Positions 1-54,861 of a stretch of 54,861 nucleotides of DNA are shown here, piece by piece. Position numbers and translations under genes: made by a program. The DNA is taken from the NCBI GenBank assembly GCA_026989535.1, contig JALSJD010000179.1, positions 1 through 54,861 of the forward strand. The letters are read 5' to 3'. Source of the stretch: Cyclobacteriaceae bacterium. Its GTDB lineage: Bacteria > Bacteroidota > Bacteroidia > Cytophagales > Cyclobacteriaceae. Under the pieces are notes generated by a model that was given only the letters and a program-made list of their open reading frames with translations, did no database searches and was not told the DNA's origin. Numbering within the stretch: position 1 is the stretch's first letter; each line of letters starts with the position of its first letter.

Positions 1-50
1 TGATTGTCTGGCTTTTTTCGAAACAAATAGAAATTAGACCCCAAAGTTAG

Positions 51-374
51 AGAAAATGTTGGCGGATAACTGGCAACATTTCCAGTAGTTGTTACAAAAC
101 AAGGTGTTTTCTAAGAGACACTAATTACTTTGATGATACCACTCTTGAAGCGGTGGTAACTTATGATATTTTTAACAAAGATTACTACGAGTTTTATGCT
201 GGGCTTGGTGGAAGAATAACAACCTTTGCCGGAGTAGTTATTCCCATAGGGTTAAATATATACCCGTTTGCAGTAAAAAATTTCGGGTTTCATATTGAGC
301 TTGCCCCCATTATTGGTGATTCGGCTATACTAAGAGGCAGTTGGGGAATTAGGTATAAGTTTCAAGGAGAGTAA
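51..374 (+). pseudogene. Remnant of an outer-membrane beta-barrel protein (C-terminal end)
   Basis: The frame is open from base 51 after a stop at 48-50. The protein-like part begins near 120 and runs to the stop at 374. It has alternating hydrophobic residues and Gly/aromatic residues, and ends in a RYKF-type strand, as outer-membrane beta-barrel proteins do. There is no signal peptide and no good start; the first possible codon is GTG at 153. The sequence before about 110 does not look coding in this frame. I infer the 3' fragment of a decayed or rearranged porin-like gene. It is the only plus-strand coding trace beside the minus-strand PUL. A short real gene is possible but less likely. 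Confidence 0.35.
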
Positions 375-877
375 GCTAAATTGAGGGCAATAGTTGCTTT
401 TTACAAGTAAATTTTGAGTCCACTCCGAAAACAGACAATTTTCAAAAAAAGAGTTATTTTGGATGCCGTGCCTGACTGGCAGGCAGGAGATTTTTGGTTT
501 TCGAGATTCGGTAATGCTTGATTTTCAGCTAATTGAGAAAGATAAGAATGTCGCCAAAAGAAACTTTTTTGGTTTTGGGTGTTTTCGGAGTGGACTCAAG
601 ATTACCTTCGTGTTTTAACGCCTTGTTCCTCCGCTACTCCTTCGTAGTACTACGGAGAAGGAACTAGCTTTAGCGGTTGCGAAGCGACACGTGGGGCATC
701 TACACAAAGTTAATCGCATGAATAATGCGGGTTAAACAACAAAACCGTCATTCGGAGGCTCTAGCAAAAGATTTTAGGGTGGGAGAGCCGTGGAATTTTT
801 CGAAATAATTGCACTAAGCACAGGTTAAAATGAAAATTATAAAAGCATAGCAAGGCTACTTGCATTATACATCTCGG
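375..877. other. Repeat-filled intergenic region
   Basis: These 503 bases show no convincing gene. They hold the long MITE-like element (416-597), an imperfect palindrome built on CTTCGTAGT/ACTACGGAG (about 637-662), and a stretch from about 693 to the end of the sulfatase gene whose ends resemble an inverted repeat. The motif CATGAATAATGCGGGTTAA near 717-735 recurs in similar form near 42037-42054. Confidence 0.6.
416..597. repeat. MITE-like element, long copy (182 bp)
   Basis: The ends are perfect 18-bp inverted repeats starting GAGTCCACTCCGAAAACA. The left 38 bp match the reverse complement of the right 38 bp of the element at 6309-6381 at 36 positions. The right 36 bp match that element's left arm at 34 positions. 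The two copies therefore lie in opposite orientation. This copy carries about 109 extra internal bases, including a GGCAGGCAGG-type palindrome near 469-487. No coding capacity is seen. Confidence 0.85.
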
Positions 878-2563
878 TCAATTAATAGAGATGCCCTTAA
901 TATATTCCACCACCTTGCTATCAGCAAAGCCAATTCTTGCAGCCATAAAATACGCTCGTTCTCCTTTAAGCAGCTTTATGGGATTTTGGTAAAGCTGCCA
1001 GCCAGCATTTAACCCAGGCTCTAATGGTTTTTTGCTAACAATATATACAAGAGAGGCTCCTTCTGTACCAGTGGAGGCTGTAATTTTATCATTTACATAT
1101 TCTAAGATTGGCGAACTGGTAACGGGCTGCACCCCTCCAGGCCACATCTTATGCAATAAATCCAGCTCAACTTCAGCCCCTTTATCACCAACTGTAGCTA
1201 ACCAATCTTCAAGGGCCGTGCGCATTTCTTTTACCTTATTGGCATAGGCGGAGTCATTAATTATATTATGCATATTATAGGGGTCGGCATTAACGTCATA
1301 TAGTTCTTCTGCTGGCTTATGTGGTTTAAACCATTGAGCGGTTGGCCCTTTTAAACTATCTTTATCCCGAAGAGATAATAACGTATTCATCATATCTATA
1401 TTTTTGCGGTAGGTTACATCTTTATAAGCAGGTAGTTCGGGGTAATAATTTTTTACATATAAATAATTTTTATCCCTAACTGTACGTATGCGATCCGAGT
1501 AATCATCAAACCGATCGCCAGAGCCAAATACATAGTTTCGAGCGGTGCCGGCTTTTTTGTGTGTACCAAGAAAAGCACGGCCTTGCATATAATCAGGCAC
1601 TTGAATGCCTGCAAGCGAAAGTACTGTTGGCGCCAAATCAACAAAGGAGATAAGTTCATCTACCCGACCGGCAGCTTTACTGTGAGGAAAACGTACAAGA
1701 AAAGGCACTTTTAATCCAGAATCGTAGTGTTCTCGTTTGCCTCGGGGAAGCGGCCCGCCATGGTCGCTGTAAAAAAAGATGATGGTATTATCAAGCAAAC
1801 CAGCATCTTCAATTTCTTTAATAAGGTCAGCTACCTGCTTATCCAATAGTTCAATATTGGAATAGTTTCTGGCAACATCCTGCCGAACTACCGGATTATC
1901 GGGGTAATACGGTGGCAAAGGTACTGTTTCCTTATCTACGGTTAAAGGCAGTTCTTTATTGAGCCAAATTCTTGACTCATGAGTTATATCTAAATTAAAT
2001 ACAGCAAAAAAGGGCTGTCCTTCTGCCCTATTCTTCCAATGGGCTTTATCGTTGTTGGCATCCCAGGCAGATACTGGTGCAGCAAACTGGTAATCGGTTT
2101 TAACATTATTAGTACAATAGTACCCCGCCTCTCTAAGGTATTCAGTAAAACATTTTATTTCAGGAGGGGTAACCACAGAGTATAATGGCACTTTATTACC
2201 TTTAATATCTTTGGCATTTGAAGGCAAATTGTATTTTCTTAACCCCCAACCATTATAATCTTTGGCCGTGCGCATATTATGTGTACCAATAGAAATTGGG
2301 TACATACCAGTAATAATGGAAGAACGACTGGGAGCACAAACCCCTACTGTGGCAAAGGCATTGGTGTAAATAAGGCTTTCGGCAGCAAGTTTATCAAGGG
2401 TTGGTGTGCTGGCGGTACTATCGCCATAAAAGGAGAGCGTGGGGCTAATGTCTTCGCAGGTAATCCAAAGAATGTTGGGCTGCGATTGCTTTTGTGCTGT
2501 AAGCAGATGGTTGCTGTTTATAAACCAGGTGAAAGCGATTAAAAATTGATAGGAAATTTTCAT
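878..2563 (-). CDS. Secreted sulfatase (family S1, formylglycine type)
   Basis: This is a type I sulfatase that hydrolyses sulfate esters or N-sulfate on glycans. The protein has 561 residues, a normal family length, with an N-terminal signal peptide (about 1-23). The metal-binding start reads NILWITCEDISP, and the signature CAPSRSSIITG places the cysteine to be converted to formylglycine at about residue 76. A SDHGG motif in the second half supplies further metal and substrate ligands. The ITCEDIS start resembles the N-sulfoglucosamine-sulfohydrolase-like subfamily (S1_8), but that assignment is from memory. It is the last gene of the PUL. Its final residues and stop (GISIN, TGA) lie in a short sequence that recurs at 36610-36628. 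A maturation enzyme (anSME) is not in the window. Confidence 0.93.
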   Translation of the reverse strand: MKISYQFLIAFTWFINSNHLLTAQKQSQPNILWITCEDISPTLSFYGDSTASTPTLDKLAAESLIYTNAFATVGVCAPSRSSIITGMYPISIGTHNMRTAKDYNGWGLRKYNLPSNAKDIKGNKVPLYSVVTPPEIKCFTEYLREAGYYCTNNVKTDYQFAAPVSAWDANNDKAHWKNRAEGQPFFAVFNLDITHESRIWLNKELPLTVDKETVPLPPYYPDNPVVRQDVARNYSNIELLDKQVADLIKEIEDAGLLDNTIIFFYSDHGGPLPRGKREHYDSGLKVPFLVRFPHSKAAGRVDELISFVDLAPTVLSLAGIQVPDYMQGRAFLGTHKKAGTARNYVFGSGDRFDDYSDRIRTVRDKNYLYVKNYYPELPAYKDVTYRKNIDMMNTLLSLRDKDSLKGPTAQWFKPHKPAEELYDVNADPYNMHNIINDSAYANKVKEMRTALEDWLATVGDKGAEVELDLLHKMWPGGVQPVTSSPILEYVNDKITASTGTEGASLVYIVSKKPLEPGLNAGWQLYQNPIKLLKGERAYFMAARIGFADSKVVEYIKGISIN

Positions 2564-2636
2564 AAGTGAAAGTTGTTAGTTTTACCTCAATTACTTTTAA
2601 CTATTAATGCCAAAATTTGATGAGGCAACTATTTTT

Positions 2637-3362
2637 TTACTCAAATTGTAATGTGCCAAAATTATGAATTTCATGAAAGCTACTGTTTATTGCTTGCCAC
2701 GACCAATACATTCCTTTTTTGTTCACGTAATCCATTCGGTACATATTGGTTTTCCATACCGTGCCGGGTTCAGGGGGCATTTGCCCAAGTGGCAAAAGCA
2801 ATGAAAACGGAATGAAAAATTCGCCTGTCCAGCTTGTAATACTGGCACCGCTTTCTTTGCTACCTCCTTGCACTGCGGTTTGGTGCAAAACTGCTCTGTC
2901 ATCTTCATAAAACCACGGCTGCCACCTATGCCGCTGCTCGCCCATATTCATAACCATTAAGGGAAGTTCGTAATTAAGTGGAGATAGCTCATACTCGAAA
3001 TACGCTTCTTTGGAGGTATCTGGCCATAGAAAAACTTCTACCACATCTTCTGTCCACAGGTGTTTATTGTCTTCTAAAATAGAGGCATCTAATCGGGTAT
3101 CCTGGCTAAAGAATAAAAAATAAATGCCTTTATTAGAATAGAGTACTTTAAACTTTGTTTCCATGGGGGTATCTAACTGCTTTCGCTGTGCCATATTAAC
3201 CCATTGTGTGCTTTGCCAACTATTGGCTTTTCCATCACCGCTTAATTCAAAGTCTGCTGTTTTTTTTGCTAAAAGAGAGGTGTTGTCAATTGATTTTTCC
3301 TGAGCCATACTAATCGAGCTAAAAAAGGTTAAAAAAAGAAGTAATGCTGTGCTTCGTTTCAT
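2637..3362 (-). CDS. Carbohydrate-binding family 9-like secreted protein
   Basis: This 241-residue protein has a signal peptide (about 1-20, ending SMAQ) followed by a single beta-sandwich of the CBM9-like type. Supporting marks are the N-terminal WQSTQW segment, the stretch LWTEDVVEVFLWPD typical of this family, and the C-terminal SWTGEFFIPFSLL strand with a WKTNMYRMD motif. Such proteins bind sugars or glycan ends in the periplasm or at the surface and often stand alone in Bacteroidota PULs. It lies 73 bp upstream of the terminal sulfatase in the same orientation. Its ligand cannot be predicted. Confidence 0.8.
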   Translation of the reverse strand: MKRSTALLLFLTFFSSISMAQEKSIDNTSLLAKKTADFELSGDGKANSWQSTQWVNMAQRKQLDTPMETKFKVLYSNKGIYFLFFSQDTRLDASILEDNKHLWTEDVVEVFLWPDTSKEAYFEYELSPLNYELPLMVMNMGEQRHRWQPWFYEDDRAVLHQTAVQGGSKESGASITSWTGEFFIPFSLLLPLGQMPPEPGTVWKTNMYRMDYVNKKGMYWSWQAINSSFHEIHNFGTLQFE

Positions 3363-3605
3363 TTTTTGTTTGTTTTAGGGTGAATAAACAATGTCTGTCC
3401 ATAAATCCGATAGCTATCGGGTCAGTGTCTTTAAAACCTGCGTTGTTGTAAAAGTTTCAAATGTCTAAATTTTACTATTTTTATATTCTAAATGCTACTT
3501 CCCCCTATTTACAGATTCCTGCCTACGCAGGAATGACGGTATCATTGTTATTAGGTTCTTGATTTTGAATGAATGACAATATTGGAATTTATAGACAAAC
3601 ACTAT
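3363..3605. other. Intergenic region with two perfect small hairpins
   Basis: The 243 bases between the CBM9-like gene and the amidohydrolase contain the palindrome CCGATAGCTATCGG (3407-3420) and the hairpin ATTCCTGC-CTAC-GCAGGAAT (3515-3534) followed by GACGG. The second is of the dispersed intergenic kind often seen in Bacteroidota. Neither has a clear T-run, so a terminator role is uncertain. Confidence 0.5.
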
Positions 3606-4733
3606 TTAGTTTTCTTTCCATGCATTTACAAATATTTTTTCTGCGTTAGTGCGGTAAAGCTTATCTACTACTTGTTTGGGCAATGCTAGGCCTTTAACAG
3701 GGTCGTCCAGTTGGGGCACTTTTACCATTTCCTCTGTATTAAAATAAGCCCAATCGTTTAGCCAAACTTCCATCATGTATTTTTTCAGGTCTTCAAGGTC
3801 GGTTTCCTCTTTCTGCCCAAAATCGGTGGCATAAAGAATTCTATCTTGGTATTTTATAAAAAAGTTACGCACTTTTTCGCGATCTTGTTGCGATTGGTAC
3901 TGAGTATGGCTTACACGTTCGGCCAAATCGAGGCTGGCATTAGGAAAGCGATCCAGAAATTTGGCTGCTTCGTCCACACTCCACTCCAAGCTGGCCATAT
4001 GAACCGCCACAAAAGGTATATCAGTGTTTTTGGCCAACATATTATCCCTCGCTTTTATCTGATCTTCATAGGAAGGCAATTCGGGATGCAGGTACATATG
4101 GTACTGAGGGTGGCTTTTAAAATAATTATAATCATTTTTTACCGTCATTGAGTCGAGTGGCAACCAACAGTTTTTGGGTTCGCCCGCATGGCTTAGCAAT
4201 ACCTTACCCTGGTCTTTTATAAACTTAAAAACTTGGTCAAATTTTGGATCATCAATCATAATCAGGTTGCCGTCTTTATCTTTGGCTTCCATGCCTATGT
4301 TTTTCCAAATTTTTACAGAGTTAGCTCCTTTTTCAAAGTCTTTGCTGAGTTGATCGATTACACGGTCGGCCCAGTCCTCACTGTCCCAGCCAGTTAAGGT
4401 AAATGCCGTACTAAACGCGATTAAGTCGGGTTCGTCTGCATGGTGTTTTGCCCTAATGGCTACCTGTTTTTCAACAGCAGGGTAACTAGGTACATCTACA
4501 GAAATATCTAACAGGCGAAAGTTATAGTCTCGCGCCAAGTCCATTATTGTGGTGCCTTCTGTATAAATATGTACATGAGAATCAATCTTTTTCATGGTTT
4601 TAAAATCGTCCATTGTGTAGGTTTCGCTCGCTTCTGTAGTGTTTTCGTTTTCTGAAGACGAGCTTGTTTTTTGAGTGCACCTTGCAGCTACAATAAGAAA
4701 CACCACTAATAATAAATTAATATGTACTTTCAT
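3606..4733 (-). CDS. Amidohydrolase-2 family lipoprotein (TIM-barrel metal hydrolase)
   Basis: The 375-residue protein has a lipoprotein signal with the lipobox VAARC (Cys near residue 19), so it is probably anchored in the outer membrane. The mature part begins with a metal-binding DSHVHIYTEG motif near residue 50. It continues with conserved TIM-barrel pieces: SVKIWKNIG, LLSHAGEP, VAVHMASLEW and YATDFGQ, giving the His, His and Asp ligands expected in amidohydrolase-2 enzymes. Family members are decarboxylases, lactonases or amidases acting on small acids or sugar lactones, and the substrate here is unknown. It lies 28 bp downstream of the D-aminoacylase-like gene, suggesting co-transcription and a shared pathway. 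Confidence 0.8.
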   Translation of the reverse strand: MKVHINLLLVVFLIVAARCTQKTSSSSENENTTEASETYTMDDFKTMKKIDSHVHIYTEGTTIMDLARDYNFRLLDISVDVPSYPAVEKQVAIRAKHHADEPDLIAFSTAFTLTGWDSEDWADRVIDQLSKDFEKGANSVKIWKNIGMEAKDKDGNLIMIDDPKFDQVFKFIKDQGKVLLSHAGEPKNCWLPLDSMTVKNDYNYFKSHPQYHMYLHPELPSYEDQIKARDNMLAKNTDIPFVAVHMASLEWSVDEAAKFLDRFPNASLDLAERVSHTQYQSQQDREKVRNFFIKYQDRILYATDFGQKEETDLEDLKKYMMEVWLNDWAYFNTEEMVKVPQLDDPVKGLALPKQVVDKLYRTNAEKIFVNAWKEN

Positions 4734-4761
4734 CTGTCTAATTATTTAATTTTAAATTTTT

Positions 4762-6270
4762 CTATTTTTTATATTTTCCATAAATTGGCTGACCTGGGAA
4801 AACGCCTTCCACAGTTTTGCCTTTTTTAACAACAAAAACACCATTAACCATCACATAGCGAATGCCTTCAGAAAACTCCAAGCCTTTTTCAAAAGTTGCT
4901 TTATCAATTATAGTTGCGGGGTTAAAAATGGTAATATCTGCATCAGCTCCTACTTGTATTCTTCCTTTAAACCGCATTATTGGCGCAATTTTTTCAAGCC
5001 TTTTTGCCGGCAGAAATGTTATCTTATTAATGGCCTCTGCTAAGCTTAACACGTTGTCTTCTCTAACATATTTACCCAAAACTCTGGAAAAAGTACCAGC
5101 AGTTCTTGGGTGAGCCAATTTGGCATAGGGCATACCATCGGAAGCGATGATAGTGCCTGCGGATGAAATTCCTGCCTGAATCCATGCAGGTTTCATCATG
5201 TGCATAATCACCGTGCCTCCCTCTTTTCTATATGTTTTAAACGTTTTCTCTGTCAGTCTTTCCCCTGTGGTAACCCACTGCAAATCGTTATAACTCATGC
5301 CGAACCTACTTTGCCAACCTTCATTAAAAAGGACTGAGGAAATATCAGTAGAAGCTGCGGTGTAAGGGTAAAGTTCTGTGGTAATATCAAATCCTCTTTT
5401 CTGTGCTGTGTTCACCATTTCTATGGCAAGTTCAATTTCGCCCAATGTCATACTATTAATATGCACAATATGTAATGGCGCATTTGTAAGTACGGCATCC
5501 GAAATTACTTGCTGAACTGCCATTGCCCCTCCTTTACGAACATGTGTAAAAACGGGTGCTTGTAAATCTCCTGCCAACTGGTAAAGTCTAAATATTTCCT
5601 CTCTGGTTGCACCGGGCACATAGCCTATTGGATTGCCAATGCCCACGCCACCATCGGCTAATGATTTTTTGATATTTGCCAGCATTTCAGCAATTTGCCT
5701 TGCGGATAGTTCCTTATTAAAAGAAGAGGCGGCATAGGAAAATGATTTAGCAAAGCTAAAGTTTCCTCCCGAGGTCGATTCTCTAAACTCCGATACTTTT
5801 GTATCCTCTTCACGCATTGTTTTAAGCCTGCTAAAGTACCATGGAACACTTGCCCCATAATTAATAAGGGCTTTGGAGGCTCTGGCGGCATACCATTCTT
5901 TTAAAAAGCCCACTCCCCATTCCAATTCCAGCGCAGTAGTTACGCCATCATGCACCTGATATTCCTGCTCTTTATTGCCAATGCCATGAACATGCAAATC
6001 GATAAACCCCGGTGCTACTACAAGCCCCGACACCTCAATATTTTCATGGCCAATTAATGAATTATCTGAAATTTCGGTAATACGTCCATTTTGTATCCCT
6101 ACGTTTTTTACTGCATCCAGTCCTGTTTCGGGGTCAATAACCCTGCCTCCGGTTAATACAATATCAAATTTTATATTGGATTGCCCCCATGCAAACTGCG
6201 TTAAAAAAACACCTATAATGCACACCCAAACGGTTGATGTAATTGTTTTAATAAAATTGTTAAATGCCAT
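4762..6270 (-). CDS. D-aminoacylase-like amidohydrolase, secreted
   Basis: This 502-residue protein has a signal peptide (about 1-29) and the two-part layout of N-acyl-D-amino-acid deacylases. There is a small beta domain (DIVLTGGRVIDPETG), the metal-binding APGFIDLHVHG near residues 84-94, HVRKGG and HIVHINSM histidine motifs, the ASDGMPY aspartate, and the closing GADADITIFNP domain. Classical D-aminoacylases have GNCG after the first barrel strands; here the equivalent stretch reads TALELEWGVG, so a glutamate may replace the metal-bridging cysteine. The enzyme probably removes an acyl group from an amine in the periplasm. Inside a PUL with hexosaminidase and sulfatases, an N-acyl amino sugar or D-amino-acid substituent is a plausible substrate, but this is inference. 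Confidence 0.82.
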   Translation of the reverse strand: MAFNNFIKTITSTVWVCIIGVFLTQFAWGQSNIKFDIVLTGGRVIDPETGLDAVKNVGIQNGRITEISDNSLIGHENIEVSGLVVAPGFIDLHVHGIGNKEQEYQVHDGVTTALELEWGVGFLKEWYAARASKALINYGASVPWYFSRLKTMREEDTKVSEFRESTSGGNFSFAKSFSYAASSFNKELSARQIAEMLANIKKSLADGGVGIGNPIGYVPGATREEIFRLYQLAGDLQAPVFTHVRKGGAMAVQQVISDAVLTNAPLHIVHINSMTLGEIELAIEMVNTAQKRGFDITTELYPYTAASTDISSVLFNEGWQSRFGMSYNDLQWVTTGERLTEKTFKTYRKEGGTVIMHMMKPAWIQAGISSAGTIIASDGMPYAKLAHPRTAGTFSRVLGKYVREDNVLSLAEAINKITFLPAKRLEKIAPIMRFKGRIQVGADADITIFNPATIIDKATFEKGLEFSEGIRYVMVNGVFVVKKGKTVEGVFPGQPIYGKYKK

Positions 6271-6308
6271 ACTCTTTTTTTATACTCCTTAATCAATGTT
6301 GTTTAGTT

Positions 6309-6381
6309 GAGTCCACTCCGAAAACATCCAAAACCAAAAAAGTCTCTTTTTGTGAAAATTGCCTGTTTTCGGAGTGGACTC
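6309..6381. repeat. MITE-like element, short copy (73 bp)
   Basis: The element is bounded by perfect 18-bp inverted repeats (GAGTCCACTCCGAAAACA). Both arms match those of the 416-597 element in reversed orientation, while the roughly 109-bp interior of that copy is absent. It lies in the gap between the D-aminoacylase-like gene and the esterase gene upstream of it, where a stable hairpin in the mRNA could influence read-through. Confidence 0.85.
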
Positions 6382-6449
6382 TTAGTTAAGTTTTCAAGCC
6401 AAATAGTGAAGAGGAAGCCTGTCAGTTTCGACTTTGAATGTTCAAAATT

Positions 6450-6482
6450 AGAGATCGCTTCGTGCCTCGCGATGACGTTTAA
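6450..6482. repeat. Dispersed short repeat (GAGATCGCTTCGTGCCTCGC type)
   Basis: The sequence running from AGAGATCGCTTCG to GCGATGACGTT is repeated almost exactly near 22675-22704. A looser relative (GTCATTGCGAGAGCGGAATC) starts near 9141. It lies immediately beyond the stop codon of the esterase gene. This is a typical Bacteroidota intergenic repeat of unknown role. Confidence 0.6.
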
Positions 6483-6494
6483 GCAGGTTAAAAG

Positions 6495-7418
6495 CTATAT
6501 ATCTTTTCTAAATGAGGTGGTAATAAAATTTAACCCTTCGCCAATATAGGGTCGCCAGTAATTCCAATTATGGCCTCCGTCATACACTCTAAATTCATGT
6601 TTAATTTTCCTGTCTCTAAAGGTTTTATGCAGCATAATATTCCCATAAAATAAAAAATCATCATCCCCGCAACTGATATACCAATCGGTTGTATTTAATT
6701 GCTCTTCAGAAAGTTTTTTTGCCAGATAGAGTGGGTTATTATCGTTCCAGTGTTTAGAGAGGCGGTCTTTTCCTTGTACATTTTTGCCGTACATAGGCTC
6801 GTACAGGCGATCAAACCTATTTTGAGGGATTAATACAGCTTCATCATCGGGCCTTATACCCGAACTATAAGCTACGCAAGCACCAAACACATTGGGGTGG
6901 CGCATAGCATAACCCAAGGCGCCAAAGCCACCCATTGACAGGCCGCCAATAGCTCTGTATTTTCGGTCAGGCTTGGTTTGGTAGGTTTTATCTATAAATG
7001 GAATAAGCTCTTCGATAAACATATCTTCGTAATTAAACTTACCATTAGGTTGGTTTAAGTACCATAAAAGACCTCCATCGGGCATTACAATAATCATTTC
7101 TTCCACTTGGCCTGCTATAATACCCTGGTCGGCTGCCTGATCTACCCAGCCTTTGTTTACCCAAGCGGTTTCGTTATCGGTATAGCCATGCAAAAGATAA
7201 AATACCGGGTATGTTTTTGTGGCATCTTTGCCATAAGATGCCGGTAGGTAGATGGAGTAATTGATTGCGCTATCTAACAGTTGGCTTTGGAATTTAAGCG
7301 ATTGCAGCACCTTTCCTCGAGATTGTGCCAAAGAAGTTGTAATAAACAGGCTTAATAGAAGTATGAGTGCATAGTTTGCCCAACTTCCTTGTGTTCGTTT
7401 TTTTAAAGATTTTTTCAT
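6495..7418 (-). CDS. Secreted esterase, esterase-D/CE1 type alpha/beta hydrolase
   Basis: The 307-residue protein has a signal peptide (about 1-32). Its single alpha/beta-hydrolase domain carries the oxyanion-region YLLHGYTDNETAW, the nucleophile elbow GGLSMGGFG (Ser near residue 161), a likely acid in CGDDDFLF, and the catalytic His in DGGHNWNYWRPYI. Homologues deacylate polysaccharides (acetyl or feruloyl groups, family CE1) or hydrolyse related esters. It sits 14 bp downstream of a sulfatase in the same direction, so removal of O-acyl decorations together with sulfates is likely. The acyl group cannot be told from sequence alone. Confidence 0.87.
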   Translation of the reverse strand: MKKSLKKRTQGSWANYALILLLSLFITTSLAQSRGKVLQSLKFQSQLLDSAINYSIYLPASYGKDATKTYPVFYLLHGYTDNETAWVNKGWVDQAADQGIIAGQVEEMIIVMPDGGLLWYLNQPNGKFNYEDMFIEELIPFIDKTYQTKPDRKYRAIGGLSMGGFGALGYAMRHPNVFGACVAYSSGIRPDDEAVLIPQNRFDRLYEPMYGKNVQGKDRLSKHWNDNNPLYLAKKLSEEQLNTTDWYISCGDDDFLFYGNIMLHKTFRDRKIKHEFRVYDGGHNWNYWRPYIGEGLNFITTSFRKDI

Positions 7419-7432
7419 ATTTATATTATTTA

Positions 7433-8986
7433 TTAATCGTTCATATTATCTATTCCCTTAATGTAAAAACTCTTTATTTCAGGAGTTTCATGCTCGGCTG
7501 CCATCACTCTTGCAATTTCATCTACCATTTCAGGATATTTTTCAGCCAAGTTGTTTTGTTCTCTTGGGTCTTCTTCCAGGTTAAATAGCTCAATATCCAT
7601 ATTGCCTTCTTGCATATTTAGCCTAAGGCCTTTCCATTTACCCATACGCACAGCTTGTTGCCCGTTGTAGGCCGAAAATTCCCAGTAGAGAAACTCATGT
7701 TCGGCTTGTGTTGAATCGCTCACTAATGTTGGGTAAAAGCTAATTCCATCTGTTGAGTAATTGGTTTTAGCACCGGCAATATCGCATAATGTAGGCAGCA
7801 CATCCCAAAATGCAGAAATGTGATTGGTTGTTGTTCCGGGTTTAATTTTACCCGGCCAGGCGGCAATCATAGGTACACGTATTCCGCCTTCATGGGTATA
7901 TCCTTTTGCCCAACCCCTGTCAATTTTAAATGGTTTGGCACTGTTAAACCATTTAGAATCGGCACCACCGGCATAAGTAGGGCCGTTGTCTGAGGTAAAA
8001 ATAATTAATGTATTTTCATAGAGCCCAAGGTCTTTAAGTTGCTGTACCAGTTTACCTACGTGGTCATCAAGGTAAGAAACCATTGCTGCATAGGAAGCAC
8101 GTGGATACCTGTTTGGAAAGTACGGGTATAGACTTTCACTTCCATTGTATGGGGTTTCATCGCCAAATTTAGCTACGTACTTATCTACCCATTCCTTTGG
8201 GGCTTGCAAAGGCACATGCGGAATTGGAGTAGCCCAATAAAGGAAAAAGGGGTTGTCTTGGTTATCATTAACAAACTGGGTTAATTCAGAAAACATTAAA
8301 TCAGGTGCATAATCATTTAAATTGAATTTATTATAATTTGCAGGGTCGTATGGATCGGCTCCTACATCTAAAGAGGTATGGGGAGGAACAATGTCATTAT
8401 CAAGGTACACTCGATTTTCATTTTTATATAAATGTGTGGGATAATAGGTGTGTGCCTGCCGCTGGCAATTGTAGCCATAAAAAAAATCAAAGCCCTGTTT
8501 GGTAGGAATACCCTCTGTGTGAGGAGCACCAAGCCCCCATTTGCCTATAAGGCCTGTTTTATACCCCGCTTGCTGAAGCAGGCTGCCTATGGTAACCGTG
8601 CCTGGGAGTAAGGGTCGCTGGCCTTCAAGGGTAGAATCTTTGAGCATAGCCATATAATTCCATACATCGCCTCGTGCATCCCACTCATCATTGCCTCTTA
8701 TTCTGGTGTGCCCACCGTGTTTTCCGGTAAGCAGTACACTTCTGGAAGGCGCACAAACCGGAGCTCCTGAGTAGTGTTGGGTAAACAGCATACCGCTCTC
8801 CGCTAATTTATCTATGTTGGGCGTTTCAATTTTTTCCTGGCCATAAACGCCTAGCTCTGCATAGCCCAAATCATCGGCTAAAATGTAGATAATATTGGGT
8901 TTTTTAGCAGCGTTTTTCTTTGGTGAACAAGAAAAAATAGTGGCTGTTAAAAGAAAAAAGAATCCTGTTGATGCTATAAATTTCAT
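7433..8986 (-). CDS. Sulfatase lipoprotein (family S1, arylsulfatase-like)
   Basis: The start is placed at the ATG at 8986 rather than one at 9061, because only the shorter form begins with a proper lipoprotein signal (hydrophobic core, then TIFSC; Cys near residue 20). The 517-residue product has NIIYILADDLGYAELGVYG with the first metal ligands, the formylglycine signature CAPSRSVLLTGK (Cys near residue 78), and FTSDNGPTYAGG in the second half. The CAPSR...HTRIRGNDEW region is characteristic of a large group of Bacteroidota arylsulfatase-A-like enzymes. It should act on sulfate esters of glycan fragments at the cell surface or in the periplasm. It is followed closely by the CE1-type esterase. 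Confidence 0.92.
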   Translation of the reverse strand: MKFIASTGFFFLLTATIFSCSPKKNAAKKPNIIYILADDLGYAELGVYGQEKIETPNIDKLAESGMLFTQHYSGAPVCAPSRSVLLTGKHGGHTRIRGNDEWDARGDVWNYMAMLKDSTLEGQRPLLPGTVTIGSLLQQAGYKTGLIGKWGLGAPHTEGIPTKQGFDFFYGYNCQRQAHTYYPTHLYKNENRVYLDNDIVPPHTSLDVGADPYDPANYNKFNLNDYAPDLMFSELTQFVNDNQDNPFFLYWATPIPHVPLQAPKEWVDKYVAKFGDETPYNGSESLYPYFPNRYPRASYAAMVSYLDDHVGKLVQQLKDLGLYENTLIIFTSDNGPTYAGGADSKWFNSAKPFKIDRGWAKGYTHEGGIRVPMIAAWPGKIKPGTTTNHISAFWDVLPTLCDIAGAKTNYSTDGISFYPTLVSDSTQAEHEFLYWEFSAYNGQQAVRMGKWKGLRLNMQEGNMDIELFNLEEDPREQNNLAEKYPEMVDEIARVMAAEHETPEIKSFYIKGIDNMND

Positions 8987-9473
8987 CCAAAATAATCCTG
9001 TTTGACAAAAATCGTCTGTTTTCTTAGAGACACTAAATAAGTTGCTTTTATTCTTTTTCATAAAAATTAAATCTTTATACTTTAGGGGCTGTTTTTACCT
9101 ACTAAAAAGTTATTTACTGATGTTACACAAAACAACTCACGTCATTGCGAGAGCGGAATCCGACCAGTTGGCGGATCAGCGTAGGAAGATGACAGAAAAT
9201 ATGTCCTGCCCCGTCCTTAAAAATGGAGACCCTGCAACAAGTGCGGGGAAACGTTCTTTTTATGTACTTTGCCAGATCTGTTCTGGGGCATCCCCTTTTT
9301 AATCTGTCAATGGTAGCGTAGCTTCTCCTTCGTAGTTTAACTACGGAGAAGAAACGAAGCAATCTGTCTTTTTGCACTATAAGTGCAGATTGCCTGCCTT
9401 GCCAGCAGGCAGGCTTCGGTCGTTCCTCCCTACCATTGACGGTTTTTATTTTGTTTTTGTGTAACACTGGTTA
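8987..9473. other. Repeat-filled gap between two sulfatase genes
   Basis: No gene is supported here; the open frames are made of repeat sequence. The gap holds the inverted-repeat-bounded element at 9121-9466. The sequence TCTTAGAGACACTAA near 9024-9038 closely resembles TCTAAGAGACACTAA near 109-123. Confidence 0.55.
9121..9466. repeat. MITE-like element with TGTTACACAAAA ends
   Basis: The 346-bp segment begins TGTTACACAAAA and ends with the exact reverse complement TTTTGTGTAACA. Nested within are the inverted pair GTCAATGGTA (9306-9315) and TACCATTGAC (9431-9440), a near-palindrome CTTCTCCTTCGTAGTT/AACTACGGAGAAG, and a GCCTGCC...GGCAGGC hairpin (9392-9414). No transposase is encoded, so I infer a non-autonomous element or a composite of smaller repeats. 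Confidence 0.6.
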
Positions 9474-11033
9474 TTAAGTTTTATCCGAAATGGGGTCTCC
9501 ATATTCTTTCTGAAGTTTTTCTAATAGTGCTTTTAAGCTTGCAATCAACTCGGGGTTGGCTTTATCATATATATTGTGCATTTCAGTTGGGTCGTTTTCA
9601 AGGTCAAAAAGCTCCCAAGTATCTATATCATTATAGAAATGAATGAGTTTATACCGCTCTGTTCTAACTCCATAATGCCGTTTTACGCTATGCCAACCAT
9701 GGGGGTATTCATAATAATGGTAATAAATACCTTCTCGCCATTTTTTTACTTTTTCGCCTGCCATTAACGGCACCAACGATTTTCCCTGAAACGGTTCGTT
9801 GGTTTCAATACCTAACAAATCCAGTATTGTTGGCGCAAAATCTAGGTTAAGTACCAAATCGTTATTTACTGTACCTGGCTTAATTACTTTGGGGTATCGC
9901 ATTACCATAGGCATGGTAAATGATTCTTCGTACATAAATCGTTTATCGTACCACCCATGCTCGCCCAGGTAAAACCCTTGGTCGGAGGTGTAAACTATCA
10001 GGGTATTATCCAGCAACCCTTTTTCTTCTAAATAATCCAACAATCGTCCCACATTATCATCCACCGACTGTATGCACTTGAGGTAATCGTTCATATACCG
10101 TTGGTATTTCCATTCTGTTAGCTCTTTTCCACTCAGTTTTTTCGAAAAGAAATCGTTGCTTAAAGGCATGTAATATTTATCCCAGGCTTTTAGCTGCTGC
10201 TCGGTCATGCGATCTCGATTGCGTCTCCAATCTGACGTTACATCGAAATTAGCAGGAGAGCCACCTGACCCAGTTTCTTTCACTCGTTCAGGGTCTAATT
10301 TCATATCTATAGACATAAACATTCTGTCAATGGACTGATCCTGTTCTGCGGCCGCAATACGATTTTCATAATTATCATAAAAATTGTCGGGCAAAGGGTA
10401 AACCTGTTCCTCTGTTAAATGGGTTGTATCGGGCATCCAGTTTCGGTGAGGGGCTTTTTGTTGCACCATCAGGCAAAAGGGCTTATCTTTTGGGATTCGA
10501 TTTTCCAAGGCCTCAATGGCAAGGTCGGTTATAATATTGGTAGCATAGCCTGTATATCGTATGGTATCTCCCATATTTATCAGGTCAGGGTTATAATATT
10601 GCCCCTGGCCAATAAGTACGTTCCAATAATCAAACCCTTGTGGCACGCTTTTTAAATGCCATTTACCAATAACCGAAGTGTAATACCCATGCTTTTGCAA
10701 AATTTTAGGGTAAGTCATTTGCGAGCCATCAAATGTGCTTGCATTATCAACAAATCCATTAACATGGCTGTATTTACCTGTAAGAAAAACAGCCCGACTT
10801 GGCCCGCAAATTGAATTGGTTACATAAGAGTGGTTAAAAACAATACCTTCATTGCCAATCCTGTCTAAATTTGGTGTTTTAATTAATGAACTATCATAAA
10901 TGCTCATCGCCTTTTTGGCGTGGTCGTCTGTCATAATAAAAAGAATATTAGGCCTTTGTGGGGCTGTTTTTTCTTTCACTTTAGCCGTACAGGCAAGTAG
11001 AAATAAAAATGACAGGTAAAATAGGTTTTTCAT
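9474..11033 (-). CDS. Sulfatase lipoprotein (family S1, TDDH type)
   Basis: The 519-residue protein has a lipoprotein signal (LLACT; Cys near residue 15). It begins NILFIMTDDHAKKAMSIY, and the formylglycine signature reads CGPSRAVFLTGK (Cys near residue 76). Later motifs are KWHLKSVPQGFDYW, YTSDQGFYLGEHGWYDKRFMYEES and a C-terminal YYHYYEYP...YGVRTERYKLI block. These are typical of the GlcNAc-6-sulfatase or mucin-desulfating group (S1_11-like), although annotation pipelines often call such proteins choline sulfatase. Given GH20 and GH109-like genes in the same locus, 6-O-desulfation of an amino sugar is a reasonable inference. Confidence 0.92.
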   Translation of the reverse strand: MKNLFYLSFLFLLACTAKVKEKTAPQRPNILFIMTDDHAKKAMSIYDSSLIKTPNLDRIGNEGIVFNHSYVTNSICGPSRAVFLTGKYSHVNGFVDNASTFDGSQMTYPKILQKHGYYTSVIGKWHLKSVPQGFDYWNVLIGQGQYYNPDLINMGDTIRYTGYATNIITDLAIEALENRIPKDKPFCLMVQQKAPHRNWMPDTTHLTEEQVYPLPDNFYDNYENRIAAAEQDQSIDRMFMSIDMKLDPERVKETGSGGSPANFDVTSDWRRNRDRMTEQQLKAWDKYYMPLSNDFFSKKLSGKELTEWKYQRYMNDYLKCIQSVDDNVGRLLDYLEEKGLLDNTLIVYTSDQGFYLGEHGWYDKRFMYEESFTMPMVMRYPKVIKPGTVNNDLVLNLDFAPTILDLLGIETNEPFQGKSLVPLMAGEKVKKWREGIYYHYYEYPHGWHSVKRHYGVRTERYKLIHFYNDIDTWELFDLENDPTEMHNIYDKANPELIASLKALLEKLQKEYGDPISDKT

Positions 11034-11084
11034 AAGGTTAGTTTGATTGCGTGCTTTTATATATTGAAGTAACTTTTTTACACT

Positions 11085-13529
11085 CTACTCAACCACTGGG
11101 GTTCCATGCCAAACGCTTGCCCCAAATGTGGTTAAATAAACCTTTTCAGGATTGTTTTCATCCACTATTACACGATGCCCCCAGTGAAAATCATAGTCTT
11201 TTAGCTTATGCCAGGTTTGCCCATAATCATCGCTACGGTAAGCACCCTGATTAAACGTATTAGCATATACCCTGCCTGGGTTAGCAGCATCTACTGTTAC
11301 ATCATATACATAATACTCTTTGTCAAAAACAGATTGCCAGGTCTCTCCTCCATCTTCCGACATCCAAATGCCCCCTTCCAAATCCAGTCGTTCATTTCCT
11401 CCGGTAGCCTCAACAAATTCGGCCCCTATAAAATCGCTGAGGTAAATATCAGACCAGCCCCCCAGGTAAAGTCGGTTAAGGTTATTGGGGTCGTAGGCTA
11501 ACCCGTTGGGAAACAATACTTTTTCTCCAATATTTAGCCTAACCCAAGTGGCGGCACCATCGGTAGATTTATACACAGCCCCCATAAACATTTCTCTGCC
11601 CTGCTCTCCATTTTTATGCTGTGGTATAGGGCTTGTTACTAAAAACAATGTACCATCGGGCTGAAGTGTTAGCTCAAATGCGGCCAGGCTTCCGTCAATT
11701 CCATTATTGCGCAGCTCCCAGGTTTTACCATCATCTACAGACTTAAACACCCCCTTATCATACACCGATACATAAAGTGTTCTGTTACCTACCGGAGAGT
11801 TTTTATCTAATACAATAGATGTTGAAGGAGAATCGAACCCCATACCTTCCACGGAGGGTGTCCATGATTTACCACCATCAAGCGATATGGCCACTCCGCC
11901 TTTTCCTTTCTCTTTCCAGTGAGGGTTTCTTGTCATTTTTCCTCGAGGAAAATCGTGCTTATACGACCATACAGACCATATTTTATCTTTTACCTCGGGG
12001 TCAAACGCCATCCAATAGCAGGTGTTTCTCCATTCTACAGGAATACCAGTTGTTGACCTGATCCAGCTTTTGCCTCCATTATACGAGTGATGATAACCAA
12101 TGTCTGTATAACTAATTGCCAGGTGGTCTTTATCAAAAGGATCAAAGTGTATGCCATAGGTAGTGGTTACATCTAAGCCATTGCTTGCATAGCTTCCGTC
12201 AGGCTGCTCTGTGCTATAAATTGCCGTCCATGTTTTGCCGCCATCTATTGTTTTCATACTGCGGTAAAAATCAGTTACTATTGCCTCATTCCCATTATTG
12301 GGTGCTATGCCAACATCTAATAATAGGTGAAAATCGCTGCCAAAGGCTTTATGAATCCAGGCATCTTTTATATTTGGTGCATCAGCACCATCCAGTATTC
12401 CGTATGTTCCAGAGCCTCCTCCACTTTTCCATACCCATGCCCATGATTTTCCGGCATCGGCAGACTTTAAGGCACCTACCCAATGGGCAAATGTTCCATC
12501 TGCTTTTTTTTCTTTATAATTATGGGCTATCAAATACACATGAGCCGCATCGTTTTCAGCCACTGATAGTTTTCTGTAGGTAGGCATTGGGTTTTGAGCA
12601 TTTATAATAATATCTTCCGTATTTTGTTGCCAACTTTTGCCAATATCGTACGATACCCAAAGTGTAGAAGGTGCTTGTCTTTGATTTTTACTTACTGTTT
12701 CATCGTAGTTTAACGCATAAAAAACAACACTCCCTTCTTTTTTCAACACCCCGCCTGCAACTGAAAATGCGGGCTGCATTTTAGTTGGAAAACTTTTTGA
12801 AGTATTTGCCCAGGTAGATTTATCAATTACATTTAAATTGGTGCTTGTAAACACATACACTTCATTTTTTAAGTTTGTAGCGTTGGTGTAGATAAAGTCA
12901 ATATCACTTTCTAATTCCATTCTGTTCCAGCTTTTACCTCCATCGTGGGTGTAAAAAAAGTAATTATGCAGGCTAAAATACAGGTAGCTGTTATCGTTGG
13001 GGTCAACCCTAATATTTTTTACAACCGGATAATCACCATGAATAGTACTCCCGCCATCGGCATAAATGTTATACAATGAGGTTTTTTTTGTAATAATGCC
13101 AAAATCGGCATGGTCGCCAATAAACACTTCCTTAATAATGTCTTCTTTAAAGGGAAAAATTCTATGCCAAGTTTTGCCTCCATCCAATGATTTATTGAGC
13201 CCTCTGGAGCCAATATATGCGATGTTTGAATCCAAGGGATCGTAGGCAAATGAATAGGCCCCATTGGGAAAATTGATTTGATCGTAGGACTTGCCTCCAT
13301 CGTTGGTTAGGTAGGCGCCTGTCATATCGCACCTGATAAAAAACTTATCGGAGTTTACGTACGAAAAAGTAGGCATAAATGTGCCTCCGCCACCACCAGG
13401 GCCTATGCGTACCCAGTTATCAACTGTGTTATTTATTGTAGCTTTACTGGTTTCTGTTGTGGCATTTTTGCATGATATAAACAATATCATCAAAAAAACA
13501 ATGCTCAAGGATTTAGTATATGTACGCAT
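11085..13529 (-). CDS. BNR/Asp-box repeat lipoprotein (sialidase-like or GH74-like propeller)
   Basis: The 814-residue protein has a lipoprotein signal (LFISCKN; Cys near residue 20) and at least seven Asp-box motifs of the S-x-D-x-G-x-T-W type (TNDGGKSY, SLDGGKTW, THDGGKSW, SADAGKSW, TIDGGKTW, SVDDGKTW, STDGAATW, SEDGGETW). They are spaced as in tandem beta-propellers. It opens with WVRIGPGGGGGTF and ends GASVWHG. Such double-propeller proteins include GH74 xyloglucanases and many PUL proteins of unknown activity. I do not see a pattern that fixes GH74 or GH33 catalysis. It should be surface-attached, and sits between the sulfatases and the T9SS-exported proteins. Confidence 0.75.
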   Translation of the reverse strand: MRTYTKSLSIVFLMILFISCKNATTETSKATINNTVDNWVRIGPGGGGGTFMPTFSYVNSDKFFIRCDMTGAYLTNDGGKSYDQINFPNGAYSFAYDPLDSNIAYIGSRGLNKSLDGGKTWHRIFPFKEDIIKEVFIGDHADFGIITKKTSLYNIYADGGSTIHGDYPVVKNIRVDPNDNSYLYFSLHNYFFYTHDGGKSWNRMELESDIDFIYTNATNLKNEVYVFTSTNLNVIDKSTWANTSKSFPTKMQPAFSVAGGVLKKEGSVVFYALNYDETVSKNQRQAPSTLWVSYDIGKSWQQNTEDIIINAQNPMPTYRKLSVAENDAAHVYLIAHNYKEKKADGTFAHWVGALKSADAGKSWAWVWKSGGGSGTYGILDGADAPNIKDAWIHKAFGSDFHLLLDVGIAPNNGNEAIVTDFYRSMKTIDGGKTWTAIYSTEQPDGSYASNGLDVTTTYGIHFDPFDKDHLAISYTDIGYHHSYNGGKSWIRSTTGIPVEWRNTCYWMAFDPEVKDKIWSVWSYKHDFPRGKMTRNPHWKEKGKGGVAISLDGGKSWTPSVEGMGFDSPSTSIVLDKNSPVGNRTLYVSVYDKGVFKSVDDGKTWELRNNGIDGSLAAFELTLQPDGTLFLVTSPIPQHKNGEQGREMFMGAVYKSTDGAATWVRLNIGEKVLFPNGLAYDPNNLNRLYLGGWSDIYLSDFIGAEFVEATGGNERLDLEGGIWMSEDGGETWQSVFDKEYYVYDVTVDAANPGRVYANTFNQGAYRSDDYGQTWHKLKDYDFHWGHRVIVDENNPEKVYLTTFGASVWHGTPVVE

Positions 13530-13743
13530 AAATTATGTATTAAAAAGTTAAGTTCAGCCATAAAAAATGGCTTGGTTTTTATTCTATTCTTGTAACTATT
13601 CACCCATTAAAGGTTCATTTTTAGCCACTAGGGCACGAAGTCTCCAAGTTTCACAAAAAGTTATGTGCCTTAAGTTATTATTTTGTGGTTCTTTGCCCGC
13701 CATCTGACGGGTGGTGGCTATGTTTTTTTTGGTGAATAGTTAC
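13530..13743. other. Intergenic region with cacgaag/ctttgtg-type repeat
   Basis: The 214 bases between the BNR gene and the T9SS gene upstream of it contain CACTAGGGCACGAAGTCTCC and, further on, TTTGTGGTTCTTTG. This is a weak inverted repeat of the same flavour as 39858-39950 and the stretch near 24205-24242. No gene or clear terminator was seen. Confidence 0.4.
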
Positions 13744-15177
13744 CTATTCTTTTATAAATTTTACAGTTCGTTTTTTCTTATTTGATGTAAATTTTAACAA
13801 GTAAACTCCGGGAGTTAAGGCGGATATATTTATTTGATTTTTAGTTGCCAAAGAATCTGATTGTATTACCTGCCCGTTTATTGTATATATTTTATAACTT
13901 TCGATTGGTTGTTCTAAAGCGTTGATGGTGAGTATATTTTTTACAGGGTTGGGATAAGTGCTTATTTCACTTATATTTTCAATGCCTGTACTTAATACCA
14001 ATCCTTCATTTCTCCACTTAATATAATCAAAGCTCCATCGGTAGTTTTGGTTATAGATTTTAGTATTCCAAGCAATATCTGCTAATGCGATACCTGCTTC
14101 CCAAAGTTTATCTCCTATGTTTATATAGTCTATATCACCAGTTTGTTTATACACCCAGGCGTATAAGGGACAAATTAATAAATTAAGTGTTGGAGATGGT
14201 CTTGCGTTATTGATACTTTCATAACGTAAGGCCGAATAACCTGTTCCTCCTTCATCATTAAAAGGGTAATTTGTTCCTCCTACATCTTCCACCCACATAA
14301 GTTTACCAGCATTAACACCACTTTCTACTGTTGCTGTATATCTCATATGGTATGCAACTTGTGTTAATGCCTCTGTTATAGTGCGTGTAGGATTATATAC
14401 AACGGAAGGATGCGTAAAAAGTGCTGATGGGTCACGCCCATTTGCCACTTCCCATTCGTAAAATTCTATGAGCGCTTCGGCAGTTAGTCCTACCATAAAT
14501 GGTGATAGTCTATGAACAGAATTAGCATAGGTCTCTGTTATCCACTCATCTAAATGTTTCATAGCCATCGCAACATACTGCGCAAGTGCTTCTTCTTGCC
14601 GTGGAAGTCCAAATTTTTCAGCATTTATATGCGCAGATATCATATAGGCCATTTCTCGAGAAAGCCACTCCTCATACCAACCTTCGGTAGAGCTAGAAGT
14701 CAATACGTATGCATACGCACCATTATCACGCATTTTTTTTACACCAGCAATAGATATAGAATCACCCGTTCTTTCTGCATCCATTTTTATGCCATGAGAA
14801 AACCGCCTCCATCCATGAACGTAGTAATCAATAGTACCATTGTAATTGAATCGAGCATCTAAATACACCCTATAAACACGTTCGGCTTCCTGGGCATACG
14901 CATTCCATGGTTCGGCTTGCCCTGTATAATCTGCTATTTGAAAATAAATACGTTGTGCATCATAATAAATCCCTTGTTGCTCGTTCATACCTCCATTTGT
15001 TGGAGGGTTATATGTTTGCAAATAAACGCCCCAATGCTCTCCCCATTGAGTCATATTGCTTTCCCATTGGTCGAATAAAGGAGGGTGCTCATCCTGAGCT
15101 TTGCTTTTAACCGTAAAAACGAGTATGATAACTATTGCCAATAATAGTAACTGTGTGTATTTTTTAGAATTTTTCAT
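13744..15177 (-). CDS. T9SS-exported protein of unknown family (paralogue A)
   Basis: The 477-residue protein has a signal peptide (about 1-27, ending SKAQ), a core of about 370 residues, and a type IX secretion sorting domain in the last 75 residues (YPNPVKNILTIN, YKIYTINGQ, GVYLLKF, VKFIKE). The core is rich in Trp, Tyr, Glu and predicted helices, with motifs WGEHWGVYLQTYNPP, GWRRFSHGIKMDAERT, FGLPRQEEALAQYV, HRLSPFM and YAWVYKQTGD. This pattern recalls an (alpha/alpha) toroid as in several lyases and hydrolases, but I recognise no family. It lies 9 bp downstream of its paralogue. Exported status and position in the PUL suggest a glycan-binding or glycan-cleaving role. Confidence 0.8.
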   Translation of the reverse strand: MKNSKKYTQLLLLAIVIILVFTVKSKAQDEHPPLFDQWESNMTQWGEHWGVYLQTYNPPTNGGMNEQQGIYYDAQRIYFQIADYTGQAEPWNAYAQEAERVYRVYLDARFNYNGTIDYYVHGWRRFSHGIKMDAERTGDSISIAGVKKMRDNGAYAYVLTSSSTEGWYEEWLSREMAYMISAHINAEKFGLPRQEEALAQYVAMAMKHLDEWITETYANSVHRLSPFMVGLTAEALIEFYEWEVANGRDPSALFTHPSVVYNPTRTITEALTQVAYHMRYTATVESGVNAGKLMWVEDVGGTNYPFNDEGGTGYSALRYESINNARPSPTLNLLICPLYAWVYKQTGDIDYINIGDKLWEAGIALADIAWNTKIYNQNYRWSFDYIKWRNEGLVLSTGIENISEISTYPNPVKNILTINALEQPIESYKIYTINGQVIQSDSLATKNQINISALTPGVYLLKFTSNKKKRTVKFIKE

Positions 15178-15186
15178 TTATTTACT

Positions 15187-16623
15187 CTATTCTTTTATAA
15201 ATTTTACGGTTCGTTTTTTCTTATTTGATGTAAATTTTAATACATAAACTCCGGCAGTTAAGGAGGAGGTATCTATTTGATTTTTAGTTACCAAAGAATC
15301 TGATTGTACTAGCTGCCCATTTACAGTGTATATTTTATAACTTTCGATTGGTTGCTCTAAAGCGTTGATGGTGAGTATGTTTTTTACAGGGTTGGGATAA
15401 GTGCTTACTTCACTTATATTTTCAATACCTGTACTTAGTACCATCCCTTCATTTCTCCATTTAATATAATCAAAACTCCAGCGGTAGTTTTGGTTAAAAA
15501 TTTTGGTATTCCAGCCTACATTTGATAATGCCATGCCCGATTCCCAAAGTTTATCTCCTATATTTATATAGTCTATATCACCTGTTTGTTTATATACCCA
15601 GGCGTATAAGGGGCAAATTAACAAGTTAAGCACAGGGGTTGGTCTTGCATGGTTAATGCTCTCATAGCGTAAGGTTGAATAGCCTGTTCCACCTGTGTCG
15701 TCCCAATTATTATTGGTACCTCCCATGTCTTCTACCCACATTGGTTTACCGGCATTAGCTCCACTTTCTACGGTAGATGTATATCTCATATTATATGCTA
15801 TTTGCTGTATAGCCTCAGTTATGGTTCGTGTAGGGTTATAGGCAACAGCAGGGTGTGTAAAAAGTGCCTGTGGGTCTCGTTCATTTGCTACTTCCCATTC
15901 ATAAAACTCAATAAGTGCTTCGGAAGCCAGTGCTACCATAAAAGGTGACAGTCTATGATTATCGATGTTCGCATAAGTTTCTGTAATCCATTCATCTAAA
16001 TGTTTCATAGCCATAGTAACATAATGAGCAAGTGCCTCTTCCTGCCGTGGAAGACCAAATTTTTCGGCATTTACATGGGCTGATATCATATAGGCAATTT
16101 CGCGAGAACGCCTCTCATGATGCCAGGCTTCTCTATAGCTAGTAATCAATACATTAGCATAAGAGCCATTATCACGCATTCTTAAAACACCTTCGTCAGA
16201 TATAGGGTCATCTGTTCGCTCTGCATCCATTCTTATGCCATGGGAAAACCGCCTCCATCCTTGAGTGAACCAAGGGATGCTGCCATTATTATTAAATCGG
16301 GCATTTAAATAAACTCTATAAACACGCTCGGCTTCTTGGGCATACGCATTCCATGGTTCGGCTTGCCCTGTATAATCTGCTATTTGAAAATAAATACGTT
16401 GCGCATCATAATAAATTCCTTCTTGCTCGTTCATACCTCCATTTGTAGGAGGGTTATATGTTTGCAAATAAACGCCCCAATGCTCTCCCCATTGGGTCAT
16501 ATTGCTTTCCCACTGGTCAAATAAAGGAGGGTGCTCATCCTGGGCTTTGCTTTTAACCGTAAAAACGAGTATGATAACTATTGCCAATAATAGTAACTGT
16601 GTATTTTTTTTGAAATTTTTCAT
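15187..16623 (-). CDS. T9SS-exported protein of unknown family (paralogue B)
   Basis: This 478-residue protein is a close tandem paralogue of the gene ending at 13744. The signal peptide and first roughly 100 residues are almost identical, as is the C-terminal T9SS sorting domain. The core differs by scattered substitutions, for example NNNGSIPWFTQGWRRF against NYNGTIDYYVHGWRRF. Conserved acidic and aromatic residues (WGEHWG, MDAERT, RQEEALA, KHLDEW, EFYEWEVAN, WVED) are kept in both copies and are candidates for an active or binding site. It starts 4 bp after the stop of the GHL15-like gene upstream, so the four exported proteins very likely share one transcript. No known family was recognised. 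Confidence 0.8.
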   Translation of the reverse strand: MKNFKKNTQLLLLAIVIILVFTVKSKAQDEHPPLFDQWESNMTQWGEHWGVYLQTYNPPTNGGMNEQEGIYYDAQRIYFQIADYTGQAEPWNAYAQEAERVYRVYLNARFNNNGSIPWFTQGWRRFSHGIRMDAERTDDPISDEGVLRMRDNGSYANVLITSYREAWHHERRSREIAYMISAHVNAEKFGLPRQEEALAHYVTMAMKHLDEWITETYANIDNHRLSPFMVALASEALIEFYEWEVANERDPQALFTHPAVAYNPTRTITEAIQQIAYNMRYTSTVESGANAGKPMWVEDMGGTNNNWDDTGGTGYSTLRYESINHARPTPVLNLLICPLYAWVYKQTGDIDYINIGDKLWESGMALSNVGWNTKIFNQNYRWSFDYIKWRNEGMVLSTGIENISEVSTYPNPVKNILTINALEQPIESYKIYTVNGQLVQSDSLVTKNQIDTSSLTAGVYVLKFTSNKKKRTVKFIKE

Positions 16624-16627
16624 TTAT

Positions 16628-18328
16628 TCACTCTTTTATGAATTTTATGGTTTGTTTTTTTCTATTTACTGTAAATTCTAACAAGTAAACTCCGGCAGTT
16701 AAGGCGGAGATATCTAGTTGATTTTTAGTTACCATTACTAAAGAATCGGACTGTACTACCTGCCCGTTTATGGTATATATTTTAAAGCTATCAATAGGTT
16801 GCTCTAAAGAATTGATGGTGAGTATATTTTTTACAGGATTAGGATAGACTTGAATTTTATTATCTAACTCGGTATTAATGCCTAATACGCCTACTGGAGA
16901 TTTAAGTAATATAACCCCTTCGCTGCTGCCCAAAGTTATGCTAGTAATTGCTGGTCCATTGGTGTTATCGGCCAGTAAAGGATAATATTCGCCTCCTAAA
17001 TCAAGGGTTGTTGGGTTATTGCCAATATTGTCCCAGCCGCCACTGCCAAATTTGGCTAATACAAGTGCGTAAGAATACTCTCTTGCCAACACTTTGTATC
17101 CGCTACCACTTGCAAATTCATAAAAACGGTTTGTATCCGTATCTCCCCAATAGTCAGTACCTGTTTTTGCAATAGGCACTCCTATATTTATTTCCATATT
17201 TTTATGCCAGTGGGTTGTTTTAAAATTGCCGTAAGGGTATCCTCCGTAGTTTCCGGCATTTCCAACATGGTACATAAAATGGGCGTTCGGGTGGTTTATC
17301 AGGTAATGTGAGGCTAAAATAAACCCTGTAAAATTGTATGGTATTTCTGTTGGAGGTGCTAAATTAGTTTGGCTACGGATAAACATCTCACGCCCATTTT
17401 CCATATCGTCATAAGCCTGCACAAACCGTGGAATACGGTTTGTGTTGCTAGTGCTTGTTATTAAATATTCTATTGACAAATGCATGGTTGCATCACGGTA
17501 ATCCATATAAACATCAGGTACCCAATGGTAAATCATATCTACGTCTGCTGCATTAACATTAATTACAAATGAGCTGTTTATATTTTGTTTTAGAAATGCT
17601 TCAAGCTCCATTTTTGCATCCGTTAAATCCTTACGAACTACTGTATATACCTCTTCTACACTTAAAGTGCTATCTGGATTTAGTTCAATGGTGTTTTCTA
17701 AACGACTGGTCCAAAATCCGCTATTTGCCATTCCGTCAAAAGTGTCGAGAAACAAGCCATCTAAATAAGTATTGGTTAGCCCTGTAACAGCCAACCTATC
17801 CAATGCCAATGCTTCAAATGCCCTCCTAAAAGCTGTTGAGGATGGGTTAATGCCTACCCAGCCGCCATTCCAACGAACACGTGCACGTGCTTCTGCAAGT
17901 GTGGCGGCACTGCCATTAGTACCATATCCTGGTACCGCTATATAACTTCCGTTAAGTATCTTTACTTCGGTATCGGTATGGTAGTGGTAATAAATATCCT
18001 CAGGATTATACCCATTATTGCTACACCAATTTTCCATCCAAGCCATATTATCTGGGCTAATGCTATGGTATGCCAAATAGGACATGATTTTAGTGTGTGG
18101 GTTTGCCTCTTTAACGGTATTATAAAGTGAAGCATCCCAGTCTCCACCACCGCCTATAATCCAATCGTGGTGCTGAGCCAACCATATTGCCTCGTCTAAG
18201 CGATCATTCAATGGCACATAATCAAACCCAAAGGTTTTAATATGCGGAAAATTTTGATTTTGAGCATTTACGGTAACTGTAAACAAAAACAAGCAAACAA
18301 TAATTGATTTAAAAAATATTTTTTTCAT
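16628..18328 (-). CDS. T9SS-exported putative glycosidase, GHL15-like TIM barrel (short form)
   Basis: The start is set at the ATG at 18328 (MKKIFFK), which begins a standard signal peptide ending VNAQ; an upstream ATG at 18340 is possible. The product has about 566 residues. The core starts PHIKTFGFDYV and contains strand-end motifs expected of a hydrolase TIM barrel: KIMSYLAYHS, ARVRWNGGWVGINPS, GLFLDTFDG (likely acidic catalytic region) and YMDYRDATMHLSIEYL. This resembles putative glycosyl-hydrolase families such as GHL15 (PF14885), from memory. The last 75 residues are a T9SS sorting domain. It is an endo- or exo-glycosidase candidate whose substrate is unknown. Confidence 0.72.
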   Translation of the reverse strand: MKKIFFKSIIVCLFLFTVTVNAQNQNFPHIKTFGFDYVPLNDRLDEAIWLAQHHDWIIGGGGDWDASLYNTVKEANPHTKIMSYLAYHSISPDNMAWMENWCSNNGYNPEDIYYHYHTDTEVKILNGSYIAVPGYGTNGSAATLAEARARVRWNGGWVGINPSSTAFRRAFEALALDRLAVTGLTNTYLDGLFLDTFDGMANSGFWTSRLENTIELNPDSTLSVEEVYTVVRKDLTDAKMELEAFLKQNINSSFVINVNAADVDMIYHWVPDVYMDYRDATMHLSIEYLITSTSNTNRIPRFVQAYDDMENGREMFIRSQTNLAPPTEIPYNFTGFILASHYLINHPNAHFMYHVGNAGNYGGYPYGNFKTTHWHKNMEINIGVPIAKTGTDYWGDTDTNRFYEFASGSGYKVLAREYSYALVLAKFGSGGWDNIGNNPTTLDLGGEYYPLLADNTNGPAITSITLGSSEGVILLKSPVGVLGINTELDNKIQVYPNPVKNILTINSLEQPIDSFKIYTINGQVVQSDSLVMVTKNQLDISALTAGVYLLEFTVNRKKQTIKFIKE

Positions 18329-18398
18329 TAGTTGTAGCAATTCATTTATTTTAAAATAGTTGATTCAATGTTGTGTAGTTAGTTGTCAAGTTTCTGTT

Positions 18399-20423
18399 CT
18401 ATTCTTTTATAAATTTTATGGTTTGTTTTTCATTATTTGATGTAAATTCTAACAAGTAAACTCCGGAAATTAAGGAGGATATATCTAGTTGATTTTTAGT
18501 TACCAAAGAATTTGATTGTACTACTTGCCCATTTATAGTGTATATTTTATAACTTTCGATAGGTTGTTCTAAAGAATTGATGGTGAGTATATTTTTTACA
18601 GGATTAGGATAGACTTGAATTTTATTATCTAACTCGGTATTAATGCCTAATACGCCTACTGGAGATTTAAGTAATATAACCCCTTCGCTGCTGCCCAAAG
18701 TTATGCTAGTAATTGCTGGCCCATTGCTATTATCGACCAGTAAGGGATAATATTCGCCTCCTAAATTATGAGTGGTTGGGTTATTGCCAATATTAGCCCA
18801 ACCGCCAACTTTGGCAAATTTTGATAATACCAATGCGTCACTATACTCTCTACCCAAAATTGTATAGTCATCGCCTTGTGCAAATATAAAAAAGCGGTCA
18901 GTGTTCGTTTCTCCCCAGTAGTCGGCTTCTGCTCGTTTAACCGGCTTACGAATGTTTACTCCCATATTGGGATGCCAATGGGTTAGCTTAGGGTCTCCGT
19001 AAGGATACCCTCCGTAATTGCCTGCATTGCCATAATGAAACATAAAGTGGACATTTTCATGGTTGATTAAATAATGCGTTGCTAACGTAAATTGAATGTA
19101 TGCAAATGGAATAGTTTTTGGCGGAGCAAAGTTTGTTTGGCTACGTATAAAAAATAACCTTCCATCATCCATGTCGTCATAAATTTGCTGCAAATAAGTA
19201 ATTTCATTTGCTGACGTAGTTGTTGTTACAAGGTATTCTATGGATAAATCCATCAGATAACTGCGGTATTCTTCATTAAACAAGCTGCTAAAGGTGTTGT
19301 AGATATAACGTGGAACCGCAGGGTTGGCATGCAATCTAAAGTCTGCGTTTCCTGTTTCTTGAATTAAGAAATTTCTTAGTTCATTGGCTGATGTTGCCAA
19401 ATCTTCGTGTACTTTTTCGTAAATTTCTGCTTTTGTTCCTACCTCTTTAAGCTCAACCGTGTTTTCCATAAAACTTGTATATCCGGTTGGGAGTTGATTA
19501 GCAAGTCCTTCAAACGTATCTAAAAACAAGCCATCGGCAAAAGTATCGTTGGTGCCTTCGAGGGTAATAACGTAGAGTGCTAATGCCTGATACGCTTTAC
19601 GAAAGGTTTGTGAGGAAGGGTTGATACCTACCCATCCATGATTCCAACGCACCCTTAACCGAGAGTCAAATTTGGTGGGTGCCCACCCATTGGGGTAGCC
19701 CGGTACAACAACAACCCCACTGTCTGCAGTTGTATAAGCCCAATCTCCTATAAACTCAGGAAAACCTGTACCATCTACAGGCTGTGGCGAAGCATCGTTT
19801 GTATAGAGGTAGTATTTATACCTCTGCCCTTGAACGGGCAATACTAAATATGTAATGCTATCAACAGGATGCGTGCTGCCGTCAATATCTGTCATTATTA
19901 ATTTTGCCCCTGCTGGCAGGTCATGTCGTTCAATTAATTCTACAATTGCCGGGTTTGTCTGCTCTATGCTAACAACTCCGGCAGTTCCTGATGCTGACGT
20001 ATATTCACTTGCCACAATGCGCACGGGGGTATCAACATCGTAATGGTAGTATAAATCTTCTGGGTTGTAGCCATTATTAACAGCCCAATTCTCAAGCCAA
20101 ACCTGTGTGGTTGGTGCAATGCTATGATAAGGAAGGTACTTCATTATCTTAACATCAGGATTTGCTTCTTTTATGGTATTATACGTTAGTGCATCTAAAT
20201 AATCAACCCCTTGTGAGGGCCATAATGCTTTTGTACCAACAATCCAATCATGACGATTAGCAAGCCACTTCAGGTTATCAATAAATTCACCGTTATTATC
20301 GCTAAAGCGAATATAATCAAACCCATAAGTTTTAATATGTGGAAAATTTTGATTTTGAGCATTTACGGTAACTGTAAACAAAAACAAGCAAACAATAATT
20401 GGTTTAAAAAATATTTTTTTCAT
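18399..20423 (-). CDS. T9SS-exported putative glycosidase, GHL15-like TIM barrel (long form with insert)
   Basis: The start is set at the ATG at 20423 (MKKIFFK), because a longer frame from 20459 would overlap the upstream gene and lacks a proper signal peptide. The 674-residue product is a paralogue of the gene at 16628-18328. The signal peptide is nearly identical; the barrel motifs KIMKYLPYHS, RVRWNHGWVGINPS, DGLFLDTFEG and YLMDLSIEYL are conserved; and the C-terminal T9SS domain is almost the same. Between the second and third motifs it carries roughly 90 extra residues (VVSIEQTNPAIVELIE... to ...IGDWAYTT) that look like a small beta-sandwich. The paired short and long forms may act on different parts of one glycan. 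Confidence 0.72.
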   Translation of the reverse strand: MKKIFFKPIIVCLFLFTVTVNAQNQNFPHIKTYGFDYIRFSDNNGEFIDNLKWLANRHDWIVGTKALWPSQGVDYLDALTYNTIKEANPDVKIMKYLPYHSIAPTTQVWLENWAVNNGYNPEDLYYHYDVDTPVRIVASEYTSASGTAGVVSIEQTNPAIVELIERHDLPAGAKLIMTDIDGSTHPVDSITYLVLPVQGQRYKYYLYTNDASPQPVDGTGFPEFIGDWAYTTADSGVVVVPGYPNGWAPTKFDSRLRVRWNHGWVGINPSSQTFRKAYQALALYVITLEGTNDTFADGLFLDTFEGLANQLPTGYTSFMENTVELKEVGTKAEIYEKVHEDLATSANELRNFLIQETGNADFRLHANPAVPRYIYNTFSSLFNEEYRSYLMDLSIEYLVTTTTSANEITYLQQIYDDMDDGRLFFIRSQTNFAPPKTIPFAYIQFTLATHYLINHENVHFMFHYGNAGNYGGYPYGDPKLTHWHPNMGVNIRKPVKRAEADYWGETNTDRFFIFAQGDDYTILGREYSDALVLSKFAKVGGWANIGNNPTTHNLGGEYYPLLVDNSNGPAITSITLGSSEGVILLKSPVGVLGINTELDNKIQVYPNPVKNILTINSLEQPIESYKIYTINGQVVQSNSLVTKNQLDISSLISGVYLLEFTSNNEKQTIKFIKE

Positions 20424-20433
20424 TCGTAATATG

Positions 20434-22605
20434 TTAGTTTTTCCATTCAGAAAGCCCACTAATAATTTGAAAAGAATTTGGTTGTATTTTTTTATAAACT
20501 GATTGAGTCCACTGGTATGTTTGAGGCAATTCGCCTACTGCCACAAATTTTGTTGGTAAAAGTGCGCCTGCCACTTGTGCTAAATCGGTAATGCGCAAGC
20601 AATTTAACATCTCAATGGCTTCGCCTCGCCCATTAGGTTGGCTGGCTATATTTTGACTTTCGGGAGGGTTTTTAACTATAAGCGTATTAATGTTTTTATC
20701 TAATAGCGTGGCATATAGTGCCACAGCGGCCATCTCTCCTTGCGCAGCAATGCTGATATTTTGCTTATCTATCCCAGGCAGTGTTCTTAATGCCTCGAGG
20801 CATTGTAGTACATCGTACACTCGCATAGAAGCAATGGTGCGCCCAGTCCAGGCGGCTGATCTGCGAATATGCCACTGTAAATCAGATGTCCACCCGGTTT
20901 CTCCTATTCCCCGCGCCTCAAAATAAACGATGCTTATATTTTTATCTGCTCCGGCAATAAATTTCCTCGAATCAGAACGTTCTTCTCCCGGATTTTTTAG
21001 TACCAAAAGCACAGGCTGTGCCTTGCCCTTGTTTAGATTAGTGTAAATAGTAAACTTTAACCGCCAGCCTTGTTCCGACACAAAGCTAAATGTGCGAATT
21101 TTCGTAGTTGAGCCATTTTTTGCTCTGTGTTCTAACCGTATGTCTAGTGGTTTTGGTTTTTTAGGAAACGCATGAAATGTTTTATTCTTTAAAAAATCAA
21201 GCACCTCCGAACGGTATGTATCTAATTGTTCTTTAGTCTCTATTTGAGGTGGTTGAGCCAGTTTAATAAATGAATCCTGAATGGTGGTGGTTCGGTCATT
21301 TTTAGGAACTCCTTGTGTAAATACTCTTAATTCCTCTTCGGATAATTGGGTTTCCGCTGACCTGTCTATGTCTCCTATTTTACCTAGAGCAACCTGCTTT
21401 CCCATTAAATGTTTTATAAAGAAAGAAAAGATTTGCGGTCGTAAAGTTGCACGGTCGCCATGGCCACCGTCCGCTTCAATCAACGACAGGTTTTCGGCAG
21501 CATCGTAAAATGTATAAACTTTACTTATATCTTTATGTAGCCTGCGAACAGATTCAATGGCAAATATTGCATCTCGATTAGGGGCTGCAATCATAAGAGG
21601 TCGGGGGGCAATCAAAGCACCAATATCTGCAAAATCTTTCTGATAGGTGTTTATTGGCACCATACAGTCGCACTGATTATCGATGGTTCTTTGCTGAATT
21701 TGTGCTTCGAGTGTTTCTGCTCCGGCAGCCGGAGCAGCGGCCTTAACCCGAGGGTCGGCAGCGGCAATAAACCAACTTTGCGCTCCACCACCGGAAGCAC
21801 CAGTTACGCCTAATTTTTCTTTGTCAACCTCAGGCAGTTGACTTAACAAATCCAATCCGCGAATACCATTCCATAATTCAGCTCCTCCTGGTGTGTAACC
21901 ACGGCTGTACCAGTGAAACCACCCTTTTTGATAGGTTCCCCAATGATCTCCTTGCACCTCGCCCCATTGAACTGTTTCTATAATTAAGCAAACAAAGCCC
22001 AATTGAGCAAATTTTCGAGCTAAGCCCTGGTAATAAACTTTTTGGTCATCAGCATGGCCACAAACGTATAATATAGCTGGCACAGGTTTTTTAATACCCT
22101 CTGGTATATAGAGGTTGGCTGGCACATATAAATCCGGTAAGGATTCATAATAGATTTTTTCTATCCTATAGCCTTCTTTTTGGATGGTGCCTGTTTTTTT
22201 TACATTAAGCGGAGGTCGCTCACCAACCACAGGCATATCGTAGAGGCTCATCATTTCCAAAAAATCCTGATACCGTTGTTCACGAACACTTTGCCAATCT
22301 CTGGGGGTTTCAATTCCATTTAAAAACTGATCCGTTACTTCTTTAGCGGATGTAACCAAATAATTACGGATGTTATTGGGTTGATCCGGGTTGGGGCAAT
22401 ACGAAAAAGGTATTTCTTGTGAAAATACATGCCCTGGCAATAAAAAAAAGAGGCCAATAAGTAATGTTGGTAAAAGAAGACGGAAGTTTGTTGCCTTGCC
22501 CAAAGTTCTCTGCGAATAACTCTGCGTAGGTGTTATTTTCTCAGAGTCCTCTGCGAGTGACTCTAAGCAGGGTGATTTTAATGATGAATTTATTGCTGTA
22601 ATCAT
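20434..22605 (-). CDS. Secreted alpha/beta hydrolase, acetyl-xylan-esterase-like, two-domain
   Basis: The 723-residue product has a clear signal peptide at about residues 37-63 (LLLPTLLIGLFFLLPGHVFS), unusually far from the ATG start at 22605. The first 35 codons lie in a dispersed repeat, so a TTG at 22503 (residue 35) may be the real start. The catalytic domain has PAILYVCGHADD, the nucleophile elbow GVTGASGGGAQS (Ser near 271), APRPLMIAAPNRD and DGGHGD for the Ser-Asp-His triad. A second, degenerate hydrolase-like half follows (PVLLVLKNPGEERSD, YFEARGIGETGW, IAAQGEMAAVALYA). Relatives are acetyl-xylan or other carbohydrate esterases. It probably removes O-acyl groups in the periplasm. Confidence 0.78.
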   Translation of the reverse strand: MITAINSSLKSPCLESLAEDSEKITPTQSYSQRTLGKATNFRLLLPTLLIGLFFLLPGHVFSQEIPFSYCPNPDQPNNIRNYLVTSAKEVTDQFLNGIETPRDWQSVREQRYQDFLEMMSLYDMPVVGERPPLNVKKTGTIQKEGYRIEKIYYESLPDLYVPANLYIPEGIKKPVPAILYVCGHADDQKVYYQGLARKFAQLGFVCLIIETVQWGEVQGDHWGTYQKGWFHWYSRGYTPGGAELWNGIRGLDLLSQLPEVDKEKLGVTGASGGGAQSWFIAAADPRVKAAAPAAGAETLEAQIQQRTIDNQCDCMVPINTYQKDFADIGALIAPRPLMIAAPNRDAIFAIESVRRLHKDISKVYTFYDAAENLSLIEADGGHGDRATLRPQIFSFFIKHLMGKQVALGKIGDIDRSAETQLSEEELRVFTQGVPKNDRTTTIQDSFIKLAQPPQIETKEQLDTYRSEVLDFLKNKTFHAFPKKPKPLDIRLEHRAKNGSTTKIRTFSFVSEQGWRLKFTIYTNLNKGKAQPVLLVLKNPGEERSDSRKFIAGADKNISIVYFEARGIGETGWTSDLQWHIRRSAAWTGRTIASMRVYDVLQCLEALRTLPGIDKQNISIAAQGEMAAVALYATLLDKNINTLIVKNPPESQNIASQPNGRGEAIEMLNCLRITDLAQVAGALLPTKFVAVGELPQTYQWTQSVYKKIQPNSFQIISGLSEWKN

Positions 22606-22671
22606 AGTATATAAGTTAAAAGTTTACCCTACTCAGAGTTCTCTGCGAGTAACTCTCTGAGGAGGGTGAAT
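22540..22671. repeat. Pair of CTCAGAG...GAGTAACTCT dispersed repeats
   Basis: The sequence CTCAGAGTCCTCTGCGAGTG with its continuation GACTCTAAGCAGGGTGA (22540-22576, inside the 5' end of the hydrolase gene) is repeated as CTCAGAGTTCTCTGCGAGTA plus ACTCTCTGAGGAGGGTGAA at 22633-22671. A further copy, CTCAGAGTCCTCTACGAGTA, starts near 24486. The arms are partly self-complementary. The role is unknown. Confidence 0.65.
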
Positions 22672-22770
22672 TAGAGAGATCGCTTCGTGCCTCGCGATGA
22701 CGTTCTGGTTTAACTAAACGGCATTAAGCCTATACTCTTCCTCAGCCCTCCTCTTCTGAAAGCCCTCCAA

Positions 22771-24105
22771 TTATTGAAATTTAATTGGCGGACGTGACTC
22801 CCATTTGCCTTTGGTAAAATCAGGAAATGGAATAGGTTGCCCTTTTTGTGCAACTGATTGCTCTGACAATGGAGACACCGCACTACTGGTTACCGAATCG
22901 TACACATCGAAAAACGGGGTATTGCCTGTACGAAGGGCTTGTACCAACAGATGCCAGGTTAAAGGGGTTTTCATACCTCGCTCTCCATGCCCACGAATGG
23001 CTTGTGTTCTTGGTGGCGGGTTATAATTTTTAACCACAGGGTGTTGGTATTTTTCAATCCATTCTTTTGCGCTTTCCCATTGGTGAGATTTTGGGCTAAT
23101 GCCTTCGACATACATATGAGAACCAAGACCACTTGCTGCCATAAAACTACCTTTGCTGCCCTGCACCTTATATATTCCTCTTGGATGAGGGGTGTTGGTA
23201 TCAAAATTTAAGGTAAGCATTTTGCCTTTAACTGTACGAAGCAACGATACATTAACATCTCCCTGATTCATAGGGGTGCTTGCATAGGGGTGCTTGTCGC
23301 CATAAAGTTTTTGGGTGTATTCGTTAAGTGCCGTAGCACCAGAGCTCATGGATACAATGTAATCTAACCTATCGCCATGGTTGATGTCTGTCATAGCCAT
23401 AAGTTTATTCATAGGATGACCTGGGTAAAGATTGCCATTTCTATCGATTGAATGTTGCAAGCGCCAGGGTTCTTCGGTTGGGCTAAATTTAACCATTCTA
23501 AGGTCATGAATATAGCCGCCTTCGCAATGAATTACGTCTCCAAGCACGCCTTTTTGTATCATATTTAACACAGCCATGGCATAGCCAGATTCGACCAATG
23601 CCTGCTCCAGTGCCAACGTGGCCCATTTCCCGGTTTTTTCAGAGGTTTCTATTACCTCCCAGGCTTCGTCAATGGTAAGAATAATTGGTATTTCGGTAAC
23701 TACATGCTTGTCGTTTTTCATGGCAGCAATACATATAGGAGCGTGCCATTTCCATGAGGTTGCGCAGATAACCAAATCCAGGTCTTCCTGTTCACACATT
23801 CTTACATAATCGGTGTCGGTTTTTCCGTAAAGAGTGGGTGTTGGCTGGCCGGCCTCTTCGACCCACCTTTTGGCACGATGAAGATTGGTTACATTAATGT
23901 CGCAAACTGCGGGTACAACAACTCCTTTTATGCCCAAAGCGGCATCCAAGTGATAAGAACCTCTGCCGCCAACGCCTACAAAACCTATGCGAAGTGGCTT
24001 TTCTTCATTCGGTGTAATTTGGGCAAATCCAAGGCCTGGCAGTGCCAAACCTCCTGCAGCAACAGCAGACATTTTTACAAAGTCTCTACGTTTAATTATG
24101 CTCAT
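22771..24105 (-). CDS. Gfo/Idh/MocA-fold protein, probable GH109 glycosidase, Tat-exported
   Basis: The 444-residue protein begins with a twin-arginine signal (IKRRDFVKMSAVAAGG). A Rossmann NAD-binding segment follows (IGFVGVGGRGSYHLDAAL, AVCDINVTNLHRAKRW). Later motifs HVVTEIPIILTIDEAWE, GGYIHDLRMVKF, LYPGHPMNKLMAMTDINHGD and LDYIVSMSS match the pattern of GH109 enzymes, which hydrolyse alpha-N-acetylgalactosaminides through a transient NAD-dependent oxidation. A general oxidoreductase role is the alternative. With GH20 beside it, release of GalNAc or a related N-acetylhexosamine from the imported oligosaccharide fits well. Confidence 0.8.
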   Translation of the reverse strand: MSIIKRRDFVKMSAVAAGGLALPGLGFAQITPNEEKPLRIGFVGVGGRGSYHLDAALGIKGVVVPAVCDINVTNLHRAKRWVEEAGQPTPTLYGKTDTDYVRMCEQEDLDLVICATSWKWHAPICIAAMKNDKHVVTEIPIILTIDEAWEVIETSEKTGKWATLALEQALVESGYAMAVLNMIQKGVLGDVIHCEGGYIHDLRMVKFSPTEEPWRLQHSIDRNGNLYPGHPMNKLMAMTDINHGDRLDYIVSMSSGATALNEYTQKLYGDKHPYASTPMNQGDVNVSLLRTVKGKMLTLNFDTNTPHPRGIYKVQGSKGSFMAASGLGSHMYVEGISPKSHQWESAKEWIEKYQHPVVKNYNPPPRTQAIRGHGERGMKTPLTWHLLVQALRTGNTPFFDVYDSVTSSAVSPLSEQSVAQKGQPIPFPDFTKGKWESRPPIKFQ

Positions 24106-24527
24106 TTTTTTATATTTTATGTTTTAACAAATTTTTGTTTAATACCTGACCAACTCTTATTTTTTATCAATTTACCACTCAGTTTTTAACTATTCAGCCT
24201 CTAAAGTGTACCTGCCACTAAGACAGAAAGGCTCTAAGTTGCACTATTCATAAACATTTTGAAAATGAACTCAAAACCAATTTCAAGCTTTGAAAACCCA
24301 CTATTTATGCCGTTTTTAGTATTTATTTTTTTCAAAATGCACGTTTTTATTGATGCGTCTACTTCGTTGCAAAAACATCGCTGTCCGCTAGCTAGCGGAC
24401 AGCTTCAATTTTTGACACCTCGTATCCACATCAATCTAAACGCATGAATAAATTCAGGCTAAAATTTTAATTAATCTTCACCTTGCTCAGAGTCCTCTAC
24501 GAGTAACTTTGAGGAGGGTGAACCCAT
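24106..24527. other. Intergenic region with long perfect palindrome
   Basis: These 422 bases between GH20 and the GH109-like gene show no gene. They contain an inverted pair CATTTTGAAAA (near 24257) and TTTTTCAAAATG (near 24328), a perfect 24-bp palindrome at 24380-24403, and a CTCAGAGTCCTCTACGAGTA repeat just before the GH20 stop codon. A short open frame here is repeat-derived and was not called. Confidence 0.6.
24380..24403. repeat. Perfect 24-bp palindrome
   Basis: The half-site is GCTGTCCGCTAG followed immediately by its reverse complement CTAGCGGACAGC, with no loop. It lies between GH20 and the GH109-like gene. As RNA it would need a small loop. It lacks a following T-run in the minus direction, so a protein-binding or repeat-recombination role is as likely as termination. 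Confidence 0.7.
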
Positions 24528-26705
24528 TTACTTTTCTGGTTCCCAAATAGTTGTTTTATAGTAATTTGTATAGACCTTCAATTTTTCTAAATAGCCCTCC
24601 ATATCTAACCTTTGTTCATCGTGTATAAGGTATGTCATATCTGGTGTACGGTTGGCAAAATGCCTTGCCCTATCCTGCCTGTGAAAATAAGGTTTGTTCT
24701 TTGTGGATAATCCTTTTGGCAACCTGGTTTTTTCCCATGTGCTTACTAAATCAGTAAATACAACCTGTCTTCTTTCCAGGGTGTTTTCAATAATTTTTTG
24801 AGCCTTTACCAAACTGGCATAGGCCAGTTCTCTGTTTATAAAATTGTTTTTATGGGCCTCCTCAATTTCGTTTTCTACTTCGGACAAATCTAGGTAGGTA
24901 AGGCTGGTGTGCCTAATTAGTTGAGCAATGGTGCGAAATAATTCAAAATCATACTGATTTTTAGCATTGAGTATTTTATTATTTTCAACAATTTGCAATA
25001 CCCTGTCCATATTTATAAGCTGCTCTTTTGAACGGTTTACCATGTCTCTATACTCTGCATTCCAAAAAGGATTGTATTCGAGTGCATCGCCTCTTGGCAA
25101 ATCGGGTAAATGTGTTTTGCCTACATTTTTAAAATGCCACACCTGGCGTTCAAAAGTTTGCCAGTAATAATATGATCCTTTGTTTAAAAGCATAAACAGC
25201 TCTTCTACATTAACAGATGTGTTGCCATAATAATTTTTAAAAAACGATTCTTTAAACTGGTCTAAGTCTGGGTTTGCGCCACTCCAGGCATATTCGGCAG
25301 ACAATACAAAACCCATCATCCACATTTGATTGTGCAGTCCCGAGTCGTCCCACGATGTATTTATCATCCCATCAAAAACTTTTGATATGGCCATGGAGCT
25401 TATATGGCTATAGGAGTTTTCTAAGCTACTAAGTGATTTTTTACCATTTCTAATACGCAAATAATAAGGAAGAAACAGGGGTTCGATGCCGGGGTTAGGG
25501 TCATAAGCAAATGTTTCATACCCCAAGGCTTTGGCTTTTTGGGTATTGCCAAAATTGGGGATAGCGGTTCTTTTATTTAAATAAAATATTAAACCTTTTG
25601 TGGGCGTAATTCCCTTTGCGGGAGAATCGCTATACTCCCACTTCATGGGTTTATCCCATACAATTACTTTTCTTCCCTTTTTTTGCAGGTGTTCAGCCGC
25701 TTTGTTTACAAACATTAAATAAAGTCCGCTTTTGCCAACTTCTTTTACTTTGGCTTTGCAAGCTTCGCACATACCCAACTCATACGTTTCGTCAGAGCCA
25801 ATATGGATGTACTCAGAACCTGGTGTGGCTTTTATGGCGTCTTCCCAGAGGTCGAACATTAAATCGTAGGTGCCTTCTTTTAGGGGGCAGAACTCCCAAT
25901 TTGAAGCTGAAACTTCTCTTAGGTGCTGGTGTTTAGGCCATTTTAAAATAAAACTAACATGCCCCAAACCTTGCACCAGCGGAACCAACTGAACATAGTA
26001 TTTTTTTGCATATTTTGTAATTTCCTGCATTTCTTTTGATGTAAATGCGCCTGGTGCACCAACCTCTTTGTGGCTGGGATAAGCCAGTTTGTCTTCCCAT
26101 TCCCAAATCATCATATTAATTTTATACCTAGCTAAATCGCGAATAAAGCTTTTAACATAGGTCATTTTATCCTGATGGTGCTTGGTATCGTAATGAATGG
26201 ATCTTTGGGTAATATCGGGCCAGTCATTAATCTCCATACCGGCAATTTCAAAGCCGGTTCGTTTTTTTTGAATAAGCTGAAGTAACGTTTGCGCACCGTA
26301 AAATAGCCCTTGAGATGAGTTAGCGTTTACAACTATTTCCTCTTTATTAATCTGTAGTTGATACCCCTGATCTCCTAACTCAGGCAGTGTGTTTTTGCGT
26401 GTTAATACAATTGAGCCCAACGTTTTTTTATCAGAGATGGTTATTATACTATTAAACTCATTTTTTAATCCTTGTATTAGCTCTTCGGCAGCAAAGCGAT
26501 CTTGCTCGGAGTGGTTTTGGTCTAATACAATGTTGGTTTGATTGCCAAACCTGAAGGGAGAGCCTCCCAAGAGTACTTCTTGCGGGTATGGGATTACATG
26601 CAATCCTAATGATGACAATTCTTTGCCTTGGCTTTTTGCCAACGAGCAACTAAAAATTAGTATAAAGAGGGTAAATAGAACCGTAGCATTTTTTTTAAAC
26701 AGCAT
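24528..26705 (-). CDS. GH20 beta-N-acetylhexosaminidase, secreted
   Basis: The 725-residue protein has a signal peptide (about 1-26). A GH20b-type N-terminal domain (VIPYPQEVLLGG, GLFYGAQTLLQLIQ) and the catalytic barrel follow. Barrel landmarks are MEINDWPDITQRSIHYD, NMMIWEWED, QLVPLVQGLGHV and the catalytic pair in HIGSDETYELG (Asp-Glu near residues 305-306), used in substrate-assisted catalysis that needs an N-acetyl group. About 250 residues after the barrel are mostly helical. The enzyme should remove terminal beta-linked GlcNAc or GalNAc in the periplasm. This is the strongest sign that the target glycan contains N-acetylhexosamine. It is 40 bp downstream of the FG-GAP protein gene. Confidence 0.93.
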   Translation of the reverse strand: MLFKKNATVLFTLFILIFSCSLAKSQGKELSSLGLHVIPYPQEVLLGGSPFRFGNQTNIVLDQNHSEQDRFAAEELIQGLKNEFNSIITISDKKTLGSIVLTRKNTLPELGDQGYQLQINKEEIVVNANSSQGLFYGAQTLLQLIQKKRTGFEIAGMEINDWPDITQRSIHYDTKHHQDKMTYVKSFIRDLARYKINMMIWEWEDKLAYPSHKEVGAPGAFTSKEMQEITKYAKKYYVQLVPLVQGLGHVSFILKWPKHQHLREVSASNWEFCPLKEGTYDLMFDLWEDAIKATPGSEYIHIGSDETYELGMCEACKAKVKEVGKSGLYLMFVNKAAEHLQKKGRKVIVWDKPMKWEYSDSPAKGITPTKGLIFYLNKRTAIPNFGNTQKAKALGYETFAYDPNPGIEPLFLPYYLRIRNGKKSLSSLENSYSHISSMAISKVFDGMINTSWDDSGLHNQMWMMGFVLSAEYAWSGANPDLDQFKESFFKNYYGNTSVNVEELFMLLNKGSYYYWQTFERQVWHFKNVGKTHLPDLPRGDALEYNPFWNAEYRDMVNRSKEQLINMDRVLQIVENNKILNAKNQYDFELFRTIAQLIRHTSLTYLDLSEVENEIEEAHKNNFINRELAYASLVKAQKIIENTLERRQVVFTDLVSTWEKTRLPKGLSTKNKPYFHRQDRARHFANRTPDMTYLIHDEQRLDMEGYLEKLKVYTNYYKTTIWEPEK

Positions 26706-26745
26706 AGTTAGGGTATTAAATAAGTTAAGATTAAATAAGTTAAGA

Positions 26746-29700
26746 TTAATTGGCAGAAGACACTATCCTTACAAAGTCATTGTTTATTCCTGCAATTACT
26801 CCCTTATCGGAAGCAGATCCCAAATGAATGAATTTGAGTTTTTTAACATCTCCAGGAATAAATAATCCTGAATCATATCCACGAACAGGGGTAAACCCTC
26901 CCTTTCCATCTCCTTTAAGAAAAAGCCCCTGACTTGCATCACTACGAGGGGTCTCCACCTCCGAATTGTATAGGTTTCCTGCAATAACAATGTCTTTCAG
27001 TCCATCCATATCAAAGTCTTCATATATAATTCCAAAAACAGCTGATATTTGGGCAATCTTAGGTAATGGTTTTAGTGTAAATCCATTTAAAGTATTAATT
27101 AGAAGGCTAGATGCAAATGTTTTGGCTTCCAATAAATCGGATGCTTCTAAATTTCCTGCCTCATATACATCTTCTAAAGTTGCTAAGCCAAATGAATTAT
27201 AATCTTTAAATTTCTTTTTGAGGCTTGGCATTTGTTCTGATGAGCATTGTTTTCCACGTAAAGGGTATAAGGTATCATTTTCAAAGTAACTGAGTACAAT
27301 ATCCAGCGAACCATTATTGTCAAAATCATTTGAAAACAGCCTGAATGGGGCGCCAGGTTTAGCTTTGTATTTGTAATTTTCGCCCAAGTTACCAACGATG
27401 TAATCCATTCGGCCATCGTTATTTACATCGCCTTCTGCAATACTAAACCACCATCCACCGCTATTGCTTAATGTGGAATCGCCTGTTAACTTTGTAAGTG
27501 TGCCTTTATTGTTTTTAAAAATTGTTATTGGCATCCATTCGCCAACCAAAATAAGGTCTTTAGTGCCATCTGCATCATAATCTGACCAGAGAGCATCAGT
27601 AACCATGCCTGGAACGAGTAACTCTTTTGCCTGATTAGCTGTTACGTCTATAAATTTTCCATTTCTGTTTTCTAATAAATAGCTTCGATCAGCTTTTGGG
27701 TACTGGCCTGGCTTCAACCTACCTCCAATAAATAAATCGGTATCCCCATCATTGTCATAATCATAAGCTTGCACTACACCCCCACTAGAAACCATTTTAG
27801 GTAAATATTTTACCATTCTAGCAAACTCCCCATTCCCATTATTAAGGTATAATCGATCCTGATAGTAAGCGTCTCCTTCAGGTAGTTCATTGCCACCACT
27901 CACTACATATAAATCTAAATCTCCGTCACTGTCAGCATCAAAAAACAGGGCATCTGTGTCTTCATGCAACTTGTCGGATGCAATTTCTTTCTGAGTGGTT
28001 TTAGTAAACGATTTGTCTTTATTTTGAAAATAAATTACTCCTTCCGAGTCTTTGGCTCCACCTATAAAAAAATCATCCAACCCATCGTTATTAACATCGC
28101 CTACAGCAAGTGCGGGGCCAAAAGTGGACATTTTGTGGGGCAACAGCACTTCTCTTTTAAAGTCATCATACTTATTTTCAATATGCGTATGATTTAAGCC
28201 ATAAGTGGAGGTAACCTCTGAAAAAAGTAAGGAGTGCTTTTTATTTAACTCATCAGGTTTTACAGCTCCAGCGTGTTTAACACTAACTAATTGGTTCACA
28301 TTAACATTAGACAATACACTTACTTTGCCATCTGGCCATGTTACTTTTAGGGTATCAATCAGCTCGGCTTGCCCCAAGCCAAAGTGTAGTGTAAAATCAA
28401 CACTCGATTGATAGCCTCTACTAACATATTGTTCTAAGTATTGTTTTTTACCTGCTGCCTGTATCATTATTTTTGAACCAATCCCATTTAAGTTGGATTG
28501 GCTTCCTTTTAGTCTTATTCCTAAATAATTATTGCCCGTTATTTCTCTCGAATTATTTCGATAAATATGAGCAACTTCGTCTATATTGTTTACTATCAAG
28601 TCCATATCTCCGTCATTATCTAAATCGGCATAGGCGGCACCGTTCGAAAATGAAGGCATGGTAACTCCCCAGTTAGTATTATTTTGTTCAAAAGTTAATC
28701 CGTCAATATTTTTATATACAAGGTTGACTGCTTTTTCTGATGGAACTTTGTCTAACACCTCTTGCATCATGGTTTCATAGTCTGGCACATTTTTTCGCCT
28801 TTCGAGCTCAATGCGTTTTTTCATATAAATATCAAAGTCTTTATTATTTGTGTTTTTTTTCATGCCATTGGTCACAAATAAGTCTTTTAAACCATCGTTG
28901 TCTAGGTCTGTAAAAAGTGGAGCCCAGCTCCAATCTGAACTAGTAACCCCTGCTAGTGGAGCTATATCTGAAAATGATTGATTGCCATTGTTTAATTGCA
29001 AGGTATTGCGCATATACTGGTAATGCCCTCCGGCATATACCAACACTTGAAATGCCTTAGGATTCATAGAAGACATATTGGTTTTACGCTTATAATTGCT
29101 TGATGATTTCATATCAAGAACAAATAAATCTTGAAACCCATCATTATCAATGTCGGCCATATCAACACCCATAGAAGAATAAGAGATGTGATTCATCACC
29201 TCCAGGGCAGCTTCTTTAAAGCTTCCATCACCTTTATTTATATAAAAATAATCTCTCCCTGCAAAATCGTTGCATACATATATGTCAGGAAACAAGTCGT
29301 TATTAAAGTCTCCAACAGCTAGACCGAGCCCATCGTTTAGTTGAGATTGGTGCAAGCCAATAAAATCGGTTACCTCTGAAAAGTAGCCGTTATCATTTCT
29401 ATAGATTTTATCGCCTGTTAGCTTATCAGTACCATATTCATCAAATTTTTTCACCAATTCCTTTACTGGGTCTATAGCGTGGTTTAACAAAAACATATCT
29501 AAATCACCATCAAGATCGTAATCGAAAAAAGATGCCTGAAGAGAGGAGCTGGTATCGCCAAGGCCATACTCCACAGCACGCTCGGTAAATGTTAAATCTC
29601 CGTTATTGACAAATAAAAGATTTCTTCTAAGTTTAGGTCTGGCTCTACCTGAGCGACAAATATAAATATCCAGTAATCCATCCTGATTAATATCTACCAT

Positions 29701-30069
29701 AGTTACACCGGTTTTCCACCCTGTAAGCTTACCTAATTTTGATTTTTGGGTTATATCTTCGAACTTAAACCCTCCTTTATTCAAATACAGTTTACCTCCT
29801 TCTTGATTGGAACTAAAGTAGATATCGACTAAACCATCGTTGTTGATGTCTCCTACAGCTACGCCTGCACCATTATAAAAATTGGTGTATCCAAATACAT
29901 TATTATTAATATCTTCTTTTATTGTATTTGCAAAATCAATACCCGAAACCTTAGAATCGATTAATTCCAAGAGGGGTTGAGTTTGCGGCTGCTCTTTTTC
30001 GAGTGTGCTACAAGCATATACTATAAATAATAAGAGGGGTAAAACGCTATAGAAAAACAGGTTTCGCAT
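26746..30069 (-). CDS. CRTAC1-like FG-GAP/VCBS repeat lipoprotein with ASPIC/UnbV domain
   Basis: The 1107-residue protein has a lipoprotein signal (VYACST; Cys near residue 20). At least ten calcium-type FG-GAP/VCBS repeats follow (VGDINNDGLVDIYFSS, VDINQDGLLDIYI, DYDLDGDLDMFLLN, ADIDNDGFQDLFVLD, ADLDNDGDMDLIVNN and others), which fold as beta-propellers. An ASPIC/UnbV domain sits in the middle (YLGIRLKGSQSNLNGIGSKI... LKVTWPDGKVSVL). Such proteins are common in Bacteroidota PULs just after SusD, but their biochemical role is not established; surface glycan binding or adhesion is usually proposed. The first gene after the susD terminator, it is likely expressed with the PUL enzymes. Confidence 0.9.
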   Translation of the reverse strand: MRNLFFYSVLPLLLFIVYACSTLEKEQPQTQPLLELIDSKVSGIDFANTIKEDINNNVFGYTNFYNGAGVAVGDINNDGLVDIYFSSNQEGGKLYLNKGGFKFEDITQKSKLGKLTGWKTGVTMVDINQDGLLDIYICRSGRARPKLRRNLLFVNNGDLTFTERAVEYGLGDTSSSLQASFFDYDLDGDLDMFLLNHAIDPVKELVKKFDEYGTDKLTGDKIYRNDNGYFSEVTDFIGLHQSQLNDGLGLAVGDFNNDLFPDIYVCNDFAGRDYFYINKGDGSFKEAALEVMNHISYSSMGVDMADIDNDGFQDLFVLDMKSSSNYKRKTNMSSMNPKAFQVLVYAGGHYQYMRNTLQLNNGNQSFSDIAPLAGVTSSDWSWAPLFTDLDNDGLKDLFVTNGMKKNTNNKDFDIYMKKRIELERRKNVPDYETMMQEVLDKVPSEKAVNLVYKNIDGLTFEQNNTNWGVTMPSFSNGAAYADLDNDGDMDLIVNNIDEVAHIYRNNSREITGNNYLGIRLKGSQSNLNGIGSKIMIQAAGKKQYLEQYVSRGYQSSVDFTLHFGLGQAELIDTLKVTWPDGKVSVLSNVNVNQLVSVKHAGAVKPDELNKKHSLLFSEVTSTYGLNHTHIENKYDDFKREVLLPHKMSTFGPALAVGDVNNDGLDDFFIGGAKDSEGVIYFQNKDKSFTKTTQKEIASDKLHEDTDALFFDADSDGDLDLYVVSGGNELPEGDAYYQDRLYLNNGNGEFARMVKYLPKMVSSGGVVQAYDYDNDGDTDLFIGGRLKPGQYPKADRSYLLENRNGKFIDVTANQAKELLVPGMVTDALWSDYDADGTKDLILVGEWMPITIFKNNKGTLTKLTGDSTLSNSGGWWFSIAEGDVNNDGRMDYIVGNLGENYKYKAKPGAPFRLFSNDFDNNGSLDIVLSYFENDTLYPLRGKQCSSEQMPSLKKKFKDYNSFGLATLEDVYEAGNLEASDLLEAKTFASSLLINTLNGFTLKPLPKIAQISAVFGIIYEDFDMDGLKDIVIAGNLYNSEVETPRSDASQGLFLKGDGKGGFTPVRGYDSGLFIPGDVKKLKFIHLGSASDKGVIAGINNDFVRIVSSAN

Positions 30070-30143
30070 ACTATTTCTATTTAATCTAACTTAAAAAAAT
30101 ATATTTATTCAGATGTAAATTTCTTTACCATAAGGGTATGTTT

Positions 30144-30174
30144 CCCTTGCCCAAAAGGTTGGTGGTTGCAAGGG
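30144..30174 (-). other. Inverted repeat in the spacer between susD and the FG-GAP gene
   Basis: CCCTTGC (30144-30150) pairs with GCAAGGG (30168-30174) around an 17-base loop, with partial extension outside (GTTT/AAAC). It lies in the 5' leader of the FG-GAP gene, about 75-105 bases before its start. It could be a regulatory stem or simply chance; no T-run follows. Confidence 0.35.
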
Positions 30175-30285
30175 TAAAACTTATCAACATTTATAGCTAC
30201 CCTCCTCTAAACAGAGCCTGTGGTTAACAGTAACTCGGCAATAAATAATAGTATTTTACCAATTACCAACTCCGTTGCATTTAAT

Positions 30286-30319
30286 AAAAGCAACCAGACC
30301 TTACAGTCTAATTGCTTTT
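30286..30319 (-). terminator. Probable attenuator/terminator after susD
   Basis: Read on the minus strand, AAAAGCAA...AGAC-TGTAAG-GTCT...TTGCTTTT forms a two-part stem followed by ATTAAAT. It begins about 29 bases past the susD stop. Partial termination here would give susCD higher transcript levels than downstream genes, a common PUL arrangement. Confidence 0.6.
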
Positions 30320-30347
30320 AAATAATCCAGTTTATCTAACCAAAATA

Positions 30348-31877
30348 CTATCCACCTGTACTAATTTGTTCATTAGCATCAATCTCTATTTGAGGAACTG
30401 GGAAGTAAATTTTAGAATCATCGAGGTAGTTAAAATTACTGCCTGGGTATTTAGCTTCTAAGCCGGCTCTCCATAATTCTATATACCTTCCACTTCTAAT
30501 CAAGTCTAACCTTCTGCTGCCTTCCATAAAGAGTTCTTTTGCTCTTTCTTCTAAAATGGCATCACGTAAGGCAGTTTGGCTTAAACCAACTAAATCGGCT
30601 ACTCCAGCCCTAGCTCTTACCTCATTAACCAATGCCATTGCTCCAGCTTGATCGCCCGTTTCGTTTAACCCTTCTGCTCTTGTAAGTAAGATATCGGCAT
30701 AGCGCAAAACGATGTAATTAACGCCTGTACCTGCACCTAAGTGGGGGGCAAATCGATCATGCCCACCTGCATATTTAATAAAAGGTACGGAAGTATTATC
30801 TACAAGATCAATACCAGGAGCAATAGCTAAGGCATCGTACTCTGGGGTGTTAGGAGCAGCAAAATACATATCTCCATCATCTCCTGTTCGCATTCTGCTA
30901 TCTTGATAGCCATTGGCCATTAAGGTTCTTCTTTCATCATTCAGATCGAATGAGTTATAAAAATCTACAGAGACCGTAAGGTTGCCCCACCCGCCACTTT
31001 GATAAGTACCAGCCAAGGCAAACCAAGACAATGTGTTTGTGGCTCCTGCCGTACCTGTTTCAGACTGAACCGCAAATATAAATTCGTTATCCGACCTATT
31101 ATTTGCATCGTACAAACTCAGGAGCTGACCAGCAGGCATTAAGTCGTATTCGCCTAAGTCGATAACTGCTTTTGCATCTACTGCTGCTGCTGCCCAATTT
31201 TTAGCATTAAGGTTTGTTTTCGCCCTTAGCCCTAAAGCAGCTCCTTTCGTTGCTCTTCCAACTCCATCATACACATCAGAAGAAGGCAATACAGCTATGG
31301 CATCTGTTAAATCTTTTAAAATTTGCGTAATTACCTCCGCCTGAGGGCTTAATGGCAAATCTTCACTTTCGCCCAACTTTAACACCACATCCTTAAAGTT
31401 AAAGGTAAGGTCGTAATAAGCCAGTGCTCTTAAAAATTTAGCTTCGGCTATAAAACCTGCTTTCGCATTGGCATCAATATCCATACCTTCTAAAGTGCTT
31501 ATAGCAAAATTAGCACGATCAACCACCAAATATGCCGAGGCCCACACGTCTAAAATAAACTGTTGGTTGCCGTCCCAAGTGCCGGTTTCAAGGGGGTCAG
31601 TGCCTGGAGACCATGTATCTTGCCCATAATCTGTAGGCAGCTCGCTAAGTTGAATATAATTATGCTTATAATAGGCCGCAAACCCCTGGCTCCATCCTTT
31701 GAGCCCAGCATAAGCCCCTAAGATGAGTACTTCTGCATCTGCTTCGGTTTCATAGGCTGTATCAGCTATTACTTCAGAATAAATTGTTTCTGTCAATTGC
31801 TCTTTACATGACATTATACTTATCAGCATTAATCCTAATGCCAATAAGGGAATTTTTATCATTTTCATAATCATCAT
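30348..31877 (-). CDS. susD: SusD/RagB family outer-membrane glycan-binding lipoprotein
   Basis: The 509-residue protein has a lipoprotein signal (SIMSCKEQ) close to several possible ATG starts (residues 1, 2, 4 and 6); the first was kept. SusD/RagB landmarks include helical TPR-like segments (LILGAYAGLKGW, AEAKFLRALAYYDL, GLRAKTNLNAKNWAAA), NYIVLRYADILLTRAEGLNETG, VNEVRARAGV and the closing ELFMEGSRRLDLIRSGRY...YFPVPQIEIDANEQI. It sits on the outer face over the SusC channel and captures oligosaccharide. The start lies 16 bp after the susC stop, so the two are co-transcribed. Sequence alone does not reveal the bound glycan. Confidence 0.95.
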   Translation of the reverse strand: MMIMKMIKIPLLALGLMLISIMSCKEQLTETIYSEVIADTAYETEADAEVLILGAYAGLKGWSQGFAAYYKHNYIQLSELPTDYGQDTWSPGTDPLETGTWDGNQQFILDVWASAYLVVDRANFAISTLEGMDIDANAKAGFIAEAKFLRALAYYDLTFNFKDVVLKLGESEDLPLSPQAEVITQILKDLTDAIAVLPSSDVYDGVGRATKGAALGLRAKTNLNAKNWAAAAVDAKAVIDLGEYDLMPAGQLLSLYDANNRSDNEFIFAVQSETGTAGATNTLSWFALAGTYQSGGWGNLTVSVDFYNSFDLNDERRTLMANGYQDSRMRTGDDGDMYFAAPNTPEYDALAIAPGIDLVDNTSVPFIKYAGGHDRFAPHLGAGTGVNYIVLRYADILLTRAEGLNETGDQAGAMALVNEVRARAGVADLVGLSQTALRDAILEERAKELFMEGSRRLDLIRSGRYIELWRAGLEAKYPGSNFNYLDDSKIYFPVPQIEIDANEQISTGG

Positions 31878-31893
31878 AATTTAATTTATATTA

Positions 31894-34800
31894 TTAAAAA
31901 GATAGTCTTACGCCAACAGTATAAGTTCTAAAATTAGGGAATCCGTTGTCATCAACCCCACGCCCTACAGCTCTGGAAGATCCTCCATAATTAAAACTAA
32001 CTTCTGGGTCAAACCCAGAGTACTGCGTAAAAGTAAGCAGGTTTTGAGCTTGCACATAGATTTCTGCATTTTGCAACCAAGAGATGTTACTTGAATTAAA
32101 CTTATAGGTAAGTACTACATTTTTTAACCTTACATAAGAAGCATCCTCTATAAATTCAGTATTTACATAAGAGCCATACTCTCCGTAAAAATAGCTTAGA
32201 CCTGGCCGTGTACCTGAAGGATTAATAGAACTGTACCTATCATTTGCTTTTGTGCTGGTAAATTCATCAATCATCAACGCTCTAATGTTGAGGACGTCAT
32301 TGCCTTGTACTCCCTGAAAAAACACATCTAAGCTAAAGCCTTTATAGCTAAACCTATTGTTTAACCCCCAAATAAAGTCGGGAGTGGCATTGCCAATCAC
32401 AGTTCTGTCATCTCCATCAATCACCCCGTCTCCATTTATATCTTCATACTTAGCCTGGCCTGCTACCGAGTTAGGTTGCGGGGTATATGTTTCGCCTGGC
32501 TGGATAATACCAGCATAGACGAAGCCAAAAAAGTCGCCCATCTCTCCCCCTTCAATCATTTGTCTAAATACATGTTCTCTTGTTTGCCAAGAAGGCCTTC
32601 TTTCAATATTTAATGAGATTGGTGCTCCGGCAAGTTTAGTAATTGTATTTACATTTTTAGCTAAATTAGCAGATGCTGTCCATTTAAAGTCACCATCGAG
32701 GATATCGCCACCAAGTGTGAGTTCTATCCCTTTATTATTCATTTCTCCAACATTGGCTCTTTTATAAACTTTACCTGCAGATGGTGGTAAAGGCCTATCA
32801 ATAATTAAGTCCACTGTGTTGGTGTTATATACTTCGGCCGAACCAAACATTCTGCTACCCCAAAAGCCAAAATCAAGCCCTATATTAAGCATTCTGGAGG
32901 TTTCCCATTTTAAATCGGGGTTTTTGGCATACACACCATCAACAGTTAATCCTGTACCAGATGATTGACCATCATAACTGTATAAAGCTGTAGAACCTAC
33001 CCTTGCTAAAGAAGTGTATGGTGAAAAGTTAGTATTGCCGGTAACACCATAAGCAAGCCTTAGCTTAAGATTATCCACAAGGTTTGAGCTGCTTAAAAAG
33101 TCCTCTTCCGAAATCCTCCAAGCTGCAGAAGCAGAAGGGAATGCTCCCCACTTATTATTTCTTCCTAATTGAGAGGCCCCATCTGCTCTTAACGTTGCGG
33201 TAAGTAAATACTTATCTCTAAAACTATAGTTCGCCCGCCCAAAAAATGATATGATACGGCTAGCTGCTCTTGAACTACCTATAAATTGCTCTGCCGCAGA
33301 CCCTAAATTATAGAAAGATGTTTGATCTGTTGGAAAATCGCGCCCTCTTGCGAAAAAATTGTAATTATCGAAGTATTGATTAGAAGCACCCAGCAATATA
33401 TTTAAACTATTATCCTCAGAAAGTGAAGGTGTATAATTAAGTGTTCCTTCAATAAGAGAACTTGTTGATTTTGCTTCAAAAATATCTGCATTAGACCTTA
33501 GGCCAGATGCAGAATAAGCAACCGGGTAAAATATAGAGCTTGTATTAGTTGTATTATCGTAACCTACATTAACCTTGGCTACCAATCCTTCCATAATTTC
33601 ATAATCTGCCCATAGGGTTAGGTAAGTTCTAAATCCAGTAATGTCTCTTTCAGGAACTTCCATTCTGCCAAGAGGGTTTATCCATGGCCTGTTGGCGTTG
33701 TCTCGAGAAAATACCGTGTTACCATAGCTACCATCCGGATTATAAGCAGCTCTGCCAGGCGCAGTCATTAATAAACTATACATAACCGAATTACCACGGA
33801 AACCTGCCCTGTTCCATACCTCTGAAGCCTTAGTGCGTGCTGTGTACATATTTACACCCACATTGGCTTTTTTTCCAAATTTCCTGTCCACATTTAAGCG
33901 AACCGAAGCACGGTTAAAATCGGTATTAAGCAAAACACCTTCCTGACTAAAAGAGTTTGCAGATAACGAAAACCGAGTAGTTTCGTCTCCACCGCTAGCA
34001 CTAATAGTATGGCTTTGAATACCGGCAGACCTTGTGCCTTCTTCAATCCAGTCTGTATCATTTTCCAGGGCTAAATCTGCAGCATCATACCAAGGGAGGC
34101 CATTATTGGGGCCATCAGCATAAAAAGCGTTTCTGTTAGCAGCATATTCATCCCAGCCTAAAAATTCCATGGTGTTATTAATTTGCTGCACTCCGGCAAA
34201 TCCGTCATAAGTAACACTTACTTTACCTCTTTTACCTCTTTTAGTGGTAATTAAAACTACTCCTGAGGAGCCCCTTGAGCCGTAAATAGCAGCAGCCGAA
34301 GCATCTTTTAGTATATCAATCGACTCAATATCGGCAGGGTTAATAGAAACACCCGCAGCAATCGGAAAGCCATCTACTACATATAAAGGCTCCGTACTAT
34401 TTGAGATAGAACTATTACCTCTAATAACAATAGATAGCTCACCACCAGGTTTGCCGTCTCCGCTTGATACTTCTACACCAGCCGCCCGGCCTTGTAACAT
34501 TTGTGCAGCCGAAGTTACAGCAGCACCGGTAGTCATGTCTTCTTCACTCAATGCTACTACAGCCCCTGTTAAATCTCTTTTCTTAATTTCGCCATAACCT
34601 ATCACTACAATTTCTTCTAAACTGGTAAGGTCTGGTGTCATTGAAATATTAATTACCTGCCTTGCGCCTACTGCTGCTTCTTGGGTTTCGTACCCTATAT
34701 AAGAAAAAACAAGTACAGAAGACTCATCGGCTACAGTTAATTTATAATTACCATCTACGTCTGTTACCGTACCATTAGTTGAGCCTTTTATTATGATGTT

Positions 34801-35274
34801 AACACCTGGTAAAGGTTCTCCGTTAATATCGGTAACTGTGCCTCTTATATCTATTGCTTTAAGCACCAATACCAGTGCTTCGTTCTCTAAAGGTTTTAAT
34901 TTTTTATTGGGCTTTTGTACGTTTATGTTTTTGTTTACCTGTTTAAACCTAAGGTTGCTTTCTTTTGAAATATCTAATAATATTTCGTACAAAGTAGTGT
35001 TTTTATAGCTGCCACTAAGCCTTGTTTTACGGCTAAGATCTTTCTCAAAAAACACAAATTTGTATTCTGTTAAATCCTCAATTTTGGAAAAAACAGTCTC
35101 TAGCTTTTCATCTGTAAAGCTAATATCAACATTCACATCTTTTACGCTCTTTACTTTTTGGCCGTGCGTGTTCCCGGCTGCCAGCAACATACCGCCTACC
35201 AACAATTGGGTTATTATACCATAAAGTGAATACATTAAGACTTTTTTTAATAAAAGTAATCGTTTAAATTTCAT
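31894..35274 (-). CDS. susC: SusC/RagA TonB-dependent outer-membrane transporter with STN signalling domain
   Basis: The start is set at the ATG at 35274 (MKFKRLLLL), which begins the signal peptide; an in-frame ATG at 35352 would add 26 non-signal residues. In the 1126-residue product, a secretin/TonB short N-terminal (STN) domain comes first (SFTDEKLETVFSKIEDLTEYKF). A carboxypeptidase-regulatory-like domain (GEPLPGVNIIIKGSTNGTVT), the TonB-box-like region, a plug (LQGRAAGVEV, NSISNSTEPLYVVDGFPI, DILKDASAAAIYGSRGS) and the 22-strand barrel follow. It imports glycan fragments captured by SusD. The STN domain implies signalling to the FecR encoded just upstream. Confidence 0.96.
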   Translation of the reverse strand: MKFKRLLLLKKVLMYSLYGIITQLLVGGMLLAAGNTHGQKVKSVKDVNVDISFTDEKLETVFSKIEDLTEYKFVFFEKDLSRKTRLSGSYKNTTLYEILLDISKESNLRFKQVNKNINVQKPNKKLKPLENEALVLVLKAIDIRGTVTDINGEPLPGVNIIIKGSTNGTVTDVDGNYKLTVADESSVLVFSYIGYETQEAAVGARQVINISMTPDLTSLEEIVVIGYGEIKKRDLTGAVVALSEEDMTTGAAVTSAAQMLQGRAAGVEVSSGDGKPGGELSIVIRGNSSISNSTEPLYVVDGFPIAAGVSINPADIESIDILKDASAAAIYGSRGSSGVVLITTKRGKRGKVSVTYDGFAGVQQINNTMEFLGWDEYAANRNAFYADGPNNGLPWYDAADLALENDTDWIEEGTRSAGIQSHTISASGGDETTRFSLSANSFSQEGVLLNTDFNRASVRLNVDRKFGKKANVGVNMYTARTKASEVWNRAGFRGNSVMYSLLMTAPGRAAYNPDGSYGNTVFSRDNANRPWINPLGRMEVPERDITGFRTYLTLWADYEIMEGLVAKVNVGYDNTTNTSSIFYPVAYSASGLRSNADIFEAKSTSSLIEGTLNYTPSLSEDNSLNILLGASNQYFDNYNFFARGRDFPTDQTSFYNLGSAAEQFIGSSRAASRIISFFGRANYSFRDKYLLTATLRADGASQLGRNNKWGAFPSASAAWRISEEDFLSSSNLVDNLKLRLAYGVTGNTNFSPYTSLARVGSTALYSYDGQSSGTGLTVDGVYAKNPDLKWETSRMLNIGLDFGFWGSRMFGSAEVYNTNTVDLIIDRPLPPSAGKVYKRANVGEMNNKGIELTLGGDILDGDFKWTASANLAKNVNTITKLAGAPISLNIERRPSWQTREHVFRQMIEGGEMGDFFGFVYAGIIQPGETYTPQPNSVAGQAKYEDINGDGVIDGDDRTVIGNATPDFIWGLNNRFSYKGFSLDVFFQGVQGNDVLNIRALMIDEFTSTKANDRYSSINPSGTRPGLSYFYGEYGSYVNTEFIEDASYVRLKNVVLTYKFNSSNISWLQNAEIYVQAQNLLTFTQYSGFDPEVSFNYGGSSRAVGRGVDDNGFPNFRTYTVGVRLSF

Positions 35275-35377
35275 ATCTTTGTTAAGGTTTTTAATGTGGA
35301 AAATTACATTGGAACTTTTCTTACTTATTGAAGTATTCACGTGTCCAAGCATGAGTTCAATAAGAAAGAATTTTTAC

Positions 35378-35400
35378 AGTGGTGCTCCTAGAGCACTGCT
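35378..35400. other. Hairpin between fecR and susC
   Basis: GTGCTC (35382-35387), loop CTA and GAGCAC (35391-35396) form a perfect core stem with extra imperfect pairing on both sides. On the plus strand a T-run follows, but both neighbouring genes run on the minus strand, so a classical terminator for fecR is not supported. It may be a leader structure of the susC message. Confidence 0.4.
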
Positions 35401-35437
35401 GTTTTTTTATTATTTAGTTTGTTTCATTTAATTTGTT

Positions 35438-36451
35438 TCATTTAGTTATTTGTGGTTTATAATTAATTACTACTTTTTTATTGTTTATAGTATAGGTAAA
35501 ATTAGCTGTATGGCTAAGCGATAGTAATACTTCTTCTAATGATTGGTTATCGAATCTTGCAATTAAATCCCATTTAGCAGCACTCTTATTTTTTACCGTA
35601 ATATCTACGCCATACCACCTTTCTAGTCTTTTAATCACATTATCTTCACTGGCATTATTAAAATAAATAATACCGTCTTTCCATCCTGTTTCGTGCCCGT
35701 TTACAAAATTTGATGCAATTAACAGGTTTTCGCCTTTATTATAGGAGACCTTTTTGTTTGGAAATAAATAAACTATACCTGATGCATCGCTTTTATTCTC
35801 ACTTAACGTGTTTTCTACTTTTACCTTACCAGTAACAACGGCCACTTCAACAAGGTTAGACTCTGGGTAGGCATTTATGTTGAATGAAGTACCCAGTACT
35901 GTGGTTGAAATATTACTTGTTCGTATTACAAATGGCCTTTTTGAGTCTTTTACTACTTCAAAAAAGGCTTCTCCTTCCAATACTACTTCTCTTTTTTCAT
36001 CGCTAAACGTGCTTGGAAATTGCAGTTTTGACTTGGCGTTTAATTTAACAACAGTGCCATCTGAGAGTCTAAAAGTTAGTTTTTCGCCATTATCGGTTTT
36101 TTTGGCTTTCCATGCTGTTAGTTGCGGCTTTATAATGTCTTCTTTTTCGATATAATACAGGGTTAAGCTTAGGCCTAACACTACAACTATCGTAGCGGCA
36201 ATTTTGTAAAATCGATTAAACAGAGGAGTTCTAACAGGTTTAAAGCGCTCTTCCTTTAATTCTATTTTACGTTGAATACCTTGGTGCAAACGTTGATTAA
36301 AGTGTGCGATATCTCCCAACTTATCTGTATCCCAAGGTTCATTGTCTGCTCTATGCGAATCAAAAAAATCAAGAAGGTATTTTTCTTCTTGTACGGAGCT
36401 TTCTCCGTCCATGTATTTATCTATTAGTTGTTTTAACTCTTGCTTGGTCAT
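35438..36451 (-). CDS. FecR-family anti-sigma factor
   Basis: The 337-residue inner-membrane protein starts with a cytoplasmic helical segment for sigma-factor binding (residues 1-80; MTKQELKQLIDKYMDGESS). One membrane span follows near 83-101 (FYKIAATIVVVLGLSLTLYY). The periplasmic FecR domain (FRLSDGTVVKLNAKSKLQFP, REVVLEGEAFFEVVKDSKRPFVIRT, VLGTSFNINAYP) precedes a C-terminal STN-like fold that contacts the transporter. It would relay substrate sensing by SusC to an extracytoplasmic-function sigma factor. Unusually, no sigma-factor gene lies beside it; upstream are 680 bp of repeats and then clpB. The partner must be elsewhere or lost. Confidence 0.93.
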   Translation of the reverse strand: MTKQELKQLIDKYMDGESSVQEEKYLLDFFDSHRADNEPWDTDKLGDIAHFNQRLHQGIQRKIELKEERFKPVRTPLFNRFYKIAATIVVVLGLSLTLYYIEKEDIIKPQLTAWKAKKTDNGEKLTFRLSDGTVVKLNAKSKLQFPSTFSDEKREVVLEGEAFFEVVKDSKRPFVIRTSNISTTVLGTSFNINAYPESNLVEVAVVTGKVKVENTLSENKSDASGIVYLFPNKKVSYNKGENLLIASNFVNGHETGWKDGIIYFNNASEDNVIKRLERWYGVDITVKNKSAAKWDLIARFDNQSLEEVLLSLSHTANFTYTINNKKVVINYKPQITK

Positions 36452-36609
36452 TTTAATTCTTACTTAGTCACAAAGCGGCTTTTAGTTAGATGTTGCATAA
36501 GTAAGGGCTTACCCTTGCTCAAAGTTTATTTATTTTTAAGAGACCCTCATTTCGAGGGCTTCGCCTGAATATTCTCTGTTTGTATAAAAGGGCAACTAAA
36601 TACTTCTTA

Positions 36610-36872
36610 GGGCATCTCTATTAATTGATTTTGCCCTCTGTTAGAAATAAAGTGCTTAGATGTAAGGCAGAATCGACAAGGAAGGCTGGTTGCCTTTTTG
36701 TCGATTATAACGAAGCAGATAAGTGCTTTAATCTAACCCAAGGGGGCTTTTTCTGAGGCTCGTGCTCTTCGTTGTGGTTTCTAGTCAGGCAACCAGCCTG
36801 CCTTCGAAACCACGCCTCGATCACAAACCTCAGAAGAAGCCAGAGGACACAAGCAGTTAATAGAGATACCCC
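36610..36872. repeat. 263-bp structured MITE-like element
   Basis: The ends are inverted: GGGCATCTCTATTAATTG at the left and GTTAATAGAGATACCCC at the right. Inside are hairpin AATCGACAA (36671-36679)/TTGTCGATT (36698-36706) and a larger hairpin. In the larger one GTGGTTTC (36774-36781) pairs with GAAACCAC (36806-36813), and TTCTGAGG (36751-36758) with CCTCAGAA (36828-36835). The left end recurs exactly in the last codons of the sulfatase gene near 880. No protein is encoded. Confidence 0.65.
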
Positions 36873-36901
36873 TTACTCTAACTGGCACAATACCTATTAA
36901 T

Positions 36902-36935
36902 AAAAAAAGTACGAGCAAATGCTCGTACTTTTTTT
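36902..36935 (-). terminator. Rho-independent terminator, probably of clpB
   Basis: A perfect stem AGTACGAGCA/TGCTCGTACT with a two-base loop is flanked by A7 and T7 runs, so it can work in both directions. It lies about 200 bases past the clpB stop, after an intervening repeat element. Confidence 0.8.
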
Positions 36936-37102
36936 AACCCGGATTATGCGATAGGATTCGTTATGAGGGGTTAAAGCGCAATAAATCAGGAAGTTTGGCT
37001 TTGCAAGCATAGCACCGCTATGGTTAAAAGGCAAACGAAGCAAAGCGACTGATTTGAAGCGATTTAAGGCCGTAATAGAATTGCTATTGCATATTTCGGG
37101 TT
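36936..37102. repeat. 167-bp element with AACCCG terminal inverted repeats
   Basis: The left end AACCCGGATTATGCGATAG and the reverse complement of the right end AACCCGAAATATGCAATAG agree at 16 of 19 positions. Inside, AAATCAG pairs with CTGATTT. It lies between the clpB stop and its likely terminator, so it would be transcribed as 3' UTR. The AACCCGxATTAT end also resembles motifs near 717 and 42040. Confidence 0.6.
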
Positions 37103-37131
37103 TAACGTCTAGATGTAAAACCCAAACTATT

Positions 37132-39744
37132 TTAAACCTCCTCTACTTGTTCTATCTTTACAAAATCTAGCTTATCCCCTTTCAAGGCAATATCCACACT
37201 ATCGCCCTCGGCTATTTTGCCTCCAATTATTTGTTTCGATAGCTCATTTAACACTTCGCGTTGTAGCACACGTTTTAATGGCCTAGCTCCAAACTGAGGG
37301 TCAAACCCAAGGGCGCCTAAGTACTCAAGGGCTTCATCGGTAATGCTCACTTTTATGCCATTTTGCTCTACTCGCTTAATAATTAACCCAAACTGAATAT
37401 CTACAATTTTGCGAATATCAGTACGTGTAAGCGGCCTAAACATAATAGTCTCATCTACCCTATTCAAAAACTCAGGTCTTACCGATTTCTTCAATAAATC
37501 GAACACTTCTGCACGAGTAGCCTCAATTACCTGCTCTACATTTTTATTCTCCAAGTCTTCAAAACGCTCCTGAATTAGGTGCGCTCCAATATTGGTGGTC
37601 ATAATTATGATGGTATTTTTAAAATTAGCCACACGGCCTTTATTGTCTGTTAGCCTGCCATCATCCAACACTTGAAGCAGCACATTAAAGGCATCTGGGT
37701 GCGCCTTCTCAATTTCATCCAATAGCACTACTGAATAAGGTTTTCTACGAACGGCTTCTGTTAACTGACCACCTTCGTCATAACCCACATATCCTGGAGG
37801 TGCGCCAATTAAGCGGCTCACGGCATGTCGTTCCTGGTACTCGCTCATATCAATACGTACCATATTATGTTCATCGTTAAACAAATATTCGGCCAAGGCT
37901 TTGGATAGTTCTGTTTTGCCCACACCTGTAGTTCCTAAAAATATAAAAGAACCGATAGGCCTGTTGGGGTCTTGCAAGCCTGCTCTACTCCTGCGTACCG
38001 CATCCGATAAAGCCGCAATGGCTTCTTCTTGCCCTGCTACCCGCTTGCCCAGTTCTTCTTCTAAGTGCAGCAACTTTTCTCTATCCGATTGCAGCATTTT
38101 GGTGACAGGAATACCCGTCCATTTGGCTACCACTTCGGCAATATCAGTGCTATCTACCTCTTCCTTTAGAAGTGTATCATCTGCACTTTGCATTTCGTTT
38201 ACCTTTACTTTTAAAACCTCCAAATTACTTTCGGCTTCGCTAATTTTACCGTAACGCAATTCGGCAACTTTGGCAAAATCACCTGCTCGTTCGGCTTGTT
38301 CCGCTTCAAGCTTAAGGGCTTCAATCGTTTCTTTGGCTTGCTGAATTCCCTGAATTACTTCCTTTTCGTTTTCCCACTTGGCCTTAAGCGCATTGCGCTC
38401 ATCGGTTAATTCAGCAATAACCTTGTTCAAGGTTTTTTCTTTTGCCTTGTCCTTTTCTCTACGGATAGCCTCACGCTCTATTTCAAGCTGCATTATTTTA
38501 CGTTGAATCTCATCCAATTCCTCAGGCACAGAATCAATCTCGATACGCAATTTTGCCGCAGCCTCATCCATTAAGTCAATGGCTTTATCGGGTAAATACC
38601 TATCGGATATATACCTGCTCGATAGTTCAACGGCTGCAATAACAGCATCATCTTTAATACGTACCCCGTGATGCAACTCGTATTTATCTTTAATACCTCG
38701 TAAAATAGAAATAGCATCTTCGGTTTGAGGTTCATCTACCAGCACCGTTTGAAATCTACGCTCAAGGGCTTTGTCCTTTTCAATATATTTTTGATACTCT
38801 TTTAAGGTGGTGGCACCAATGGCATGTAACTCACCTCTGGCCAACGCAGGTTTTAAAAGGTTGGCAGCATCCATGGCTCCTTCGCCTCCACCTGCTCCAA
38901 TTAAGGTGTGTATTTCATCAATAAATAAAACAATTTCTCCGTTGGAGTCTGTTACCTCTTTAATTACAGCTTTTAGTCGTTCTTCAAACTCGCCTTTATA
39001 TTTTGCTCCTGCTACGAGAAGGCCCATATCCAACGAAATCAAAATCTTGGATTTTAAATTTTCAGGTACATCACCATCTACAATTCGTTGTGCCATGCCT
39101 TCGATAATGGCCGTTTTACCCACACCTGGCTCACCTACGAGCATTGGATTATTTTTGGTTCTGCGAGATAATATTTGAAGTACCCTTCTAATTTCCTCGT
39201 CTCTACCAATTACAGGATCAATTTTTCCGTCTTTGGCCAGTTGGTTTAGGTTTTTAGAATAGCGTTCCAAGGAGCGGTATTTGCCTTCTGCATTGGCATC
39301 AGTAACATTATCTCCGCCTCGCAATTCATTTATGGCTGCAATCAACGATTTTTTGTCATAGCCTGCATCTTTTAAAATGGAACTCACTTTGTCTTTGCCT
39401 AAAAATAGCCCCAACAAAATATGCTCAACGGCAATAAATTCATCGCCCATTTCTTTAAGCATACTTTCTGCTTTTTGTAACACTGCCGCAGAATCGTTGC
39501 CTAAATAAGGTTGCTGACCCGATACTTTGGGGTAGGAAATAATTATTTCTTCGAGTTTAGCCTGCAACTGATTAATGTTTACATTCAATTTTTTATGAAT
39601 GAATGAAACCACATTATCATCGGTTTCAAATAAAGCTTTTAATAGATGCCCGGGCTCTATGGATTGCTGCCCATAGCTGCTGGCAATGGAGGTTGCTTGT
39701 TGAAGCACCTCTTGTGATTTGATTGTATATTTATCTAAATTCAT
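37132..39744 (-). CDS. clpB: ATP-dependent disaggregase ClpB
   Basis: The 870-residue protein has full ClpB layout. An N-terminal double Clp repeat (about 1-145) leads into the first AAA+ module with Walker A GEPGVGKT and Walker [14 protein letters not shown]. The long coiled-coil middle domain (about 400-525, rich in Glu/Lys/Arg) follows. The second AAA+ module has [23 protein letters not shown] and arginine-finger region [12 protein letters not shown]. It resolubilises aggregated proteins together with DnaK after heat stress. It is divergent from rlmN and probably monocistronic. No CIRCE-type operator was recognised in the 244-bp divergent gap. Confidence 0.97.
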
Positions 39745-39857
39745 AGTTCTGTGTTTTGATAACTACGATAACAAAAACTTAACCTTTTACCAAATTCGGC
39801 AACTTTGGCATATTTTTAGTAATAATTGCGGTATTTTAAGACATTATGACACTAGAT

Positions 39858-39950
39858 TTAACCCAAAGGGCACGGAGAAGGCACCGAGTTCACAGAGAAA
39901 ATCCTTTGGGTGCTTTGTGTTCTGATTAACTCGGTGTTCTTTGTGGTTAA
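39858..39950. repeat. Inverted-repeat element in the clpB-rlmN divergent region
   Basis: The 93-bp segment begins TTAACC and ends GGTTAA. It contains CACCGAGTT (39882-39890) paired with AACTCGGTG (39928-39936) and AAGGGCAC-like/GTGCTTT-like inner arms. It is of the dispersed kind common in Bacteroidota (CACGGAGAAG...CTTTGTG). It lies directly in front of the rlmN promoter. Confidence 0.55.
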
Positions 39951-39976
39951 TTGTTTTTATACAACTCTACTAGCTT

Positions 39977-39984
39977 TACCTTTG
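39977..39984 (+). promoter_or_regulatory. Candidate -7 box of rlmN (TACCTTTG)
   Basis: TACCTTTG fits the Bacteroidota TAnnTTTG consensus. A TTG at 39951-39953 lies 23 bases upstream. The box ends only 4 bases before the rlmN ATG, so transcription would start at or within a few bases of the start codon, giving a leaderless or nearly leaderless message. Confidence 0.5.
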
Positions 39985-39988
39985 CAGT

Positions 39989-41032
39989 ATGCCACAAGAT
40001 AAGCAAGACATACGAAAATTAACAGTTGAGGAGCTAAAAGCTTTTTTTACAGCCCAAGGAGACAAGGCTTTTAGGGCTAAGCAGGCGTATGAATGGTTGT
40101 GGCAAAAATCGGCTACGGATTTTAGTCAAATGACTAACCTATCCAAAGCTACACGAGAAATGCTCGAATCGCATTTTGTAATTAATAATGTGATTATTGA
40201 AGATGAGCAAAAAAGCAATGATCGTACGATTAAATCATCGTTGCAATTATTTGATAAAAACATGGTGGAAGGGGTTTTAATACCTACCACAAAACGGATG
40301 ACGGCTTGCATCTCCTCGCAAGTAGGCTGCTCCTTAAGTTGTACGTTTTGCGCTACGGGCAAATTAGACCGTAAACGTAATTTAGATGCTTCGGAGATTT
40401 ACGATCAGGTAGTGCTCATAAAAAACCAAGCAGAAAAGGAATATGAGAAGCCACTTACAAACATTGTGTATATGGGCATGGGGGAACCGCTGCTGAATTA
40501 TGCCAATGTGTTAAAATCAGTTGAACATATTACTTCGCCACAAGGGCTAGGAATGAGCCCAAGGCGAATTACGGTTTCGACTGCCGGCATTGCTAAAATG
40601 ATTCGAAAACTGGGAGATGATGAGGTGAAATTTAACTTGGCAGTTTCGCTACATGCAGCCAACGATATTAAGCGAAATGAAATTATGCCCATTAACGAAT
40701 CAAACTCATTAACGGAGCTAAGAGATGCGTTAAAATATTATTTCTCTAAAACAAAGAATCAAGTTACGTACGAGTATATTTTGTTTTATAATTTTAACGA
40801 TTCGTTGGATGATGCCGAAGAATTATACCAGTTTACCAAGCATATCCCTTGCAAGGTTAATATTATAGAGTACAATCCGGTAGCAGATACTCCTTTTGCC
40901 AAAGCCGAAGAAAAATCGTTGGATAAGTTTGCAGCTTATTTAGACAAACGAGGAGTTACCGTTCAGGTGCGAAGAAGCAGAGGCAAGGATATTGATGCTG
41001 CCTGTGGGCAGTTGGCGGGAAAGAAAAAATAG
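39989..41032 (+). CDS. rlmN: Dual-specificity RNA (adenine-C2)-methyltransferase RlmN
   Basis: The 347-residue radical-SAM enzyme methylates C2 of A2503 in 23S rRNA and A37 in certain tRNAs. It has the N-terminal helical domain (KAFRAKQAYEWLWQK), the iron-sulfur motif CSLSCTFC (CxxxCxxC), the MGMGEPLLNYANVL segment, SLHAANDIKRNEIMPIN, and the C-terminal VQVRRSRGKDIDAACGQL that carries the methyl-carrying cysteine. The length is normal. The ATG is preceded at very short distance by a TACCTTTG box, and no other start is better. It is followed 89 bp later by mgsA. Confidence 0.96.
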   Translation: MPQDKQDIRKLTVEELKAFFTAQGDKAFRAKQAYEWLWQKSATDFSQMTNLSKATREMLESHFVINNVIIEDEQKSNDRTIKSSLQLFDKNMVEGVLIPTTKRMTACISSQVGCSLSCTFCATGKLDRKRNLDASEIYDQVVLIKNQAEKEYEKPLTNIVYMGMGEPLLNYANVLKSVEHITSPQGLGMSPRRITVSTAGIAKMIRKLGDDEVKFNLAVSLHAANDIKRNEIMPINESNSLTELRDALKYYFSKTKNQVTYEYILFYNFNDSLDDAEELYQFTKHIPCKVNIIEYNPVADTPFAKAEEKSLDKFAAYLDKRGVTVQVRRSRGKDIDAACGQLAGKKK

Positions 41033-41041
41033 ACAACGGAC

Positions 41042-41101
41042 GTTAGATACAAGATTATTAGACAACGATTTACAGAAAATCAATGTAATCTTGTGTCTAA
41101 C
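41042..41101. repeat. Inverted repeat between rlmN and mgsA
   Basis: GTTAGATACAAGATTA (41042-41057) is inverted as TAATCTTGTGTCTAAC (41086-41101), with 15 of 16 bases pairing. This belongs to a dispersed type often seen in Bacteroidota intergenic DNA. It could act as a weak terminator or mRNA-end hairpin for rlmN. Confidence 0.6.
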
Positions 41102-41121
41102 ATCTAATGTCTCTTTAAAAC

Positions 41122-41484
41122 ATGAAAATAGCAATAATAGCACACGATGGGAAAAAGGCTGAAATGGTTCAGTTTTTGCTCGATCATAAAGAACAATTGG
41201 CAAAGGTGGATTTGGTTTCAACAGGCACCACAGGCAGCCATGTACAAAAAGCAGGGTTAGCTGTAACACCCTTACTTTCTGGCCCTTTGGGCGGTGATGC
41301 CCAAATAGCAGCGATGGTTGCCGAAGGCAAAATGGATATGGTAATCTTTTTTCGCGACCCTCTTGGCAAGCACCCACACGAGCCAGATGTGCAAATGTTG
41401 TTAAGGCTTTGCGATGTGCATAATGTGCCACTAGCTACCAATCCTGCTACTGGCAGTATTTTGCTCAATAATTTTAAGGCATAA
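41122..41484 (+). CDS. mgsA: Methylglyoxal synthase
   Basis: The 120-residue cytosolic enzyme converts dihydroxyacetone phosphate to methylglyoxal and phosphate, a bypass of lower glycolysis. It has the family start KIAIIAHDGKK, the phosphate-binding STGTTG, the catalytic GPLGGDAQ aspartate, the FFRDPLGKHPHEPDV loop and NPATGSILL near the end. It is shorter than the E. coli enzyme because the C-terminal tail is missing, which is usual in this family. It runs in the same direction as rlmN and converges with the small helical protein gene; a bidirectional terminator separates them. Confidence 0.93.
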   Translation: MKIAIIAHDGKKAEMVQFLLDHKEQLAKVDLVSTGTTGSHVQKAGLAVTPLLSGPLGGDAQIAAMVAEGKMDMVIFFRDPLGKHPHEPDVQMLLRLCDVHNVPLATNPATGSILLNNFKA

Positions 41485-41517
41485 AAAAAGGAGAAGCATT
41501 TCTACCTCTCCCTTTTT
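41483..41517. terminator. Bidirectional terminator between mgsA and a convergent gene
   Basis: An A-rich arm (AAAAAAAGGAGAAG) and its near complement CTCTCCCTTTTT surround a short loop just past the mgsA stop and 16 bases before the convergent gene's stop. The A- and T-runs on either side suit termination in both directions. Confidence 0.65.
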
Positions 41518-41532
41518 AAGATATGGTGATTC

Positions 41533-41985
41533 CTATTCAACCAAAGGCACTTCGCTGGCAATTTGCACATCTATTAGCAATTGCACTTGCTCCATAATTT
41601 GAATAAACCGAGCAGCCTGCACCGCACCAATAATTTTCTTCATTTTTTTATAATAGGTTTTATTATTTTTAAGCTTACCAGTTTCTATTTCAAAATAAGT
41701 AGAAACCAGATCACTGGCTACATCATCGTTTAAATTTTCAAAACTTTCTGCAAATTTTTTAATGTTTTTTGCACGTAAGTCAATTAACCTATTGGTTTCA
41801 GTTTCATATTCGCCATATAGTTGCCAAAAATTCGTCTTGTTTTCTTCCTTAATATCCATGGCCTCGGCCACTAATGCACGCTTTTCTTTGTTAAGGTCTT
41901 TTTTTAATAATTCTACTAATTCTTGTGCTTGAGAAGCTCCATAAGAGAATAAAATTAAGCCTAAAATAATCGCTGTTTTTTTCAT
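41533..41985 (-). CDS. Small secreted helical protein, unknown function
   Basis: The 150-residue protein has a signal peptide (about 1-20, ending ASQAQ). A mature part of about 130 residues is almost entirely amphipathic helix, rich in Lys and Glu, with the stretch EENKTNFWQLYGEYETETNRL and no cysteines. Size and style recall Spy/CpxP-like periplasmic chaperones and Bacteroidota proteins labelled sensors of ECF sigma factors, but I do not see a decisive LTxxQ motif. It is downstream of proS on the same strand, with a palindrome between them. Function is unassigned. Confidence 0.7.
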   Translation of the reverse strand: MKKTAIILGLILFSYGASQAQELVELLKKDLNKEKRALVAEAMDIKEENKTNFWQLYGEYETETNRLIDLRAKNIKKFAESFENLNDDVASDLVSTYFEIETGKLKNNKTYYKKMKKIIGAVQAARFIQIMEQVQLLIDVQIASEVPLVE

Positions 41986-42022
41986 TTGGGTTGGTGTTTT
42001 AATTGTTTATTAATAGAGGTTT

Positions 42023-42054
42023 TAATCTGCATTATTCATGAATAATGCAGGTTA
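42023..42054. repeat. Long near-perfect palindrome at the proS stop codon
   Basis: The 24-bp core (42027-42050) is perfect, with half-site CTGCATTATTCA. One mismatch and then TTAA/TTAA extend it on both sides. The proS stop codon is formed by the outer TTAA. The half-site resembles CATGAATAATGCGGGTTAA near 717-735. It may serve as a terminator-like hairpin or be a repeat-element remnant. Confidence 0.65.
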
Positions 42055-43527
42055 ATATGCTTTTGCAAAGATAACTCTTTCTTTCGAAGGTTTTCCTGTA
42101 ATTATACAAACTCCAGCTTCCTTACTTTCCTCCAACGGAATTAATCGAATGGTTGCCTTGGTTTCGTTTTTAATTTGCTCTTCCGTTTCTTTAGTTCCAT
42201 CCCAATGAGCCGAAATAAAACCTCCCTTATCTTCCAACACCGATTTAAACTCCTCGTAAGAGTTTACTTCTGTTGTTTTAGCGTCTCTAAACTGAGAGGC
42301 TTTTGTAAACATAGCTGTTTGGATGGTTACAAGTAGCTCAGCAATGGTTTCTGAAAGACCATCCATTGCGTAGGTAGTCTTTTCTTTGGTGTCTCTTCGA
42401 GCTACTTCCACTTGCTTATTTTCCAAATCACGAGGACCAATAGCGATACGTACAGGAATTCCTTTCTGTTCGTACTCGGCAAACTTCCACCCTGGTTTAT
42501 GCGTATCGCGTTTATCAAATTTAACGGTAATGTCTCTGGCACGAAGCTCCTTAACTACTTTATCAGCTACCTCACGAATGGCTGCTAGTTCTTCTTCACT
42601 TCTAAAAATAGGAATAATAACCACCTGAGTAGGGGCTAATTTTGGAGGCAACACTAACCCCTCATCATCGGAGTGTGCCATAATTAACGCGCCCATTAAT
42701 CGAGTACTTACGCCCCAAGAGGTGCCCCAAACATAATCGAGCTTGCCTGTTTTATCGGCAAATTTTACATCAAATGCCTTGGCAAAATTTTGACCCAAAA
42801 AGTGTGAGGTTCCGGCTTGCAGAGCTTTCCCATCTTGCATTAAAGCTTCTATGCAATAAGTTTCTAACGCACCTGCAAATCGTTCGCTTTCTGTTTTAAC
42901 CCCTCTAAGTACGGGCAATGCCATATAATTTTCCACAAAATCAGCATATACGTGCATCATTTGTAATGCTTCTTCTTCTGCCTCTTGTTTAGTGGCATGA
43001 GCCGTGTGGCCTTCTTGCCATAAGAACTCAGCTGTGCGCAAAAATAAGCGTGTACGCATTTCCCAACGTACTACGTTTGCCCATTGGTTTAGTAAAATTG
43101 GCAAATCTCGGTACGACTGAATCCAATTTTTATAACTATCCCAAATAAGGGTTTCCGAAGTTGGTCTTACAATAAGTTCCTCTTCCAATTTAGCCTCAGG
43201 ATCAACAATAACGCCATCGCCATTAGGGTCATTCTTTAAACGATAATGGGTAACAACTGCACATTCTTTGGCAAATCCCTCTACGTGGCTCGCCTCTTTG
43301 CTAAAATAAGATTTGGGGATAAATATGGGGAAATAGGCATTATAATGCCCTGTTTCTTTAAACTTTTTATCAAGTACAGCTTGCATATTTTCCCAAATGG
43401 CATAGCCATGGGGTTTAATAACCATACAGCCTCTAACGGCAGAATTTTCGGCTAAATCAGCCTTTTTAACCAGCTCGTTATACCATGCCGAATAATCGTC
43501 ACTTCGTTTTGTAATCCCTTTTCCCAT
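42052..43527 (-). CDS. proS: Proline-tRNA ligase (archaeal/eukaryote-like type)
   Basis: The 491-residue class II aminoacyl-tRNA synthetase charges tRNA-Pro. It belongs to the short type without the editing insertion. Class II motifs are visible: motif 1 region [16 protein letters not shown], motif 2 [31 protein letters not shown], and motif 3 [20 protein letters not shown]. They are followed by an anticodon-binding domain ([42 protein letters not shown]) and a C-terminal zinc-like domain ending in AKAY. Many Bacteroidota carry this version. The gene ends at a palindrome that overlaps its stop codon. Confidence 0.96.
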
Positions 43528-43580
43528 TGTTTGGTATGAATATTGCTTATTTTTTGATGTACATTAAAAATAATGAGGTG

Positions 43581-43588
43581 CAAATATA
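43581..43588 (-). promoter_or_regulatory. Candidate -7 box of proS
   Basis: On the minus strand the sequence reads TATATTTG, a full match to TAnnTTTG, about 54 bases before the proS ATG. A well-placed TTG at -33 was not found, so confidence is low. Confidence 0.3.
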
Positions 43589-43655
43589 TATCTTGTGGTT
43601 GGCTCTCGTTATCTTTAAAGCAAGTAATTGAATGTTACACTAAAAATCAAGGAAC

Positions 43656-44780
43656 ATGAAAACTAAAAATCTATTCTCAAGCACTCTTTTATTAGCATTC
43701 ATATTTCCAATAACTCTTTTTGGCCAATCTAAATGGGCAGAGAATGATGATATGTATTTTTCTAAAAAAGACAGAGCAAAAATATATGCATCAGTTAATA
43801 GTGTAGCGCATTCAACTACCGAGCAATCTGACTATGCGGCTAACCATAATTTTAATAGCCCAACTGTTCAAAGTGCCTCAGCAGGTAGCCCAACGGTACA
43901 GATGAATGGCAGCGCAGAAGATGCTAACAATCAATATTTTATTAAAGATTATAGCCTGCCTAAAGATAAAACGTATGAGTCTGTACCCATAAATACGTAC
44001 GGCAATATGCAATCGTTTAATAACAGACCTAATGTAAACGTAGCTTTTGGTATGGGTTACGGCTTTGGTTCTCCTTATTTTGGTAATAACCGATTTTATA
44101 ATCCTTATAACGACCCGTTTAGTCCTTTTTACGACCCATTTTTCAACTATAATGACCCTTGGAATAATGCCTCTTTTGGGTACGACCCTTGGGGGTATAA
44201 TAGGTTTGGTTCTTGGGGCAATAATAGATTTGGTTCTTGGGGCAATAACAGGTTTGGCATTAATCGTTATTACAACGCTGCTAATTGGTGCCCTACCAAT
44301 GGTTATACAAATTATTCGAGTAATGTTAGAAACGAAGTAAGGTATAGAAACGGACGAAAAGTTATTTCTGGCTCTAGAAGTTCTGCAACTAGACGAGCTT
44401 CTTCTAATGTAGCAAGTTCAGACAGACCAGTAAAACCTACAGGTTCTTCCGTTGGTACAAATGGCAGAAGCTCTAATCGAGGAACAAGAAATTCCTATCG
44501 AAAATATCCTAATAGTGCTCAAAACAGAAACAGTATAAACTCAAGCTCCAGAACAAAAAGAGCAAGCACCTATAACCGAACGAACCGCAATTCAACTAAT
44601 AATAGTTTGAACAATAATTCTAACTCCAACAGGTCTAATAGGTCTAACAGTTATAGAAGTTCTGGTTCTTCGTCTGGCTCTAGATCCTCAAGTTATAGCA
44701 GACCAAGCAGTGGAGGAAGCCGATCAAGTGGCTCTAGGCCTTCTTCGGGTGGTAGAAGTAGTGGGGGTAGAAAGAGGTAA
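43656..44780 (+). CDS. Secreted Asn/Ser/Arg/Gly-rich low-complexity protein
   Basis: The 374-residue protein has a signal peptide (about 1-23, ending LFGQ). A short ordered part (WAENDDMYFSKKDRAKIYA, residues about 25-45) comes first. A central Asn/Tyr/Phe/Pro-rich region carries the repeated unit RFGSWGNN, and the last 150 residues are made almost only of Ser, Arg, Asn, Gly and Thr and end RSSGGRKR. The tail is strongly basic and probably disordered. Base composition of the tail follows the amino-acid bias. The OmpP1/FadL-like gene follows 38 bp downstream, suggesting co-transcription. It may be a surface, matrix or polyanion-binding protein; function is unknown. Confidence 0.75.
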   Translation: MKTKNLFSSTLLLAFIFPITLFGQSKWAENDDMYFSKKDRAKIYASVNSVAHSTTEQSDYAANHNFNSPTVQSASAGSPTVQMNGSAEDANNQYFIKDYSLPKDKTYESVPINTYGNMQSFNNRPNVNVAFGMGYGFGSPYFGNNRFYNPYNDPFSPFYDPFFNYNDPWNNASFGYDPWGYNRFGSWGNNRFGSWGNNRFGINRYYNAANWCPTNGYTNYSSNVRNEVRYRNGRKVISGSRSSATRRASSNVASSDRPVKPTGSSVGTNGRSSNRGTRNSYRKYPNSAQNRNSINSSSRTKRASTYNRTNRNSTNNSLNNNSNSNRSNRSNSYRSSGSSSGSRSSSYSRPSSGGSRSSGSRPSSGGRSSGGRKR

Positions 44781-44818
44781 TTATAAAGATTCCTTTGCCA
44801 ACACCTATTTATTTTTGG

Positions 44819-46354
44819 ATGAAAAAAATATTTTTTCTTGTGGCTGTTGTTATGCCCAGCGTGGTAAGTGCACAATCCTATTATAGAGAAGCCATTCTGT
44901 TTAGCAATACACAACCTGTGGGTAGTGCACGTATTCAGGCGTTGGGGGGAGCTTCGGTAGCATTAGGTGCCGACCCTTCTGCCATACTCTCTAACCCAGC
45001 TGGGTTGGGACTTTATAATAGTTGGGAAGTTGCCCTAACACCGGCCATTAATATTACTAATACAAAATCAACGCTAAACAGTAATACCACAAGTACCTCA
45101 AGCACCAAATTCTCTCTTGACCAAATTTCGCTGGTATTATCAAACCCTAACAGAGTTGAAAACGATGTATGGCTTGGTGGCTCATGGGGCTTTGGTGTAC
45201 AAAAAATAAATGATTTTAATGCTAAGATTGTGTATAATGGCATTAATCCTGATAATAGTCTTATAGATTACTTTATCGAAAATGCGAATGGAGCCCCCAC
45301 TAGTAGTTTCCCTGGTATTGAAGATGCTTTTGACTTAACCTCTCTTGCCTATTATAACTATTTAATTGGACCATGGAATATAGTTAATGATACGCTTTCT
45401 GACAGTGAATATTTTTCGGATGTCACCAGTTTTGTAAGGCCTTCGGTGCGCCAAACTGAAACCCTTGAAAGCAGTGGGTCGCAATACCAAATTACGTTAG
45501 GGTATGGAGGCAATGTTGGTGATGTTTTTTATTTTGGCTTTAATGTAGGTTTGGTTACCCTTAACTACACATCTAGTAAAAGTTATGCCGAACTTGATTT
45601 TGATTATACGCAAGCTGACTCCACGTACCAACCACTCAACAGTTTTAATACCACCGAAAAGTTATCAATTAACGGCACTGGTGCCAATTTAAATGTTGGG
45701 ATAATTATTAGACCCATTCCTGCACTTAGAATTGGTGCAAGCATTACAACCAGAACCGTTTATAACCTAAACGATTCGTATGAGACCACGATGGGTGCTG
45801 AATGGAATAATTTTTATTATGAAGATCTTATTGGAGGCGATACTTTACTTAATTCGACCTATGTTGAGTCGGCCATACTTGAATCGGTTTATACGCTAAG
45901 AACACCTGTGAAATACAGCTTGGGAGGTGCTTTCTTTTTAGGAAAATTAGGTTTTTTAACCTTAGATGCTGAATTTATAAACTATGGAAAAACCAATTTA
46001 GAATCGCAAGATTTTTCGATGAGCAACGAGAATGAATACATTATAGCTAACTTCTCAAATCAAGTTAATTTAAAAGCTGGAGTTGAAATTCGCCTTTCAC
46101 CTTTACGATTAAGAGCAGGCTATGCCATTAATGATGCATTCATAGGTAAGCAGGATTATTTTACACTTAGAAGCCAATCTTTTTCGGGAGGTGCCGGAGT
46201 ATTATTAAATCAATTTTATGCAGACTTTGCTTTGGTCTATCAAGATAGAAGCGCTCAATATTCTCCCTATTTACTTGCGGATTATTCAGAACCCATTATA
46301 GATATTAATTCAAGCATTATTCGAGGTATTTTTACCTTTGGGTATAAGTTTTAG
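44819..46354 (+). CDS. OmpP1/FadL/TodX-family outer-membrane transport protein
   Basis: The start is set at the ATG at 44819, which begins the signal peptide (MKKIFFLVAVVMPSVVSAQ); an upstream start at 44795 would add eight residues before it. The 511-residue product has the family opening NTQPVGSARIQALGGASVALGADPSAILSNPAGLGLY with the characteristic Gly-Gly-Ala and NPAG motifs. Alternating beta-strands follow up to a C-terminal GIFTFGYKF. Relatives import hydrophobic compounds such as fatty acids, although many Bacteroidota members are uncharacterised. The stop codon overlaps that of aroK on the opposite strand by three bases. Confidence 0.88.
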   Translation: MKKIFFLVAVVMPSVVSAQSYYREAILFSNTQPVGSARIQALGGASVALGADPSAILSNPAGLGLYNSWEVALTPAINITNTKSTLNSNTTSTSSTKFSLDQISLVLSNPNRVENDVWLGGSWGFGVQKINDFNAKIVYNGINPDNSLIDYFIENANGAPTSSFPGIEDAFDLTSLAYYNYLIGPWNIVNDTLSDSEYFSDVTSFVRPSVRQTETLESSGSQYQITLGYGGNVGDVFYFGFNVGLVTLNYTSSKSYAELDFDYTQADSTYQPLNSFNTTEKLSINGTGANLNVGIIIRPIPALRIGASITTRTVYNLNDSYETTMGAEWNNFYYEDLIGGDTLLNSTYVESAILESVYTLRTPVKYSLGGAFFLGKLGFLTLDAEFINYGKTNLESQDFSMSNENEYIIANFSNQVNLKAGVEIRLSPLRLRAGYAINDAFIGKQDYFTLRSQSFSGGAGVLLNQFYADFALVYQDRSAQYSPYLLADYSEPIIDINSSIIRGIFTFGYKF

Positions 46355-46857
46355 CCAAGTTTAAGTTCTCCAATAATCCTCTCAATTAGTTTTTCTTTTG
46401 TCAATGAGTCTGCATCAATAATAAGTTGTGCCTTTGAATAAACCGTAAGCCGTTCCTTATAAAATTTTTCTATCCTTTCTTCAACTCCCTCTTTTAGTAA
46501 AGGCCTAGTGGTATCAGCTTTTAACCTGTTGATTAATGTGGCAATAGAAACATTTATAAATACGGTAATACCTACTTTTTGCATAAAAGTAAGCCCATTA
46601 TAATGGCAAGGTGTGCCTCCACCGGTGGCAATAATGTAATTCCCTTCCTGCGCTGCTACTTCGCTTAGCACCTGTGCTTCAACCTGCCGAAAATAAGCTT
46701 CCCCTTTGAGGTCAAAAATGGCTTCAATGGTAGCCCCTTCTTTCCGCTCAATCTCCACATCTAAATCAACAAAAGCAAATGCTAGTTTGGTGGCCAATGT
46801 TTTACCAATGGTAGATTTACCACTGCCGGGCATCCCTATAAGAAATATTTTAGCCAT
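46351..46857 (-). CDS. aroK: Shikimate kinase
   Basis: The 168-residue cytosolic enzyme phosphorylates shikimate at O3 in aromatic amino-acid synthesis. It has Walker A GMPGSGKSTIGKTLA at the start, the shikimate-binding DLDVEIERKEG and FRQVEAQVL, the IATGGGTPCH loop, and the lid RLKADTTRPLL. The length is normal. It is the last gene of a tight minus-strand group: the start follows the preceding stop directly, with no gap. Its stop overlaps the stop of the OmpP1/FadL-like gene on the other strand. Confidence 0.95.
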   Translation of the reverse strand: MAKIFLIGMPGSGKSTIGKTLATKLAFAFVDLDVEIERKEGATIEAIFDLKGEAYFRQVEAQVLSEVAAQEGNYIIATGGGTPCHYNGLTFMQKVGITVFINVSIATLINRLKADTTRPLLKEGVEERIEKFYKERLTVYSKAQLIIDADSLTKEKLIERIIGELKLG

Positions 46858-47955
46858 TTAATTTAAGAGTAGCCTTACCTCATCGGTTGTTGGTACATCA
46901 TTAATATGCCATTTACCAAGTACCGTGCCGTCTCGCATAAGCATTAAGCCCGGATTGGAGCGAATCATTGCTTTAAGCACCGTTGCATCGGCATAAAAAT
47001 AAGGAGCTGCCAATTGATATTCGTGCCTGAATTGTTCAAAATCAGGGGCAGAGGAAGACGTGAGTGCAATGGTTTCAATTTCTTTTAATCCATTAATGAG
47101 TGCTACAACCTCCCCCATTTCATCTTTTGAAGCTTTTTTTACATTATAGACAATAAAGAAAAGCTTAACTCCTTCCAAACTTTGTTTGGTAAAATCTCCC
47201 ACTTCTTCATTCCATACATTATAGTCTGTAATTTTAGGAATCGTTTTATCCTCATTGGTAATTCGATGAGATTTGTAGGTATATCCGTCTTTTTCTAACA
47301 AATAATCTGTTGAAATAATCTCTTCCCCATCTTTTACAAACACGTATTCAAAAATGGGTTGCTCTTCTGGTATCATATTGGCTTGGATATTATCACCAAT
47401 GGCATAAGGCCTAAAATCAATCGGAGGCAAATGGCGGATGGCCGATATACCTATGTAAATTGAAACTATTGCCGAACCGATAACTGTATAAAGCTCCATT
47501 TTAGCAGAAAGAACAGGCTTTAAGTGGTCTTTTCTCCAAAAAATATACCCAATCAGTACCACTAGAATTACATCTTTGGTAAACGATTGCCAAGGCGTTA
47601 ATGGAATGGCATCTCCAAAACAGCCACAATCGGTAACTTTATTAAAATAAGCAGAGTAGAAGGTTAAAAACGTAAAAAATGCAATAATTACCACCAATGC
47701 CCAGCTGGTGATTTTCATTCTGTAATGAAGAATTAGAGCAACACCCAGTACAATTTCTACCACAATAAGTGTAAACCCAATGGGCATAGCAAAAGGGATA
47801 AACCACTCGAAAAAGTGACCGAAATCGGAAGAAAACACCTCAAAGTACTCTCCTAGCTTAATTTGAGTACCCATAGGGTCATCAATTTTTACAAGGCCCG
47901 AAAATATAAATAAGGCTCCAACTAAAAAGGCAATGATTTTATCGAGTATTTTCAT
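46858..47955 (-). CDS. BT_3928-family membrane protein (DoxX/MauE-like with C-terminal thioredoxin-like part)
   Basis: The 365-residue protein has four to five membrane spans in its first 180 residues (MKILDKIIAFLVGALFIFSG, FAMPIGFTLIVVEIVLGVAL, WALVVIIAFFTFLTFYSAYF, FTKDVILVVLIGYIFW). A CGCFGD motif lies between spans. A soluble C-terminal half (LEGVKLFFIVYNV, IETIALTSSSAPDFEQF, LMLMRDGTVLGKWH) resembles a thioredoxin fold without a CxxC. The whole corresponds to a Bacteroidota-specific family, usually found beside DUF1599 as here. A role in redox or cofactor handling is possible but not shown. It begins 6 bp after the DUF1599 gene. Confidence 0.85.
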   Translation of the reverse strand: MKILDKIIAFLVGALFIFSGLVKIDDPMGTQIKLGEYFEVFSSDFGHFFEWFIPFAMPIGFTLIVVEIVLGVALILHYRMKITSWALVVIIAFFTFLTFYSAYFNKVTDCGCFGDAIPLTPWQSFTKDVILVVLIGYIFWRKDHLKPVLSAKMELYTVIGSAIVSIYIGISAIRHLPPIDFRPYAIGDNIQANMIPEEQPIFEYVFVKDGEEIISTDYLLEKDGYTYKSHRITNEDKTIPKITDYNVWNEEVGDFTKQSLEGVKLFFIVYNVKKASKDEMGEVVALINGLKEIETIALTSSSAPDFEQFRHEYQLAAPYFYADATVLKAMIRSNPGLMLMRDGTVLGKWHINDVPTTDEVRLLLN

Positions 47956-47961
47956 TTTTGA

Positions 47962-48507
47962 TTAATTTTGTTCATTCAATTTAATTAGCGCAAACACAGC
48001 GTAATTAATCATATCTCTATAATTGCCATCATACCCCTCAGATACGATGGTTTTACCAGCATTATCTTCAATTTGCTTTACTCTTAGCAGTTTCATTAAA
48101 ATAATATCGGTAATGGAGCTTACACGCATGTCTCTCCAAGCCTCCCCATAATCGTGGTTTTTATTTAAGAGCAAATCCAGTGTTGCCTTGGCCTCTTGGT
48201 CGTAATAATCCATAAGTTCGGCTAGAGGCAATTCCATTCGATCATCATTCCCCAATCGTAATTGAATGAGGGCAATGATGCCATAATTTATAATGGCCAC
48301 AAACTCTCCTTGAATATCATCGCCCACCTTGCTTATGCCTTTTTCTTGAAGAGAACGAATCCGATTGGCTTTGATGAAGATTTGATCGGTAATGGAAGGC
48401 AACCTCAAAATTCGCCATGCAGTGCCATAGTCAGCTGCCTTATTATTAAATAATGCCCTGCATTCTGCCAAAATTTGCTGATACTCTTTTTCAGTTGTTA
48501 ACTCCAA
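47962..48507 (-). CDS. DUF1599 protein (nucleotide modification associated domain 1, duplicated)
   Basis: The 181-residue protein consists of two copies of the PF07659 (formerly DUF1599) domain. Residues about 10-85 contain ALFNNKAADYGTAWRILR and IINYGIIALIQL; residues about 98-178 repeat the pattern as LLNKNHDYGEAWRDMR and MINYAVFALIKL. The shared DYGxAWRxxRxxSITD core probably forms the active or binding site. No signal peptide is present, so it is cytosolic. The family is linked by context to nucleotide modification, but its activity is not established. It is first in the aroK operon and divergent from folP. Confidence 0.9.
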   Translation of the reverse strand: MELTTEKEYQQILAECRALFNNKAADYGTAWRILRLPSITDQIFIKANRIRSLQEKGISKVGDDIQGEFVAIINYGIIALIQLRLGNDDRMELPLAELMDYYDQEAKATLDLLLNKNHDYGEAWRDMRVSSITDIILMKLLRVKQIEDNAGKTIVSEGYDGNYRDMINYAVFALIKLNEQN

Positions 48508-48522
48508 TGGGTTTTGATTGAT

Positions 48523-48530
48523 TATTTTTG
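48523..48530 (+). promoter_or_regulatory. Candidate -7 box of folP
   Basis: TATTTTTG matches TAnnTTTG, 37 bases before the TTG start of folP, in the 60-bp divergent gap to the DUF1599 gene. The best upstream TTG (48495-48497) is 25 bases away, slightly far. Confidence 0.25.
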
Positions 48531-48567
48531 AATTATGGAAACCACTATAATTTAACTGCCTACAAAA

Positions 48568-49422
48568 TTGATAAAAGATAATTTAATTTCAAGAAATTTC
48601 TCTCTGAACATTAAAGGTAAATTAGTTGAGCTGAATTCGCCTAAAATAATGGGTATTTTAAATGCTACCCCAGACTCATTTTACGAAAATAGCAGAACAA
48701 CCTCAGAAGGAAAGCTTTTAACTAAAGCAGAAAAAATGCTTTATGAAGGGGCTACTTTTTTAGACATTGGTGGTTTTTCAACAAGGCCAAATGCAGCAGC
48801 CGTAGCAGAAGAGGAAGAACTAAAACGTGTAGTTCCGTTTATTGAAAAACTCTCAGATGCATTTCCGGAAGCCTATATTTCAATTGATACCTTTCGAGCA
48901 AAAGTAGCACAAGAAGCCATTGGGGCGGGAGCATCGATAATTAACGATGTAAGCGGTGGGCAAGCTGATACGGCTATGTTTGAAACGGTAGCTAGATTAA
49001 AACTGCCTTATATTTTAATGCATATACGTGGCACCCCCACCAATATGATGGTTGATACTCATTATAAAAACATCGTTACAGAGGTTGTAAAATACTTTGC
49101 AGAAAAAACGAATCAACTAAAAAAACTTGGTCATACTGATATTATAATAGACCCTGGTTTTGGCTTTTCTAAAAATATAGCGCAAAATTATGAACTTTTA
49201 AATGGGTTGAGGCACTTACATAAAGTAGGGTTTCCGGTATTAATAGGTGTATCACGTAAAAGTATGATTTATAAATTATTGAAAACAACCCCTGAAATGG
49301 CACTTAACGGCACAAATATTCTTAACTTCGCTTCATTAGAAAGAGGGGCTAAGATTTTGCGTGTTCATGATGTAAAGGAAGCCAAGGAAACCATCGAATT
49401 ATTTAGTGCACTACAACATTGA
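48568..49422 (+). CDS. folP: Dihydropteroate synthase
   Basis: The 284-residue enzyme joins p-aminobenzoate to hydroxymethyldihydropterin diphosphate in folate synthesis and is the sulfonamide target. Motifs run in order: KIMGILNATPDSFYENSRT, DIGGFSTRPNA, YISIDTFRAKVA, IINDVSGG, IIDPGFGFSKN, GVSRKSMIYKLL, and the closing RVHDVKEAKE. The start is a TTG; no ATG or GTG gives a full N-terminus, and the nearby ATG at 48534 is out of frame with an early stop. The stop TGA overlaps the TTG start of cdaA, implying translational coupling. Confidence 0.95.
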   Translation: MIKDNLISRNFSLNIKGKLVELNSPKIMGILNATPDSFYENSRTTSEGKLLTKAEKMLYEGATFLDIGGFSTRPNAAAVAEEEELKRVVPFIEKLSDAFPEAYISIDTFRAKVAQEAIGAGASIINDVSGGQADTAMFETVARLKLPYILMHIRGTPTNMMVDTHYKNIVTEVVKYFAEKTNQLKKLGHTDIIIDPGFGFSKNIAQNYELLNGLRHLHKVGFPVLIGVSRKSMIYKLLKTTPEMALNGTNILNFASLERGAKILRVHDVKEAKETIELFSALQH

Positions 49423-50327
49423 TTTTACTCTTTAAAATCGGATTTCTCAGCATAGGCTGGTTAGATATCATTGATATTTTGCTAGTAAGCTTTTTCTTGT
49501 ATCAAGTTTATAAGTTGATGCGTGGCAGTGTAGCCATTAAGATTTTTTTTGGTGTTCTATCTCTTTACCTATTTTATTTGGTAGTTAAATCGGCTCAAAT
49601 GGAGCTACTTGCATCCATACTTGGTCAATTTATGAGTGTTGGTGTGTTGGCTACCATTATTCTTTTTCAGCAGGAAATTAGAAAATTTTTATTAGTTATT
49701 GGCAAATCCACCTCTTTTAAAGGGGACGATAGTTTTTTTAGGTCGTTTAGTTTATGGAAAAAACAGTCTGGGGTAGTCTATGCCATTTCGCCTATTATTG
49801 ACGCTATTAAAGCAATGAGTGGAACAAACACAGGAGCCCTTATTGTATTTACGAGGGATTCTGAATTGAAGTTTTATGTAGATTCTGGTGACTTGATTGA
49901 CGCAGAAATCTCCAATCGATTATTACTTTCTATATTTAATAAATACAGCCCCTTGCACGATGGAGCCGTAATTATTCATAAAGATAGGATTCGTGCTGCC
50001 AGGTGTATTTTACCGGTATCTGAAAACGATGATTTGCCGGCACAATTTGGGCTTAGGCATCGAGCAGCCGTAGGAATGTCAGAAATTACAGACACCCTCA
50101 TTGTAATTGTATCAGAGGAAACAGGCGAGATGTCGGTAGCTGAAAATGGCATCGTATCTAAAAACCTATCTGGGATGGAAATAAGAGGCCGTATAATAGA
50201 GTACTTATCATCAATGCCAGAAACTATAAAAGAAACAGACTCTGACGAGTCTAAAGAGGAAAAGAAAGCCTCCACAGATGCAGAAGCCATTATCGCCTTT
50301 ACCGAACAAGCTGACAAATCGGCCTAA
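49419..50327 (+). CDS. cdaA: Diadenylate cyclase (CdaA type), membrane-bound
   Basis: The 302-residue protein makes cyclic di-AMP from two ATP. Three membrane spans occupy about residues 1-85 (IGWLDIIDILLVSFFLYQVYK, IKIFFGVLSLYLFYLVV, FMSVGVLATIILFQQEIRKFL). The DAC domain has the active-site HDGAVII and RHRAAVGMSE motifs and the SPLHDG segment. A charged C-terminal tail of about 35 residues follows the domain. It starts with TTG at 49419, one base before the folP stop, as expected for coupled translation. The folP-cdaA pairing is common in Bacteroidota. Confidence 0.95.
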   Translation: MILLFKIGFLSIGWLDIIDILLVSFFLYQVYKLMRGSVAIKIFFGVLSLYLFYLVVKSAQMELLASILGQFMSVGVLATIILFQQEIRKFLLVIGKSTSFKGDDSFFRSFSLWKKQSGVVYAISPIIDAIKAMSGTNTGALIVFTRDSELKFYVDSGDLIDAEISNRLLLSIFNKYSPLHDGAVIIHKDRIRAARCILPVSENDDLPAQFGLRHRAAVGMSEITDTLIVIVSEETGEMSVAENGIVSKNLSGMEIRGRIIEYLSSMPETIKETDSDESKEEKKASTDAEAIIAFTEQADKSA

Positions 50328-50385
50328 TATTAGTGCCTGCCTGTAGGTGAGTTTATTTTTTAGTTATGGGCAATTATCTACTCGA

Positions 50386-50393
50386 TAACTTTG
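50386..50393 (+). promoter_or_regulatory. Candidate -7 box of the metalloprotease gene
   Basis: TAACTTTG matches TAnnTTTG and lies 55 bases upstream of the ATG at 50449. No convincing TTG was found at the -33 distance. Confidence 0.35.
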
Positions 50394-50448
50394 CATTTCA
50401 TATATAATCAGTTATTTTTAACACCTACCAATCTAAAATACATAAGCT

Positions 50449-52378
50449 ATGAAAAAACTCATATTTTTATTATGTGCACTGATTATTGCAATTAACTGCA
50501 ACTCACAATCAAAACGAACATTGCCGGAGCTATTTAAGGTAAACGAATCACAACTACCTGACATCACCAGCTTTGGTACAACACAAAAAATGGAAGGGAT
50601 ATTGAAAAATCCAATGTATCTGGAGGTCAGAAAAATCCAAATTACAGACCTTTCTCAGGTAGCTGCAAGTAATTTGTCTGGCAATGCAGGTTACTTCAGG
50701 TTCTCTATCCCGGCAAGCAACTTCACAAAGAAAACGGCAGATGTTTTAGTTGTCCCTGTCCGGATAGAAACTTTAGAATCTGGAGACTACACTTATTTTG
50801 CTGATCTGCTGACCGGCCAAAATGGAAAGGGCAGCCTGATACTCACCCAAGAGAAAGGAAAAAGATTTGGGAGTATCATATTAGAAGATCGGGTATTTCG
50901 TATAGAACAGACAGAAACAGGTGAGCAAATATTGATTGAACTAAATCAGAAGCTCTTGAATTCAGCGGTATCGTGTGGCACTTCAGAAGGAGGCGGAATT
51001 ACCAAAGCATTAAGCAAAGCAACTGAAAAAGTGAACCAGAACAACTGTAATTCTAGAATTGTGCGTACCCTTGTCTTGTTTACAGATAGAGCGAACAATG
51101 TATCTAACCCGGGACAATTAGCTACCACGTTGATAAATGAGCTAAGCAGGTCTTTGAGCAATAGTAGAATATATTCGTCAAATCTGCGCTTTCAGTTAGT
51201 AGGTACTGAACGTATTGGGTTTCAAGAAACTATGACTGGAGATGGGTATGAAGATTCAGAAACAGACCTTGATGACTTGGTTTTAAGTGATGATTTAAAC
51301 AATAGAAGACTGAATGCACGAGCAGATTTAGTTGTGGTATTAACAGATGGAAAATTACCTAGTACCTGGAGGTCAAATACTAGGAATAGCCACCTTGGAT
51401 GAATATTCACAGCCAGATGTTGGTCATGTAGCTATTGTTGAGGCAGATGCCGGTAATGTTACTTTTGCCCATGAGGTAGGCCATTTAATGGGGTGCCGTC
51501 ACGACAGTGACAATCGCACGAACGTGCCCAACTTAAGCAATACTGCAAAAGGACATAATTGGTTTTATCGCAACTGGTTCTTAGGGCCCAAGAAATACCA
51601 AAAGAGTGTTGTCGCAGGTGGAAGGACGCAAGGGTCAAGGGTTCTACACTTCTCAAACCCTGCCGTGAAGGCACATTCCAAAGCAAGGGACAACACTGGT
51701 ACATCTACCCGAAACAACTTTGTTCAACTTAGAAATGCCGCGACTGTTGTAGGCTGTTATGACGATTTTGATGATATGACTGTACGCATCAATGGTCCTT
51801 CTACCGTACAAATAGGAGAATCAATTACGCTCAACGCCTCAGTATCTAATTGCGCCAGCCGTACTTACAGATGGGCAGTAAGCTACGATGGCTTCTCTTA
51901 CAGTTTCCTAGGCACAGGTAGTTCTGTTTCTCATAGAATTTTCCCTGTAGATTACAATAGTGTTAATTTTAGATTGACTGTGACCTGTTCAGATGGTCAA
52001 AGCCGCACTGCTTTTAAATCTGTCTATGTGGAGAACGATTGTGAATTTACTGAGCCTTGTTTCCAGCAGATAGAGAGCAATAGTAACCTCTCAGAATCGA
52101 ACTTACAGCAGCATAGCACGCCTATTCTCATGTACCCAAACCCATCGGCCACCAATGAAGTAAAACTAGCATTCAGCGCTCCGGCAGGCAGTAACATTAC
52201 TATAGAGGCCTACAGCATGTTGACTGGAAAAAACTACAGATTATACAACGGGCGGTCTAAAACCGAAAGTAACGAACTACTGCTCAATGTATCGAAGCTC
52301 GACCAAGGGTTGTATCAGTTGCTCATCATGCTTGATGGCACAAAATTTGGAAACAAAAGATTGATTATTCAGCGGTAA
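50449..52378 (+). pseudogene. Secreted metzincin-type metalloprotease with Ig-like domain and T9SS tail, frameshifted
   Basis: Two overlapping frames form one protein. The first (50449-51402) has a signal peptide (MKKLIFLLCALIIAINC, possibly a lipobox), a propeptide-like region and the start of a reprolysin-like catalytic domain (IVRTLVLFTDRAN, RADLVVVLTDG). The second frame, from about 51350, continues with LGIATLDEYSQPDVGHVAIVEA and the zinc motif HEVGHLMGCRHD (HExxHxxGxxH). An Ig/PKD-like domain (VRINGPSTVQIGESITLNASV) and a T9SS sorting tail (MYPNPSATNEVKLAF... GLYQLLI) follow, ending at 52378. Reading GGAAATT instead of GGAAAATT at 51349-51356 would join them as LTDGNYLVPGGQILG, about 642 residues. 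A mutation or a sequence error in the A-run (51351-51354) is likely. Confidence 0.82.
52312..52378 (+). repeat. T9SS-tail repeat, copy 1 (in the protease gene)
   Basis: The last 67 bases of the protease gene, coding for YQLLIMLDGTKFGNKRLIIQ-R and the stop, recur without change at 53094-53160 and with coding-neutral changes at 54664-54730. The repeat marks the left edge of the tandem array units. Confidence 0.85.
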
Positions 52379-52399
52379 ATACTTTTAGAATGCAAAGAG

Positions 52400-52419
52400 G
52401 GGAGCATTTGAATGCTCCC
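52400..52419 (+). terminator. Hairpin terminator after the protease, before lipoprotein gene 1
   Basis: A perfect 9-bp stem GGGAGCATT/AATGCTCCC with a two-base loop is followed by ACCTTTTAC. It lies 21 bases past the protease stop and 44 bases before the next ATG. It can terminate protease transcription or act as an attenuator in the lipoprotein leader; equivalents precede every array gene. Confidence 0.6.
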
Positions 52420-52462
52420 ACCTTTTACATTATGTTGGTTAAAAGCACTCAAAAAAAATGCT

Positions 52463-53038
52463 ATGAAAAAAAAAGTAATAACTTTCAGCATAACGGCTCT
52501 CATTTTTATCTTTTCGTGTAATGAAGAGGAAAAACCAAGCTGTCCTCCACCTCTTGGAAAAATGATTGCCTATGTGAATGATACAATAGAATGGGATTTT
52601 AAGCATGTCTACTTCGTGAGGTGGTCAGAGACAGATTTTGCATCGCAATGGGCAGATTCTTCAATAAGCATAACGGCTGAATTTATCAATGCCGGGTGTG
52701 AATTAGAACTCACTCTCGACTTCCACAATATTGCACAAACATTAAACAAACAAAACCTTGTGAAACCCATTTTTGGGGACAATCAGCCATCTCAACTACA
52801 GCCTAATTCTATTTTTTACACCTGGGATGTAGATGCACTTACAGAGCGATTTGAATTGTACGAAGGTGAGCCGGCATGGATACAACTCTCAGAAATTACC
52901 GAGGAAAAGGTCAGCGGCACATTTCAAGGAACGTATGTTTACCGCCAGAGTACATGGCGTTTCTGGGATCTGCCGGATACTTTACGGTTTAACAAGGTGC
53001 CTTTTGAAGCAATACTATTTGAGCCGCCTGTGGAATAG
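52463..53038 (+). CDS. Array lipoprotein 1, unknown function
   Basis: The start is set at the ATG at 52463 (MKKKVITFS); an upstream ATG at 52412 would lie in the terminator hairpin and spoil the signal peptide. The 191-residue product has a lipoprotein signal with lipobox FSCNEEE (Cys near residue 18) and an acidic linker. A compact domain starts PPPLGKMIAYVNDTIEW and ends LPDTLRFNKVPFEAILFEPP. The C-terminal half (LTERFELYEGEPAWIQLSEI, GTFQGTYVYRQSTWRFWDLP) is nearly identical in all copies, while the centre (about residues 50-115) varies. I recognise no family. The position right after a secreted protease suggests a linked role, but none is shown. Confidence 0.82.
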   Translation: MKKKVITFSITALIFIFSCNEEEKPSCPPPLGKMIAYVNDTIEWDFKHVYFVRWSETDFASQWADSSISITAEFINAGCELELTLDFHNIAQTLNKQNLVKPIFGDNQPSQLQPNSIFYTWDVDALTERFELYEGEPAWIQLSEITEEKVSGTFQGTYVYRQSTWRFWDLPDTLRFNKVPFEAILFEPPVE

Positions 53039-53093
53039 CAAAAAGTGATGACTACTTTTTCTTATTTTCATAAAAACTACCTTTTGGCACTTG

Positions 53094-53160
53094 GTATCAG
53101 TTGCTCATCATGCTTGATGGCACAAAATTTGGAAACAAAAGATTGATTATTCAGCGGTAA
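53094..53160 (+). repeat. T9SS-tail repeat, copy 2 (untranslated fossil)
   Basis: It is identical to the last 67 bases of the protease gene, 782 bp downstream. Just before it, GGCACTTGG would read GTW, giving GTWYQLL, a normal T9SS-tail motif. This suggests the source was a related protease copy rather than only the intact neighbour. There is no start codon or longer open frame. Confidence 0.85.
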
Positions 53161-53179
53161 ATACTTATAGAATGCAAAG

Positions 53180-53205
53180 GGTGGGAGCATTTGAAAGTCC
53201 CCACC
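53180..53205 (+). terminator. Hairpin before lipoprotein gene 2
   Basis: GGTGGG and CCCACC pair around AGCATTTGAAAGTC-like loop sequence, followed by TTTTAC. It is the counterpart of the hairpin at 52400-52419. The upper stem has changed while the lower stem has compensating bases. Confidence 0.5.
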
Positions 53206-53244
53206 TTTTACATTATGTTGGTTAAAAGCACTCAAAAAAATGCT

Positions 53245-53820
53245 ATGAAAAAAAAAGTAATAACTTTCAGCATAACGGCTCTCATTTTCATCCTTTCTTG
53301 TAATGAAGAGGAAAAACCAAGCTGTTTTCCACCTCTTGGAAAAATGATTGCCATTGTAAATGATACAATAGAATGGGATTTTAGGCATGTCTACTTCGTG
53401 AGGTGGTCAGAGGAATATTCTGGATCGCAATGGGCAGATTCTTCATTAAACATGAGAGCTAATTTTATCAATGCCGGGTGTGACATTGAACTTGCTCTAT
53501 CCTTCCAAAATATTGCACAGACATTAAACAGGCAAAACCTTGTGAAACGCATTCTTGAGGAAGATCATCCATCTCGACTACAGCCTAATTCTATTTTTAG
53601 GACCTATGATATAGATGCACTTACAGAGCGATTTGAATTGTACGAAGGTGAGCCGGCATGGATACAACTCTCAGAAATTACCGAGGAAAAGGTAAACGGC
53701 ACATTTCAAGGAACGTATGTTTACCGCCAGAGTACATGGCGTTTCTGGGACCTTCCAGATACTTTACGGTTTAACAAGGTGCCTTTTGAAGCTGTTCTAT
53801 TTGTTCCACCTGTGGAATAG
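53245..53820 (+). CDS. Array lipoprotein 2, unknown function
   Basis: The ATG at 53245 gives a 191-residue lipoprotein (LSCNEEE lipobox) exactly 782 bp after the start of copy 1. Signal peptide and C-terminal half are nearly identical to copy 1. The middle differs at many positions (EYSGSQWADSSLNMRANFI against TDFASQWADSSISITAEFI; LVKRILEEDHPSRLQPNS against LVKPIFGDNQPSQLQPNS). All changes keep the frame open and the length equal, so the copy appears functional. It is a recent tandem duplicate; function is unknown. Confidence 0.82.
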   Translation: MKKKVITFSITALIFILSCNEEEKPSCFPPLGKMIAIVNDTIEWDFRHVYFVRWSEEYSGSQWADSSLNMRANFINAGCDIELALSFQNIAQTLNRQNLVKRILEEDHPSRLQPNSIFRTYDIDALTERFELYEGEPAWIQLSEITEEKVNGTFQGTYVYRQSTWRFWDLPDTLRFNKVPFEAVLFVPPVE

Positions 53821-54035
53821 TTAAAATTAAAAGCCCATAGCTATACGTAATGCGGGCAAAGTGTTAAATATGAATATTATAGCAATAAATAAAATTAGTG
53901 TAAATTGAAAGTGTGGTATTATAAAATCCTGCACTACGTATATTCAAGGCCGTTATAGAATGCAAAGGGTGGGAGTATATGAATGCTCCCCCTCTTCACG
54001 TTACATTTATAACTTCTCATCATGCAAACAAGGCT
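53821..54035 (+). other. Divergent spacer in the lipoprotein array
   Basis: This 215-bp spacer differs from the other two. It lacks the T9SS-tail repeat and instead holds AT-rich DNA of unclear origin, ending in AAGGCCGTTATAGAATGC. That end resembles part of the element at 36936-37102 (AAGGCCGTAATAGAATTGC). The hairpin GGGAGTAT-ATGA-ATGCTCCC (53971-53990) is kept 46 bases before the next start. Confidence 0.5.
53971..53990 (+). terminator. Hairpin before lipoprotein gene 3
   Basis: GGGAGTAT pairs with ATGCTCCC (one G-T pair) around ATGA. It has the same position relative to the following gene as the hairpins at 52400 and 53180. Confidence 0.5.
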
Positions 54036-54608
54036 ATGAAAAAAACATGGATAACTTTCAACTTATTAGCTCTCATTTTCATCCTTTCTTGTAATGAAGA
54101 GGAAAAACCAAGCTGTCCTCCACCTATTGGAGAAATGATTGCCCACGTGAATGATACAATAGAATGGGATTTTAAGCATGTCTACTTCAGTAGGTGGTCA
54201 GAGTATGTTGGATCGCAAGAGTCAGATTCTTTAATAAATATCGATGCCGATTTTATCAATGCCGGATGTGAATTTGAACTCTCTCTCGACCTCCGAGTTA
54301 TTGCACTGACATTAAACAGGCAAAACCTTGTGAAACGCATTTTTGGGGCAGACCACCCGTCCAAACTGCAACCTCATTCTATTTTTAATACTTGGAATGT
54401 AGATGCACTTACAGAACGATTTGAATTGTACGAAGGTGAGCCAGCATGGATACAACTCTCAGAAATTACCGAGGAAAAGGTAAACGGCACATTTCAAGGA
54501 ACGTATGTTTACCGCCCGAGTACATGGCGTTTTTGGGATCTGCCAGATACTTTACGGTTTAACAAGGTGCCTTTTGAAGCTGTTCTATTTGTTCCACCTG
54601 TGGAATAG
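54036..54608 (+). CDS. Array lipoprotein 3, unknown function
   Basis: The ATG at 54036 gives a 190-residue lipoprotein (lipobox LSCNEEE). The signal peptide is partly different (MKKTWITFNLLALIFI), and the central segment diverges more (SEYVGSQESDSLINIDADFI, LRVIALTLNRQNLVKRIFGA). The C-terminal half is again almost identical to the other copies (LTERFELYEGEPAWIQLSEI onwards). It has one residue fewer than copies 1 and 2. Its 5' leader matches that of the partial copy at 54818, so copies 3 and 4 form a second pair. Function is unknown. Confidence 0.82.
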   Translation: MKKTWITFNLLALIFILSCNEEEKPSCPPPIGEMIAHVNDTIEWDFKHVYFSRWSEYVGSQESDSLINIDADFINAGCEFELSLDLRVIALTLNRQNLVKRIFGADHPSKLQPHSIFNTWNVDALTERFELYEGEPAWIQLSEITEEKVNGTFQGTYVYRPSTWRFWDLPDTLRFNKVPFEAVLFVPPVE

Positions 54609-54663
54609 TTAAAAGTGATGACTACTTTTTCTTATTTTCATAAAAACTACCTTTTGGCACTTG

Positions 54664-54730
54664 GTATCAGTTGCTCATAACGCTTGATGGTTCTGGATTT
54701 GGAAACAAAAGATTAATCATTCAGCGGTAA
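54664..54730 (+). repeat. T9SS-tail repeat, copy 3 (variant fossil)
   Basis: It has the same length as copies 1 and 2. Its changes keep the reading frame, giving YQLLITLDGSGFGNKRLII and then a stop. Substitutions M to T and TK to SG look like differences between functional paralogues, so this tail probably came from another protease gene. Confidence 0.75.
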
Positions 54731-54752
54731 ATACTTTTAAAACATAAAGGGT

Positions 54753-54772
54753 GGGAGTATATGAATGCTCCC
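54753..54772 (+). terminator. Hairpin before lipoprotein gene 4
   Basis: GGGAGTAT-ATGA-ATGCTCCC has the same sequence as the hairpin at 53971-53990, 46 bases before the ATG at 54818. Confidence 0.5.
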
Positions 54773-54817
54773 CCTCTTCACGTTACATTTATAACTTCTC
54801 ATCATGCAAACAAGGCT

Positions 54818-54861
54818 ATGAAAAAAACATGGATAACTTTCAACTTATTAGCTCTCATTTT
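54818..54861 (+). CDS. Array lipoprotein 4, 5' end only (cut by window edge)
   Basis: The last 44 bases begin with ATG and encode MKKTWITFNLLALI, identical to the start of copy 3, exactly 782 bp after that start. The leader and hairpin also match copy 3. The gene continues outside the window, and so may the array. Confidence 0.8.
   Translation, partial: MKKTWITFNLLALI

Follow-up and report, generated by a model that had tools for sequence, protein, structure and literature searches.

The stretch of DNA analysed here (the window) is an entire contig of 54,861 nucleotides from a bacterium of the Cyclobacteriaceae, and carries on its minus strand a single 19-gene SusC/D locus (878-36451). We favour, with somewhat better than even confidence, the view that this locus is a polysaccharide utilization locus (PUL) for a sulfated glycan containing N-acetylgalactosamine (GalNAc) and N-acetylglucosamine (GlcNAc), in which endo-cleavage by two exported proteins, TimA and TimB, would be followed by uptake, stripping of substituents, exo-trimming and aga-type catabolism. 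The Tim proteins look like a new family and, in a predicted model, are nearest in fold to the GH168 endo-fucanases.

Gene content of the locus

All 19 open reading frames (ORFs) were profiled with Pfam and NCBIfam, with gene-class scores far above chance level and a coding density of 93.5%. Adjacent SusC and SusD homologues were found with co-directional degradative genes, the arrangement that defines PULs in the Bacteroidota. The sole ORF of at least 60 amino acids to the left of position 878 encodes 73 amino acids on the plus strand, and genes for ClpB, RlmN and ProRS lie beyond 36451. The locus encodes a FecR-type anti-sigma regulator (35438-36451; PF04773 and PF16344), and no sigma-factor gene was found in the 680 bp upstream of it, where positions 36452-37131 are free of ORFs of 60 amino acids or more. 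The next genes encode a SusC-type TonB-dependent receptor (31894-35352; TIGR04056, 824.1 bits, cut-off 368.25), a SusD-type surface glycan-binding lipoprotein (30348-31877; PF07980, 106.2 bits, cut-off 23.1) and a 1107-residue FG-GAP/ASPIC protein (26746-30069; PF13517, 260.3 bits; PF07593, 81.2 bits).

Two glycoside hydrolase families were identified. The GH20 beta-N-acetylhexosaminidase-like protein (24528-26705) matched PF02838, PF00728 (55.9 bits, cut-off 22.3) and 4c7d (E 2.5e-18), and carries an Asp-Glu pair within a HIGSDE motif. The GH109 protein, of the alpha-N-acetylgalactosaminidase family (22771-24105; PF21252, 164.8 bits), combines an NAD-binding fold with the GH109 C-terminal domain and matched a characterised alpha-N-acetylgalactosaminidase of solved structure (2ixa, E 1.1e-67; 6t2b, E 8.7e-59). 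Three S1 sulfatases each bear a C-x-P-S-R site, in the form CAPSR in sulfatase A (878-2563; PF00884, 131.8 bits). Over nearly their full lengths, sulfatase C (9474-11033; 7p24, E 2.7e-179; 5g2v, E 4.2e-168) was closest to BT3177 of subfamily S1_11 (6S-GlcNAc) and sulfatase B (7433-9061; 7ana, E 5.2e-183; 7an1, E 1.9e-102) to BT1622 of subfamily S1_20 (3S-GalNAc/Gal), with activities and subfamilies as tabulated in PMC10154620. Also encoded are a 723-residue AXE1-like esterase-type hydrolase (20434-22605; PF05448, 37.9 bits, cut-off 21), an Esterase D-type hydrolase (6495-7418; PF00756, E 5.6e-37), an amidohydrolase of the PRK09061 subfamily (4762-6270; NF006560, 503.9 bits, cut-off 340), an Amidohydrolase_2 protein (3606-4733; PF04909, 42.1 bits) and a CBM9-like protein (2637-3362; PF16011 and PF06452).

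TIGR04183, the model for T9SS type A sorting domains (cut-off 23 bits), matched four proteins: TorA (13744-15177; 57.9 bits), TorB (15187-16623; 57.1 bits), TimA (16628-18340; 47.5 bits) and TimB (18399-20459; 57.2 bits). An 814-residue BNR/sortilin-type propeller (11085-13529; PF15902, 73.7 bits; PF02012), whose N-terminus appears lipobox-like by eye, is perhaps a further candidate for chain cleavage; when 290 further genomes from the order were searched, no homologue reached 1e-60, so the protein adds no genomic context.

This inventory bears out the one-strand PUL described in the initial annotation, whose gene classes were all recovered; its list covered 17 of the 19 genes, overlooking the FG-GAP/ASPIC and BNR-propeller proteins. 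Its proposal of sulfate esters agrees with the O-sulfatase types S1_11 and S1_20, whereas N-sulfate, its other suggestion, is not supported, with SGSH_C, the name of a Pfam domain, as the sole hint. None of the 19 proteins matched Pfam or NCBIfam models of GH16, GH18, GH88, PL8 or PL12, as anticipated, and profile searches placed neither Tim nor Tor in a characterised endo-acting family. Sequence evidence establishes the gene content, the families and the T9SS tails, and it also shows that this genome has an operon of the aga type.

Predicted folds of the Tim and Tor proteins

TimA was modelled over 468 residues (window 16865-18268), whose numbering is used here, as a (beta/alpha)8 barrel with a C-terminal beta domain. 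This is the architecture of GH168, here seen in a model only, at a middling pLDDT of 73.8 with three of the five models at just 50.9-54.5. The VIA fold comparison returned GH168 or its Planctomycetota relatives in rows 1-14 (Z 20.9-23.4; rmsd 3.0-3.7 over 311-326 aligned residues, 10-18% identity), with GH191 as the next-best row (Z 16.4). Foldseek TM-scores against fucanases were 0.44-0.52 of the query; the Foldseek list also held an unrelated membrane transporter (E 1.9e-6). TimB, likewise a predicted (beta/alpha)8-barrel glycosidase, carries an extra insert domain and is 60% identical to the TimA core. Its ORF begins with GTG and overlaps the preceding gene, and by eye the true starts are probably the ATG codons at 20423 for TimB and 18328 for TimA.

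In the predicted model, a conserved Asp and Glu end barrel strands 4 and 6. Asp175 is conserved in all 14 Tim rows and Glu267 in all 13 that extend that far, and the conserved polar residues, including these two and Asn239, gather at the ends of strands 3 to 8, a pattern that extends to a 40% identical phage Tim. By a manual count, Asp175 and Glu267 appear to fall in the same order and at the same strand ends as D206 and E264 of FunA, and may be their equivalents. Catalytic Asp/Glu pairs are known in GH168 (PMC7401878, PMC12210190) and in GH114, GH135, GH166 and GH191 (PMC12054363).

No sequence search connected Tim to GH168, hence Tim looks like a new family. Neither the Tim sequence nor a 14-row profile matched a GH168 chain at E <=10 among PDB sequences, a library that by title contains GH168 chains with solved structures, and no match to GH191, GH114 or GH166 emerged from Pfam, PDB sequences or the profile. 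A GH114-like identity, raised by the FLDTF motif of Tim, which we take to be GH114-like, ranked below GH168 in the fold comparison and was rejected. Searches of Tim and Tor against PDB, as single sequences and profiles, and against Pfam and NCBIfam recovered only T9SS tails and chance-level matches. When the 14 Tim rows were searched against Pfam at E <=10, no known family was found; five rows matched tails, two matched chitobiase C-terminal and Fn3-associated repeats, three matched OpuAC (best 0.0079), and the remaining matches occurred in single rows. TimA and TimB are the most likely source of the missing endo-activity, which upholds the expectation that backbone cutting falls to exported proteins of no profiled family.

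It is unlikely that Tim is instead a very distant GH168 endo-fucanase acting on a sulfated fucan or another fucose-rich sulfated polysaccharide. In its favour, the fold resemblance is closest to GH168 and extends to the C-terminal beta domain, the locus has three sulfatases, and some vent-bacterial exopolysaccharides contain fucose (PMC5620654). Against this, no fucosidase was recognised among the 19 proteins with Pfam and NCBIfam, in which newer fucan families may lack models; both typed sulfatases are of HexNAc/Gal types; and two GH168 members compared with each other reach a DALI Z of 40.5 at 29% identity (PMC12210190), as against the far lower values for Tim. For the preferred HexNAc-glycan reading, it is likewise a contrary observation that the nearest Tim fold is fucan-cutting, yet the locus is devoid of a recognised fucosidase.

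TorA was modelled as an (alpha/alpha)6 toroid, and TorB, 82% identical to the TorA core, is predicted to be one too; this is the fold of GH88, GH105 and AGE epimerases, and alone shows no function. The toroid part had no match in Pfam or PDB sequences, including none at family level to GH88, GH105 or AGE.

Genomic context and distribution

Among 290 further genomes from the order, two (G180 and G290) were found to have GH20 homologues of more than 50% identity (58% and 53%). These lay near homologues of the Amidohydrolase_2 protein (44-46% identical), of the AXE1-like hydrolase (59%, G180) or the CBM9-like protein (44%, G290) and of GH109, together with AgaS-family and PfkB-kinase genes of GalNAc catabolism. 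The G180 cluster additionally encodes a class II aldolase and a repressor recognised as AgaR (292.8 bits against a cut-off of 260); Tim and Tor homologues were found in neither cluster. In the genome of the window itself, AgaS, PfkB and aldolase homologues form one run on contig C195, the aga-type operon, and this position outside 878-36451 counts against the proposed mechanism. Genome G671, which bears part of the window's locus, yielded only a 42-residue AgaS-like stretch. GH109 was absent from all five Tim genomes checked, G000 and G671 excluded, and therefore an alpha-GalNAc glycan is not a necessary Tim substrate. This context and the sulfatase types support the earlier proposal of a sulfated, N-acetylhexosamine-containing glycan, which probably includes GalNAc.

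Tim and Tor co-occur in metagenome-assembled genomes of Bacteroidota and Gammaproteobacteria, six of eight being from documented vent samples. One Tim/Tor cassette is 93% identical between L026 (labelled Flavobacteriaceae, possibly through misbinning) and L027 (Lysobacterales), with unrelated flanks. Pairing of TimA-clade proteins with Tor-II and of other Tim with Tor-I was seen in five of five one-to-one adjacent pairs (L020 twice, L021, and the near-duplicates L026 and L027); as a fixed rule it was rejected, given that the window and L023 join a TimA-clade protein with Tor-I only. A remote match, L050 in G697, was confined to the C-terminal part at E 4.9e-4 and had no informative counterpart in Pfam or PDB.

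The phage Tim homologue is encoded on a contig whose Saprospiraceae label is uncertain. Its terminase matched 27 phage records, 16 of them from Pseudomonas phages, with 23.4-23.7% identity among the ten listed. Used as tblastn queries on 50,697 phage records, TimA, the TorA core and the phage Tim all failed to match. Viral contigs scanned five times for Tim or Tor relatives, and once for the terminase, were also negative, absences that are weak because only a few short peptide patterns were used. Searching a viral structure library gave weak matches only, ranks 3 and 6 being 'Spherulation-specific family 4' (E 1.5e-3 and 4.9e-2).

We give low confidence to a broader proposal, in which Tim and Tor represent two novel carbohydrate-active families and jointly depolymerise a sulfated amino-sugar polymer from the matrix of hydrothermal-vent biofilms. 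In this view the two travel together as a cassette between Bacteroidota and Gammaproteobacteria, and at least one phage bears Tim, probably as a virion depolymerase that targets this polymer.

An animal mucin-like or glycosaminoglycan-like substrate, such as vent-animal mucus, which would make the locus akin to gut Bacteroides mucin-utilization loci, is improbable. GH20 and GH109 suit mucin O-glycans, and this reading overlaps the preferred one, the difference being the glycan source. BT3177 and BT1622, the closest characterised sulfatases, are listed as mucin-active (PMC10154620), but sialidase, fucosidase and galactosidase families were not recognised among the 19 proteins with Pfam and NCBIfam, and the phage Tim homologue may point to a bacterial surface polymer. 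That Tim is a non-catalytic binding or adhesion protein on a reused glycosidase fold, with Tor or the BNR propeller cutting the chain, is very improbable: Tim has no sequence tie to active families, and the BNR protein (86% identical in L020) and Tor, likewise of no assigned family, are conserved in L020, but the polar cluster at the ends of strands 3 to 8 is kept even in the phage protein.

Proposed pathway and comparison with known systems

In the preferred HexNAc-glycan pathway, TimA and TimB, once exported through type 9 secretion, would cleave the backbone as endo-glycosidases of the retaining kind, the probable targets being alpha linkages. Asp175 would serve as the nucleophile and Glu267 as the acid/base; TorA and TorB, and perhaps the BNR propeller, may attack the same chain. 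Oligosaccharides would be imported via SusC/D, and their substituents stripped by sulfatases C and B, the third sulfatase and the esterases. GH20 would release beta-HexNAc and GH109 alpha-GalNAc, and freed GalNAc would pass to the AgaS/kinase/aldolase operon. The Tim and Tor folds are predictions, and the endo activity, linkage, step order, substrate and locus-operon link are inferred. If correct, this would add to the known carbohydrate-active enzymes two families that have no curated model in the searched libraries, for which a catalytic pair can be tested and the range of substrates is narrowed, would provide a genetic handle on which polysaccharide is being recycled in vent-chimney biofilms, and would reveal one depolymerase family common to a phage and to scavengers from two bacterial phyla.

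Sulfatases C and B share a full-length match and the C-x-P-S-R site with BT3177 and BT1622 of Bacteroides thetaiotaomicron, which sit in another locus, the window enzymes being typed by sequence. The G180 and G290 SusC/D loci share GH20, Amidohydrolase_2, AXE or CBM9 and GH109-like genes with the window locus and lie beside aga-type genes, but Tim and Tor were not detected there, whereas the window locus has no internal aga-type gene. TorA and TorB resemble the toroids of AGE epimerases, GH88 and GH105 (Z up to 21.6), but differ in T9SS secretion, in catalytic residues that were not matched and in a best Foldseek E of only 0.05. Tim shares with GH168 (Fun168A, MeGH168) the barrel and an antiparallel C-terminal beta domain (both predicted in Tim), a putatively catalytic Asp followed by Glu, as judged by the manual count, and a sulfated-polymer context; it differs in its low identity, lack of a profile match, lower Z and lack of a recognised fucosidase nearby. 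GH191, GH114 and GH166 scored below GH168 (Z 16.4, 14.1 and 14.3), with an aligned range omitting the C-terminal beta domain and no sequence link, and GH135 was absent among the rows listed. These four endo-alpha-galactosaminidase families nonetheless have the (beta/alpha)8 barrel, Asp nucleophile and Glu acid/base proposed for Tim, and their galactosamine-type substrates match what the remainder of the locus suggests.

Gene content of the locus and its sulfatases

Two families of T9SS-exported proteins, here called Tim and Tor, are the new element of the SusC/D-type locus at 878-36451 and most likely supply its missing depolymerising step. All 19 ORFs of the locus lie on the minus strand, separated by short gaps, at a coding density of 93.5%. 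Profile searches with all 19 ORFs recovered every gene class that the initial annotation had listed, from FecR, SusC/SusD, GH20, GH109-like and CBM9-like proteins to the S1 sulfatases, esterase-type hydrolases, amidohydrolases and four T9SS-exported proteins, and revealed two further genes, encoding a 1107-aa FG-GAP/ASPIC protein and an 814-aa BNR/sortilin-type propeller (11085-13529). A paralogue of this propeller, 36% identical, takes up almost all of another contig of this genome, 4.9 kb long (L071:69-2555, contig G000:C45). The window spans one entire contig of a 3.82 Mb genome in 252 contigs; to the left of the locus the sole ORF of at least 60 aa is a plus-strand ORF of 73 aa, and to the right lie genes for ClpB, RlmN and ProRS. 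A sigma-factor gene was looked for in the 680 bp upstream of the FecR gene (35438-36451), and none was adjacent.

The C-x-P-S-R site is kept in all three sulfatases, A (878-2563), B (7433-9061) and C (9474-11033). Sulfatase C aligned over nearly its whole length with 7p24 (E 2.7e-179) and 5g2v (E 4.2e-168), whilst sulfatase B matched 7ana (E 5.2e-183) and 7an1 (E 1.9e-102). In a table of PMC10154620, 7P24 is BT3177 of subfamily S1_11 (6S-GlcNAc) and 7ANA is BT1622 of S1_20 (3S-Gal, cleaving 3S-GalNAc). The GH109 protein matched a solved alpha-N-acetylgalactosaminidase (2ixa, E 1.1e-67), and the GH20 protein matched hexosaminidases (E 2.5e-18) with its HIGSDE motif kept. N-sulfate, previously raised as a possible feature of the target glycan, is not supported, its sole hint being the Pfam name SGSH_C, which was counted as no evidence.

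Putative hexosamine-use genes in related genomes

The GH20 protein was surveyed at a threshold of 1e-60 across 291 genomes of the order, its own included, and matches were found in 11. Outside its own genome only G180 (58%) and G290 (53%) exceeded 50% identity, the remaining eight lying at 27-29%. Within about 30 kb of the GH20 homologue, both genomes encode amidohydrolase_2 homologues of the window's gene (44-46%), GH109-like proteins (26-36%) and SusC (25-27%), accompanied by a homologue of the AXE1-like esterase-type hydrolase in G180 (59%) and a CBM9 homologue in G290 (44%). The same interval in both genomes also carries PfkB-family kinases and members of the AgaS family, the latter scoring 346-348 bits (E 7e-104 and 2e-103) against a model cut-off of 529. 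The G180 stretch further encodes a class II ketose-bisphosphate aldolase (TIGR00167, 231.6 bits, cut-off 215.6), to which one ORF of G290 is homologous, and an AgaR repressor (292.8 bits, cut-off 260). The window's own genome carries AgaS, PfkB and aldolase homologues in one run on contig C195, at 47-50%, 55-58% and 61-67% identity, respectively, to the G180 and G290 counterparts. From this run, together with the aga-type context of the G180 and G290 homologues, we infer that the organism can metabolise the GalNAc that the locus sets free. Counting against the link, no Tim or Tor homologues were present in the G180 and G290 stretches read, and both genomes fall in families of the order other than that of the window; in G671, a genome with part of the same locus, the AgaS search gave only a 42-residue stretch with a stop.

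Distribution and proposed mobility of Tim and Tor

The four T9SS proteins form two paralogous pairs, TimA (16628-18340) and TimB (18399-20459), with 60% core identity, and TorA (13744-15177) and TorB (15187-16623), with 82%. Searches of both families against Pfam, NCBIfam and PDB sequences gave nothing beyond tail and chance-level matches, and, among the papers listed on GH168 fucanases, vent polysaccharide utilization and vent GalNAc exopolysaccharides (EPS), titles and abstract openings gave no prior description of such families, which does not establish priority. Neither Tim nor the Tor core was found in the 290 other genomes of the order, and Tim occurred in one of 394 others in a phylum-level sample, on a phage contig.

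A scan of 84,980 species genomes with two peptide patterns retrieved nine loci in eight MAGs. Vent origin is documented for six of these and indicated by naming only for two, since the D96SM and D100SM samples (two MAGs each) are described as metagenomes from active chimneys of the Southwest Indian Ridge (PMC9174799) and 4281-140 (two MAGs) is named in a vent-deposit study (PMC9793634); M17 and 354-166 follow the bin-naming style of the latter, and a search of its main text did not find their names. Vent-bacterial EPS with GlcNAc and GalNAc are recorded, as are other vent EPS with sulfate, and the four HexNAc-rich vent EPS of PMC5620654 are without sulfate; the latter leave the case for a sulfated HexNAc polymer made by other organisms unchanged.

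A Tor gene accompanies Tim in six of the eight MAGs (one truncated at a contig edge), or seven of nine with the window's genome, and the pair lies side by side in L020, L021, L023, L026 and L027. The MAG bearing the phage contig (G678) has no Tor, and in G673 there is no more than a remnant of 53 residues containing a stop, which suggests that Tor may have been lost there. An intact Tim gene follows some 4 kb downstream of this remnant (L052; positions 5270-5428 of contig G673:C65). L020, from the Cyclobacteriaceae MAG G671, is a partial version of the same locus, comprising AXE, Tim, Tor, Tim, Tor, BNR, sulfatase C, at 81-95% identity to the window except for one Tor gene at 52%. GH109 is present in G671 and in none of the five other Tim genomes tested (six of the eight MAGs in all); Tim and Tor are therefore also present in genomes that lack this locus.

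The Tor-Tim pairs of L026 (8413-11817; a MAG labelled Flavobacteriaceae) and L027 (4459-7893; Lysobacterales) are 93.3% identical over 3438 aligned bases, in flanks that are unrelated apart from another 175 bases matching at 81%. Upstream in L026 are TniB (105.6 bits) and TniQ (35.6 bits, cut-off 27), and L027 has a transposase-like fragment just below the cut-off (24.0 against 24.1). The TimA clade of six rows (support 100/100), in a tree with three of 11 inner branches well supported, unites Bacteroidota and Gammaproteobacteria. We infer horizontal transfer, with binning errors also possible. The L026 and L027 Tim proteins (9827-11671 and 5851-7749) have chitobiase C-terminal repeats ahead of a common C-terminal motif, LIFHDGFE, and the neighbouring Tor proteins end in a similar GFE/SFE; this type of ending is possibly an uncharacterised sorting tail.

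The phage contig (G327:C44, the same record as L028; 46,755 bases), binned as Saprospiraceae, encodes a terminase large subunit, an exonuclease V/Dda-type helicase, an endolysin and a replication block of Sak4-like protein, DNA polymerase, primase/helicase and ligase (L053:10580-18558). Its terminase has distant relatives only (23.4-23.7% among the ten matches listed). The 587-aa phage Tim (L018:15353-17116), 40% identical to TimA and 43% to TimB, sits in the structural-gene region, some 1.2 kb away from the endolysin-like gene and directly next to long genes of unassigned function. By gene place alone, it would be a candidate virion depolymerase.

Predicted folds and comparison with GH168

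The Tor model (8 rows, pLDDT 68.8, pTM 0.78) is a predicted all-helical toroid, for which VIA-align rows at Z 21.6 to 17.0 were mostly AGE epimerases, GH88 and GH105. Unrelated toroids such as complement proteins also reach Z 17, and Foldseek gave no E better than 0.05; no chemistry was assigned to Tor. A second Tor of G674, 72% identical to TorA, lies in a T9SS cluster (L051:5795-12634, contig G674:C48) that also encodes a GH9 protein (PF00759, E 3.5e-93), a protein matching a beta-helix model weakly (25.5 bits, below the cut-off of 25.9) and a T9SS protein without family; an outer-membrane receptor-like protein is nearby. The 545-aa T9SS protein of this cluster shares about 83% DNA identity with L025:8236-9882, just upstream of two Tim genes.

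The Tim model (AlphaFold2, 14 rows; pLDDT 73.8, pTM 0.76; five models at 73.8, 70.5, 54.5, 51.4 and 50.9) shows eight predicted barrel strands followed by a C-terminal beta domain. Asp175 and Asn239 (TimA model numbering) are kept in 14 of 14 Tim rows and Glu267 in all 13 rows reaching it, and on our count they end strands 4, 5 and 6. The GH168 enzyme FunA is reported to lose activity as D206E and E264Q mutants (PMC7401878), D196/E254 are named as the pair of FWf5, with D194 and N234 among its conserved residues (PMC10778895), and Asp167 and Glu237 are given for MeGH168 (PMC12210190); GH114, GH135, GH166 and GH191 are described with an Asp nucleophile and a Glu acid/base (PMC12054363). Tim is most likely a retaining glycosidase.

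The first 11 Foldseek ranks (E 5e-11 to 5e-7; TM-scores of 0.44-0.52 relative to the query) comprised eight chains with endo-1,3-fucanase or GH168 in the title, plus three from PbFucA and 892_05174, two Planctomycetota proteins titled without family; amylase-type enzymes and one membrane transporter ranked lower. VIA-align rows 1-14 fell in the same group (11 titled GH168 or endo-1,3-fucanase; rmsd 3.0-3.7 over 311-326 residues), followed by GH191 (Z 16.4), glucanotransferase (15.3), amylase (15.1), PgaB (14.7), PelA (14.3) and GH114 (14.1). A sequence test between Tim and GH168 was negative. Those 14 rows reach Z 20.9-23.4 at 10-18% identity, whereas DALI gives Z 40.5 at 29% identity for one pair of GH168 members (PMC12210190); the modelled fold neighbourhood of Tim is clearly GH168-like, and membership in GH168 does not follow from it. 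Overall, this utilization locus belongs to a known kind and has an unusual content.
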